64,000 nt of DNA, taken from Amia ocellicauda. Taxonomy: Eukaryota > Chordata > Actinopteri > Amiiformes > Amiidae. The stretch covers positions 16,259,501 through 16,323,500 of the forward strand of contig NC_089864.1 of NCBI RefSeq assembly GCF_036373705.1. Direction: 5' to 3'. Below the pieces are notes generated by a model. It saw nothing but the letters and a program-made list of their open reading frames with translations. It was not told the DNA's origin and ran no database searches. Position numbers and translations under genes: made by a program. Shown piece after piece: positions 1 through 64,000 of this stretch. Position 1 is the first letter of the stretch. Each line of letters begins with the position of its first letter.

Positions 1-51
1 GCACTGGCCTACCAACCTGTCAGTTTCATGGGAAATCAAAAAGGGAAGTAA
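1..51 (+). CDS. Peptide gene copy A, 3' part (exon 3 end; stop at 49-51)
   Basis: Only the end of the gene is in the window. Exon 3 ends at 52 with the donor GTAAGTC; its last codons read NQKGK followed by TAA at 49-51. The terminal exon starts at 823 after a pyrimidine-rich acceptor (TTTTTCTAG) and runs to about 950, past an AATAAA at 930-935. It is non-coding if the TAA is used. The promoter, exon 1, exon 2 and the start of exon 3 lie left of the window. The visible coding bases are identical to copies B to D, so the copy looks intact as far as it can be seen. Confidence 0.7.
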   Translation, partial: ALAYQPVSFMGNQKGK

Positions 52-929
52 GGTAAGTCGAATTCAATATTTACTAAGTATTATTAATTAATAATATTGA
101 ATGTAGTTTACTTACACAAGTTCCATGACAGCTCCATCAGCATCAGACAACTTTAACAGTGGTTCCTACAGCTATATACAAAAAGCCATTACCCACAATT
201 CTCATTTTCACAGCAAGAGGTGTATTGGTAAAAAACCCCATGAACTGCATAGCAGGTTTTAAGTTCAGAGTTTGAAATTAGTTATTGTGTAAAGTCAAGA
301 ACAATGTAATGCTACAAACATTCTTATTTAGCTCATAGGAAAATACTTGAATTATTGTTATTGATATCAGATATAGTGCTTGATTTGGGAACAATAACCC
401 ATACATACTGTATGGTATTTCAGATTGAAAAGTAATTATACAATGTTACATTTTGTATATATAAAAAGGTCACATTTTGGTACTTGAATAACTGAAGGAT
501 AGTACATTTCTACCATACTTGAAAATTGATCCATCTGGGTTTGTAGTGCAACAGAGAAATGTGCAAAAGCAACAGATCAGTTAGCATAGGATCTTAAAAA
601 CATATATAGGTGTTTTTTTTTCACATCCTATCATTAACAATCTGGTGATTTTGAAGATACAAAAATTAGCATTTCAGCAACAAGAACAGATCTGCATGGA
701 GTTCAAAAAGTGACAAGCGAGTCTTTTTAAGGAGGAGAGACAGAGAGTGGCTGGTGGTTCAGGGACCTAGAGTTTACAATATTATTATTATAACCTATTT
801 GTCTGCCTCTTCCTTTTTCTAGAGTTCATCGGAGGCTGCTGTAATCAAGACCATTCCCGCCTCGCTCTATTGAAATAAGAAACTGTGTAACAGTCTGTAT
901 AGTAGAAAGAGTGATGAGAGCATTAACTA

Positions 930-935
930 AATAAA
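930..935 (+). terminator. Poly(A) signal of peptide gene copy A
   Basis: AATAAA lies about 107 nt into exon 4 and is followed within 25 nt by a GT-rich stretch (CTGTGTTTCTG), the usual layout of a vertebrate cleavage and polyadenylation site. Confidence 0.65.
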
Positions 936-954
936 ATCCCTGTCCACAAAGCTG

Positions 955-1190
955 TGTTTCTGCCTCTCATTACCAGTGCCGAGAGCATCCTGTGTCTGTA
1001 AGGAAGGGTGCTGGCAATGCTGTGTAACTGTGCACTTGCACAACTGGGCTCACACAACATTGTGCAGCCTGTTCAAACACAAACAAGGACTTCCTAATTG
1101 CTGTCCAAGCCTTGGAAAAACTCGGGCCAATTTGACGTCATATATGTACTTTGTCAAATTCACACTGTTAGAGTGCTGATTACTGTATTT
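955..1190 (+). other. Conserved downstream block with a CRE palindrome (copy A)
   Basis: This stretch directly follows the poly(A) site and is retained in every copy, including the diverged copy E (31930-32145), pseudogene F (53575-53790) and, with two small deletions, inverted pseudogene G. It contains a perfect TGACGTCA (1133-1140), the consensus cAMP-response element, preceded by GGCCAAT. A Cys-rich frame (ASCVCKEGCWQCC) is open through it, but it has no ATG; its only start is a GTG. It may be a regulatory element or a missed exon; neither is proven. Confidence 0.4.
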
Positions 1191-1450
1191 GTCTTTAATT
1201 TACAGTAGACACACATTCACATTAGTTGCATATGGCTCCCATGCTCTGTGGTTCTGTGTTTTGAATGTTGCCTATAAACATTTTGGTTGTTTCAATTGTT
1301 CATTTAAAAAGTATGAAAACCACACATTTTCTATCAACATAGATTAGGTGACTTGAAACAAGGCTTAAATGAAACTTTCAGACAAATGAATATAAATCCG
1401 CCACATTGAATATAAATAGCAGGTTACAAAGCGAGGCAATTACATAAACT

Positions 1451-1663
1451 TTAACAATGTAGGTCAGCTGGTACTTCTGTGAAATCACACAATCCTTCAA
1501 TGAATTCTGAATTCACATTTGATTGAGCTGTATAAATACCAATAGGAGAACATCTCCGAGTCTTCTCTTGCTTCTTCACAGTGCGTTTCAAAATGCTCTT
1601 CATTACAATCATGCCAAGCAAGGTTAAAAGCAGGAAGTCATCAAATTGTAGCGCTGAACCCAT
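1451..1663 (-). other. Unrecognised 70-codon open frame, one per full unit
   Basis: An ATG-initiated frame on the minus strand with a hydrophobic stretch near its start (FDDFLLLTLLGMIVM) followed by a basic run (KRTVKKQEKTRR). That order resembles a single-pass membrane segment with a positive flank. It recurs unchanged at 10029-10241, 18618-18830 and 27212-27424. This means little, because the units are nearly identical anyway. No promoter, splice signals or homology are apparent. It may be chance or a relic of an unidentified element. Confidence 0.15.
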
Positions 1664-1797
1664 CGAAATCTATCAAATAAATAAGTAACTTATTTAATTA
1701 ACTTATATAATGTTGAAATTAATAAATGCATAAACAAATGTTGAAATATAGACAGAAAACATTATACTGTAACAGTTTATCTCAACTGAAAACCCTT

Positions 1798-2165
1798 CAG
1801 CGCTCAAAGCAAGGAGTCGCATATGGGCACAAATTAGCACCATATGTAACGAATTCAAACCAAAATATATTGTAAACGAGAAAAATAAAGTTGAGAAAAA
1901 ATGTATGTTGAAAACAAAAAGAAAACAATCGAAATCAACATGTATACAATTGTAAACAAAAAGAATTATATCAAAATTAAAACAAAAAACCTGAAAGAAA
2001 ATAATGTTAAAGCGAGAGCACTTTACGCGCTCAAATTAGCGCCATAAGTATCGCATTCAAAAAAAAAAATATTGTAAACAAACAAAAACGAGAAAAAATT
2101 GATGTTGAGATCAAAAATTAAAAAATCGATGGCGAAATGTATAGAATTGTAATAAAAAAAAAAGA
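1798..2165 (-). mobile_element. AT-rich remnant related to the Harbinger-like element at 55.4-56.9 kb
   Basis: Two diverged copies of a roughly 190-bp A-rich block (about 1798-1990 and 2020-2160) share phrases such as GCTCAAATTAGCGCCATAAG and TTGATGTTGAGAT. The same phrases appear in reverse complement in the internal arm at about 55870-56005 of the Harbinger-like element. This piece is therefore likely a decayed relative of that element. Equivalent blocks lie near 10380-10745, 18970-19333 and 27560-27925. Confidence 0.4.
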
Positions 2166-2174
2166 ACACCGAAG

Positions 2175-2410
2175 ACAGTTTGCCAGAGAAACAGGAGAAA
2201 ACTGCATTGGGACTTGGGTCAAGTGATGATGTTTATACAAAATTAAAGTGAGAAATCCAGACAGCTGCAGGGTTATCGGTGGTTTTTGCAAATCAAAGAG
2301 GGTTATTGTGACACAGGATACAATAAGGCAGATTCTAAATGTAATTTATCCACAAGGTGTACAACTCCGATGAGCTCACCATTTACAAGTACTAACACAG
2401 TACAGGTCCA
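2175..2410 (+). pseudogene. Fragment of a DDE-integrase-type transposase gene
   Basis: Two frames carry recognisable pieces: LQGYRWF, then after a frame change VTQDTIRQILNVIYPQGVQL. These match a family of integrase-like proteins common in fish and invertebrates, in which a GYRW motif is followed by a conserved TVRxxLxxLDPxGVxLR stretch. A related, longer fragment lies at 47830-48130. The reading frame is broken and stops at an in-frame TGA, so it is not functional. The family name is uncertain. Confidence 0.5.
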
Positions 2411-2484
2411 AAGATGAAATTGTGTGTTTTAAAGTCAATTTCAAGTCCAAATGTCGAAAAGTCAACTTTAAAAGTTGTTTTTTC

Positions 2485-2803
2485 ATTCACATGGCTCCAA
2501 GGCTCTTCTGTAGAATCCCCACCAGGACTCTTCCTAGAGCTGGCCGCCCGGCCAAACTGAGCGATCGGTGGAGAAGGGCCTTAGTCAGGGAGGTGACCAA
2601 AAACCCGATGGTCATTCTGACAGAGCTCCAGCGTGTCTCTGTGGAGAGAGGAGACCTTCCAGAAGAACAACCATCTCTGCAGCACTCCACCAATCAGGCC
2701 TGTATGGTAGAGTGGCCAGACGGAAGCCACTCCTCAGTAAAAGGCACCTGGAGTTTGCCAAAAGGCACCTGAAGGACTCTCAGACCATGAGAAACAAAGA
2801 TTG
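2485..2803 (+). pseudogene. Tc1-like transposase fragment
   Basis: The translation (in two frames) contains GRPAKLSDRWRRALVREV and then LHQSGLYGRVARRKPLLSKR and LEFAKRHLKDSQ. This is the order found in Tc1 transposases between the helix-turn-helix region and the first catalytic aspartate. The fragment ends at MRNK, just before the WSDET motif, so all catalytic residues are absent. A frameshift lies between the two parts. No inverted terminal repeats are visible. The sequence passes almost directly into a DIRS fragment. Confidence 0.75.
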
Positions 2804-2824
2804 AACTCTTTGATTGAATACTTT

Positions 2825-3145
2825 CCGGATGCACTGTACATGGACACAGCCTTGGCCCCCCTCAGGACAAAGGGGATAAGGATCCTGAACTACCTGGACG
2901 ACTGGCTGGTGTGCGCAGACTCAGTTCATTGAGAGAAAAGCTCCCTCGAACCCACACAGACGGTGGGCTTCTTGGGAATGAAGCTGGACTCTCAAAAAAT
3001 GCTTGCCTACCTGTCCAGAGACAGAATCGAGTCATTGGAGAAATGCCTGGCGTCATTCAGAAGGGCATCGACTCTCCGACTGGTGAATTTTCACAATCTG
3101 TTGGGGCTGATGGTGGCCGCCTCGAATATTCTTCCCTTGGAAGAT
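2825..3145 (+). pseudogene. DIRS-type reverse transcriptase fragment
   Basis: Frames read LAPLRTKGIRILNYLDDWLV, then after a shift QTVGFLGMKLDSQKMLAYLS and LLGLMVAAS. The YLDDWLV box is the catalytic aspartate motif of DIRS/Ngaro-type reverse transcriptases, and the following GFLGM and LLGLMAA blocks are the usual downstream landmarks of that group. A deletion and frameshift separate the halves. No tyrosine recombinase or terminal repeats are seen. The fragment is fused to the preceding Tc1 piece. Confidence 0.75.
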
Positions 3146-3599
3146 ACATAGATGTATTTTGAATCCAGAATGATATCAAAAAGGACAAAAGACCAATCAA
3201 TACATACAATAATCTGAACTGTTTTCTATGGGTGCGTTCACAAGTCGCAGACTTTCAGAATTCTGGCCAGAATCTGCAGATTCAGAAGATTCTCAGAAAG
3301 CCATGGGCTAAAGTGCTCAAAGTTTGCACATTATAACAGAATATGAACAGCCTATATCACATAGTCAACAAACTTGCAAGGTTAGTACAGAGCTCTGAAC
3401 TAACCACGGGATCATCCCCAGTTAGAGCTGTTTTCAGTTCGTTTGCAATTGACACTAAAAGTGCAATACATCATTTAGCATATCAACGGTTTATGAATTA
3501 TCAAACTGGTGGGCACCAGCTTCACATTGGACGGGCATTGCCCCCCAGTGCCCCTGCGTAGCAACGGCCCTGAAAACAACATTTAATTTATAAATCATG

Positions 3600-3790
3600 T
3601 ATTTATTTTTTACAATCTAGGATGTGAGACTCATATATTGTTGACTGTAAATCTCCTATGTACTTGTGTAAATTGGAATTAGTAAATTGCATTATGCCTT
3701 GAACTGTACTGTATTACTGCACTCTGTATTGCTCTTGTATTTTGTAAGTCGCCCTGGACAAGGGTGTCTGCTAATAAATACATAAGTCAT
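3600..3790 (+). repeat. SINE/LINE tail of the L2 type
   Basis: The sequence ends with GTAAGTCGCCCTGGACAAGG, then GTGTCTGCTAATAAATA. This is the conserved 3' tail shared by L2-clade LINEs and by fish SINEs that use their machinery. No tRNA-like head with clear A and B boxes was seen. Counterparts lie near 12180-12370, 20769-20959 and 29361-29551. A separate insertion with the same tail is at 53080-53440. Confidence 0.6.
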
Positions 3791-3871
3791 ACAGTAAGTC
3801 TAATATTAACAATATTCTGACAATATTCTACATAGAATATGCAAAGAAAATAAATGAATACCAAAAACAGC

Positions 3872-3926
<55 letters not shown>
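3872..3926 (+). repeat. (AAT)n microsatellite, unit 1, about 18 triplets
   Basis: Perfect AAT run about 80 bp downstream of the L2-type tail, where such tails often grow simple repeats. Its length differs in every unit. Confidence 0.95.
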
Positions 3927-3927
<1 letters not shown>

Positions 3928-4758
3928 ATGTTATATTACTTATCATTATTTTCTGTTATATTATTAGTTTGTTTAGTGTGAAGAGTGCACATTTGGTCAT
4001 TTAATTCTTCCCACAGCAGTATGTCAGCAGCAAAAAATAAATCACTATAAACCAGCCTCCTCCAGCAGCAGTGCCCCTTCCAGTTAGCCAGATGACAGAA
4101 GTCAGGATTTTCCATTCCTCAAAGCAAGCTTAAAGTCCAGATGAGTAAATTACCATAGCAGAGCCTGATTTAAATTATTGGATTAACTGACTACGGCTGA
4201 CTAGACTGAATTACTTAAACCAGTGACGAGGAATGGGGCCCAGTTCCAGTGCTGCTTTAATCATTTGTATAAATGATTTTAATTTTGATAATTAACACTT
4301 TTCTGGTGTAGGTAAATAAAAATGTATATTGAGTCCAAGAACAAACTTACTGTGATATTGTCTTCCATAAATTGAAATGTGCATGTCATGTCTTTACTTC
4401 TATTCACATTGGAGGTAATGTGTGGGGAAAGGCTTTAAAATCACTAATTACTGCTCCGAGAGTCCCCTAACTCCACATAAATACAGAGCACTGAAAGAAA
4501 GTACATAACAGTATTTTATGTATCTTAATATTACAAAATACCAATAACATACCATTGATAGCATATCATACAACAAAGGTGTAAATTGTTATTCCAATAT
4601 TATGTTCCACAATACAATGTCAGGATTATTTCAATACAGCACACGTGTTATGCATAGCATTGCCTAGTATAATATACTTTGCTTACTTAAATGCTATTGA
4701 TTCACTTTGATCCCACCAAGAGATAATCAGAAAAAGTGCGACTAGATTAAAAATCAAA

Positions 4759-6230
4759 TAGGGCTGGCCGATAAATCGATAACAATAATTATCGGGGTAA
4801 TTACTTATCTCGATAACGATATAAATATAATGTCGATAATTCGGTACAGCAGTCCAGTTCACCTCTATGACACAGCAGCAGCGTGCGGAGGAGTGACAGT
4901 AGCCCGCGGAGAGGAGCAGCCTGAAACACTGCGCCTCTCGGACCCCTGGCTCAGCCAGAGCCCTCTGTGAAACCCGGCCGTGTCGGAAGATCATTTGTTG
5001 TGGAGGAGCAGAGCGATTGTGGGTTTGGTTTGTTTCGTTTTAAAAACAAAGACCGAAAACAACACTACGAGCGATACAGCCTGATGTGGAGACGACTTGT
5101 GTGTCTATTTTATTAATTCTGCTGTACATGATTGTAAACAGCGTAATAAATAAAAGTTTTTGTTAAGAGAGATTAGGAAGAGCTAAACGTGTATAGACAA
5201 CATTATATTCAGACAAGCATTACGTTACTGTAAGAAAACATCTCCAAGTGCAACAATAAAATATTTGCTATTTATTATTATTATTATTGTTATTATTGCA
5301 ATCATCATCAAGATATGTGCTAGTAGATATGTATTTTAAACGGCATAACTTGACTCCCTTAACTTATTACTCTTACTACAGATTTGTAACTCCAAACGAC
5401 ACTTTTGAGCGTATTATTTTAATTTGCTTAGGAGACGCCCTTAACCAGGGCAAGTTACAGTTGAAACACAATACACACGTTTCGCGATTAATCCAGATAC
5501 AATATAGCAGGTTTAAAGTGTGCACACTTCAGTCATGGCGTTTATGGACACATTTATAAACCAGTCCAGCGGCTCGCCAGTCATATTTGCCGGCGCTGCA
5601 GCTTTTGAGTGCAGCTCCGAATATCATTTTAATATCTCGACAAAAAGAACCAACTGTGTGTGAATGTGTGAGAGAAAGCACCGCCAGCAGAAATAATTTG
5701 AGATCAGGGGACATTCATAAAACATTCGGGGCTGAAGCCCCCCTAAAACATGAACCAGTCCTTAATATTTTAGAGGGAAACCCAGATCTGCTGTAGGTAT
5801 TTATTCATTCATTTAACTTGTAAAAGGACGCACGTTAACTAAATTGTGTTCGCCTTGATGCTGATTGTCTCCACGGGGCTGTTATACATCAGACTGCAGA
5901 TATTTATTTTATTGAGGAAAAAGGACTGAAATGGATTTTACTTAATTTTACTGATGCATATTTCTATGTTTTTTGTTTATCATAATTTTTTTGAACCTCA
6001 GATTTGTGAAATGATCCACTGTTTGGCAAGTGTTTGTCATGTTCTGACCATAAAGAATAGTTTAAAACCACAATTAACTGTCTGGTTTCTTCAACTTTCA
6101 CTCAGGAGCAAAAATCAGCCTTTTAACTTGAAAGGAATAATGATTTGACATTCATCGTGAAAATTATCGATATGGACTGATATGAAATATTTTATCGTGA
6201 TAACATTTTTGGCCATATCGCCCAGCCCTA
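4759..6230. mobile_element. Non-autonomous hAT-like element in unit 1 (1472 bp)
   Basis: The element starts TAGGGCTGGCCGATAAATCG and ends GGCCATATCGCCCAGCCCTA, so its ends are inverted repeats (TAGGGCTGG(G/C)CGATA). Flanking octamers AAATCAAA and CATTCAAA agree at 6 of 8 positions, consistent with an aged 8-bp hAT target duplication. Both ends are rich in TATCG/CGATA motifs. No transposase frame is recognisable. Inside near 5430-5470 is a reverse-oriented L2-type tail (GAGACGCCCTTAACCAGGGC). The element is present in units 1-3 and absent from unit 4. Confidence 0.7.
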
Positions 6231-6854
6231 CATTCAAATAAAGATTACTTCCTTATTTATATAATTGTATTCATCGTCTGATTTTAACAGACTGCTACAT
6301 AGATTGGCTCAGCAAGAAAAACATTGAAGAGGCTGAAATAAAATCAAGATTTTCCAAAATTGCAAGATATCTTACAAAAACAAAACATGGACATTAACAA
6401 AAAATATAACTGTGGACCAAAGACTGGTCTTGTTATTTTTAATTAAATGTATTACATTGCACCATATAAGTTACTATAACATACTGGGCAGAGCTTTTAT
6501 GTTTGAATTGGTTTTATTGCTTGTTACCTATAATTTCACGTCGTTTTTTTTTTTTTGTAATAGACGTTTATATCTGGTCTAATTATTGTACATTTGTTTT
6601 TGTATTTCAATTGTTTTTTTTATTTTTTTATAAAGCATGTCATAGCTACTCAAATAAAATATCACATGTAAATACTACATTTATCTTTAAGGGTCCTGAT
6701 AACTTATCCGTAGGATTAATCAATACAAATTGTGCTGTATCTTTGATACATTTTCTAGCTTTTCAGTCCATATCAGTAATATTTCATATTTAGAATTTGA
6801 AATGAAGACCTAAAAATATCTTTAGTATCTATAGTATATGTATGTGTGTTTCTG

Positions 6855-6975
6855 GTCAAAAGGTGGTCACAAAGTGGTCAAACCAGCAAGAGCTAGTCAG
6901 ACCAGCAAGAGCAGGTCACAAGGTGGACAAACCAGCAAGAGCTGATCAAGGTGGTCAGACCAGCAGTAAACCAGT
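6855..6975 (+). repeat. Short degenerate minisatellite
   Basis: Three to four imperfect copies of a 25-35 bp motif built on ACCAGCAAGAGCT and AGGTGGTCA. Equivalent tracts lie about 15444-15564 and 24038-24158. The block resembles the tandem interior of a small transposon, but no terminal repeats were found. Confidence 0.6.
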
Positions 6976-7412
6976 TGTTCCAAAATACAAAATACAAGTC
7001 TAATACGTCTCTTGCTATGAAAATGTGGGAAGCTCTGACCTGGTGTGTTAAAATGGGTGTTTTAAATCCTGGAGGTTTCTTTGGGAAATGAAGTCCCTTT
7101 GCCCATATCTTAAACATAATGTTTCAGGGTTTCCCACAGCTATATACAAAAAATCGTTGACCAACAGTACACAAGAACCTATATTGAAACAAGTGCTCTT
7201 ACTCCAATGAGGACAAAACATGCCACCTTGTTTAATATCAAATTAAAGGGGATAACTTAAGGATCTCATAAATGTGAATACTAACCACACCACATTCATA
7301 CACAGACAATAATCCATGTAAAACACATTTTGTGAAACTATCTAAAACTCATGGAGGCAGCAACTTTCCAATACACATTATTAGGGTGGAGGGGGGCAGA
7401 AAACCCAACAAT
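6976..7412. other. Unannotated stretch upstream of the copy B promoter
   Basis: No gene, terminal repeat or conserved coding frame seen. A phrase near 7133-7160 (CAGCTATATACAAAAAATCG) echoes one at 170-190 in the first intron of the next copy. The segment ends at the point where unit 4 resumes after its missing 3419 bp. Confidence 0.5.
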
Positions 7413-7444
7413 AGGATATTTAAATTGTATGACACCTGAACCAA

Positions 7445-7499
7445 CCAATCAGCAATTTGGAGGGAAAGACATTAGAAACTCGTCTAAAACATATAAAAG
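7445..7499 (+). promoter_or_regulatory. CCAAT box and TATA box of peptide gene copy B
   Basis: CCAAT at 7445-7449 and TATAAAAG at 7492-7499 are about 43 bp apart, a standard RNA polymerase II core-promoter layout. A 13-mer, CAGCAATTTGGAG, occurs twice, at 7450-7462 and 7514-7526, bracketing the TATA box. Transcription should start near 7523. The non-coding first exon then runs to 7659, where ACACAG is followed by the donor GTAATA. Confidence 0.7.
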
Positions 7500-8220
7500 C
7501 CGTGGTTAGGGACCAGCAATTTGGAGTGGAAATCCAGGAGGATATCAGGACCAGAACTTCTCCACCAAAAACCTGGAAGCTTGGCAACCAAGTCCCCAAA
7601 TCCACACAGTCTGCCAGCCCTCCCCACTATTGAACGTCTGCATAACTGAAGCTACACAGGTAATACATTTCTGCATACTATTCAAGGATTACATAAATCA
7701 CAATTACATAAAACCTAGTAGTGCATGGGCTCTGAATTGTAGGAACAGGTGGCATTTAACTTTTAATTGTATTATTTTACATATTTTGTGCCTCGACATT
7801 TTCAATCAACTGAGTTTGTATTAGTAAGGTATTGTGGTCATTTACCCAGATGATTCAGAGGATGGCCGCTGTGGGTTATATGTATAGGGGTCACTAGAAA
7901 GCAGGACTTTATTCAGCAATTATTACTTCCTCTGATATTGATCCAAGACAAACAAGCCACACTCCATCTAATGGTCTTAGGCCAATAAAACAATTACTAA
8001 GGAGAAATGAAAGGCAATTTGTCCATTGCAATATTTTGGATGCATCTTAACAGATCAGCATCCATTCACTCAATAGACTAACTACACAGCATTTAAATAT
8101 ATGAAATGATCACACTATGATAACAGGCCATGAATCAGCTGCTTTGTTAATTAAACATGCAAACTATTAAAACACAATCCCTCTGCTCCTCAGCAGGACA
8201 ACACTGAACCCAGAGGCACC

Positions 8221-8629
8221 ATGAAGACTATGATCATTCTGTTCGTCATTGCCGCGCTCTACAGCAGTAAGTGAAACCTATGACAATTCATCATCAATAA
8301 CTTTGTATTGGGCCACCATAGACTGCTTAACAGTGGAATATTTAACGAAGAAAGCAATGTAGACTTGTCCAAAATGACTACTGGAAATGTGAAGATGACA
8401 TTTTAAACAGAAATGATAAAGAGCTCTTATAACAGGCTGCCCTACAAATATATACAATGTCTGAGAAATACAGAGTAATAAAAGCCGAGTCTGTGGTTTA
8501 TGTATCTATTTGGTAACTCTATGCACAACATCTCCTCATCTGCTTTAAATGCTCTTCTTTTCAGTTTCAGCTGTATGTGCACTGGCCTACCAACCTGTCA
8601 GTTTCATGGGAAATCAAAAAGGGAAGTAA
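8221..8629 (+). CDS. Peptide gene copy B: 36-residue secreted peptide precursor
   Basis: I do not recognise this gene. Exon 1 (about 7523-7659) is non-coding. Exon 2 (8194-8266) begins after CTCCTCAG and carries the ATG at 8221, encoding MKTMIILFVIAALYS, a classic hydrophobic signal-peptide core. Exon 3 (8565-8630) finishes the signal (SAVCALA) and encodes YQPVSFMGNQKGK, with TAA at 8627-8629 just before the donor. Exon 4 (from 9401, AATAAA at 9508-9513) is 3' untranslated. The C-terminal Gly-Lys is the pattern for basic-residue trimming and C-terminal amidation, so the mature product may be a short amidated peptide of about a dozen residues. Hormone, pheromone or defence roles are all possible. 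The control signals and splice sites appear complete. Confidence 0.7.
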
Positions 8630-9507
8630 GGTAAGTCGAATTCAATATTTACTAAGTATTATTAATTAATAATATTGAATGTAGTTTACTTACACAAGTT
8701 CCATGACAGCTCCATCAGCATCAGACAACTTTAACAGTGGTTCCTACAGCTATATACAAAAAGCCATTACCCACAATTCTCATTTTCACAGCAAGAGGTG
8801 TATTGGTAAAAAACCACATGAACTGCATAGCAGGTTTTAAGTTCAGAGTTTGAAATTAGTTATTGTGTAAAGTCAAGAACAATGTAATGCTACAAACATT
8901 CTTATTTAGCTCATAGGAAAATACTTGAATTATTGTTATTGATATCAGATATAGTGCTTGATTTGGGAACAATAACCCATACATTATGTATGGTATTTCA
9001 GATTGAAAAGTAATTATACAATGTTACATTTTGTATATATAAAAAGGTCACATTTTGGTACTTGAATAACTGAAGGATAGTACATTTCTACCATACTTGA
9101 AAATTGATCCATCTGGGTTTGTAGTGCAACAGAGAAATGTGCAAAAGCAACAGATCAGTTAGCATAGGATCTTAAAAACATATATAGGTGTTTTTTTTTC
9201 ACATCCTATCATTAACAATCTGGTGATTTTGAAGATACAAAAATTAGCATTTCAGCAACAAGAACAGATCTGCATGGAGTTCAAAAAGTGACAAGCGAGT
9301 CTTTTTAAGGAGGAGAGACAGAGAGTGGCTGGTGGTTCAGGGACCTAGAGTTTACAATATTATTATTATAACCTATTTGTCTGCCTCTTCCTTTTTCTAG
9401 AGTTCATCGGAGGCTGCTGTAATCAAGACCATTCCCGCCTCGCTCTATTGAAATAAGAAACTGTGTAACAGTCTGTATAGTAGAAAGAGTGATGAGAGCA
9501 TTAACTA

Positions 9508-9513
9508 AATAAA
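9508..9513 (+). terminator. Poly(A) signal of peptide gene copy B
   Basis: AATAAA in exon 4, which starts at 9401. The downstream GT-rich element is the same as in copy A. Confidence 0.65.
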
Positions 9514-10754
9514 ATCCCTGTCCACAAAGCTGTGTTTCTGCCTCTCATTACCAGTGCTGAGAGCATCCTGTGTCTGTAAGGAAGGGTGCTGGCAATGCTG
9601 TGTAACTGTGCACTTGCACAACTGGGCTCACACAACATTGTGCAGCCTGTTCAAACACAAACAAGGACTTCCTAATTGCTGTCCAAGCCTTGGAAAAACT
9701 CGGGCCAATTTGACGTCATATATGTACTTTGTCAAATTCACACTGTTAGAGTGCTGATTACTGTATTTGTCTTTAATTTACAGTAGACACACATTCACAT
9801 TAGTTGCATATGGCTCCCATGCTCTGTGGTTCTGTGTTTTGAATGTTGCCTATAAACATTTTGGTTGTTTCAATTGTTCATTTAAAAAGTATGAAAACCA
9901 CACATTTTCTATCAACATAGATTAGGTGACTTGAAACAAGGCTTAAATGAAACTTTCAGACAAATGAATATAAATCCGCCACATTGAATATAAATAGCAG
10001 GTTACAAAGCGAGGCAATTACATAAACTTTAACAATGTAGGTCAGCTGGTACTTCTGTGAAATCACACAATCCTTCAATGAATTCTGAATTCACATTTGA
10101 TTGAGCTGTATAAATACCAATAGGAGAACATCTCCGAGTCTTCTCTTGCTTCTTCACAGTGCGTTTCAAAATGCTCTTCATTACAATCATGCCAAGCAAG
10201 GTTAAAAGCAGGAAGTCATCAAATTGTAGCGCTGAACCCATCGAAATCTATCAAATAAATAAGTAACTTATTTAATTAACTTATATAATGTTGAAATTAA
10301 TAAATGCATAAACAAATGTTGAAATATAGACAGAAAACATTATACTGTAACAGTTTATCTCAACTGAAAACCCTTCAGCGCTCAAAGCAAGGAGTCGCAT
10401 ATGGGCACAAATTAGCACCATATGTAACGAATTCAAACCAAAATATATTGTAAACGAGAAAAATAAAGTTGAGAAAAAATGTATGTTGAAAACAAAAAGA
10501 AAACAATCGAAATCAACATGTATACAATTGTAAACAAAAAGAATTATATCAAAATTAAAACAAAAAACCTGAAAGAAAATAATGTTAAAGCGAGAGCACT
10601 GTACGCGCTCAAATTAGCGCCATAAGTATCGCATTCAAAAAAAAAATATTGTAAACAAAAAAAAAAAACGAGAAAAAATTGATGTTGAGATCAAAAATTA
10701 AAAAATCGAATGCGAAATGTATAGAATTGTAATAAAAAAAAAAGAACACCGAAG

Positions 10755-11725
10755 ACAGTTTGCCAGAGAAACAGGAGAAAACTGCATTGGGACTTGGGTC
10801 AAGTGATGATGTTTATACAAAATTAAAGTGAGAAATCCAGACAGCTGCAGGGTTATCGGTGGTTTTTGCAAATCAAAGAGGGTTATTGTGACACAGGATA
10901 CAATAAGGCAGATTCTAAATGTAATTTATCCACAAGGTGTACAACTCCGATGAGCTCACCATTTACAAGTACTAACACAGTACAGGTCCAAAGATGAAAT
11001 TGTGTGTTTTAAAGTCAATTTCAAGTCCAAATGTCGAAAAGTCAACTTTAAAAGTTGTTTTTTCATTCACATGGCTCCAAGGCTCTTCTGTAGAATCCCC
11101 ACCAGGACTCTTCCTAGAGCTGGCCGCCCGGCCAAACTGAGCGATCGGTGGAGAAGGGCCTTAGTCAGGGAGGTGACCAAAAACCCGATGGTCATTCTGA
11201 CAGAGCTCCAGCGTGTCTCTGTGGAGAGAGGAGACCTTCCAGAAGAACAACCATCTCTGCAGCACTGCACCAATCAGGCCTGTATGGTAGAATGGCCAGA
11301 CGGAAGCCACTCCTCAGTAAAAGGCACCTGGAGTTTGCCAAAAGGCACCTGAAGGACTCTCAGACCATGAGAAACAAAGATTGAACTCTTTGATTGAATA
11401 CTTTCCGGATGCACTGTACATGGACACAGCCTTGGCCCCCCTCAGGACAAAGGGGATAAGGATCCTGAACTACCTGGACGACTGGCTGGTGTGCGCAGAC
11501 TCAGTTCATTGAGAGAAAAGCTCCCTCGAACCCACACAGACGGTGGGCTTCTTGGGAATGAAGCTGGACTCTCAAAAAATGCTTGCCTACCTGTCCAGAG
11601 ACAGAATCGAGTCATTGGAGAAATGCCTGGCGTCATTCAGAAGGGCATCGACTCTCCGACTGGTGAATTTTCACAATCTGTTGGGGCTGATGGTGGCCGC
11701 CTCGAATATTCTTCCCTTGGAAGAT
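10755..11725 (+). mobile_element. Unit 2 composite: integrase-type, Tc1 and DIRS fragments
   Basis: The same three broken fragments in the same order as at 2175-3145, with the same breakpoints. The Tc1 part is about 11065-11383 and the DIRS part about 11405-11725. One visible change is GCAC for CTCC in the Tc1 part, shared with units 3 and 4. The composite was therefore assembled before the array expanded. Confidence 0.7.
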
Positions 11726-12451
11726 ACATAGATGTATTTTGAATCCAGAATGATATCAAAAAGGACAAAAGACCAATCAATACATACAATAATCTGAACT
11801 GTTTTCTATGGGTGCGTTCACAAGTCGCAGACTTTCAGAATTCTGGCCAGAATCTGCAGATTCAGAAGATTCTCAGAAAGCCATGGGCTAAAGTGCTCAA
11901 AGTTTGCACATTATAACAGAATATGAACAGCCTATATCACATAGTCAACAAACTTGCAAGGTTAGTACAGAGCTCCGAACTAACCACGGGATCATCCCCA
12001 GTTAGAGCTGTTTTCAGTTCGTTTGCAATTGACACTAAAAGTGCAATACATCATTTAGCATATCAACGGTTTATGAATTATCAAACTGGTGGGCACCAGC
12101 TTCACATTGGACGGGCATTGCCCCCCAGTGCCCCTGCGTAGCAACGGCCCTGAAAACAACATTTAATTTATAAATCATGTATTTATTTTTTACAATCTAG
12201 GATGTGAGACTCATATATTGTTGACTGTAAATCTCCTATGTACTTGTGTAAATTGGAATTAGTAAATTGCATTATGCCTTGAACTGTACTGTATTACTGC
12301 ACTCTGTATTGCTCTTGTATTTTGTAAGTCGCCCTGGACAAGGGTGTCTGCTAATAAATACATAAGTCATACAGTAAGTCTAATATTAACAATATTCTGA
12401 CAATATTCTACATAGAATATGCAAAGAAAATAAATGAATACCAAAAACAGC

Positions 12452-12515
<64 letters not shown>
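12452..12515 (+). repeat. (AAT)n microsatellite, unit 2, about 21 triplets
   Basis: Perfect run, about three triplets longer than in unit 1. Confidence 0.95.
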
Positions 12516-12516
<1 letters not shown>

Positions 12517-13347
12517 ATGTTATATTACTTATCATTATTTTCTGTTATATTATTAGTTTGTTTAGTGTGAAGAGTGCACATTTGGTCATTTAATTCTTCC
12601 CACAGCAGTATGTCAGCAGCAAAAAATAAATCACTATAAACCAGCCTCCTCCAGCAGCAGTGCCCCTTCCAGTTAGCCAGATGACAGAAGTCAGGATTTT
12701 CCATTCCTCAAAGCAAGCTTAAAGTCCAGATGAGTAAATTACCATAGCAGAGCCTGATTTAAATTATTGGATTAACTGACTACGGCTGACTAGACTGAAT
12801 TACTTAAACCAGTGACGAGGAATGGGGCCCAGTTCCAGTGCTGCTTTAATCATTTGTATAAATGATTTTAATTTTGATAATTAACACTTTTCTGGTGTAG
12901 GTAAATAAAAATGTATATTGAGTCCAAGAACAAACTTACTGTGATATTGTCTTCCATAAATTGAAATGTGCATGTCATGTCTTTACTTCTATTCACATTG
13001 GAGGTAATGTGTGGGGAAAGGCTTTAAAATCACTAATTACTGCTCCGAGAGTCCCCTAACTCCACATAAATACAGAGCACTGAAAGAAAGTACATAACAG
13101 TATTTTATGTATCTTAATATTACAAAATACCAATAACATACCATTGATAGCATATCATACAACAAAGGTGTAAATTGTTATTCCAATATTATGTTCCACA
13201 ATACAATGTCAGGATTATTTCAATACAGCACACGTGTTATGCATAGCATTGCCTAGTATAATATACTTTGCTTACTTAAATGCTATTGATTCACTTTGAT
13301 CCCACCAAGAGATAATCAGAAAAAGTGCGACTAGATTAAAAATCAAA

Positions 13348-14819
13348 TAGGGCTGGCCGATAAATCGATAACAATAATTATCGGGGTAATTACTTATCTC
13401 GATAACGATATAAATATAATGTCGATAATTCGGTACAGCAGTCCAGTTCACCTCTATGACACAGCAGCAGCGTGCGGAGGAGTGACAGTAGCCCGCGGAG
13501 AGGAGCAGCCTGAAACACTGCGCCTCTCGGACCCCTGGCTCAGCCAGAGCCCTCTGTGAAACCCGGCCGTGTCGGAAGATCATTTGTTGTGGAGGAGCAG
13601 AGCGATTGTGGGTTTGGTTTGTTTCGTTTTAAAAACAAAGACCGAAAACAACACTACGAGCGATACAGCCTGATGTGGAGACGACTTGTGTGTCTATTTT
13701 ATTAATTCTGCTGTACATGATTGTAAACAGCGTAATAAATAAAAGTTTTTGTTAAGAGAGATTAGGAAGAGCTAAACGTGTATAGACAACATTATATTCA
13801 GACAAGCATTACGTTACTGTAAGAAAACATCTCCAAGTGCAACAATAAAATATTTGCTATTTATTATTATTATTATTGTTATTATTGCAATCATCATCAA
13901 GATATGTGCTAGTAGATATGTATTTTAAACGGCATAACTTGACTCCCTTAACTTATTACTCTTACTACAGATTTGTAACTCCAAACGACACTTTTGAGCG
14001 TATTATTTTAATTTGCTTAGGAGACGCCCTTAACCAGGGCAAGTTACAGTTGAAACACAATACACACGTTTCGCGATTAATCCAGATACAATATAGCAGG
14101 TTTAAAGTGTGCACACTTCAGTCATGGCGTTTATGGACACATTTATAAACCAGTCCAGCGGCTCGCCAGTCATATTTGCCGGCGCTGCAGCTTTTGAGTG
14201 CAGCTCCGAATATCATTTTAATATCTCGACAAAAAGAACCAACTGTGTGTGAATGTGTGAGAGAAAGCACCGCCAGCAGAAATAATTTGAGATCAGGGGA
14301 CATTCATAAAACATTCGGGGCTGAAGCCCCCCTAAAACATGAACCAGTCCTTAATATTTTAGAGGGAAACCCAGATCTGCTGTAGGTATTTATTCATTCA
14401 TTTAACTTGTAAAAGGACACACGTTAACTAAATTGTGTTCGCCTTGATGCTGATTGTCTCCGCTGGGCTGTTATACATCAGACTGCAGATATTTATTTTA
14501 TTGAGGAAAAAGGACTGAAATGGATTTTACTTAATTTTACTGATGCATATTTCTATGTTTTTTGTTTATCATAATTTTTTTGAACCTCAGATTTGTGAAA
14601 TGATCCACTGTTTGGCAAGTGTTTGTCATGTTCTGACCATAAAGAATAGTTTAAAACCACAATTAACTGTCTGGTTTCTTCAACTTTCACTCAGGAGCAA
14701 AAATCAGCCTTTTAACTTGAAAGGAATAATGATTTGACATTCATCGTGAAAATTATCGATATGGACTGATATGAAATATTTTATCGTGATAACATTTTTG
14801 GCCATATCGCCCAGCCCTA
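13348..14819. mobile_element. Non-autonomous hAT-like element in unit 2
   Basis: Same ends, length (1472 bp) and flanks as the unit 1 copy. It was inherited by unit duplication rather than by a new insertion. Confidence 0.7.
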
Positions 14820-16033
14820 CATTCAAATAAAGATTACTTCCTTATTTATATAATTGTATTCATCGTCTGATTTTAACAGACTGCTACATAGATTGGCTCA
14901 GCAAGAAAAACATTGAAGAGGCTGAAATAAAATCAAGATTTTCCAAAATTGCAAGATATCTTACAAAAACAAAACATGGACATTAACAAAAAATATAACT
15001 GTGGACCAAAGACTGGTCTTGTTATTTTTAATTAAATGTATTACATTGCACCATATAAGTTACTATAACATACTGGGCAGAGCTTTTATGTTTGAATTGG
15101 TTTTATTGCTTGTTACCTATAATTTCACGTCGTTTTTTTTTTTTTGTAATAGACGTTTATATCTGGTCTAATTATTGTACATTTGTTTTTGTATTTCAAT
15201 TGTTTTTTTTATTTTTTTATAAAGCATGTCATAGCTACTCAAATAAAATATCACATGTAAATACTACATTTATCTTTAAGGGTCCTGATAACTTATCCGT
15301 AGGATTAATCAATACAAATTGTGCTGTATCTTTGATACATTTTCTAGCTTTTCAGTCCATATCAGTAATATTTCATATTTAGAATTTGAAATGAAGACCT
15401 AAAAATATCTTTAGTATCTATAGTATATGTATGTGTGTTTCTGGTCAAAAGGTGGTCACAAAGTGGTCAAACCAGCAAGAGCTAGTCAGACCAGCAAGAG
15501 CAGGTCACAAGGTGGACAAACCAGCAAGAGCTGATCAAGGTGGTCAGACCAGCAGTAAACCAGTTGTTCCAAAATACAAAATACAAGTCTAATACGTCTC
15601 TTGCTATGAAAATGTGGGAAGCTCTGACCTGGTGTGTTAAAATGGGTGTTTTAAATCCTGGAGGTTTCTTTGGGAAATGAAGTCCCTTTGCCCATATCTT
15701 AAACATAATGTTTCAGGGTTTCCCACAGCTATATACAAAAAATCGTTGACCAACAGTACACAAGAACCTATATTGAAACAAGTGCTCTTACTCCAATGAG
15801 GACAAAACATGCCACCTTGTTTAATATCAAATTAAAGGGGATAACTTAAGGATCTCATAAATGTGAATACTAACCACACCACATTCATACACAGACAATT
15901 ATCCATGTAAAACACATTTTGTGAAACTATCTAAAACTCATGGAGGCAGCAACTTTCCAATACACATTATTAGGGTGGAGGGGGGCAGAAAACCCAACAA
16001 TAGGATATTTAAATTGTATGACACCTGAACCAA

Positions 16034-16088
16034 CCAATCAGCAATTTGGAGGGAAAGACATTAGAAACTCGTCTAAAACATATAAAAG
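16034..16088 (+). promoter_or_regulatory. CCAAT box and TATA box of peptide gene copy C
   Basis: CCAAT at 16034-16038 and TATAAAAG at 16081-16088. The non-coding exon 1 ends at 16248 with the donor GTAATA. The region differs from copy B by single bases only, such as GTGAAA for GTGGAA in the exon 1 leader. Confidence 0.7.
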
Positions 16089-16809
16089 CCGTGGTTAGGG
16101 ACCAGCAATTTGGAGTGAAAATCCAGGAGGATATCAGGACCAGAACTTCTCCACCAAAAACCTGGAAGCTTGGCAACCAAGTCCCCAAATCCACACAGTC
16201 TGCCAGCCCTCCCCACTATTGAACGTCTGCATAACTGAAGCTACACAGGTAATACATTTCTGCATACTATTCAAGGATTACATAAATCACAATTACATAA
16301 AACCTAGTAGTGCATGGGCTCTGAATTGTAGGAACAGGTGGAATTTAACTTTTAATTGTATTATTTTACATATTTTGTGCCTCGACATTTTCAATCAACT
16401 GAGTTTGTATTAGGAAGGTATTGTGGTCATTTACCCAGATGATTCAGAGGATGGCCGCTGTGGGTTATATGTATAGGGGTCACTAGAAAGCAGGACTTTA
16501 TTCAGCAATTATTACTTCCTCTGATATTGATCCAAGACAAACAAGCCACACTCCATCTAATGGTCTTAGGCCAATAAAACAATTACTAAGGAGAAATGAA
16601 AGGCAATTTGTCCATTGCAATATTTTGGATGCATCTTAACAGATCAGCATCCATTCACTCAATAGACTAACTACACAGCATTTAAATATATGAAATGATC
16701 ACACTATGATAACAGGCCATGAATCAGCTGCCTTGTTAATTAAACATGCAAACTATTAAAACACAATCCCTCTGCTCCTCAGCAGGACAACACTGAACCC
16801 AGAGGCACC

Positions 16810-17218
16810 ATGAAGACTATGATCATTCTGTTCGTCATTGCCACGCTCTACAGCAGTAAGTGAAACCTATGACAATTCATCATCAATAACTTTGTATTGG
16901 GCCACCATAGACTGCTTAACAGTGGAATATTTAACGAAGAAAGCAATGTAGACTTGTCCAAAATGACTACTGGAAATGTGAAGATGACATTTTAAACAGA
17001 AATGATAAAGAGCTCTTATAACAGGCTGCCCTACAAATATATACAATGTCTGAGAAATACAGAGTAATAAAAGCCGAGTCTGTGGTTTATGTATCTATTT
17101 GGTAACTCTATGCACAACATCTCCTCATCTGCTTTAAATGCTCTTCTTTTCAGTTTCAGCTGTATGTGCACTGGCCTACCAACCTGTCAGTTTCATGGGA
17201 AATCAAAAAGGGAAGTAA
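16810..17218 (+). CDS. Peptide gene copy C: 36-residue secreted peptide precursor
   Basis: Exon 2 is 16783-16855 with ATG at 16810, exon 3 is 17154-17219 with TAA at 17216-17218, and exon 4 starts at 17990. The signal peptide has one replacement relative to copy B, ACG for GCG (Ala to Thr, MKTMIILFVIATLYS), a mild change in the hydrophobic core that it shares with copy D. The mature region YQPVSFMGNQKGK is unchanged. All splice consensus bases are kept, including the two overlapping donors at the end of exon 3. Function unknown. Confidence 0.7.
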
Positions 17219-18096
17219 GGTAAGTCGAATTCAATATTTACTAAGTATTATTAATTAATAATATTGAATGTAGTTTACTTACACAAGTTCCATGACAGCT
17301 CCATCAGCATCAGACAACTTTAACAGTGGTTCCTACAGCTATATACAAAAAGCCATTACCCACAATTCTCATTTTCACAGCAAGAGGTGTATTGGTAAAA
17401 AACCACATGAACTGCATAGCAGGTTTTAAGTTCAGAGTTTGAAATTAGTTATTGTGTAAAGTCAAGAACAATGTAATGCTACAAACATTCTTATTTAGCT
17501 CATAGGAAAATACTTGAATTATTGTTATTGATATCAGATATAGTGCTTGATTTGGGAACAATAACCCATACATTATGTATGGTATTTCAGATTGAAAAGT
17601 AATTATACAATGTTACATTTTGTATATATAAAAAGGTCACATTTTGGTACTTGAATAACTGAAGGATAGTACATTTCTACCATACTTGAAAATTGATCCA
17701 TCTGGGTTTGTAGTGCAACAGAGAAATGTGCAAAAGCAACAGATCAGTTAGCATAGGATCTTAAAAACATATATAGGTGTTTTTTTTTCACATCCTATCA
17801 TTAACAATCTGGTGATTTTGAAGATACAAAAATTAGCATTTCAGCAACAAGAACAGATCTGCATGGAGTTCAAAAAGTGACAAGCGAGTCTTTTTAAGGA
17901 GGAGAGACAGAGAGTGGCTGGTGGTTCAGGGACCTAGAGTTTACAATATTATTATTATAACCTATTTGTCTGCCTCTTCCTTTTTCTAGAGTTCATCGGA
18001 GGCTGCTGTAATCAAGACCATTCCCGCCTCGCTCTATTGAAATAAGAAACTGTGTAACAGTCTGTATAGTAGAAAGAGTGATGAGAGCATTAACTA

Positions 18097-18102
18097 AATA
18101 AA
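18097..18102 (+). terminator. Poly(A) signal of peptide gene copy C
   Basis: AATAAA in the last exon, which begins at 17990. Confidence 0.65.
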
Positions 18103-19343
18103 ATCCCTGTCCACAAAGCTGTGTTTCTGCCTCTCATTACCAGTGCCGAGAGCATCCTGTGTCTGTAAGGAAGGGTGCTGGCAATGCTGTGTAACTGTGC
18201 ACTTGCACAACTGGGCTCACACAACATTGTGCAGCCTGTTCAAACACAAACAAGGACTTCCTAATTGCTGTCCAAGCCTTGGAAAAACTCGGGCCAATTT
18301 GACGTCATATATGTACTTTGTCAAATTCACACTGTTAGAGTGCTGATTACTGTATTTGTCTTTAATTTACAGTAGACACACATTCACATTAGTTGCATAT
18401 GGCTCCCATGCTCTGTGGTTCTGTGTTTTGAATGTTGCCTATAAACATTTTGGTTGTTTCAATTGTTCATTTAAAAAGTATGAAAACCACACATTTTCTA
18501 TCAACATAGATTAGGTGACTTGAAACAAGGCTTAAATGAAACTTTCAGACAAATGAATATAAATCCGCCACATTGAATATAAATAGCAGGTTACAAAGCG
18601 AGGCAATTACATAAACTTTAACAATGTAGGTCAGCTGGTACTTCTGTGAAATCACACAATCCTTCAATGAATTCTGAATTCACATTTGATTGAGCTGTAT
18701 AAATACCAATAGGAGAACATCTCCGAGTCTTCTCTTGCTTCTTCACAGTGCGTTTCAAAATGCTCTTCATTACAATCATGCCAAGCAAGGTTAAAAGCAG
18801 GAAGTCATCAAATTGTAGCGCTGAACCCATCGAAATCTATCAAATAAATAAGTAACTTATTTAATTAACTTATATAATGTTGAAATTAATAAATGCATAA
18901 ACAAATGTTGAAATATAGACAGAAAACATTATACTGTAACAGTTTATCTCAACTGAAAACCCTTCAGCGCTCAAAGCAAGGAGTCGCATATGGGCACAAA
19001 TTAGCACCATATGTAACGAATTCAAACCAAAATATATTGTAAACGAGAAAAATAAAGTTGAGAAAAAATGTATGTTGAAAACAAAAAGAAAACAATCGAA
19101 ATCAACATGTATACAATTGTAAACAAAAAGAATTATATCAAAATTAAAACAAAAAACCTGAAAGAAAATAATGTTAAAGCGAGAGCACTGTACGCGCTCA
19201 AATTAGCGCCATAAGTATCGCATTCAAAAAAAAAAATATTGTAAACAAAAAAAAAAACGAGAAAAAATTGATGTTGAGATCAAAAATTAAAAAATCGAAT
19301 GCGAAATGTATAGAATTGTAATAAAAAAAAAAGAACACCGAAG

Positions 19344-20314
19344 ACAGTTTGCCAGAGAAACAGGAGAAAACTGCATTGGGACTTGGGTCAAGTGATGATG
19401 TTTATACAAAATTAAAGTGAGAAATCCAGACAGCTGCAGGGTTATCGGTGGTTTTTGCAAATCAAAGAGGGTTATTGTGACACAGGATACAATAAGGCAG
19501 ATTCTAAATGTAATTTATCCACAAGGTGTACAACTCCGATGAGCTCACCATTTACAAGTACTAACACAGTACAGGTCCAAAGATGAAATTGTGTGTTTTA
19601 AAGTCAATTTCAAGTCCAAATGTCGAAAAGTCAACTTTAAAAGTTGTTTTTTCATTCACATGGCTCCAAGGCTCTTCTGTAGAATCCCCACCAGGACTCT
19701 TCCTAGAGCTGGCCGCCCGGCCAAACTGAGCGATCGGTGGAGAAGGGCCTTAGTCAGGGAGGTGACCAAAAACCCGATGGTCATTCTGACAGAGCTCCAG
19801 CGTGTCTCTGTGGAGAGAGGAGACCTTCCAGAAGAACAACCATCTCTGCAGCACTGCACCAATCAGGCCTGTATGGTAGAATGGCCAGACGGAAGCCACT
19901 CCTCAGTAAAAGGCACCTGGAGTTTGCCAAAAGGCACCTGAAGGACTCTCAGACCATGAGAAACAAAGATTGAACTCTTTGATTGAATACTTTCCGGATG
20001 CACTGTACATGGACACAGCCTTGGCCCCCCTCAGGACAAAGGGGATAAGGATCCTGAACTACCTGGACGACTGGCTGGTGTGCGCAGACTCAGTTCATTG
20101 AGAGAAAAGCTCCCTCGAACCCACACAGACGGTGGGCTTCTTGGGAATGAAGCTGGACTCTCAAAAAATGCTTGCCTACCTGTCCAGAGACAGAATCGAG
20201 TCATTGGAGAAATGCCTGGCGTCATTCAGAAGGGCATCGACTCTCCGACTGGTGAATTTTCACAATCTGTTGGGGCTGATGGTGGCCGCCTCGAATATTC
20301 TTCCCTTGGAAGAT
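19344..20314 (+). mobile_element. Unit 3 composite: integrase-type, Tc1 and DIRS fragments
   Basis: Tc1 part about 19654-19972 and DIRS part about 19994-20314, matching unit 2 almost base for base. Confidence 0.7.
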
Positions 20315-21040
20315 ACATAGATGTATTTTGAATCCAGAATGATATCAAAAAGGACAAAAGACCAATCAATACATACAATAATCTGAACTGTTTTCTATGG
20401 GTGCGTTCACAAGTCGCAGACTTTCAGAATTCTGGCCAGAATCTGCAGATTCAGAAGATTCTCAGAAAGCCATGGGCTAAAGTGCTCAAAGTTTGCACAT
20501 TATAACAGAATATGAACAGCCTATATCACATAGTCAACAAACTTGCAAGGTTAGTACAGAGCTCCGAACTAACCACGGGATCATCCCCAGTTAGAGCTGT
20601 TTTCAGTTCGTTTGCAATTGACACTAAAAGTGCAATACATCATTTAGCATATCAACGGTTTATGAATTATCAAACTGGTGGGCACCAGCTTCACATTGGA
20701 CGGGCATTGCCCCCCAGTGCCCCTGCGTAGCAACGGCCCTGAAAACAACATTTAATTTATAAATCATGTATTTATTTTTTACAATCTAGGATGTGAGACT
20801 CATATATTGTTGACTGTAAATCTCCTATGTACTTGTGTAAATTGGAATTAGTAAATTGCATTATGCCTTGAACTGTACTGTATTACTGCACTCTGTATTG
20901 CTCTTGTATTTTGTAAGTCGCCCTGGACAAGGGTGTCTGCTAATAAATACATAAGTCATACAGTAAGTCTAATATTAACAATATTCTGACAATATTCTAC
21001 ATAGAATATGCAAAGAAAATAAATGAATACCAAAAACAGC

Positions 21041-21110
<70 letters not shown>
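21041..21110 (+). repeat. (AAT)n microsatellite, unit 3, about 23 triplets
   Basis: Longest of the four tracts. Confidence 0.95.
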
Positions 21111-21111
<1 letters not shown>

Positions 21112-21942
21112 ATGTTATATTACTTATCATTATTTTCTGTTATATTATTAGTTTGTTTAGTGTGAAGAGTGCACATTTGGTCATTTAATTCTTCCCACAG
21201 CAGTATGTCAGCAGCAAAAAATAAATCACTATAAACCAGCCTCCTCCAGCAGCAGTGCCCCTTCCAGTTAGCCAGATGACAGAAGTCAGGATTTTCCATT
21301 CCTCAAAGCAAGCTTAAAGTCCAGATGAGTAAATTACCATAGCAGAGCCTGATTTAAATTATTGGATTAACTGACTACGGCTGACTAGACTGAATTACTT
21401 AAACCAGTGACGAGGAATGGGGCCCAGTTCCAGTGCTGCTTTAATCATTTGTATAAATGATTTTAATTTTGATAATTAACACTTTTCTGGTGTAGGTAAA
21501 TAAAAATGTATATTGAGTCCAAGAACAAACTTACTGTGATATTGTCTTCCATAAATTGAAATGTGCATGTCATGTCTTTACTTCTATTCACATTGGAGGT
21601 AATGTGTGGGGAAAGGCTTTAAAATCACTAATTACTGCTCCGAGAGTCCCCTAACTCCACATAAATACAGAGCACTGAAAGAAAGTACATAACAGTATTT
21701 TATGTATCTTAATATTACAAAATACCAATAACATACCATTGATAGCATATCATACAACAAAGGTGTAAATTGTTATTCCAATATTATGTTCCACAATACA
21801 ATGTCAGGATTATTTCAATACAGCACACGTGTTATGCATAGCATTGCCTAGTATAATATACTTTGCTTACTTAAATGCTATTGATTCACTTTGATCCCAC
21901 CAAGAGATAATCAGAAAAAGTGCGACTAGATTAAAAATCAAA

Positions 21943-23414
21943 TAGGGCTGGCCGATAAATCGATAACAATAATTATCGGGGTAATTACTTATCTCGATAA
22001 CGATATAAATATAATGTCGATAATTCGGTACAGCAGTCCAGTTCACCTCTATGACACAGCAGCAGCGTGCGGAGGAGTGACAGTAGCCCGCGGAGAGGAG
22101 CAGCCTGAAACACTGCGCCTCTCGGACCCCTGGCTCAGCCAGAGCCCTCTGTGAAACCCGGCCGTGTCGGAAGATCATTTGTTGTGGAGGAGCAGAGCGA
22201 TTGTGGGTTTGGTTTGTTTCGTTTTAAAAACAAAGACCGAAAACAACACTACGAGCGATACAGCCTGATGTGGAGACGACTTGTGTGTCTATTTTATTAA
22301 TTCTGCTGTACATGATTGTAAACAGCGTAATAAATAAAAGTTTTTGTTAAGAGAGATTAGGAAGAGCTAAACGTGTATAGACAACATTATATTCAGACAA
22401 GCATTACGTTACTGTAAGAAAACATCTCCAAGTGCAACAATAAAATATTTGCTATTTATTATTATTATTATTGTTATTATTGCAATCATCATCAAGATAT
22501 GTGCTAGTAGATATGTATTTTAAACGGCATAACTTGACTCCCTTAACTTATTACTCTTACTACAGATTTGTAACTCCAAACGACACTTTTGAGCGTATTA
22601 TTTTAATTTGCTTAGGAGACGCCCTTAACCAGGGCAAGTTACAGTTGAAACACAATACACACGTTTCGCGATTAATCCAGATACAATATAGCAGGTTTAA
22701 AGTGTGCACACTTCAGTCATGGCGTTTATGGACACATTTATAAACCAGTCCAGCGGCTCGCCAGTCATATTTGCCGGCGCTGCAGCTTTTGAGTGCAGCT
22801 CCGAATATCATTTTAATATCTCGACAAAAAGAACCAACTGTGTGTGAATGTGTGAGAGAAAGCACCGCCAGCAGAAATAATTTGAGATCAGGGGACATTC
22901 ATAAAACATTCGGGGCTGAAGCCCCCCTAAAACATGAACCAGTCCTTAATATTTTAGAGGGAAACCCAGATCTGCTGTAGGTATTTATTCATTCATTTAA
23001 CTTGTAAAAGGACACACGTTAACTAAATTGTGTTCGCCTTGATGCTGATTGTCTCCGCTGGGCTGTTATACATCAGACTGCAGATATTTATTTTATTGAG
23101 GAAAAAGGACTGAAATGGATTTTACTTAATTTTACTGATGCATATTTCTATGTTTTTTGTTTATCATAATTTTTTTGAACCTCAGATTTGTGAAATGATC
23201 CACTGTTTGGCAAGTGTTTGTCATGTTCTGACCATAAAGAATAGTTTAAAACCACAATTAACTGTCTGGTTTCTTCAACTTTCACTCAGGAGCAAAAATC
23301 AGCCTTTTAACTTGAAAGGAATAATGATTTGACATTCATCGTGAAAATTATCGATATGGACTGATATGAAATATTTTATCGTGATAACATTTTTGGCCAT
23401 ATCGCCCAGCCCTA
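21943..23414. mobile_element. Non-autonomous hAT-like element in unit 3
   Basis: 1472 bp with the same terminal inverted repeats as in units 1 and 2. It is the last copy; the element is absent from unit 4. Confidence 0.7.
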
Positions 23415-24627
23415 CATTCAAATAAAGATTACTTCCTTATTTATATAATTGTATTCATCGTCTGATTTTAACAGACTGCTACATAGATTGGCTCAGCAAG
23501 AAAAACATTGAAGAGGCTGAAATAAAATCAAGATTTTCCAAAATTGCAAGATATCTTACAAAAACAAAACATGGACATTAACAAAAAATATAACTGTGGA
23601 CCAAAGACTGGTCTTGTTATTTTTAATTAAATGTATTACATTGCACCATATAAGTTACTATAACATACTGGGCAGAGCTTTTATGTTTGAATTGGTTTTA
23701 TTGCTTGTTACCTATAATTTCACGTCGTTTTTTTTTTTTGTAATAGACGTTTATATCTGGTCTAATTATTGTACATTTGTTTTTGTATTTCAATTGTTTT
23801 TTTTATTTTTTTATAAAGCATGTCATAGCTACTCAAATAAAATATCACATGTAAATACTACATTTATCTTTAAGGGTCCTGATAACTTATCCGTAGGATT
23901 AATCAATACAAATTGTGCTGTATCTTTGATACATTTTCTAGCTTTTCAGTCCATATCAGTAATATTTCATATTTAGAATTTGAAATGAAGACCTAAAAAT
24001 ATCTTTAGTATCTATAGTATATGTATGTGTGTTTCTGGTCAAAAGGTGGTCACAAAGTGGTCAAACCAGCAAGAGCTAGTCAGACCAGCAAGAGCAGGTC
24101 ACAAGGTGGACAAACCAGCAAGAGCTGATCAAGGTGGTCAGACCAGCAGTAAACCAGTTGTTCCAAAATACAAAATACAAGTCTAATACGTCTCTTGCTA
24201 TGAAAATGTGGGAAGCTCTGACCTGGTGTGTTAAAATGGGTGTTTTAAATCCTGGAGGTTTCTTTGGGAAATGAAGTCCCTTTGCCCATATCTTAAACAT
24301 AATGTTTCAGGGTTTCCCACAGCTATATACAAAAAATCGTTGACCAACAGTACACAAGAACCTATATTGAAACAAGTGCTCTTACTCCAATGAGGACAAA
24401 ACATGCCACCTTGTTTAATATCAAATTAAAGGGGATAACTTAAGGATCTCATAAATGTGAATACTAACCACACCACATTCATACACAGACAATAATCCAT
24501 GTAAAACACATTTTGTGAAACTATCTAAAACTCATGGAGGCAGCAACTTTCCAATACACATTATTAGGGTGGAGGGGGGCAGAAAACCCAACAATAGGAT
24601 ATTTAAATTGTATGACACCTGAACCAA

Positions 24628-24682
24628 CCAATCAGCAATTTGGAGGGAAAGACATTAGAAACTCGTCTAAAACATATAAAAG
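24628..24682 (+). promoter_or_regulatory. CCAAT box and TATA box of peptide gene copy D
   Basis: CCAAT at 24628-24632 and TATAAAAG at 24675-24682. Exon 1 ends at 24842 with the donor GTAATA. Confidence 0.7.
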
Positions 24683-25403
24683 CCGTGGTTAGGGACCAGC
24701 AATTTGGAGTGGAAATCCAGGAGGATATCAGGACCAGAACTTCTCCACCAAAAACCTGGAAGCTTGGCAACCAAGTCCCCAAATCCACACAGTCTGCCAG
24801 CCCTCCCCACTATTGAACGTCTGCATAACTGAAGCTACACAGGTAATACATTTCTGCATACTATTCAAGGATTACATAAATCACAATTACATAAAACCTA
24901 GTAGTGCATGGGCTCTGAATTGTAGGAACAGGTGGAATTTAACTTTTAATTGTATTATTTTACATATTTTGTGCCTCGACATTTTCAATCAACTGAGTTT
25001 GTATTAGGAAGGTATTGTGGTCATTTACCCAGATGATTCAGAGGATGGCCGCTGTGGGTTATATGTATAGGGGTCACTAGAAAGCAGGACTTTATTCAGC
25101 AATTATTACTTCCTCTGATATTGATCCAAGACAAACAAGCCACACTCCATCTAATGGTCTTAGGCCAATAAAACAATTACTAAGGAGAAATGAAAGGCAA
25201 TTTGTCCATTGCAATATTTTGGATGCATCTTAACAGATCAGCATCCATTCACTCAATAGACTAACTACACAGCATTTAAATATATGAAATGATCACACTA
25301 TGATAACAGGCCATGAATCAGCTGCCTTGTTAATTAAACATGCAAACTATTAAAACACAATCCCTCTGCTCCTCAGCAGGACAACACTGAACCCAGAGGC
25401 ACC

Positions 25404-25812
25404 ATGAAGACTATGATCATTCTGTTCGTCATTGCCACGCTCTACAGCAGTAAGTGAAACCTATGACAATTCATCATCAATAACTTTGTATTGGGCCACC
25501 ATAGACTGCTTAACAGTGGAATATTTAACGAAGAAAGCAATGTAGACTTGTCCAAAATGACTACTGGAAATGTGAAGATGACATTTTAAACAGAAATGAT
25601 AAAGAGCTCTTATAACAGGCTGCCCTACAAATATATACAATGTCTGAGAAATACAGAGTAATAAAAGCCGAGTCTGTGGTTTATGTATCTATTTGGTAAC
25701 TCTATGCACAACATCTCCTCATCTGCTTTAAATGCTCTTCTTTTCAGTTTCAGCTGTATGTGCACTGGCCTACCAACCTGTCAGTTTCATGGGAAATCAA
25801 AAAGGGAAGTAA
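25404..25812 (+). CDS. Peptide gene copy D: 36-residue secreted peptide precursor
   Basis: Exon 2 is 25377-25449 with ATG at 25404, exon 3 is 25748-25813 with TAA at 25810-25812, and exon 4 begins at 26584. The protein is identical to copy C, including the Ala-to-Thr change in the signal peptide. It is the last copy of the homogenised type. Its downstream flank holds the Tc1 and DIRS fragments, but the hAT-like element is missing. Function unknown. Confidence 0.7.
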
Positions 25813-26690
25813 GGTAAGTCGAATTCAATATTTACTAAGTATTATTAATTAATAATATTGAATGTAGTTTACTTACACAAGTTCCATGACAGCTCCATCA
25901 GCATCAGACAACTTTAACAGTGGTTCCTACAGCTATATACAAAAAGCCATTACCCACAATTCTCATTTTCACAGCAAGAGGTGTATTGGTAAAAAACCAC
26001 ATGAACTGCATAGCAGGTTTTAAGTTCAGAGTTTGAAATTAGTTATTGTGTAAAGTCAAGAACAATGTAATGCTACAAACATTCTTATTTAGCTCATAGG
26101 AAAATACTTGAATTATTGTTATTGATATCAGATATAGTGCTTGATTTGGGAACAATAACCCATACATTATGTATGGTATTTCAGATTGAAAAGTAATTAT
26201 ACAATGTTACATTTTGTATATATAAAAAGGTCACATTTTGGTACTTGAATAACTGAAGGATAGTACATTTCTACCATACTTGAAAATTGATCCATCTGGG
26301 TTTGTAGTGCAACAGAGAAATGTGCAAAAGCAACAGATCAGTTAGCATAGGATCTTAAAAACATATATAGGTGTTTTTTTTTCACATCCTATCATTAACA
26401 ATCTGGTGATTTTGAAGATACAAAAATTAGCATTTCAGCAACAAGAACAGATCTGCATGGAGTTCAAAAAGTGACAAGCGAGTCTTTTTAAGGAGGAGAG
26501 ACAGAGAGTGGCTGGTGGTTCAGGGACCTAGAGTTTACAATATTATTATTATAACCTATTTGTCTGCCTCTTCCTTTTTCTAGAGTTCATCGGAGGCTGC
26601 TGTAATCAAGACCATTCCCGCCTCGCTCTATTGAAATAAGAAACTGTGTAACAGTCTGTATAGTAGAAAGAGTGATGAGAGCATTAACTA

Positions 26691-26696
26691 AATAAA
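26691..26696 (+). terminator. Poly(A) signal of peptide gene copy D
   Basis: AATAAA in the last exon, which begins at 26584. Confidence 0.65.
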
Positions 26697-27935
26697 ATCC
26701 CTGTCCACAAAGCTGTGTTTCTGCCTCTCATTACCAGTGCCGAGAGCATCCTGTGTCTGTAAGGAAGGGTGCTGGCAATGCTGTGTAACTGTGCACTTGC
26801 ACAACTGGGCTCACACAACATTGTGCAGCCTGTTCAAACACAAACAAGGACTTCCTAATTGCTGTCCAAGCCTTGGAAAAACTCGGGCCAATTTGACGTC
26901 ATATATGTACTTTGTCAAATTCACACTGTTAGAGTGCTGATTACTGTATTTGTCTTTAATTTACAGTAGACACACATTCACATTAGTTGCATATGGCTCC
27001 CATGCTCTGTGGTTCTGTGTTTTGAATGTTGCCTATAAACATTTTGGTTGTTTCAATTGTTCATTTAAAAAGTATGAAAACCACACATTTTCTATCAACA
27101 TAGATTAGGTGACTTGAAACAAGGCTTAAATGAAACTTTCAGACAAATGAATATAAATCCGCCACATTGAATATAAATAGCAGGTTACAAAGCGAGGCAA
27201 TTACATAAACTTTAACAATGTAGGTCAGCTGGTACTTCTGTGAAATCACACAATCCTTCAATGAATTCTGAATTCACATTTGATTGAGCTGTATAAATAC
27301 CAATAGGAGAACATCTCCGAGTCTTCTCTTGCTTCTTCACAGTGCGTTTCAAAATGCTCTTCATTACAATCATGCCAAGCAAGGTTAAAAGCAGGAAGTC
27401 ATCAAATTGTAGCGCTGAACCCATCGAAATCTATCAAATAAATAAGTAACTTATTTAATTAACTTATATAATGTTGAAATTAATAAATGCATAAACAAAT
27501 GTTGAAATATAGACAGAAAACATTATACTGTAACAGTTTATCTCAACTGAAAACCCTTCAGCGCTCAAAGCAAGGAGTCGCATATGGGCACAAATTAGCA
27601 CCATATGTAACGAATTCAAACCAAAATATATTGTAAACGAGAAAAATAAAGTTGAGAAAAAATGTATGTTGAAAACAAAAAGAAAACAATCGAAATCAAC
27701 ATGTATACAATTGTAAACAAAAAGAATTATATCAAAATTAAAACAAAAAACCTGAAAGAAAATAATGTTAAAGCGAGAGCACTGTACCCGCTCAAATTAG
27801 CGCCATAAGTATCGCATTCAAAAAAAAAAATATTGTAAACAAACAAAAACGAGAAAAAATTGATGTTGAGATCAAAAATTAAAAAATCGAATGCGAAATG
27901 TATAGAATTGTAATAAAAAAAAAAGAACACCGAAG

Positions 27936-28906
27936 ACAGTTTGCCAGAGAAACAGGAGAAAACTGCATTGGGACTTGGGTCAAGTGATGATGTTTATACA
28001 AAATTAAAGTGAGAAATCCAGACAGCTGCAGGGTTATCGGTGGTTTTTGCAAATCAAAGAGGGTTATTGTGACACAGGATACAATAAGGCAGATTCTAAA
28101 TGTAATTTATCCACAAGGTGTACAACTCCGATGAGCTCACCATTTACAAGTACTAACACAGTACAGGTCCAAAGATGAAATTGTGTGTTTTAAAGTCAAT
28201 TTCAAGTCCAAATGTCGAAAAGTCAACTTTAAAAGTTGTTTTTTCATTCACATGGCTCCAAGGCTCTTCTGTAGAATCCCCACCAGGACTCTTCCTAGAG
28301 CTGGCCGCCCGGCCAAACTGAGCGATCGGTGGAGAAGGGCCTTAGTCAGGGAGGTGACCAAAAACCCGATGGTCATTCTGACAGAGCTCCAGCGTGTCTC
28401 TGTGGAGAGAGGAGACCTTCCAGAAGAACAACCATCTCTGCAGCACTGCACCAATCAGGCCTGTATGGTAGAATGGCCAGACGGAAGCCACTCCTCAGTA
28501 AAAGGCACCTGGAGTTTGCCAAAAGGCACCTGAAGGACTCTCAGACCATGAGAAACAAAGATTGAACTCTTTGATTGAATACTTTCCGGATGCACTGTAC
28601 ATGGACACAGCCTTGGCCCCCCTCAGGACAAAGGGGATAAGGATCCTGAACTACCTGGACGACTGGCTGGTGTGCGCAGACTCAGTTCATTGAGAGAAAA
28701 GCTCCCTCGAACCCACACAGACGGTGGGCTTCTTGGGAATGAAGCTGGACTCTCAAAAAATGCTTGCCTACCTGTCCAGAGACAGAATCGAGTCATTGGA
28801 GAAATGCCTGGCGTCATTCAGAAGGGCATCGACTCTCCGACTGGTGAATTTTCACAATCTGTTGGGGCTGATGGTGGCCGCCTCGAATATTCTTCCCTTG
28901 GAAGAT
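27936..28906 (+). mobile_element. Unit 4 composite: integrase-type, Tc1 and DIRS fragments
   Basis: Tc1 part about 28246-28564 and DIRS part about 28586-28906. The order and breakpoints match the other units. Confidence 0.7.
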
Positions 28907-29637
28907 ACATAGATGTATTTTGAATCCAGAATGATATCAAAAAGGACAAAAGACCAATCAATACATACAATAATCTGAACTGTTTTCTATGGGTGCGTTC
29001 ACAAGTCGCAGACTTTCAGAATTCTGGCCAGAATCTGCAGATTCAGAAGATTCTCAGAAAGCCATGGGCTAAAGTGCTCAAAGTTTGCACATTATAACAG
29101 AATATGAACAGCCTATATCACATAGTCAACAAACTTGCAAGGTTAGTACAGAGCTCCGAACTAACCACGGGATCATCCCCAGTTAGAGCTGTTTTCAGTT
29201 CGTTTGCAATTGACACTAAAAGTGCAATACATCATTTAGCATATCAACGGTTTATGAATTATCAAACTGGTGGGCACCAGCTTCACATTGGACGGGCATT
29301 GCCCCCCAGTGCCCCTGCGTAGCAACGGCCCTGAAAACAACATTTAATTTATAAATCATGTATTTATTTTTTACAATCTAGGATGTGAGACTCATATATT
29401 GTTGACTGTAAATCTCCTATGTACTTGTGTAAATTGGAATTAGTAAATTGCATTATGCCTTGAACTGTACTGTATTACTGCACTCTGTATTGCTCTTGTA
29501 TTTTGTAAGTCGCCCTGGACAAGGGTGTCTGCTAATAAATACATAAGTCATACAGTAAGTCTAATATTAACAATATTCTGACAATATTCTACATAGAATA
29601 TGCAAAGAAAATAAATGAATACCAAAAACAGCAATAC

Positions 29638-29638
29638 A

Positions 29639-29690
<52 letters not shown>
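29638..29690 (+). repeat. (AAT)n microsatellite, unit 4, about 17 triplets, interrupted start
   Basis: Begins with CAATACAAATAAT instead of the pure AAT run seen in units 1-3, so this tract has a different mutational history. Confidence 0.9.
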
Positions 29691-29691
<1 letters not shown>

Positions 29692-29789
29692 ATGTTATAT
29701 TACTTATCATTATTTTCTGTTATATTATTAGTTTGTTTAGTGTGAAGAGTGCACATTAGGATATTTAAATTGTATGACACCCGAACCAA

Positions 29790-29844
29790 CCAATCAGCAA
29801 CTTGGAGAGAAAGACATTAGAAACTCGTCTAAAACATAAAAAAG
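29790..29844 (+). promoter_or_regulatory. Promoter of diverged copy E with weakened TATA box
   Basis: CCAAT is kept at 29790-29794, but the TATA box reads TAAAAAAG (29837-29844), a single T-to-A change from TATAAAAG. This should weaken TBP binding. The two 13-mers flanking the TATA box are also altered (CAGCAACTTGGAG and CAGCAATTTTGAG). Exon 1 ends at 30013 with the donor GTAGTA. Confidence 0.6.
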
Positions 29845-30575
29845 CCATGGTAAGGGACCAGCAATTTTGAGTGGAAATCCAGGAGGATATCAGGACCAGA
29901 ACTTCTCCACCAAAAACTTGGAAGCTTGGCAACCAAGTTTTCAAGTCCACGCAGTCTGCCAGCCCTCCCCACTATTGAACGTCTGCATAACTGAAGCTCG
30001 ATAAGCCACACAGGTAGTACATTTCTGCATACTATTCAAGGATTAGTTCAATCACAATTACATAAAACCTAGCTGTGCATGGGCTCTGAATTGTAGGAGC
30101 AGGTGGCATTTAACTTCTAATTGTATTATTTTACATATTTTGTGCCTCGACATTTTCAATCAACTGAGTTCGTATTAGTAAGGTATTGTGGTCATTTACC
30201 CAGTTGATTTCAGAGGATGGCCGCTGTGGGTTATATGTATAGGGGTCACTAGAAAGCAGGACTTTATTCAGCAATTATTACTTCCTCTGATATTGATCCA
30301 AGACAAACAAGCCACACTCCATCTAAACGTCTTAGGCCAATAAAACAATTACTAAGGAGAAATGAAAGGCAATTTGTCCATTGCAACATTTTGGCTGCAT
30401 CTTAACAGATCAGCATCCATTCACTCAATAGACTAACTACACAGCATTTAAATATATGAAATGATCACACTATGATAACAGGCCATGCCTCAGCTGCTTT
30501 GTTAAAGAAATATGCAAACTATTAAAACACAATCCCTCTGCTCCTCAGCAGGACAACACTGAACCCAGAGGCACC

Positions 30576-31045
30576 ATGAAGACTATGATCATACTGTTCA
30601 TCATTGGCGCACTCTACAGCAGTAAGTGAAACCTATGACAATTCATCATCAATAACGGTGTATTGTGTCACAATAGACTGATTAACAGTGGAATATTTAA
30701 CTAAGAAAGCAATGTAGACTTGTGCAAAATGACTACTGGAAATGTGAAGATGACATTCTAAACAGAAATGATAAAGAGCTCTTTTAACAGGCAGCCCTAC
30801 AAATATATACAATGTCTGAAAAATACAGAGTAATAAAAGCTGAGTCTGTGGTTTATGTATCTATTTGGAAACTCTATACACACCATCTCTCCAGCATTAA
30901 GAAAGTCACCCGTTGTGTCTGTGTCAGTCTAGTGCTGTATTGATCCCACCCTCATCTGCTTTAAATGCTCTTCTTTTCAGTTTCAGCTGTAGGTGCACTA
31001 GCATACCAACCTGTGAATTACATAGGAAGTCAAAAAGGGAAGTAA
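30576..31045 (+). CDS. Peptide gene copy E (diverged): 36-residue secreted peptide precursor
   Basis: Exon 2 is 30549-30621 with ATG at 30576, exon 3 is 30981-31046 with TAA at 31043-31045, and exon 4 starts at 31789 with AATAAA at 31896-31901. The intron between exons 2 and 3 is about 61 bp longer than in copies B-D. The product begins MKTMIILFIIGALYS and ends YQPVNYIGSQKGK. Against copy B I count seven replacement and five synonymous changes over 36 codons. Most replacements are conservative (V/I, F/Y, M/I, S/N), which suggests weak protein-level constraint. The Cys in the signal tail of copies A-D is Gly here. Gly-Lys at the C-terminus, both tandem donors and the stop are kept. It is the copy nearest kcnc2. 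Confidence 0.7.
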
Positions 31046-32145
31046 GGTAAGTCGAATTAAAAGTTATTAAGACTAAGTATTATTATTTAATAATATTGAA
31101 TGTAGTTTACTTACACGAGTTCCATGACAGCTCTATCTGAGTCAGACAACCACCCTTACCCACAATTCTCATTTTCACAGCAAGAGGTGTATTGGTGAAA
31201 AACACCATGAACTGCATAGCAGGTTTTAAGTTCAGAGTTTGAAATTAGTTATTGTGTAAAGTCAAGAACAATGTAATGCTGCAAACATTCTTATTTAGCT
31301 CATAGGAAAATACTTGAATTATTGTTATTGATATCAGATATAGTGCTTGATTTGGGAACAATAACCCATACATTATGTATGGTATTTCAGATTGAAAAGT
31401 AATTATACAATGTTACATTTTGTATATATAAAAAGGTCACATTGTGGTACTTGAATAACTGAAGGATAGTACATTTCTACCATATTTGAAAATTGTTCCA
31501 TCTGGGTTTGTAGTGTAGGAGAGAAATGTGCAAAAGCAACAGATCAGTTAGCATAGGATCTTTAAAACATATACAGGTGTTTTTTCATTACATCATATCA
31601 TTAACAAACTGGTGATTTTGAAGATACAAACATCAGCATTTCAGCAACAAGAGCAAATCTGCATGGAGTTCAAAAAGTGACAAGCGAGTCTTTTTAAGGA
31701 GGAGAGACAGAGAGTGGCTGGTGGTTCAGGGACCTAGAGTTACAATATTATTATTATAACCTATTTGTCTGTGTCTACCTTTTTCTAGAGTTCATCGGAG
31801 GCTGCTGTAATCAAGACAATTCCAAACTTGCTCTATTGAAATAAGAAACTGTGTAACATCCTGTATAGTAGAAAGAGTGACGAGACTGTTAACTAAATAA
31901 AATCCCTGTCCAAAAACTGTGTTTCTGCCTCTCATTACCAGTGCTGAGAGCATCCTGTGTCTGTAAGGAAGGGTGCTGGCAATGCTGTGTAACTGTGCAC
32001 TTGCACAACTGGGCTCACACAACATTGTGCAGCCTGTTCAAACACAAACAAGGACTTCCTAATTGCTGTCCAAGCCTTGGAAAAACTCGGGCCAATTTGA
32101 CGTCAATTTGTCAAGGTCAGTTAGAGTACTGATTAATGTATTCCC
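30994..32145 (+). repeat. Terminal diverged array copy next to kcnc2
   Basis: This segment holds exons 3 and 4 of copy E and the conserved downstream block. It follows the other units with several percent divergence and lacks a short insertion present in the others near 155-190. Similarity to the array units fades at about 32145, roughly 130 bp before the splice donor of kcnc2 exon 1. It is probably the founder or the least converted copy. Confidence 0.8.
31896..31901 (+). terminator. Poly(A) signal of peptide gene copy E
   Basis: AATAAA in the last exon. The GT-rich downstream element is kept. Confidence 0.65.
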
Positions 32146-32273
32146 TGACTTTAAGAATTTAAATCATGAAATTAAATAAAAACAAATTCTCTGAAACCAC
32201 TCTTCAGTGGTTAAACCGCAAAGTGCTTTAACTTTTTATGCTGCAGTTGCTGTGTATCTCGCCAGTGTCTTAC

Positions 32274-32840
32274 CCTTGCAGTTCTGGAAGAATAGGGATC
32301 TTCAAATAGAGCCCAGATCACCGGTTGCCACTTTTTCCAGCGGCTGACATTGCCTTCGGGGGACAGCACGTCCTCAATGCCCAGCCTCTTACTCAATTCA
32401 TCTTCCTCCCCGTCTCCAGGCCCCGGCTCTCCGCTGATCTCAAATATATCGAGCGCCTCCTCGGCATCCCGGTGCTGCCGGTAGGTCATCCAGCAGCAGG
32501 GCTCCACATCGGTCTCATCAATCCCCCAGAAAGCCAACTCTTCCTCGAAGAGCGGACCGCACACATCCGCCGGGCAGTGAAGTTTCCCGGTCCTGTAGTA
32601 GTTGAGCACATAAGCAAACACCCCCGGGTGGCGGTCGAAAAAGTACTCGTTGTTCTTCGGGTTGTACTCGATGTAGCCCGAGACTTGTTGCTGCGAGTCC
32701 ACGCCGGACTCTGTGTCGGACTCGGAGGCGAGCAGAGCCAGCCGTGTCCCCGGCAAGGTTTTCAGGGTGTTGCGGTAGGTTTCGTGCCTGGTCCCCCCCA
32801 CGTTGAGGATTATCCTCTCGTTGTCGTCGAGCTTGCCCAT
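32274..32840 (-). CDS. kcnc2: kcnc2 coding exon 1 (Kv3-family channel, T1 domain)
   Basis: This exon encodes the first 189 residues of a Shaw-type (Kv3) voltage-gated potassium channel subunit, which forms fast-spiking delayed-rectifier tetramers in neuronal membranes. The start [20 protein letters not shown] is followed by the T1 tetramerisation domain with [20 protein letters not shown], and by the zinc site HX5CX20CC ([10 protein letters not shown] to EPCC). The segment KRLGIED and the start favour KCNC2 over KCNC1, 3 and 4. The exon ends [14 protein letters not shown] at 32274, followed by the donor GTAAGA in phase 0, where Kv3 genes split just before S1. The ATG has G at -3 and +4. The S1-S6 and pore exons should lie to the left but are not in the window. 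The peptide array occupies the expected intron 1. Confidence 0.9.
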
Positions 32841-32986
32841 CGCTCCGGATCAGACATGACTCGATGAAAAATGGGAGATCGAAGCTTTTTCTTTCTTTCA
32901 AAAAGTAGCAACTCGCAGTTCCTCCTGGTTCATTAATATTAGCAGATGCATTGCCCTTTTAATTCCCCAGAGGAGAGTCTGTATGG

Positions 32987-32995
32987 TTTTATATA
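32987..32995 (-). promoter_or_regulatory. Possible TATA element upstream of kcnc2
   Basis: TATATAAAA on the minus strand about 150 bp before the kcnc2 ATG. Position fits a core promoter with a short leader, but Kv3 promoters are often TATA-less, so this may be coincidence. Confidence 0.25.
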
Positions 32996-32999
32996 ACGT

Positions 33000-35900
33000 T
33001 CACAGGCTTTGTTTTAATCTTATTGCTTGGTTGTAGGTAATGGAAAGGGAAAAGCCGCCTGCTGCATGTCAGACTTCCCCTGGTCTCTCCCTGTGCAAAT
33101 GATCCCAACCAGCAGCTCTTGGCAAACGTGCTGTTGCTGTGTTGCCTGTATCAGTCCCTTCCCTTTCTTCTCACATCCAGGCAGGTGAAGTCATACGGAA
33201 GGACAGCTATACTCACTATTGATCAGTCACCCTTGGCTTTTTCTTTTACCCCTGGGTCTGTATCAGCATCTGCACTTCCACTGATCTCATTCTTGCTTCT
33301 TGCAACTCAGATTGTTCTGTTTGTTATTGATTGTTTTTCCCGACATGAGATGATGGGCACACCCTGTCAAATGTGTTCTTCACCTATCGCTTCTTCCAAA
33401 ATACTGTGTGAAATGAGAGACAGGCAGTTTTCTTCCTCTGTGTTCAAGCTATCTTGCTCACAGGGTCGCAGACATGGTTTATAGAACGCACAGAGTCATT
33501 TGCAAAGATAGTAATATCCAAGCTCTACCCGATGACGAAACTTCAATCAGCTCTGCTGTCTTGTTATTCAGATGGCATAGGTTTTTTTTGTTTAAGCGTT
33601 GTAGCCCAGAGGAAAACTGATAAGCAAAAGCTGTTAAGACAACGTGGTGGATATAGTGTATATAGATGAACAGAAATAGTTTTGGTTTCCAAGGTTTAGT
33701 GGGCGTTTTATCCACGCTGTTTTAATGCGTATACTTTCCTACTGCGTTGCGATTAGACAACGGTATTTATTTATTGAGGATGTGATGTACCAAACCGTCA
33801 AAGATCTGGATATGTGTCTGTTTATGTTCAACTCTTTCTTGTATTAAGACAATGTCTTCGAAAGTGTTGCAGATGTTCTTCCAAAAAACAAAACAAGAAG
33901 GGGTTTAGCTCCAGGGACCTGGGACGAGGGAGCTGTCCTTTCAGCACTCCCCTGCCCCACGCTGACACCGAATTCATTCAGCGCAAGTAGGTATTTAAGC
34001 TTTTTCAAAGTGAGAGTCTCTGACATACTTTGTTCTGGATATGTTTTATGCATGTTTAATACAACATAATTAAGACATAACAGCACATTTAATGGTCTTA
34101 CAGGCTAGCTTTCATTTTGCACATGGTTGATTGCAACACTCTCAATATGGTGTATAAAACTAAACCATCAGGGAGGTTTACCTTACATTCCCAGACTCTG
34201 TCTTGCTATGGCAATACCTAATTCAGTGATTTTCTCCTGGGTATATTTGATAACTGAAGCTTCTAATAGACCTGAGCAGAAATTGAATGTCCCCATGCTT
34301 TATGCCTCTCTGGGGTTGACATATTTTCTAGTCTCCAGGGCTCCCTAATAATCACAGCCTGGAGAATGCTACAGGTGATGTCACCTCATGAGCCTTCCCT
34401 TTGTTTTCTGTTTCCACAGCTCTCACAGGTCTGGAGAGCAGAACAAAGCAATGATTGCATGATTTCTTTTCCTGTACAACTTGGTTATTTAATACTCAAA
34501 TTATTTCACACAACATCTCTTAAAAGGAAGGTGCTCTCTTGCACAGAATATATTAATTTATTAAAATCGGAGAATGAGTGCTAGGAATCCAGGAATATGA
34601 CATTGTTTAACTTTATAAGGAGGATGTCTGGCAGGGGCAATAGTTTGGATTTGTTGCTCTTTGGTCTACGCTTTATTATACTTGAAGGACTTACTTTGAA
34701 AATCACTTTCTCAATATAAATGATGTATTATGCTCTCTATGAGGACTAGCTATATTTACTGGTGACCCAGTGATTAGATGGTCTTTCACAAATATATTAA
34801 TTTCTGCAGCATTATCACCTCTATTTCCCTCTGATTAATTCACTAGTTACTGCCTTTTAAATTCTGGTCAAATTCATTTGGTTTACACAGATAAGTATAA
34901 TAAGTAAAGAAGTGAAGTCAGTGCTTGACATTTAAGTTTTTGAATGACAGTTGCACCATCAGTTTGATGAAAGTGTGAAGAGCTTTAAGTGGATCTTGTC
35001 TTCTCCCAGTGCAAATGCAAAACATAATTTTGATTCCTTCCTAATTCTGTCCTGGACTGTTGCACAATTGCACAACCTTAGTTTTGTCTAGACTCTACTG
35101 CTTCCCTGTTTCCCAGAGGACTCGTGTAAAATCTTGCTGACATTTAAAGCTTTGCATGGCCAGGCATTTATAATTCACTGAGCTTTTGCAGTCTTCCATC
35201 CTACCAAGTGTTCCGAGTTTGACCTTCCCCTCGTCTCTTCTCTCCACACACCTTCTTTAAAGCCTGACCCTTCAGCCATTTCAAACCACAGGCTTATCTC
35301 TAAAGGATATAACTTGGGAAAAAAATCAACACTTTAAGACAAAGCTGAATGTAGATTTATTGATAATAGTTTAACTGAAAGGGTCCTCTAAACTGTACTA
35401 ATTAGACTTAAAAATTTCCATGGTGACTGCAAAAGTTCAATTCAATTTAGTTTCAGGATGTGGCTAAATCTGATCTTTAGCTGTAAGTGTCATTGTATAC
35501 ATTCATCTCAATGACAAAGGCTGATAATCATGTACAATCTGTTCAAAAAAGTATAACCCACTTTGCTCTTTGCTCATTGTTGTTTACAGAATGTGCTTAT
35601 TTCCCGAAGAGTTATGAACACACGGTTATGCTCCCAGTTAAGACTGAAAGAGGTTGCACATTTCCCTGCAGCCTAACATGTCATTTCCACTCTGCAACAG
35701 TGCTCTCTTAACCAGCTTAGAGCGCACAGGCTGCCACAGCTTCTCACAGCATGAGGTCTGCTGCAATCTGCCTCCCCCCAGCAGCCAGATCTGGAACAAC
35801 ACTTTAAAACAGCCTGACAACCACAGTTACACTTTAAAACTACACAAAGACATACATGCATTTAAATCTACATTTCAAACATTGTGCACACTGGAGGTCC

Positions 35901-38900
35901 TCAAGCAAACTATAATTGTGCTTTGTATACAACACAGAGGTTTGTTTAATATACATGAATAAATGCAAATTTGGACAGATTTGTCAACATAACTGATGCC
36001 TCAATTATTTATATGATGTGATTGTATGGATAGATAGACTGATAGATAGATTCTGACAGAGTTATGGCAAATGGGTGAGTAGTTGATATTAAGTCAAAGT
36101 AGAAGATGGGTGTTTTCAAAGATAAGATTTTTACTTTTTTAATTTTTACTATTATTTTCAGAAATAGCCAAAGGCAATTTCTGTTACAGTGTTTTTGATG
36201 CATGATTACATTTCGTTGATAAAGTAGCTCTTTATAATCCCCATTGAAAAATACTAGAATTGTTATACTAATAAAATATATTTCTAAGCAGGCTTATACT
36301 TGAATTTTTTATTGTATCAGAAGTCATTATATTATTACAGTTGCTTTCATTCAAAGTATTAGTAAGTTTTGAAATGCTGTCGTTGAGTTAAGCAAAGTGC
36401 ATTTCAATATTAACATATATTTAAGTATTTTACTTCTGTGTCCTATTTTTACTTACAGGAATATACATTGTTTTAAATAAGTCTAAACTTTGTGGAAAAG
36501 TGAAGAAAAATCTGAATATTGTGTTAATGGGTTTAATATTGACTGCATAATGAATCATTAAAGTCTGATGCACTACCAGAGCCAATTATACCTGATGAAA
36601 CAACAAAAGGCAATCATCTTAAAACAAGAAGGTCGATCTTTTCAAGGAGACTGATTTCTCAAACAACTAACAATGAATAATATATGATAATTTAGACTTT
36701 AACTTAAGTAATTTTAAATTATTTTCCTTTATGTAAAATAGTCATAAATAGCCCTAAAGTGTCTTAATTGTGCTTGAAATCAATAGGTTGAATTCATTAT
36801 TTGTAATTAAGATAGACTGTTGAATGATTTAAACCAATGTTCTCTGTGGACCACTTAAACCTAGAGAATGATCATGTTCAAAACAATAAAGAGTATAATT
36901 TAACAAAACAGAATAAGCACCAATAATTAATTATTAACACTATTACCTCAAGTCTGAAATAATGATTATACTTTGAGTTTCACAGAGTAGAAATCCTCAT
37001 CCCAAACAGAGTTGTAGTCCAACTTTAAATCCAACCTTAGTCTGGACCCTTAGGGATTCTCAGGAGTGAGAATTGTGAAGTGACAGTCTTTGTGGTGACA
37101 GATGTGTTTGCTTTGTGGTCAGGGATGCTGTAAGTTGGCACTGGAGTCAGGGTTTTTATGATCAGAATGACAGTAGAGGGTAATTGTGTATACCTGTTTT
37201 TGACATTTCCAAGAAGCAGCCCAGTAGATCTAAATCCCCCATCAATATACATTTAGAAGCTGCTGTGATCTCTTCACATGAGAACAGAGGCAAGTGAAGA
37301 ATGTCATATAGACAGTTTCATGGACAGTTTTCCACTTCTCTACTTCAAATGATATATTCTTACATTTGTGATGTTGTTTCCGTTTCATTTTTTAAATTTG
37401 GTCTTCCATTGACATTCATAAATTCTGCTGCTGCTCTTTTCCAATTCATGTAAGGTTCCCATGGAGCAGACCAGTTTGAGAACCTCTGATTTAAACAAAT
37501 TTTAAAACAAACAAAAACATAAGTCCACTTTGAAGATGCAAAAAATAGCAAAGAAGAAACAGTGATAGGACTTGTCAAGGTTGTGTCACTTCTAGACATT
37601 GTACACCTTTAGGAACACTCTAACATAAATCTAACATAAGAGAGCTTCTAGATTAAATTCATAACATTTTCAGGTAGAGAAACATTAAGATACTTTTGTT
37701 CATATAATACCAACCCATCGTCATACAGCCGACACTTCAGGATCGATTTTAGAAAGTATGCAAACATATTGATATTCAAGCCCTTAGTTCCAATATTGGA
37801 ATTTACACTGAATTACATATACAGATTTTCAAGTAAGTAAAGCAAAAGTAAGTAAAGTGCCTTCATTAAGTGTAAGCATGTGTCATTTCCTAATCTAAGA
37901 CATTTGATGGCAGAATTGGCATCAAATAATATGCCATTTTCAATACAGTGTAGCAAGAACAAATCCATCCAAACCTTAAACTCATCAAGTCAATGGTAGG
38001 TTTCTAAAATATATAGTATGATCATCACTATAATGCTACAACTTAGGTGCCTCTAATGTTTCCTGTGACATCAAGACAAGTTATAATTTTTGTATGTGCA
38101 GTGCTGTATATTCTGGATTGTTTTAAAAGAGAATCAAAGCTTTTTAATATGGCCAGCAAACACAATACTTACTTTGCTTAGTTTCAGTGTACATACAGAT
38201 AGGAAGTGATTGCCAATAATCAAGGAGGTGACAATTTTAACTAAATAACATTTTATTAAAACAGAATATAAAGTAAGTTTCTGCATTCCCCAGTCTTCAG
38301 AGACGTGTGGTTCTGACAGTTCAGCATCTAATGTTTTGTCTGTACTTTCACTATACAGAATGGCACACTAACAGCTGTTACACACAACAGCTACTGTATA
38401 ATTAAATTACATTAACCTATAGCCACACAAATTGAACCTCATGCACTGATATGTGCTTCAGTTCGTTACGTCTTGTTGGCGTGTTATTATTGAGTATAGT
38501 ATTGAGTGTTATATGAAGATTACAGCTTACATTCAAGCATTTAATAGGAAGGTCTACAGGGAGTGATACATTGCCAAATTATAACTCTGTTGCCTCAAAA
38601 GACTATGTATCTTATCAGCCTTCTACATTAAGGTTACCCTTGAAGCACATCAGGTAATAAAATGTACATTCATTGCATTTATACTGTAACAGGATATTTC
38701 AATATGAAATCCACACCACAATTAAGAGAAAACAATAGTACATTTTCCAGCAAGTGACGGGAATATTCTTCCATTTGTTGCACAATAGTGACCTCAGCAG
38801 GCACTAGCTATCAACAGCAAGCAATAGTGCCAGCAATGGGTTTTATTAACAAAACAATCTATTCTGCAATACATTATCTCTAAGGACCAGTTATACTGGG

Positions 38901-39480
38901 TTTCATCGTTTAAACATTTGCTTAGGAAATGATCTTCTAAAACAGTATTATGGAAAAAAAACTAAATATATTTTGATACAAGTTCTTAAAATGTGTATAC
39001 ACTCAAAATACATTTCTATCTTCATAGTGCATAGTTTCCTTGGACTAAAACTGAATAGTGTTACTGAAATATTACAAAATTCTGCATTTGAAATATATGA
39101 TGCTCTTTTAAATGCTGCTGCTGCTGACATTGAAATATGGTCAAGGGCAGGAAATAGATATATACATTCAATATTTTGTGCATAAACTCTTAAATAGTAT
39201 ACTTCATCACTTTATACCAAATTACTTAATTTAAATGGAATGTGGTAGTATCAGTATTTTAAATCTATTTTTAATTAAATATGCATATTTGTAATCTGCA
39301 CCCCCACCCCCTTTTCTCCCACCTTGACAACTCTTACAACAATTCAGCACCTCAACAAAAAACACATTTGTCTGGTTCACCTGAATTCAACTTAGTGAAA
39401 TCCAAAGTGTAAAAAATCAGAAAGGACGCCTTGACTTCCTCAGGACATCCTGATGAGGACCTTTATAAGTAGTGGTGATG
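33000..39480. other. kcnc2-caps2 intergenic region
   Basis: About 6.5 kb between the 5' end of kcnc2 and the 3' end of caps2. Apart from a LINE-like relic near 35050-35290 I see no exon, RNA gene or element with terminal repeats. Short open frames here lack coding character. Distal kcnc2 control elements could be present but cannot be told by eye. Confidence 0.6.
35050..35290 (+). repeat. Possible LINE ORF2 3' relic
   Basis: A broken frame reads KSLLTFKALHGQAF, resembling the KxLLLTFKALHGxAPxYL motif close to the end of many vertebrate LINE ORF2 proteins. Stops and frameshifts are frequent. Family not assignable. Confidence 0.35.
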
Positions 39481-39483
39481 ATA

Positions 39484-39489
39484 TTTATT
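39484..39489 (-). terminator. Candidate poly(A) signal of caps2
   Basis: AATAAA on the minus strand about 145 nt past the caps2 stop codon. It is the first one downstream, so it is a reasonable candidate. Confidence 0.4.
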
Positions 39490-39633
39490 TGCAAGTGATT
39501 ATTTCTCGTACAAATTGCTATCAGCATTTAGGAGTAACAAGATTTTGTGGATCCCCTTCATTGTTTGCCAATACCATGAACACATCCTTCAAACACATTA
39601 AACGTTTCATAACGTTTCATAGTCTCTGAATAT

Positions 39634-39809
39634 TTAAATCCCCCATGAATTCTTCAAGACATTGGCAAAGTCTTCATCAGCAGCTATTCCAATACTTAGT
39701 CCTTCATTATAGTCTTCAAACTCACAGTATGAGACTTCCCTGGGGTCTCTGCAAGCTCCCTGCAGCGTCTCCACGAACCCAGTCCTCAGCTGCTCCTCAG
39801 TGGTTTCAC
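39634..39809 (-). CDS. caps2: caps2 last coding exon (calcyphosin-2 C-terminus)
   Basis: The exon encodes the 58 C-terminal residues of a calcyphosin-family EF-hand protein. It starts after an AG at 39811-39810 with codon-splitting phase 1, completing Gly in HPKVLSG-ETTEEQ, and ends NVLKNSWGI-stop. The order SGE-TEEQL, then VSYCEFEDYNEGLSIG, then DEDF and the terminal SWGI, is the calcyphosin pattern after the last EF loop. The EF-hand loop here is degenerate: it lacks the usual acidic residues at positions 1, 3 and 5, so Ca2+ binding by this hand is doubtful. The exon joins the one at 42307-42403 in frame. Adjacency to kcnc2 in the same orientation matches the human order (from memory). Confidence 0.8.
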
Positions 39810-40435
39810 CTGCATCAATGTATGTGGCATGTATGTTACAATGGCGAGACAGAACCATGAATATCCTGGTTTATGAATTACTCAGCAGGCCGAGTTCACC
39901 ACATGTGCCAACTGTAACATGTTCAATGTAACAAGATGAGAGAAGGCAAGATACATATTGTATATTCCTTAGTGCCTGATTATTATTGAATGGACTGTGG
40001 TCCGCATTACATCAGAAATGAGAATCATTTTGCTAATGTGCCGCTTCTAAAACCAATCATGGCTGATGGCATGCAACTGAGCATATGAATGAGCCTGGTA
40101 TTGGCAGGTATATTGATTTTAGACACACATTTAGACACGCTACCCTGAATGGAAGTGCAAGAAAGCACAAAAAGGACAAAAGCAACAAAATGAAATCTAG
40201 ACAGACCAGTAGTGTGAAACAGAAAACACTTCTGTCTGCTGACTAACTATACGCACAGAACAAACACAAAAACGTGTTCAGTTCTACATTCTGTACATCA
40301 TTTGTTCAACTTCAGCGCTGTTAACTTCACAGGTCTCTTCAGGGGACAGAGCAAACCATTTTCAGTCACTTTATATTTCTGTATTCAGTCAAACTGCACA
40401 CTAGTGCCATTAAAGTTTTTCATGTCATCTATATA

Positions 40436-41665
40436 TACACTCACCTAAAGGATTATTAGGAACACCATACTAATACTGTGTTTGACCCCCTTTCGCCTTC
40501 AGAACTGCCTTAATTCTACGTGGCATTGATTCAACAAGGTGCTGAAAGCATTCTTTAGAAATGTTGGCCCATATTGATAGGATAGCATCTTGCAGTTGAT
40601 GGAGATTTGTGGGATGCACATCCAGGGCACGAAGCTCCCGTTCCACCACATCCCAAAGAGGCTCTATTGGGTTGAGATCTGGTGACTGTGGGGGCCAGTT
40701 TAGTACAGTGAACTCATTGTCATGTTCAAGAAACCAATTTGAAATGATTCGACCTTTGTGACATGGTGCATTATCCTGCTGGAAGTAGCCATCAGAGGAT
40801 GGGTACATGGTGGTCATAAAGGGATGGACATGGTCAGAAACAATGCTCAGGTAGGCCGTGGCATTTAAACGATGCCCAATTGGCACTACGGGGCCTAAAG
40901 TGTGCCAAGAAAACATCCCCCACACCATTACACCACCACCACCAGCCTGCACAGTGGTAACAAGGCATGATGGATCCATGTTCTCATTCTGTTTATGCCA
41001 AATTCTGACTCTACCATCTGAATGTCTCAACAGAAATCGAGACTCATCAGACCAGGCAACATTTTTCCAGTCTTCAACTGTCCAATTTTGGTGAGCTTGT
41101 GCAAATTGTAGCCTCTTTTTCCTATTTGTAGTAGAGATGAGTGGTACCCGGTGGGGTCTTCTGCTGTTGTAGCCCATCCGCCTCAAGGTTGTACGTGTTG
41201 TGGCTTCACAAATGCTTTGCTGCATACCTCGGTTGTAACGAGTGGTTATTTCAGTCAAAGTTGCTCTTCTATCAGCTTGAATCAGTCGGCCCATTCTCCT
41301 CTGACCTCTAGCATCAACAAGGCATTTTCGCCCACAGGACTGCCGCATACTGGATGTTTTTCCCTTTTCACACCATTCTTTGTAAACCTTAGAAATGGTC
41401 GTGCGTGAAAATCCCAGTAACTGAGCAGATTGTGAAATACTCAGACCGGCCCGTCTGGCACCAAAAACCATGCCATGCCACGCTCAAAATTGCTTAAATC
41501 ACCTTTCTTTCCCATTCAGACATTCAGTTTGGAGTTCAGGAGATTGTCTTGACCAGGACCACACCCCTAAATGCATTGAAGCAACTGCCATGTGATTGGT
41601 TGGTTAGATAATTGCATTCATGAGAAATTGAACAGGTGTTCCTAATAATCCTTTAGGTGAGTGTA
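40436..41665 (-). mobile_element. Tc1/mariner element A (about 1.23 kb), nearly intact
   Basis: Terminal inverted repeats begin CACTCACCTAAAGGATTATT at 40438 and mirror at 41663, flanked by TA on each side, the Tc1/mariner target duplication. A single transposase gene fills the element on the minus strand. A second copy lies at 61834-63059 in the opposite orientation. It sits within the last intron of caps2 on the sense strand of that gene. Confidence 0.95.
40470..41471 (-). CDS. Tc1/mariner transposase A, 333 codons open, 5' start frameshifted
   Basis: Cut-and-paste DDE transposase. The N-terminal helix-turn-helix region (SISQSAQLLGFSRTTISKVY) is followed by the catalytic motifs WSDESRF, QQDNAPCH and SPDLNPIE. 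I count 36 residues between the second Asp and the Glu, so the triad is DD36E rather than the common DD34E. The natural start is MGKKGDLSNFERGM upstream, but a 5-bp duplication (GGCATGGCATGG on the minus strand, at about 41468-41479) shifts it out of frame. The open frame therefore begins at an internal Met, about 13-14 residues short. It may be inactive or weakly active. NPIEP replaces NPIEH of copy B next to the catalytic Glu. Confidence 0.9.
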   Translation of the reverse strand: MVFGARRAGLSISQSAQLLGFSRTTISKVYKEWCEKGKTSSMRQSCGRKCLVDARGQRRMGRLIQADRRATLTEITTRYNRGMQQSICEATTRTTLRRMGYNSRRPHRVPLISTTNRKKRLQFAQAHQNWTVEDWKNVAWSDESRFLLRHSDGRVRIWHKQNENMDPSCLVTTVQAGGGGVMVWGMFSWHTLGPVVPIGHRLNATAYLSIVSDHVHPFMTTMYPSSDGYFQQDNAPCHKGRIISNWFLEHDNEFTVLNWPPQSPDLNPIEPLWDVVERELRALDVHPTNLHQLQDAILSIWANISKECFQHLVESMPRRIKAVLKAKGGQTQY

Positions 41666-42306
41666 TATTAAGATGAAATCCCAGAACTACTGCTGCTTAT
41701 TATTTCAGAAAAAGATGCTTCATGAATACAGGCCTGCATTTTATGCAATCCCACTTTCTAGGGCTACAACTCATGGTTATGTTATCTTCATAAATAACCA
41801 ACGATTAAAAGAAAAAAAAAAACACTTTAAATCATTTCAATTAGTCCTTCTATGAATGTGCATTAGTTGTTGATTAAGAGACAGCAACATTTATATTTAT
41901 TTATATTATATTTAGCAATATTTAGTCATGCATCCCTTTATTACTAATAAATCTTATTTAATTAGATTTCTTAGAGTGTAAATCAATACATTTGTTTCAG
42001 TGAACTAGTAGGAACACAGATTTGTAATTTGGATTACAATTTGCTATTGAATTGAAACATTGTCAGTTGGTTAACCCTGCCTTCTTTCATAGTGACGTTC
42101 TGTAAACTTCAGCATGAGAAGAAACTCATTCAGCATCTACAGAATTTGTAACAACTGACATATAATTTTAGCTCTTACATTATCAGGCTTTAGCCTTTAT
42201 CATTAACATTACATATAAACAAAAAAAGGTGAGATGCATCAAAATACATGTATATTTCATGCAGAAGTCTTTTCATTACAACCATCTATAAGGTGTCTTA
42301 TCTCAC

Positions 42307-42403
42307 CTGACAATACTTTTGGATGACCCTTGGCGCAGTAGAACTTTTCAATGTCAGTCATAGGAATAGGGCCAGTCTTGTTTGGGTCAAGCTTCATATA
42401 GGC
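42307..42403 (-). CDS. caps2: caps2 penultimate coding exon (EF-hand part)
   Basis: A 97-nt exon bounded by an acceptor CTTCTCAG and a donor GTGAGA. It reads AYMKLDPNKTGPIPMTDIEK, then FYCAKGHPKVLS plus one base. DPNKTGPIPMTDIEK is an EF-hand loop followed by the exit helix, with Asp at loop position 1 and other ligands weak. HPKVLSG continues directly into the last exon at 39809 with matching phase. HPKV-SGE at this point is characteristic of calcyphosins. Upstream exons must lie at higher coordinates but were not recognised, unless 45659-45886 is one. Confidence 0.8.
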
Positions 42404-43584
42404 CTGAGAAGCCATCAGATAGATGTACATATTCAGTCTGTGAGGTCCCAGGTGATGGAGAATGGACTTGTCACTGAATATAATAACTGTCCAAACCTGT
42501 TCGCTCAGGTATTGAGAAAGCGGCCATGACAAATTGAGGCAACAGAGTCAGCATCATTGCGATGGGAAAAAAAATTACTTTGTCTTTAGAGTCCAGACAA
42601 AATCAATTCAAGAAAACATTCTTGAACCAAAAAGGTTCCATAAATTCAGTGAAAAAGAAAAAAAAAAGATGAAAAACAAAGAAAACAATCTAAACCAGTA
42701 CTAATGGGAAAACTCTAAATAACAGTAAAAACTGCATTAGGCACACCACAAACAGCACCACTACTTGCTAGTGACCCTTCCTCTTCAGCAGCAGAAAGAG
42801 AAGGCCTCATTCTTGTCTGTTTGTACAGCATTTATACTCATTCCCCAGAAATGGAGGAGTCCACCCCCCATTACAGAGGGAGGGAAAAGAGAAAACAAAA
42901 CAATCATTCTATTTGTACAAAACCTAAGCACAGAATAATCAACATTAATAATCATTTCTGTCAGTCTAACGGGATAATACCTTGCATGCAAAGTTCCAAG
43001 TGATTATGTAGAGAATGCATCTTCTGGTACATCAGAATCTGCCAAATACAGCAGCTTCAATATTCTCATGAGGGGAATATTATAAAGTATGTATATGTGG
43101 CAATTTGCAGCCAGCCTGGGCCGTGACTCGCACAGAACCTCACTTCTGCCCAGGACTAGCTTAATCAATCGACTACGGCACCTTGGGATTTTCACCCAAT
43201 AAATAGTTGAAACTAAGGCCTAGTCCCCCAGTGCAGTTCCTTCTTAAGCAAATAAGAAGGTGCAGAGACGTGAAATTAAAAGTAGTAACAATTTCTTAAA
43301 TGATAAAGTATTTCTTTTTTTCCTGAAGAGATTAAAATACATACAACAAATTCAAATCTGACAATCACCACCAGAGGGCGACCAACACACACATCAGTCC
43401 AACCAAAGCAATAGACTACAAGTGTCATTACAATCAATCTTAAACACCAAGACCACTGGTGAATAAATATAACAATGAATGATAGTAAACCACTCAACAC
43501 ATACTTTCATAAAGAAAACACACCATGTATAAACCAGTGAAACAAAATAAAGAATATCAAAGGAGTAAGTGTGGCAATTGGGGG
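42404..43584. other. caps2 intron or flank without recognised features
   Basis: AT-rich, with A-rich tracts at about 42650-42670. I see no exon or element ends. Confidence 0.5.
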
Positions 43585-44965
43585 AGTCGTCAGGCACAGG
43601 CTTAGCAGTCATATTTGGAATACAGAAGTTCCACAATTACATCTACGGTCAACATTTTACAATCTGCACAGACCACAAACCACTTTTGAATGAGATGAAA
43701 GCTGTTCCAAGATGGCATCACCCAGAATCCAGAGGTGGGCAATGACCTTAAGAGCATATGAATATGCAATTCAGTATAAACCTGGGAAAGATCATGGTAA
43801 TGCAGATGCAGTCGCCTCCTATTACCAGAGACACCAGCAGCAGGAATGCTTAAAGACTGGGTTTTATTGATGGACCACTCGGATATGCCCCCAGTAACTG
43901 CTTCACACATGAAGCTGTGGATAGGGAAGGACCCGATGTTGGCGAGAGTACGTCCTCAGAGGCTGGCATGTGCAAGTAAATGAAACTGAATTGATGGCCT
44001 TCTTTTCCAGAAAAGATGAGCTGAGTGTAACAGATGGTTGTATACTCTGGGCAGCCAGGATTGTTGTTCCAAAACCAGGTTGTGCACAAATCTTGAATCA
44101 GTTACACCATGCTCACCCTGGAACGACACGCATGAAAGGTCTAGCTAGGAGCTATGTTTGGTGGCCAGGGATGGATGAAGACATCAAAAGGCAAATCAAA
44201 TACACCAGAAAGCACTTGCTCAAGCACCATTGCATCCTTGGGAGTGGCCCGACAGACCATGGAAAAGACTACACATAGCTTATGCAGGCCCATTCCTAGG
44301 AAAGATGTTCCTGGTGGTAGATGCACATTCAAAATGGACAGATGTTCATCTTTCCAATTCATCAATGGCTGCAGCAACAATAGAGAAACTTCGACTCAGT
44401 TTCAGTTCACATGGATTACTGGAAACTATAGTGTCAGATAATGCCACCGCCTTCCTCAGTTCAGAGTGTCAAAGTTTCATGAAAGCAAATGACATTAGCC
44501 ATATAACAACAGCACCTTACCATCCTGCATCTAATGGCTTAGCTGAGAGGGCTGTACAAACGGTGAAAGAGTACTTAAAGAAGATACCGGGAGACACATT
44601 GGAAGTAAAACTGACCAGAACATTGTTTAGTTATAGGATTACCCCACAGACAATGACAGGATTGTCCACGGCAGAAATGCTCATGGGAAGAAAACTGAGA
44701 TCTATTCAACCTTTTACAACCTGACCTGAAAGGTTGCATGTAGAAGAAACAACTGCAAGACAAAGACAGACATGACAAGCATGCCAAGATCAGAACATTT
44801 GGGAGAGGCGATCTAGTGTATGTCAGGAATTTTGGGCCAGGGGAAAGGTGGATTCCAGCAACTGTGCAAGATTCAACGGGACCGGTTTCATATACTGCTA
44901 CATTGGGAAACGGACGTGTAGTGCGATGCCATGTGGATCAAATGAGGCAACAACAGCGACAATAA
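43585..44965 (+). mobile_element. Ty3/Gypsy retrotransposon fragment: RNase H to integrase end
   Basis: The translated order is a retrotransposon RNase H piece (LAVIFGIQKFHNYIYGQHFT, CTDHKPLLNEM, then IQYKPGKDHGNADA), an integrase zinc-finger remnant (HAHPGTTRMKGLARSYVWWP), a catalytic core and a C-terminal domain. The core (44230-44724) keeps all three acidic residues: FLVVDAHSKW, IVSDNATAF and NGLAERAVQTVKEY. After a frameshift near 44720 the C-terminal part reads FGRGDLVYVRNFGPG and GPVSYTATLGNGRVVRC and ends with TAA at about 44964. Frameshifts and stops disrupt the region before 44000. No LTRs were identified. Confidence 0.85.
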
Positions 44966-46435
44966 CAAAAAGAAAGTTGGTAAAACATTTATTCGCTAAC
45001 GCAAACACAACATGCAAATAGGCTGACACTAAATTAAAGATTAGTGTCTAAGCATTATTTTCTCTTCAATCATAATGAGGAGAAAATATGAACTTAAATA
45101 ATTTCATTCAGAATGACAAAGTTTGCTCCATGTAACAATGTTTTTCAGAGTACTACCTACAACTGTCAGATAGATAAGATGAAAAAAATCAGTTAGTGGC
45201 TACTTTACAAAGGTGAAAAAATCGATCGTTATACTAACTAAAGTATAAACAATCCAAAAACAGAGAAAAATTGGATGTTTATACTTACTTAGCTGGTGAA
45301 AACTCAAGAAGGTCCGAGGTCCGGACCACAGCGACCGAGTGGTTACTCATCTCATCCCCTTTTATTTCAATGCAAGTGCTAATGACTGATATTGAGACAT
45401 CTGTTTTCTTTCAATCTTAAGTTTCAATCTATTGCATATTTGTTTAAATCCACAAAGTTTTTGTATAATCATAACAAACGCAGTCACTTGTTTCTATTCA
45501 CCAGACACAGTCAATGCAATATATTGAAATAAACCACACACAATCAATTCAATGTAGTGCCTTTGTGAAGCATCTCCTCCATCAAGTGATCCCTGTAGGC
45601 TTACAGACGTTTGAAAGCGTTGACAATCCCTGTGTGTTGGTGTGCTTGTCTCTGTAGTTTATTCCACTACACTGTTTGAGAGTTGTGAAGCTATAGTGCT
45701 GGTGCTGCTGTTCATTTCTGACTTGGCCTGGATCGGTTCAAATGAGCAGATCAGTGCTGACCTTTCTCTGTCCCCCCGTCCATAAATACTGTATGTTTTG
45801 TGCGCATCTTTAAATACAAGTGGGACAACAGAGCAGGGAGAAGCTCGTTTACTAAGTTGTAAGATCTGCTCTGGAGTAACAAACATTAAGACTGAGGCTC
45901 TAGTGTCAAACGGTTAGGATTTTACTTGGTGATGTGAAACCACATTACCTTCAAGCGTGGTTTCTCTATAACTGGGACCTACTATGGTTTCTTGTAAGTG
46001 CAGTACTTAGGGTGTTTTCACATATAGCTTGTTTCTAGTGAACTGTTCACATCTGTTTTCAATGAAAAGGGGGAAAAAACTCAGTTCCTCTTGAATTCAT
46101 ATAGGTCCCTTATGTTCTCTAAGGTGAAAAGGCACATACAGTACACTAATGCTTGGTACAGTTAATTTCAAAAAGGACCATTGGTAGGTGTACATTCACA
46201 ATGCACTATTTCAGTCTATGTCAATCCCTTTTCCCCAATTAACTGACATCAGATCCACTGATTAATAAGTTAGTGTCTTTATATAGTGGCCTCCATGTAT
46301 GTTTGATTATATGTTTGATTAAGTGCAAGTGTGCAATTGTTATTTTTTGCTCCAATTAAAATACATATAAATATTAACAACACTGCAAAGCATAATATTT
46401 TACAAATAATGGCATATGAATTCATTTATTTTAAA
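44966..46435. other. Region with little recognisable content
   Basis: AT-rich sequence between the Gypsy fragment and a Tc1 relic. The only item of interest is the open frame at 45659-45886, listed separately. Confidence 0.5.
45659..45886 (-). other. Candidate coding exon (unrecognised)
   Basis: A 75-codon open frame whose protein has ordinary codon and residue balance, for example HKTYSIYGRGDRERSALICS and FEPIQAKSEMNSSTSTIASQ. On the minus strand an acceptor-like TTACTCCAG precedes it, and a donor-like AAAG/GTCAGC lies inside. It has the same strand as caps2 and lies upstream of its known exons, so a caps2 exon is one possibility. I cannot match it to that protein from memory. Confidence 0.25.
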
Positions 46436-46439
46436 GCAT

Positions 46440-46890
46440 ATGTCTGCAACCTGTATTCTTTCATAAATTTCTGACTCTGGAGGGATTTTTGACCCCTCTT
46501 CCTGCAGGATTTCTCCAGCTCCCTCAGATTTCTTGGTTTTCACTTGTTACTTCCTGCTTTGAGTTCAAACTACAGATTAGATGTAGGTTTGGAGATTGCA
46601 GTGGCCATTCAAGAACATTGATTTTGTCTTCACCATTGTGTTTTTAGCCCCACTTGCATGTAAGTCTGAATTTCTTACCCGAGTGAAACAGGTTTTTGGC
46701 CAAAATATTTGAACTGGTACATGCTTGAATCAATTGTTCCTTCAATTTTAATGAGGGCCAGGACTAGATGTAAAACAACCCCAAAGCAAAACAGATCCAC
46801 CTTCATATTCGACAGAAGGAATGATGTTCTCCTCAAAATGAGCCTCATACTGTCTGTGCCAAACACAGCACTGATGTCTGTAAAGCTCAG
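46440..46890 (-). pseudogene. Decayed Tc1-like transposase
   Basis: On the minus strand, pieces read RRTSFLLSNMKVDLFCFGVV (equivalent to KNIIPTVKHGGGSVMVWGC in Tc1), then after breaks VLEWPLQSPNLHLI (the WPxQSPDLNPIE catalytic block, with the Glu lost) and KPRNLRELEKSCRK. Numerous stops and shifts make it a dead relic of the classical Tc1 group, different from elements A and B. Confidence 0.7.
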
Positions 46891-47079
46891 TGTTTGTTAC
46901 ATTAAAACACAGTCCCAAGTTTCATTAAGATGCAGTTTTGGCAAATTCATACTACATTTATACAGAAATTGGAAACAACACAAACAAGCATGGGAAGATG
47001 TCTGCTTGGAATGATAAAAAGAGATAGAAAAACAAATAAATAGATCAGAGAACAAACAAACAAACATATACTGTATGAC

Positions 47080-47323
47080 ATAACTGAAAGAGTGAAGATG
47101 TTAAAATAACAATGGGCCGGACACATTGAGAGAAGAACAGACCAAAGATGAATGTAAGAAGCTTTACAATGGATCTCAAGAGATACAAAAAGACCAAGAA
47201 GAAACACACATAGAAGATGGGAACATGAAATCAGAAGCTGTGCTGCTGTGAGCTGGGGAAGTGTTCATTTGAAAACCAGTGGAAACATACTGGGGAGGCC
47301 TTCATCCAGCAGTAGATTGACAA

Positions 47324-47325
<2 letters not shown>
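47080..47325 (+). pseudogene. LINE ORF2 C-terminal relic (possibly R4/Dong-like)
   Basis: A broken frame resembles the end of an ORF2 with WAGHI-R-DQRW, RPRTRWED and W(K/E)HIGEAFIQQ-stop. Here it reads MGRTHEKKNRPKMNV and ends GEAFIQQ followed by TAG. It is followed immediately by a (GCT)n(GAT)n tail, as is usual for such elements. Confidence 0.55.
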
Positions 47326-47365
<40 letters not shown>

Positions 47366-47367
47366 AT
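47326..47367 (+). repeat. (GCT)n followed by (GAT)n simple repeat
   Basis: About ten GCT triplets followed by four GAT triplets, at the 3' end of the LINE relic. Confidence 0.95.
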
Positions 47368-47409
47368 CATTAGATAAAACCACACCTGTATATGCAGAAT
47401 CCAAATGAT

Positions 47410-47640
47410 CAATGTTTGACAGAAAACAGGAGACACTTCTTCACACAGAGAGGCGTCACAATCTGAAGAAACTCCCCAGTGATGTGGTTGAAGTGACAAT
47501 TTGGGAGCATTCAAAAATAGACTGGACAGGATCCTTGGATAACTTAGTTATTAATGGACACCAAACGAGCATGATGGGTCAAATGGCCTCCTCTCGATTG
47601 TACACTTTCTTATGTAATGTAAATGTATTTACTGGTTCTA
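47410..47640 (+). repeat. Retroelement 3' end with FFT-R and FKNRLD motifs
   Basis: The sequence CTTCTTCACACAGAGAGG, a GATGTGGTTGAAG box, then AATGGCCTCCTCTCG and TTTCTTATG make up a tail seen very widely in fish genomes. In translation it gives FFTHRE and FKNRLDRILG, similar to CR1/L2-type ORF2 C-termini. Confidence 0.45.
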
Positions 47641-47829
47641 AGTAGTATCTATTTTATTAGTCAGTGTTTCCACTGGAGGGCAGTAGAGTGTTTGACAGGC
47701 AATTTTTGCAAATTTCAGGGTGAATGTGAAGCTAATATTGAGGAACGAAAGTAAATGATATTTGCAATGTATTTATAGTTACAAAACAAGAGGCAACACT
47801 GATTTATAAGTATCTGCTTTCCCTAATTT

Positions 47830-48130
47830 AGTTTTCTTAAAATAGTGCCTCACAATCTACAAAATGCCTCAAATAGCAGATCTTGTAAGATTTACTTCAG
47901 GCTTGCGTTTAGTAATAAGGAGATCTTGGCAATGTTAGCACATGGTCATGGTGTTATTATGAGTTGCAGAACTTTGAAGAGAGTTTGCCAGAAAAACAGG
48001 AGAAAACACTATTGGGACTTGGGTCAAGTGCTGATGTTTATACAAAATGGAAGTGAGAAATCCAGACACATGCAAGGTTATCGGTGGTTTTGTGCAATTC
48101 AAAGAGGATTACTGTGACACAGGATATGAT
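47830..48130 (+). pseudogene. DDE-integrase-type transposase fragment, N-terminal part
   Basis: Reads YFRLAFSNKEILAMLAHGHG then MSCRTLKRVCQKN and HMQGYRWF. SNKEIL-LLAHxHxIxIS-RTLKRL followed by GYRWM is the start of the same integrase-like family found in each array unit at 2175-2410. The two overlap over the GYRW region, so they derive from one family but from separate insertions. Confidence 0.55.
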
Positions 48131-49620
48131 TATAATCTATTTATTTATAATTATCTATTAGCAGACAACTTATACACTTACAAAATATAAGAGCATTACA
48201 AAAGTGCAATAATACATTATAACATTTCAGATCAAGTGCTTGTTTTGCACTTGTGTTCATCCCAGGACTTGTGTTCCACCCCCCCTCCCGAAGGGCCCCA
48301 CTTCCAAAGGGCGAGTGTTACAAGAGGTGCTGGGAGGGGTGATTGGTGTTGCCTATTAATTGGTGTTATTTATGATGTTTATTTTATTACAGAGTTTGTG
48401 GGGTTTTATTTTCACTTGTCATTACTTTTGTATTTGTTATATTACTTGTTAATTTTCACTTGATTTGCTTTGCTTTTTTTCACTTAATTATTTTCACTTA
48501 AAGGCAACATTCTCACCAATTGCAGACACCAATTAAGGACACACCCGACTGATTGGGCGGTGTCCCCCACTCCTTTAATTAGCACAACTGTTTTCATTAA
48601 TCTCCTGACCCCTACTGAAGAGCACCTGCTTTAAAAAGAGTGCAGAGAGCAGGAAAGGAGACCTGGGACTGAGAAGGAAGAAGGACAGCACGGGGAAGCC
48701 AGCCAGGCAGGAGGTGTGCGACAATGATGATCAAGACTAGAAAACAGCCTTGAGTAACAGAAGAAGCTGCAGATGGGAACAGGGGAATTGTTCATGGCAG
48801 GATAAGTACTCTGATGTCTTATGGGAAAACTCTATCCTTGGTTTTGAATGAGTTCTGGCTGATTGCTGTGCACCCTTCCTGGCTGCCTCTGCGTAACGTG
48901 TGGTATCCGAGGAGAACAGGAAAGTAAATTTTGAGAATAGATACTGGACTGATTTCCTATTTTTCCTACTTACCTGATGGTGTGTTCCCCCAGTGGTCAG
49001 CTGGGCCTGAGACACGCTGGGGAAAAGGATAGCGGAGGGACGTGAATGGGGGAAATAACCACTGTAGTGTGTGTGGTTTCACTTACCCGGCCTCGATGAT
49101 GCGTCCCCTCTGAATGTCCTTTCCTTGTTCCTCTCTCCCTGCCTAGGATTGGTGGCACTGCAGAGGGAGGAGGGGGGGACCCCCATACTGCCAAGCCTCC
49201 ATATTCGCACCTTAATTCCGGGACTGGAGAGCCCCTATGTAGCAGGTTTTAGAGATCACCCTTGTATTGCCAGTTTATAAACACCTGGAAGTACTGAATT
49301 CTGATCAATGAAGCAGGTGGTAAATTCAGTCCTTTAGAAACTATTGGAGCAATTATCTGAATACATGCAGCCTCCTGAAGGACAAATTGAATTGGTTGAC
49401 TTGCTTAATTAATAACTCCCATGTGTTCCCAGTATGTAGATATTGGTGATTTAGGGTGACCTATAAGATTAAGTGGATTGTTTTGGGCTAAACTACGGTG
49501 GGGCTGATCAATACAGTGGGGCTCAAATCAACGTCTGAATTTCAATGTGAAAACGCACACAATGGAATAGCATCCTCCCAGTAGCTACAAATACCACGCA
49601 TTAGGCTGCTATGGGTTAGA
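48131..49620. other. Possible LTR-like region; otherwise unrecognised
   Basis: Between 48318 (TGTTACAAGAGG) and about 49285 the sequence has higher GC, a TTTAAAAAGAG box near 48632 and a purine-rich stretch, suggesting a solo LTR. I could not find matching ends or a target duplication. A diverged reverse L2-type tail lies near 48165-48200. Confidence 0.25.
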
Positions 49621-49623
49621 TCA

Positions 49624-49860
49624 GGGGTTCCCAAACTTTTTGACCCAGGGACCCCATTGGCGCCCAGATTTTGGCAGGATACCCCCACCGGCTGTGTGGG
49701 TGGGTGTGTGTGTGTGTGTGTGTGTGTGTGGAGGGGGTGAAATAGTGTGAGAGACTGGGGGGGTTAACAGTGAAATACGGTGACATGGGAGTGGGGGGTT
49801 AGATAATTGCACTGACACCTGACCACTTGGCACAATCCAGTTGATTTTGAAGCCCAAAAT
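49624..49860. mobile_element. hAT-type terminal fragment with (GT)n
   Basis: Begins CAGGGGTTCCCAAACTTTTT, then GACCCAGGGACC, the terminal sequence of many Charlie-type hAT elements. A (GT)n run at 49704-49730 follows. The opposite terminus was not found. Confidence 0.45.
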
Positions 49861-50457
49861 CTTTCCTAAAATGACATACTATAATCAGTGAGCTATAAAT
49901 ATTGAAAGGGGGGAATTACAATTGTAGTAATGTGATTACACTTACTGAAAATCCCTCAAATTCCTCTACCAACTGGTTGTGTTCATCCTCGTGGGGTATT
50001 ATTTTTATTGGGATTGATTCCTCATAATGATTCCTTGATTCTGCTCCAGATGCTCCAATTTTTTTTTTTATGAATCACAAATGGAATATCAGTATTTGCT
50101 GCTAGACAAAAAAGGTAGAGAATAATTATTGCATCATTTGGAAGAATGAAAATACTTACAAAATACCTAATTTGAATGAGAATCCATATTATTTATTTCT
50201 TCTCAAACCCCCGGACCTGCGGTAATAATATAGCCGACAACCTGGACTTTGTGATGCATTAACAGTGTGAAAGAATTATAATCGTGTTGGTTGCTGAAAC
50301 ACGTGCTTTTCTACAGCTATTCATTACTATCATTATTTTATTAGCAGATTTGCACTGAGCTCCTCTGTCCTGACCGGCTCAGCGAGTTGCTAGCTTTCCC
50401 TGGAATTCAGAATCCGGATCAAAGCCTGATCAGACACTGATCCTGATGCTGATACAG

Positions 50458-51374
50458 TAGTGATGGGCAGTTCGATTATTTTTAGTGACTCGATTCATTT
50501 GATTCAGATCAGTTTGGTGAAACGATTCATTTCGTTCACTGATTCCGTGACTGGCACCAATGCAGCCCGAATCCGGATTGGTTAGATAGAACGAGTCGTT
50601 CACTGCACAGCACAAAAGCTAGGAAAAGTCTATATTTGGCTGGGTTACATTAAATACAATTGTGACAAATACATATATTTAAAATCCCGGAGATAACAAC
50701 AGTTTGAAGCATTAACACTATATAGCCAACACGATTAATCTAATAAAATTTAATATATCGTTTTGACAAGGGCGTCTGCTAAGAAATAATAATAATATCG
50801 TTACATAAATGTCTTAGGTGTATCATAGGTGTATCTCTATTTTTAACATTAATCATTTTTATTATATGTCGTTTTGTTGATTTTACCTCAAGATGACTTG
50901 CAAGTATTAATAATTTGTGTAAAACATTTTATGTGTATAAAACATTACAAAAACAGACCTCATAGCGATTTATTATATATGTTTGTTTTGTTTGGCAGAC
51001 GTACCAAATCAATATGGACTGTAATACACACACATTATGTACAATATATAATATTGCATAAACGTCTAATCTCATTTTCTGACAGTAGTCTATACTCGGT
51101 CTGGATTATGTAATTGACGCCGTTTTGGCTCCAGTATGGCGCATACGGTCTTCAGTTTCATAGCACTCAAGGACTCGTCAGGACGAAAGAATCCGCCAGA
51201 CTGAGAGTCCGAGTCATTGAACGAGAGTCGATGGCGGGTCTCCGGCTCCACAGCGCCGCTGCTGCTCACAGTGAATCAAAAGAGCCGATTCAATGCGTCA
51301 CTGATCCGATTCCGCTCGGTCACCAAAATGATTCGTGCAAAAAGAACGAATCGTTCGCGAACTGCACATCACTA
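50458..51374. mobile_element. Non-autonomous hAT element (917 bp) with target duplication
   Basis: Ends are inverted: TAGTGATGGGCAGTTCGATT at the left, and at the right GCGAACTGCACATCACTA, whose complement is TAGTGATGTGCAGTTCGC. The flanking octamers TGATACAG and TGATACGG match at 7 of 8, the size expected for hAT. The termini hold several GATTC/GAATC repeats (AACGAATCG, GATTCATTTC). No transposase frame is present. Inside near 50765-50800 is an L2-type tail (GGGCGTCTGCTAAGAAATAA). Confidence 0.85.
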
Positions 51375-51382
51375 TGATACGG

Positions 51383-52181
51383 TAACGCGCTGCGGTCTGT
51401 AGCGCACAGAGTCGCCATTTCAAAGCGCTTCACTTTGCACAAGTCTTGTTTTTAAGCTATTCGTATAACTGGTTATTTATGTTTTATAAATGTATAAATC
51501 TGCTTAGATGTGAGCATACCGATGTATACACCACTTTTAATTGTCACTTACGTTTCATCCAAGTCTCTATTTTTCCTCACACAGCCGTTTCATGGAGCCG
51601 CGCATTGTCCGGGCGCTGCGGTTGTATGTGGTGCGAAATGTCGGCGTTTCTAGTGTTTCATAAAGAAAACTATCACAGCTTCAGTGACTAGTAAATATTG
51701 CATATTTCGCTTGCAGTTGCTATAGTCTATGATCTCTGGTTTATCCATGATCGCAATTTTCTGGAAAACACAAAAGAAGTAAACGAAACCCCCTTGCCAT
51801 ATTGCTCTTTACTGATCCTGTCTTCTGAGAAATCTGCACAAAATGCAGATCTTCACAGCGCCACCAAATAGTCCCTGTTTAAACAAGACGGTCAACTCCC
51901 GCTTTTCTTCCATCTGTGAGAAAGTGTGCTCTTATACAATCCAGATGCATCGTGTTAAAAATGCAATTGTTTTTAAAAGAGATGACTGGAATAAGAAATT
52001 ATGCAGGTTTTCCATCATGGAGAAAGGGAAAAATATACACCAAAACTTCATGCAACTCCCATAATGCACCGTTTCGGGTAACACTAATGTTTCGATCTAA
52101 ATTAGGCGGAGTTGACTATCTAATTTATATAGAGCATATTTAGCGCCCCCTGTTGGAAAGGTCACAGTGACTAGGTCACTG
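51383..52181. other. Unrecognised stretch before pseudogene F
   Basis: Mixed-composition sequence without element ends or a convincing coding frame. The join to peptide-gene sequence is at about 52182. Confidence 0.5.
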
Positions 52182-53760
52182 GCAGTCTGCCAGCCCTCCC
52201 CACTATTGAACGTCTGCATAACTGACACTCAGTAAGCCACACAGATAGTACATTTCTGCATACTATTTAAGGATTAGATCAATCACAATTACATAAAACC
52301 TAGCTGTGCATGGGCTCTGAATTGTAGGAATGGGTGGCATTTAACTTCTAATTGTATTATTTTACATATTTTGTGCCTCTACATTTTTAATCAACTGAGT
52401 TCGTATTAGTAAGGTATTGTGGTCATTTACCCAGATGATTCAGAGGATGGCCGCTGTGGGTTATATGTATAGGGGTCACTAGAAAGCAGGACTTTATTCA
52501 GCAATTATTACTTCCTCTGATATTGATCCAAGACAAACAAGCCACACTCCATCTAAACGTCTTAGGCGAATAAAACAATTACTAAGGAGAAATGAAAGGC
52601 AATTTGTCCATTGCAATATTTTGGCTGCATCTTAACAGATCAGCATCCATTCACTCAATAGACTAACTACACAGCATTTAATATACTACACTATGATAAC
52701 AGGCCATGCCTCAGCTGCTTTGTTACAGAAATATTAAAACACAATCCCTCTGCTCCTCAGCAGGACAACACTGAACCCAGAGGCACCATGAAGACTATGA
52801 TCATTCTGTTCGTCATTGCCGCGCTCTACAGCAGTAAGTGAAACCTTTGACAATTCATCATCAATAACTGTGTATTGGGCCACAATAGACTGCTTAACAG
52901 TGGAATATTTAACGAAGAAAGCAATGTAGACTTGTCCAAAATGACAACTGTAAATGTGAAGATGACATTTTAAACAGAAATGATAAAGAGCTCTTATAAC
53001 AGGCAGCCCTACAAAAATATACAATGTCTGAGAAATATAGAGTAATAAAAGCTGAGTCTGTGGTTTATGTATCTTTCAGACAGTACTTGTAATATTAGTC
53101 GTTTTATCCCCATTAGATAGCACTTCACAAAGTGTAATTATGCTTCTTGAGTTTTGATTGCTTTCCTCCTTGCTCCCTTTCCCGTAGCCCTTGACTGTGA
53201 CCCTACATCTTGAGAGCACTTAGCTTTTACCATCCAGGACTTACTGTAATTGCCTGTGTAAATTGTAAATTGGAACTTGTAAAATGTATGGTATTTTGAA
53301 TTGCTATGTTTTATGTAAATTGAATTTGTAATGTTTGATGCCTTTACTTAACTGTATTTTTGCACTTTGTTTTGCTCTTATGTTGTAAGTCGCCCTGGAT
53401 AAGGGTGTCTGCCAAGAAATAAAAATAGTAATAATAATCTGCATGAAGTTCAAGAAGTGACAAACCTTGCTCTATTGAAATAAGAAACTGTGTAACAGTC
53501 TGTATAGTAGAAAGAGTGATGAGAGCATTAACTAAATAAAACCCCTGTCCACAAAGCTGTGTTTCTGCCTCTCATTACCAGTGCCGAGAGCATCCTGTGT
53601 CTGTAAGGAAGGGTGCTGGCAATGCTGTGTAACTGTGCACTTGCACAACTGGGCTCACACAACATTGTGCAGCCTGTTCAAACACAAACAAGGACTTCCT
53701 AATTGCTGTCCAAGCCTTGGAAAAACTCGGGCTATTTTGACGTCATAGATGTACTTTTTC
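52182..53760 (+). pseudogene. Peptide gene copy F, broken
   Basis: The copy starts inside exon 1 (no promoter). The exon 1 donor is mutated from GT to AT (CACAG/ATAGTAC near 52245). Exon 2 (52761-52833, ATG at 52788) is intact and encodes MKTMIILFVIAALYS with a good donor. Exon 3 and the first part of exon 4 are gone, replaced by an L2-tailed insertion at about 53080-53440. Exon 4 resumes at about 53462 in ACCTTGCTCTATTGAAATAA and keeps AATAAA at 53535-53540 and the downstream CRE block. Without exon 3 it cannot make the mature peptide. It continues into a scrap of kcnc2 exon 1, as copy E does, so the two share an origin. Confidence 0.85.
53080..53440 (+). mobile_element. L2-tailed SINE-like insertion in pseudogene F
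   Basis: Ends TTGTAAGTCGCCCTGGATAA, then GGGTGTCTGCCAAGAAATAAAA, the fish L2/SINE tail, followed by a short (AAT) run. It replaces the region where exon 3 should be. Confidence 0.6.
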
Positions 53761-53917
53761 AAAGTCAGAGTGCTGATTAATGTATTCCCTGATTTTAATA
53801 ATTTAAATAATCAAATTAAATAGAAACAAATTAACTGAAACCACTCTTCAGTGGTTAAACCGCAAAGTGCTTTAACTTTTTATGCTGCAGTTGCTGTGTA
53901 TCTCGCCAGTGTCTTAC

Positions 53918-53974
53918 CCTTGCAGTTCTGGAAGAATAGGGATCTTCAAATAGAGCCCAGATCATCGGTTGCCA
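53918..53974 (-). pseudogene. kcnc2: Duplicated scrap of kcnc2 exon 1 (3' end) with its splice donor
   Basis: 57 nt match the last codons of kcnc2 exon 1 (ending [13 protein letters not shown]) with one visible change in the matched part. The donor and about 90 bp of intron 1 follow. The match stops abruptly inside the exon. It is in the same position relative to pseudogene F as the true exon is relative to copy E, so one duplication carried both. Confidence 0.85.
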
Positions 53975-54334
53975 TTTCTACAGTGAAAAATTGGTAAATG
54001 CAGACAGACATCAAAACATATATTTGAAAGCCTTTGCATTAGTATCAAATAAACTACCAATAATCAGACTTCTCTTTTTTTTTCTATTTAATAACAGCAA
54101 TTATAAAACACGTTCAATAACGTTCAACAAATGTTCAATTATATTATTACCCTTTTCAGGTGTTATTCTTCACATCACTTCAACTGAAAATTTGGGCTAA
54201 TCAGATACCCTGAAGTCTAATCAACAACTCTACCTTTAATTCTTTACCCATGTATAGGTTTTTATTTAGAAACAAAAGCATGTTGATATTTTTCCCCTTC
54301 ACTCGGTTTCTTCTTTGGCTCATTAACTCTCTAG
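53975..54334. other. Short unique stretch between pseudogene F and the foldback element
   Basis: AT-rich, nothing recognised. Confidence 0.5.
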
Positions 54335-57300
54335 TACGGAAGCCGATGAGTGCAAATGCAAATCAAACTCGTTAACAGGACGTTGCAGCAACCACAGAAG
54401 AGAAAGGGGTGGAAACATCTGAAACAAGTCAGCGACATTGAAAATAACAGCGACATCCCAGAGAAACAGCAGCGACATTTAGAAAACGCGTGGCGGAAAC
54501 AGGGTCCTGTGGCGGAAATAGCTGAGGCGGAAGTAGGATTGTGTGGCGGAAATAGGATTTTGTTGCGGAAATAGGATTGTGCGGCAGCAAACACATTTTC
54601 CAAGAGCTCGCCTAGTTTCCCCATTTCTGCCATTGTGACACATCGCTCTCGGTGTTTGTGGACAATCTCTGATATGTTTAGGGTCACCATGTCTCCAAAA
54701 ATCGGAGGATGTGAGACCGAACGGAATTGGGACTTAATTGAACTACATTCATGTGTAAATTAACCATTTAACTAAAATGAATAATGGTGCTATTGCCGTC
54801 AACAGCAATTAATTGTATTATGCTAAGAATTAAATGCAACTGGTTTCTATTTACTTTCTATTTTGTTAATATGTAATTAGCCAGTATGTAAATATGATCA
54901 AAGCAACATCTCTGTGTTCTGTAGCAATTCCACCACAGGATTAATCTAAGGCAGTGGTTCCCAAACCGGTCCTGTGGGACCCAATTACTTAGTTGAACCC
55001 TTTTTTGAACTAATAATTTCCTAAATCAGAGACTTTTAATTATTTTAAACAGTAGAGTTTTTAAGTTAAGTATAGAATTATATTTAAAAAAACGTATTGA
55101 AGAAACAATTTTCTTACAGAATTAAAAAGTAAAATCTAAGCAGATTGTTACTTCAATTAAGGTTCAATTAAGTCATACAATACAATTATCTGGAGCCATG
55201 GTAGCCCTAGTTACTGATGTATTGAATTGCAGAGCTGTATCCTGGTAATTGGCTATTATCTTAATAATACTCTTGAATAAGGGTTTTATTATTATTATTA
55301 ATAATAATAATAATAATAATTAGTTACTTAAATGGTTAATTTACACATTAATGTAGTTCAATTTTGTCCCAATCCCGTTCTGTCTCACGTCCTCCGATTA
55401 ATGTTGGGTCACACTACACGATTTTAAGCCCGATTTGGCTCTCATGACACATCGGCACTGATCGTCACGACAGGCAGCTGGTCGGGCGCGTCCCACCGCC
55501 GATGGTCGTGCAGTGAGAGACGGGCTGATGTATCGCGTTCAAAAAATATATATATTAAAAAAAAAAAAAAAAAAAAACTTGAGAAAATTGATGTTGAGAT
55601 AAAAAAAAATCGAATGCAAAATGTATAGAATTATAAACAAAAAAAAAATGTATCGAAAGCAAAAAAAAAAAAGATAGCAAAAACCTGCTGGACCAATGGA
55701 GACCCAGGATCCACGCCTCCCTGTAAATCCCGCCCTCACGACAAAACAGCGCCAAAACTCGTAAACGAAAAGAAAATAATCGAAAAATTGCAGCATGGCA
55801 AGCAAAGACAGGAACTGGAGGCGAGTTTTGCTATCGTTTTTTTTTTTTTTTGGCTTTCGATACATTTTTTGTTTGTTTACAATTCTATACATTTTGCATT
55901 CGATTTTTTTTTTGATCTCAACATTTTTTTTACAATATTTTTTTTTATTTTGAATGCGATATATATTTTTTTGAATGTGATACTTATGGCGCTAATTTGA
56001 GCACATACTGATGCGTCGCTGCCCTCCGAACCGATCATTAACTGGTGCCGCTGCGATTTTATTAAACATGTTAACATTACGACTCGATCGGCGCCGATCG
56101 TGGAGAGTGACGAGATCAGCAGCCAATGAGAGCCGAGCTGACTGAAGAAGAGAGAAGAAACAGAAGAATAAACATGACAGGAGAATAAGATTTTCATACG
56201 TATTTATTAAAATACTTCAAATACCAATTGTTGTTTCGGCGCAGGTTATTTAAAATACTCTAAAACAGGGAAAATAATATTTTCAAATACCGAATTAGTA
56301 TCTTGACCCAGGTCTGCGCTAAATATCGACCCTACAATGCGATGCTCACACTGTGGGATGGATAGAGCTGTGACTGGTGCTCAGCTGCAGCTCTCACGGC
56401 CATGTCTTCACACTCATCCTCTTTTCTTTGCGCTTTGTGTGTGTGTCCGACACACGAACACGGACAGCAACAGTAGTTTGTGGTCGTGTTCTTGTGGAGC
56501 AGATTTCCGCAGTTTTGCTCAGATCTGCAGAAATCCACTGATCCCATTGGTGGAGCAGCGCAGATCTGCGCATGCCTGCGGACATCTGCACTTCATGAAC
56601 GTGACCTGTAAATGTCTGCGTCCATGTGTGTTGACCTTTCCTCTGTGCGGATCACTGTGTTTCTGTGAGATGTGGGAGTGAGGAGGCTGTGACGCAGAAC
56701 CACGACAAGGGTTTCAGTTCAGTGGTGCAGTGTGTGTCTGTACTGAAGCGCTCGGGTGTGCGCGCTCCTTCATGACGCAAAATACATAAATTCGGTGCAA
56801 AATAGTGGTTAAGTGTGAGCTGCGCACTTTTCACAACATCGGGTCGGATTGTAGAAATCGTGTAGTCACCCCAGCATAATCTGGAGACATGGTGACCCTA
56901 AACATAGCATAGATTGTGAACAAACACCGAGAGCGATGTGTCACAATGGCAGAAATGGGAAACTAGCCGAGCTCTTGGAAAATGTCTTTGCCGCCACAGA
57001 ATCCTATTTCCGCCACACAATCCTACTTCCGCCTCAGCTATTTCCGCCACAGGACCCTGTTTCCGCCACGCGTTTTCTAAATGTCGCTGCTGTTTCTCTG
57101 GGATGTCGCTGTTATTTTCAATGTCGCTGACTTGTTTCAGATGTTTCCACCCCTTTCTCTCAACTGGTTGCCGTTGTGTTTTCAAAATTACCGCCCCCTC
57201 TCTCTCCTGGTTGCAGCAACGCCTTTTTTGAATGTTGCTGACGTGTTTCAGATGTTTCCACCCCTTTCTCTTCTGTGGTTGCTGCAACGTCCTGTTAACG

Positions 57301-57335
57301 CGTTTGATTTGCTTTTGCACTCATCGGCTTCCGTA
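54335..57335. mobile_element. Foldback DNA element with long inverted arms (about 3.0 kb with insertion)
   Basis: The left end TACGGAAGCCGATGAGTGCA (54335) is mirrored by TGCACTCATCGGCTTCCGTA at the right end (57335). The inverted arms extend about 450 bp: 54335 to about 54780 pairs with 57335 back to 56878, continuing beyond the inserted Harbinger-like element at 55400 back to about 55325. The arms carry repeated GGCGGAAATAGGATT-type motifs. The right arm has an internal duplication of about 100 bp (about 57110-57290). The centre (54780-55325) has no gene. The superfamily is unclear because no target duplication is evident. Confidence 0.8.
55402..56876. mobile_element. Harbinger-like non-autonomous element (1475 bp) nested in the foldback arm
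   Basis: Ends are imperfect inverted repeats: TGTTGGGTCACACTACACGA at the left, and the complement of the right end reads TGCTGGGGTGACTACACGAT. TAA on both sides (55399-55401 and 56877-56879) is the 3-bp target duplication of PIF/Harbinger. The foldback arm reads continuously when the element is removed. An internal A/T-rich inverted repeat (about 55540-55690 against 55840-55995) can fold back. No transposase is recognisable. Confidence 0.8.
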
Positions 57336-59084
57336 CTGTGTTGCTGCAGCGCTGAAACCCAACTGACTGGGAGAGTGCAAAGTCTGCTTATAGAAACCTT
57401 CATCCTCGTTAGGATGTTGTTGCTGTTCCTTGTTGGCCTCTAGCATCTCTCCATGGTGCTGCAGCTACTGATGCAGGGGAGCCTTCAGCAGGCAGAAACT
57501 GGGAGCTGTCCAGTGCTGAACCAGCTGAGAGTTCCTGCTGGAGCCCATGTCCTCCACTAGTGTTGCCCTTGTGCAGGGATTGTGAACCTTTTTTGGCTTG
57601 AGTGCCCAAAGTGGTTTGTTTACGTTGCTAAGTGCCAAAGGGTGCCAATGATAAATTAGGGATGTAAACATTTATACAGGGGCTAAACTGCAATTTTTGT
57701 AAACAATATTCATATTTTTTGTTGCTGTCATCTTTCAAGTCGGAAGCACTGCCGGCCTGCCTCGGTCTGTCATAGATCTCGCCAGCGTGAGGTGCTCCTC
57801 CGCCGGCTTGCCCCTGCACTACAGCCCGCAGCTGCAGTTGTAGGAAATCTCCCTCTCTCAGCTTGCTGGGATTGAGCTGTGCTGCGGTTACCGTCTGTGT
57901 GTGCAGCGTCGGTTCTATGCTTCACTTTAGATGGTGGCCTACTACCCTTGGACCCTGCATCACCTGGTGTCCCCGGGAAACTCTGCACACATGGTGTGGT
58001 AAAGCCTACGGGCCTATGTGGCACTTGTATCCCACACTCTGGTGTCTGGATACACAGCGTTCTGTCTGCCAGCGAGGTTATGGTTAAGGTTTTGTGGTCC
58101 ACCTTCACCACCCTGACCCAGGTTCCTGTGAAATGCTCTCTCCCTCACTGTCCGTGCTGCCCTCTGCCACCCCTCACACTCTCCACCTTACCCCAATGCA
58201 TTGTGCAGTCTTCTTGGACCATCTCACTTTTTGGGGTTCCAACTCGAAAATATTGACCAGCACAATTGGACGGTACCATAAACGATCTCTAATGTCACCT
58301 CACACTTCTTCCATAAACAGACACTTTAACCAGTCTGCTACACCTCATCTCAGAAATGAGATTCATTACCAATCCACTCCACAACAATTATTTTGCTTTA
58401 CTTCATCATTAAATACCAGTCTGTTCCTTCAAGCTTCTCCATTCCTGAAGCTCTCTCATTTCAGCGATCGATCCGCCTCCATGTACCAGGCTTCCTTCCC
58501 CACCTTACAGATTAACAATTTCAACTTTAAACAAATAAAATGGACCCATCAGGAAATTATTTCAAACCAACTCGCCTCATTCCCATGAATCTCTTACCCT
58601 TTCACGCAACTCTTACTTCCAGGAGTCATGCCCATGGACACTCTGTTCAATGATAAAACAGATGCATAATAACTTGCGGCATAATAATCTTCTTTCACGG
58701 CACACAAAGGAATACCAGATCACCTGATTAAGTCTCTCAGATGAAATCAAATCAAATCACATTCCCCCACCCCAATGCAAAACGGTGTAGTGAAACTACT
58801 GAAATGTAATCTGGTGTCCCCTGAAAGTAGAAGCAACAATGTATCAGCAATATCTTTCATATTTTCAAAATGTAGACTGGTGTCCCCTCAGCTTTATGGA
58901 GTTGTGGTTTGGTGTATCAGATCTGAAATAGATACACACATTCTGTGATCGCTGTGTGGCAGCTGGTGCTGTTCTTAGGGGCTGGTGTATGGACGTGTGT
59001 GCGTCAGCAGGGCTGGTTGAGTACCTGCAGGCTGCTTGCGGTGGGCCTATCTGGGTCAAAGTCCAGTACTTTCAGTGCCAATCT
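57336..59084. other. Unrecognised region with moderate GC
   Basis: Contains a 164-codon plus-strand frame at 58094-58588 and antisense frames. None has recognisable motifs, and their composition is low-complexity (Ser/Thr/His-rich). A phrase GGGATTGTGAACCTTTTTTGG near 57575 may be the end of another DNA element. It could be part of an old retroelement. Confidence 0.3.
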
Positions 59085-59770
59085 ATCCCTGGCTATAAGC
59101 CATATGAAACTAATACAAATATGTTTACTATAAATCATAAAAGTCAGAGAATACAAAAATCAGAACTCTAACAGTGTCACTTTGGCAAAGTAAATCTATG
59201 ACGTCAAATTGGCCTGAGTTTTTCCAAGGCATTAGGAAGTCCTTGTTTGTGTTTGAACAGGCTGCACAATGTTGTGTGAGCCCAGTTGTGCACAGTTACA
59301 CAGCATTGCCAACACCCTTCCTTACAGACACAGGATGCTCTCAGCACTGGTAATGAGAGGCAGAAACACAGCTTTGTGGACAGGGATTTTATTTAGTTAA
59401 TTACAGCAGCCTCCGATGAACTCTAGAAAAAGGAAGACACAGACAAATAGGTTATGATAATAATATTGTAACTCTAGGTCCCTGAACCACCAGCCACTCT
59501 CTGTCTCTTGTCCTTAAAAATACTTCCTTGTCACTTTTTGAACTCCATGCAGATCTGTTCTTGTTACTGAAATGCTAATGTTTGTATCTTCAAAATCACC
59601 AGTTTGTTAATGATATGAAAAAAACACCTGTATATGTTTTTAAGATCCTATGCTTTAGCACATTTCTCTCCTACACTACAAACCCAGATGGAACAAATAC
59701 ATTTTTCAAATATGGTAGAAATGTAATATGCTTCAGTTATTCATGTACCAAAATTTGTCCTGAAGGTAAC
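59085..59770 (-). pseudogene. Peptide gene copy G, inverted and broken
   Basis: Reverse-strand copy of the 3' part of the peptide gene. It includes about 340 bp of the intron before exon 4, the exon 4 acceptor (CTAG at 59426-59423), the start of exon 4 encoding FIGGCCN, then an internal deletion of roughly 90 nt leading straight to the AATAAA (59393-59388) and the downstream CRE block (TGACGTCA at 59199-59206). Exons 1-3 are absent. The downstream block has lost 6 and 13 nt. It is a truncated relic from an early duplication with inversion. Confidence 0.85.
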
Positions 59771-61833
59771 ATCAATATATTCTATTCTATTACAAAAAGT
59801 ACACTGTACTTGGGAGTGAAATAAATATTTTTTAAAAAATATTATGTAACTTTTGTTTTTTATTAAAATCTGGTACGGCTACAGCCCAGATACATGTCAT
59901 CATCATCCATCCTTATCAGTCACTTCTCCCAGCTCCCTTCAATCAATCAACATTCCTGAAACCCTTGTGCACTTATGTAACCACCCCCTGCTCCCATTCA
60001 CCCCCCACACCTCTCATCTTGTTTCTCTGCTACACATATAAACCCTTTACTCAGTCTCAGTTACTGTGAAGTTTGGTCAGTTTACACTGCAATTCCAAGC
60101 ATTTTCTGTGAGCCTTCTATAAGCCTAGAATCCTTGACCCCTTGCTTTACATCCTGACTATGACTTTGAACCTTCCCTGATCGCCTGACCCTTGCCAGTG
60201 ATCATGACCACATCCCTCCAAGATGTAAGCTGTAGTGGTATTATACATTCTAAGGATATGCCTATGAAGAAGTAACACGTTTATTCCAGAAAACATGAAT
60301 ACAGGTTAACCCGGAGCCCTCTTTTCACATGAAGTGCAGAAAAGAACTAGAGACATGAATTGGAAGAAGCCTTTTTGTATCTTTTGATAGACAATAGATT
60401 CCAGTCGTATCTATCAGAACTGATTACATCTCCATCAAATCCAATCTGGTTGTATAAATTCAGTCTAGTTGTACCAGTTCAGTTTACCACATGCATAATA
60501 ATACAGTCGTTGATGGATTATCCAAAAGACAAAGGTTGAAGTTAAAGTGCTCTCTCAGACAGTTGTTGGTTAAGTATCCAAAAGACAATGGTTGGCTAAA
60601 GTGCCGACAGTAGTTGCACAATTCAAGAAATAATAAACCTGAGACAGAGACAGGGTAACATGACCTACAAGTATGAAACTGCAGCCCAAAGTGCTTTAAG
60701 AAACTAATAATTAAAGTAGCCTCCAAAAAGTAGTAAATACAAACTAATGATTTGCGTTCTAGACAAAACTGAAACCATTAATGGGAAAGAATATAAAGAA
60801 AATAATGAAGGTACATTTTCCCACTATAACACGATCAGGTATAAATCACATATTCTTTGCTAATTACCAACTGTTTCAATCCAGTAGCCCTGATTACATC
60901 AATCTCTAAGACAGAACACATGTCCCTGGCTTGTATGCGGTTCAGTTCAATATCCTGTGCTGCTGTGGAAGAACAATCATCTTCAATCAGGTTGGAACAA
61001 TAGTTGCAATGCCTTGTTACATGCAGCGTTGAGAGGAACAGTGAATCAAGAAGATGACAAAGTCGCTCTGCCTTCATTTTAAAAGTCAGAGGCTTTTATA
61101 CACAAAAATCAAAGATCTGGTTACAATCACAAAGTCATTACTATATTATCTTAGAGAGTTAGCTAAGCAGAATTTATATCATTATAGGACAGAGTCCATA
61201 GGTCAACACATGGATTAGGGAGCAGGCACTTCAATCATACTGTTTGACATTGTCTCCAAGATTCTCATCGTAAATAACAAACAGAAATCAAGCTTCCTTC
61301 TGGCCTGACCTTATCTTTTTTAAGTATACAAGAGAGTAAAACAGGTATGAGAGAGAGAATTTCTAACTTTCCTTCCACACTGCACATAGCCACTGCTTAT
61401 GAACTGTGGAATCCGCGATTGATCAGAAAGATAGTTGATGTTCTGAAAACAAGGGCGCATTATAATCTATTCTGCACACCTCATTTAACTATTGGCTTAA
61501 AAGAAAGAGGTAGTCATGTGTGAAATATTTCATTTAAAACTCAGTCATGCTTGCTAGCTCGTGGTGCACTTTATACTAACCCAAACATATACCCACAACT
61601 TCAGACTCACACCTGGACACACACCCAATAACCCAGTGTCACACAGCATACCTAATTGATTTAAGTGATGTTTCTGGCTCTTCATATTGCAGTGATCCAC
61701 CTGCCCTAAGCCAAACACAGCTGGCAGGTCAAGGCTTCCACTGGGTGGGTGATCATACCTTGGCATCTGAAGCAAAGGAATCATAAGCCCTCCAGCCCCT
61801 TCTCTGTGCACTTAAATGATATACTTGAAGACA
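59771..61833. other. Unrecognised region, possibly old LTR sequence near 59950-60230
   Basis: Sequence near 59990-60120 (CACACCTCTCATCTTG, then CACATATAAACCCTTTACTC) resembles a TATA-containing LTR, but no partner or ends were found. A minus-strand frame at 60835-61077 (starts MKAERLCHLLDSLF) has plausible protein character but no recognised homology. I would not call it a gene. Confidence 0.3.
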
Positions 61834-63059
61834 TACACTCACCTAAAGGATTATTAGGAACACCTGTTCAATTTCTCATGAATGCGATTATCTAACCAAC
61901 CAATCACATGGCAGTTGCTTCAATGCATTTAGGGGTGTGGTCCTGGTCAAGACAATCTCCTGAACTCCAAACTGAATGTCTGAATGGGAAAGAAAGGTGA
62001 TTTAAGCAATTTTGAGCATGGCATGGTTGTTTGTGAAATACTCAGACCGGCCCGTCTGGCACCATCTGCTCAGTTACTGGGATTTTCACACACAACCATT
62101 TCTAGGGTTTACAAAGAATGGTGTGAAAAGGGGAAAAACATCCAGTATGCGGCAGTCCTGTGGGCGAAAATGCCTTGTTGATGCTAGAGGTCAGAGGAGA
62201 ATGGGCCGACTGATTCAAGCTGATAGAAGAGCAACTTTGACTGAAAGAACCACTCGTTACAACCGAGGTATGCAGCAAAGCATTTGTGAAGCCACAACAC
62301 GTACAACCTTGAGGCGGATGGGCTACAACAGCAGAAGACCCCACCGGGTACCACTCATCTCCACTACAAATAGGAAAAAGAGGCTACAATTTGCACAAGC
62401 TCACCAAAATTGGACAGTTGAAGACTGGAAAAATGTGGCCTGGTCTGATGAGTCTCGATTTCTGTTGAGACATTCAGATGGTAGAGTCAGAATTTGGCGT
62501 AAACAGAATGAGAACATGGATCCATCATGCCTTGTTACCACTGTGCAGGCTGGTGGTGGTGGTGTAATGGTGTGGGGGATGTTTTCTTGGCACACTTTAG
62601 GCCCCTTAGTGCCAATTGGGCATCGTTTAAATGCCACGGCCTACCTGAGCATTGTTTCTGACCATGTCCATCCCTTTATGAGCACCATGTACCCATCCTC
62701 TGATGGCTACTTCCAGCAGGATAATGCACCATGTCACAAAGGTCGAATCATTTCAAATTGGTTTCTTGAACATGACAATGAGTTCACTGTACTAAACTGG
62801 CCCCCACAGTCACCAGATCTCAACCCAATAGAGCATCTTTGGGATGTGGTGGAACGGGAGCTTCGTGCCCTGGATGTGCATCCCACAAATCTCCATCAAC
62901 TGCAAGATGCTATCCTATCAATATGGGCCAACATTTCTAAAGAATGCTTTCAGCACCTTGTTGAATCAATGCCACGTAGAATTAAGGCAGTTCTGAAGGC
63001 GAAAGGGGGTCAAACACAGTATTAGTATGGTGTTCCTAATAATCCTTTAGGTGAGTGTA
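61834..63059 (+). mobile_element. Tc1/mariner element B, inverted relative to element A
   Basis: Same terminal repeats as element A (CACTCACC at 61836 and GGTGAGTG ending 63057) with flanking TA dinucleotides. It is 1222 bp between the TAs. It carries the same transposase family with its own lesions. Confidence 0.95.
61984..63025 (+). pseudogene. Tc1/mariner transposase B with micro-inversion and frameshift
   Basis: The natural start ATG at 61984 is kept (MGKKGDLSNFEHGMVV). Next, 33 bp (62031-62063) are inverted relative to element A, replacing GARRAGLSISQ with CEILRPARLAP in frame. One extra G in a G run (62130-62133, GGGG against GGG) then shifts the frame. After that, the catalytic part is open to 63025 with WSDESRF, QQDNAPCH and SPDLNPIEH intact (DD36E spacing). 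The protein as encoded is therefore split into an N-terminal DNA-binding part and a catalytic part. Confidence 0.9.
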
Positions 63060-64000
63060 CACTGTATGCTAATAGGTTGGGCAGAAAATATCCACACCCT
63101 TCATTTAAAACAATTGTATTTCTTGAATCATTTAGTTTAATACATGTTTTTCAATATTCTAGTCTTCTATGCCTATATTTGCCTTGCATAGCTGCTTAAT
63201 TAAGCTACTTTGAGCATTACGTACATAGTATTACACCTATTGAATATGACAATAATTGCATGCTTGATTAATGGTTTTGCTACATGTGCTTCGACTTGCA
63301 AAACTGACTTGCCTTGACTATTGTAATTAGACTCTGTAAATGTATATGCTTTAAAACATGGTATATTTTGTCAGAATAAAATATTATTTGAAAACCATAA
63401 TACAGACATTTTTGCTATAATGTTGTCCTCGCTACCTTAAAGCACTGAATTATAGCAACATCATATAATGCCATTTAGACCAACATAAAACAAATGCAAT
63501 TATATATAATCAATTACATATAATAACAGTAAACAGTAGATGTTATTTTAATTCCCTCCCAACTACAGTGTGCTTCTTGCAATAGAATATTATTTATTGA
63601 TGTTATCTTCAGGGCAAGTACAATGTGTCCCACAAATAATGCATTCTGCTCCCTGAGAAGCAAAGTCAATTAAACTACATTTGGTTACATGAATTTGACA
63701 ACTAAAGTAGACTATCATGTCTCTGTCCAAATGTGCCTCCATTGGTAGCCCTTTGGGGAGATAATATTGACACTCAGGTTGTCACACATGAGGGTTGTGT
63801 ACGACAGGAAAAGTCAATAATATAGATATAGCAGGGTCTCAAAGTAAAGAGGACAAAATTATAGGAAATCATACAATCATTAATTTAATGCCATTTCATT
63901 TTTTTTTCATTTAATAACATTTGGAAATCATGTGCAAAAAAACACTAAATAAAGGGATTTAGGTAAAGGTTTGAACTAAATTCTCACTAAATTATTGTAT
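63060..64000. other. AT-rich flank without recognised features
   Basis: No coding frame, repeat end or RNA gene recognised up to the window edge. Confidence 0.5.

Follow-up and report, generated by a model that had tools for sequence, protein, structure and literature searches.

The 64,000-nucleotide stretch of the Amia ocellicauda genome analyzed here (contig NC_089864.1, positions 16,259,501 to 16,323,500; referred to as the window) carries a tandem array of a predicted gene for a tiny secreted peptide. Comparison of the window with itself revealed head-to-tail units of ~8.58 to 8.59 kb with 99.6% to 99.7% identity over bases 1 to 29768. The window holds three complete copies of a gene that we designate A, one A copy truncated by the window start, and one diverged copy, B, whose block abuts the array end directly and matches the gene block of the unit piecewise at ~90% to 96% in the same self-comparison. 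In the assembly, a fifth near-identical A copy lies upstream of the window. The original prediction, near-identical copies in 8.6-kb units plus a diverged one, in an array that the window enters partway, was thus borne out. The gene block accounts for ~27% of a unit and its coding part for ~1.3%.

Table 1. Features of the array and its surroundings (positions in the window)
Feature	Position	Strand	Details
Tandem unit, 8589 bp	8579..17167	+	Other units, 17168-25761 and 1-8578; partial unit, 25762-29768
Copy A1	1..1189	+	Cut within mature-peptide exon by window start; last exon from 823
Copy A2 block	7408..9767	+	Coding exons 8221-8266 and 8565-8630; last exon from 9401
Copy A3 block	15997..18356	+	Coding exons 16810-16855 and 17154-17219; last exon from 17990
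Copy A4 block	24591..26950	+	Coding exons 25404-25449 and 25748-25813; last exon from 26584
Upstream block	24440..25260	+	CCAAT-like and TATA-like boxes; inferred first exon with splice donor
A4 TATA-like box	about 24673-24682	+	
A4 inferred non-coding exon 1	about 24705-24842	+	
A4 exon 2 start	about 25377	+	
A4 AATAAA	26691	+	
Copy B, diverged	29753..32154	+	Coding exons 30576-30621 and 30981-31046; last exon from 31789
kcnc2 coding exon 1	32274..32840	-	Kv3 T1 domain
Remnant C	52183..53786	+	First coding exon retained; mature exon not found
Remnant D	59098..59761	-	Last-intron end, last exon, and downstream only

The predicted gene comprises a TATA-like box, splice sites, a 36-codon open frame, and an AATAAA signal. 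Its 23-residue signal peptide, part of which is carried by the second coding exon, ends in a cleavage site of the Ala-Leu-Ala type. Directly after this motif, with no propeptide, follows a linear mature peptide of 11 to 19 residues, and the stop codon (TAA, TAG, or TGA, depending on the gene) coincides with the 3' boundary of the second coding exon or is no more than 10 bases from it. In intact genes, the second coding exon measures 66, 69, 75, or 84 bases, always a multiple of three, which for C20:5131609 holds only when the second of two donors is used. Cleavage and amidation were assigned from sequence motifs by general rules; the peptides are presumably secreted. The last exon was treated as 3' untranslated because no upstream exon was found to end in the phase that its frame 1, rich in silent changes by eye, would require. 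Among 28 pairs, conservation over its first 120 bases exceeds that of intron 2 in 21, falls below it in 5, and matches it in 2, so a further coding or other role there is possible. An alternative small protein, from a transcript in which the first coding exon is spliced directly onto the last, was considered but not favored. The remaining small open frames of the unit resemble transposon fragments or chance frames (one of them with a weak transposase match, E value of 0.014), and resemblances to Kazal and Ly6 domains noticed by eye were dropped as unsupported.

Exon 2 of kcnc2 lies at C21:16165924-16166859, and the exon positions place the array within the first intron of this gene, which spans ~125 kb, in antisense orientation. 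The neighbor had been named correctly as kcnc2, and the array turns out to reside inside it, on the opposite strand. After remnant C, and extending to 53977, comes a duplicated fragment of kcnc2 exon 1. Parts of the upstream block recur at four other places in the genome, and peptide exons are absent from the stretches fetched there. The branch comprising A, B, and C has probably taken up a captured upstream promoter and exon in place of the ancestral promoter. For the window array, a likely history is that a promoter was captured and the gene was then amplified in tandem within an intron of a channel gene.

The five A copies are 0.08% to 0.6% apart, with pairwise unit differences at 7 to 34 sites and a divergence that rises roughly with distance, from 0.08% between A2 and A3 to 0.60% between A0 and A4. 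The left and right blocks of the array are separated by 12 of the 14 sites having at least two units per side, and the intercopy distances are unequal (9613, 8578, 8589, and 8594 bp). The units are arranged as in a tandem array made by unequal exchange, head to tail and with similarity weighted toward neighbors. The near-identity of the A copies would suit an assembly artifact; however, simple repetition of one unit by the assembly would not produce this site pattern and these four different spacings, and arrays on C7 exist with other spacings, which makes an artifact very improbable. The sequence evidence supports recent tandem amplification of an intron-containing gene with a predicted signal peptide.

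The array stood as predicted, but its description as the dosage expansion of one small-peptide gene is too narrow: it forms one branch of a family of ~26 predicted genes for tiny secreted peptides, located at several loci. Genome-wide pattern censuses, whose counts can be lower bounds, found 29 first-coding-exon sites and 29 second-coding-exon sites, with 0 matches for reversed controls and no near-misses at 2 to 3 mismatches (first exon) or at 3 (second exon). A first exon and a stop-terminated frame accompany 26 of the 29 second-exon sites (25 of 29 under the donor rule). Both exons, such a frame, and a TATA-like box occur together at 26 loci, on contigs C7, C20, C21, and C25; of the 27 loci at which both exons were found, only a broken copy at C21:14.967 Mb lacks the box. 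Three census sites have the first coding exon only, in two C7 copies the first coding exon was not found, and in a C23 copy unrelated sequence replaces the mature exon. Copies of the family sit among transposon pieces. Annotation is likely to skip peptides of fewer than 45 codons such as these.

The 26 loci encode 13 different released peptides. Cysteines are absent from 11 of the 13, and 2 have one each. Eight of the 13 end in GK, GR, or G and, by this motif, are likely amidated at the C terminus. Side-chain charge, computed for 12 peptides, ranges from -2 to +3 and is positive in 6, so the family as a whole is not cationic. A Pfam scan of 5 of the 13 peptide types gave one match, below the curated cutoff (E value of 0.21); 12 members compared with NCBIfam, a prokaryote library, gave one weak match (E value of 0.098); a profile search against solved structures gave five matches to viral capsid/ORF2 protein (E values of 1.4 to 1.7); and a protein database queried with one member held no candidate with enough shared words. 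Because these protein searches were limited, the absence of related proteins is weakly supported.

Across the family, the signal and introns are conserved and the mature segment is not. Among 303 pairs with different peptides, which are not independent of each other, the mature segment is more diverged than intron 2 in 302 and more diverged than the signal in all 303. In the 38 pairs whose second introns are <6% apart, the median differences are 0.31 for the mature segment, 0.029 for the intron, and 0.014 for the signal. The excess is significant (one-sided P < 0.01) in 26 of these 38 and not significant in 12, namely, five A-B pairs (P = 0.08 to 0.095), two C25 pairs, and five close C7 pairs. 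Between A and B, the signal region is also fast (8/69), and in some pairs intron 3 is partly poorly alignable. The clearest pair differs by 1% in the intron and by 36% in the mature segment; its variable part does not reach beyond the predicted cleavage site on one side or the exon end on the other, and the neighboring bases are mostly 93% to 100% identical. The dip in identity between the C20 genes L016 and L017 is limited to the mature segment.

The pairwise pN/pS of the mature segment is only ~0.7 to 2.3 where finite, and synonymous sites are raised as well (12 genes compared within three groups), so these values do not prove positive selection at the amino acid level; rather, flanks seem to be homogenized and mature cassettes kept different. 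The 5' flanks unite the six C7 genes analyzed in a single group (support, 0.98), whereas the 61-base mature segment places two of them with a C25 pair (0.95). In the mechanism that we propose, copies on C21 and C7 would have multiplied head to tail through unequal crossing-over, and those on C20 and C25 would have formed spaced or inverted pairs; flanks would be homogenized between copies, and diversifying selection would keep the mature segments different. Diversification by a local mutational mechanism instead, which is compatible with the rest of our reading, would account for synonymous sites being raised like nonsynonymous ones beside the nearly identical neighboring bases of the clearest pair. 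We consider it unlikely, since gene conversion of flanks, with the cassette shielded from conversion by selection, would produce the same picture, and the two C7 genes whose mature segment is nearer the C25 type fit old, retained types. Confinement of the variability to a few dozen bases within near-identical flanks would allow a direct test of selection versus targeted mutation.

As a whole, the data are best explained by a family of secreted micropeptides with local multiplication, homogenized flanks, a diversified mature segment, and outward action, a reading to which we assign a probability of roughly two-thirds. By analogy with known families, the peptides most likely act outside the body of the producer, as chemical signals or in defense; families with a constant signal and a hypervariable peptide mark where an organism negotiates with prey, microbes, or mates. 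That the same organization serves hormones or neuropeptides with subfunctionalized copies would fit the linear peptides, the missing cysteine framework, and the frequent GK, GR, or G ends, yet in this family conservation is lowest in the mature part, while in signaling precursors the mature part is said to be the most conserved, and in toxin precursors the opposite (PMC10501145); an endogenous role is improbable. Nor do we expect that the family lacks function, as a young open frame carried by unstable segmental duplications. Copies do lie among transposon pieces, and some are broken, as listed above, but 26 of 29 frames are open despite mature differences of up to about half, second coding exons stay multiples of three, and the variability of the clearest pair is confined between predicted cleavage site and exon end.

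An antimicrobial function would be a more specific form of the preferred, outward-acting reading. Most known classes of antimicrobial peptides are longer than these peptides, and the mixed charge and absent propeptide also count against such a role, which is doubtful even though the family is multigenic and fast, includes broken copies, and follows a precursor logic like that of mussel myticalins (PMC5577615). More speculatively, the family may supply a set of peptide signals that act outward, the entire released peptide being an exchangeable cassette of 33 to 57 bp; conversion among copies would keep the flanks uniform, while selection or a local mutational process would keep or make the cassettes different.

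Several known systems share this organization. Myticalins (PMC5577615) have a conserved signal, a hypervariable linear mature peptide, and a first exon that is 5' untranslated only, as is inferred for the A/B branch; they are also cationic with a C-terminal propeptide, whereas the fish peptides vary in charge sign and no propeptide was seen. Frog and teleost antimicrobial precursors, going by titles cited there, combine a conserved signal with a hypermutable mature part; relative to that description, our family has no propeptide and no consistent positive charge. Conotoxin precursors likewise pair a conserved signal with a hypervariable toxin region (PMC10501145), but the vertebrate family has neither a spacer region nor, in its 13 distinct peptides, a pro region with a cysteine framework. 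Exon 1 of the rodent exocrine gland-secreting peptide (ESP) pheromone genes is noncoding, as predicted for the A/B branch. According to PMC3477143, these genes have a conserved signal and a fast secreted part and form a large family with gene conversion; exon 2 carries most of the signal and exon 3 the bulk of the secreted part. Here, by contrast, only 11 to 19 residues follow the signal, the second coding exon holds part of it, the genes occupy several contigs, and the variable segment is sharply bounded. Snail toxins and mouse pheromones are known for a hypervariable released peptide behind a stable signal, and the predicted peptides of this fish family show the same pattern.

Our genome search bore out the amplification claimed in the original prediction but not the idea of a single gene, as the gene block matches several contigs and both coding exons occur with an open frame at 26 loci on four of them (eight on C21, five on C20, eight on C7 and five on C25). 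The 28-base pattern taken from the 5' end of the second coding exon has 29 sites genome-wide, none needing three mismatches, and the 33-base pattern from the first coding exon likewise has 29, all with 0 or 1 mismatch; neither has any site when reversed as a control. Three sites carry the first coding exon alone, among them the remnant copy C of the window (52183-53786), and at two second-exon sites on C7 the first coding exon was not found. Under the donor rule, 25 of 29 frames are intact. The cassette comparison took 28 of 29 sites as input, omitting a broken copy at C21:14.967 Mb, and then dropped the two C7 sites; all 26 frames compared end in a stop, with two splice donors possible at C20:5131609. 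Another broken copy (L034, C23:29743901-29746200) retains, by BLAST and reading, the first coding exon minus two bases, with unrelated sequence at the position of the mature exon. Further multiplied sets lie downstream on C21 (spacings of about 9 and 11 kb) and on C7 (spacings of 5.0, 5.7 and about 9.3-10.3 kb); C20 has duplicated copies, and C25 has one spaced and one inverted pair.

Within these genes, the mature peptide forms a variable cassette. Among 12 aligned proteins, of 13 mature types, the common 23-residue signal has 13 invariant columns and the part after it none. The 26 genes give 325 pairs, which share genes and are not independent, and the peptides differ in 303; with unequal-length mature segments aligned and gaps excluded, the mature segment is more divergent than intron 2, between the two coding exons, in 302 of these 303 pairs and more divergent than the signal region in all of them. 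For the 38 pairs with intron 2 less than 6% apart, the median divergences are 0.31 (mature), 0.029 (intron 2) and 0.014 (signal). A one-sided Fisher test gives p <0.01 in 26 of the 38, the other 12 being five A-B, two C25 and five C7 pairs. In the clearest of eleven chosen pairs, L016/L017 on C20, the 69 signal positions are all identical, intron 2 has 3 differences in 313 positions, and 12 of the 33 aligned mature positions differ; the first 300 bases of intron 3 have 5 differences. When identity was followed along six chosen pairs, the dip in L016/L017 was confined to the mature segment, and parts of intron 3 also lost identity in other pairs.

Over 12 genes compared within three groups, the finite pN/pS values of the mature segment lie between about 0.7 and 2.3. 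In the L022/L028 pair, synonymous divergence reaches about 0.36 versus 0.03 in intron 2, and since synonymous sites are raised too, rapid amino-acid change is not enough to account for the pattern. In a tree of the 5' flank, all six C7 genes included cluster together (support 0.98), and in the mature-segment tree, built from 61 bases only, two of those six group with a C25 pair (0.95). The two trees are consistent with a decoupled history, and the simplest reading of the sequences is that conversion homogenises the flanks while the cassettes stay apart; a local mutational mechanism would be a less likely source of their diversity.

On C21, where the window spans 16259501-16323500, near-identical copies do stand head to tail and the window does start inside the array: self-comparison gives units of about 8.58 kb over 1-29768 at 99.6-99.7% identity, and upstream of these the assembly holds a fifth A copy (C21:16248717). 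The diverged copy B was likewise recovered, as a block (29753-32154) matching the gene block of the unit piecewise at about 90-96%. Divergence between units ranges from 0.08% (A2-A3) to 0.60% (A0-A4). Among 47 variable sites counted, 14 have at least two units on either side, and 12 of these 14 divide the units into a left-hand and a right-hand block; the copies are spaced 9613, 8578, 8589 and 8594 bp apart. The gradient, the split and the unequal spacing are together the expected trace of stepwise unequal exchange, and in this assembly of 988 Mb and 385 contigs the sequence evidence speaks against simple assembly repetition as the origin of the array. As a gene model, the predicted completeness also held, the last unit (A4) combining a TATA-like box, splice signals, a predicted protein of 36 residues and an AATAAA. 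In 21 of 28 pairs the last exon (e.g., window 26584-26703) is slightly more conserved than intron 2; silent changes are numerous in its frame 1, and an exon of fitting phase was looked for and not found.

Features of the A4 gene, of kcnc2 and of relatives of the upstream block
Feature	Position	Strand	Remark
Gene block, A4	24591-26950	+	self-comparison of window
TATA-like box, A4	near 24673
Splice donor, A4	24843
Exon with ATG, A4	ATG at 25404
Second coding exon, A4	25748-25813		closes with TAAG, then GTAAGT
Last exon, A4	from 26584
AATAAA, A4	26691
kcnc2 exon 1	32274-32840	-	nearest solved structures are Kv3.1
Upstream-block relative	C10:37782762		no peptide exons in examined part
Upstream-block relative	C20:20572330		no peptide exons in examined part
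Upstream-block relative	C9:33089900		no peptide exons in examined part
Upstream-block relative	C7:28451448		no peptide exons in examined part

In 20 of 26 genes the first coding exon is immediately preceded by a CATAAA box, and an ATGCAAA stretch lies slightly further upstream in the aligned copies, remnant C excepted. The A genes, the B gene and remnant C lack about 55-60 bases including the CATAAA box; A and B genes have a different TATA-like box and an inferred spliced exon about 0.7 kb upstream. Parts of this upstream block recur at four other places, with peptide exons absent from the 2.5-3.0 kb examined. Promoter and exon were thus probably captured by the A/B/C branch prior to amplification. 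Near the C20:20572330 relative, a frame resembles, by eye, a RING/TRIM-type gene.

The original prediction named kcnc2 as a neighbor, and its exon 1 is indeed present. The best match to an approximate human Kv3.2 query (89% identity) is on the minus strand at C21:16165924-16166859, and another lies at C21:16163999; exon 1 and this best match place the array and copy B, in antisense orientation, inside the first kcnc2 intron, which is about 125 kb long. The same query found four Kv3-like matches in the genome, each with 72% identity or more across about 300 residues, as well as two triplets of neighboring Kv1-like matches; teleost counts of these channel genes are higher, so the source is likely a ray-finned fish without the teleost genome duplication, such as a gar. 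Remnant C is followed directly by a duplicated terminal portion of kcnc2 exon 1 (53786-53977), which means that a segment of the B-kcnc2 junction has been copied to a site about 22 kb from the original. Minus-strand open frames at 39634-39870 and 42257-42547 resemble exons of caps2, the neighbor of KCNC2 in human. Inverted copies at 40436-41666 and 61833-63059, 97.5% identical and with long open frames, have the appearance of a Tc1-like transposon, and similar frames occur in L009, L012, L013, L017 and L027. Retrovirus-like open frames, by eye, separate two parts of the C7 array (L026, C7:70001-80000). A long degenerate minisatellite (C20:5133900-5138500, L017-L018; about 77-84% between shifted alignments) adjoins the C20 copies, with a relative at 5154020-5155000, the end of the examined stretch.

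The 13 distinct mature peptides, of 11-19 residues, directly follow an Ala-Leu-Ala motif. Eight have C-terminal ends of the kind that signals amidation, GK or GR in six and G in two; cysteine is absent from 11 of the 13, and among 12 of the 13 the side-chain charge lies between -2 and +3. No convincing match was obtained in Pfam (five peptide types), NCBIfam (12 members), a profile search of solved structures or Rfam (window 17000-33000), and a protein database search with one member gave no candidate. According to one source, signalling precursors keep the mature part, whereas in toxin precursors the signal is retained and the toxin part diverges (PMC10501145). Rodent ESP pheromone genes combine conserved signals, fast-evolving secreted parts and conversion (PMC3477143), and mussel antimicrobial peptides follow the same precursor logic of conserved signal and variable mature part (PMC5577615). 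By analogy with toxins, ESPs and mussel peptides, the fish peptides probably act outside the body, whether pheromone-like or defence-like.
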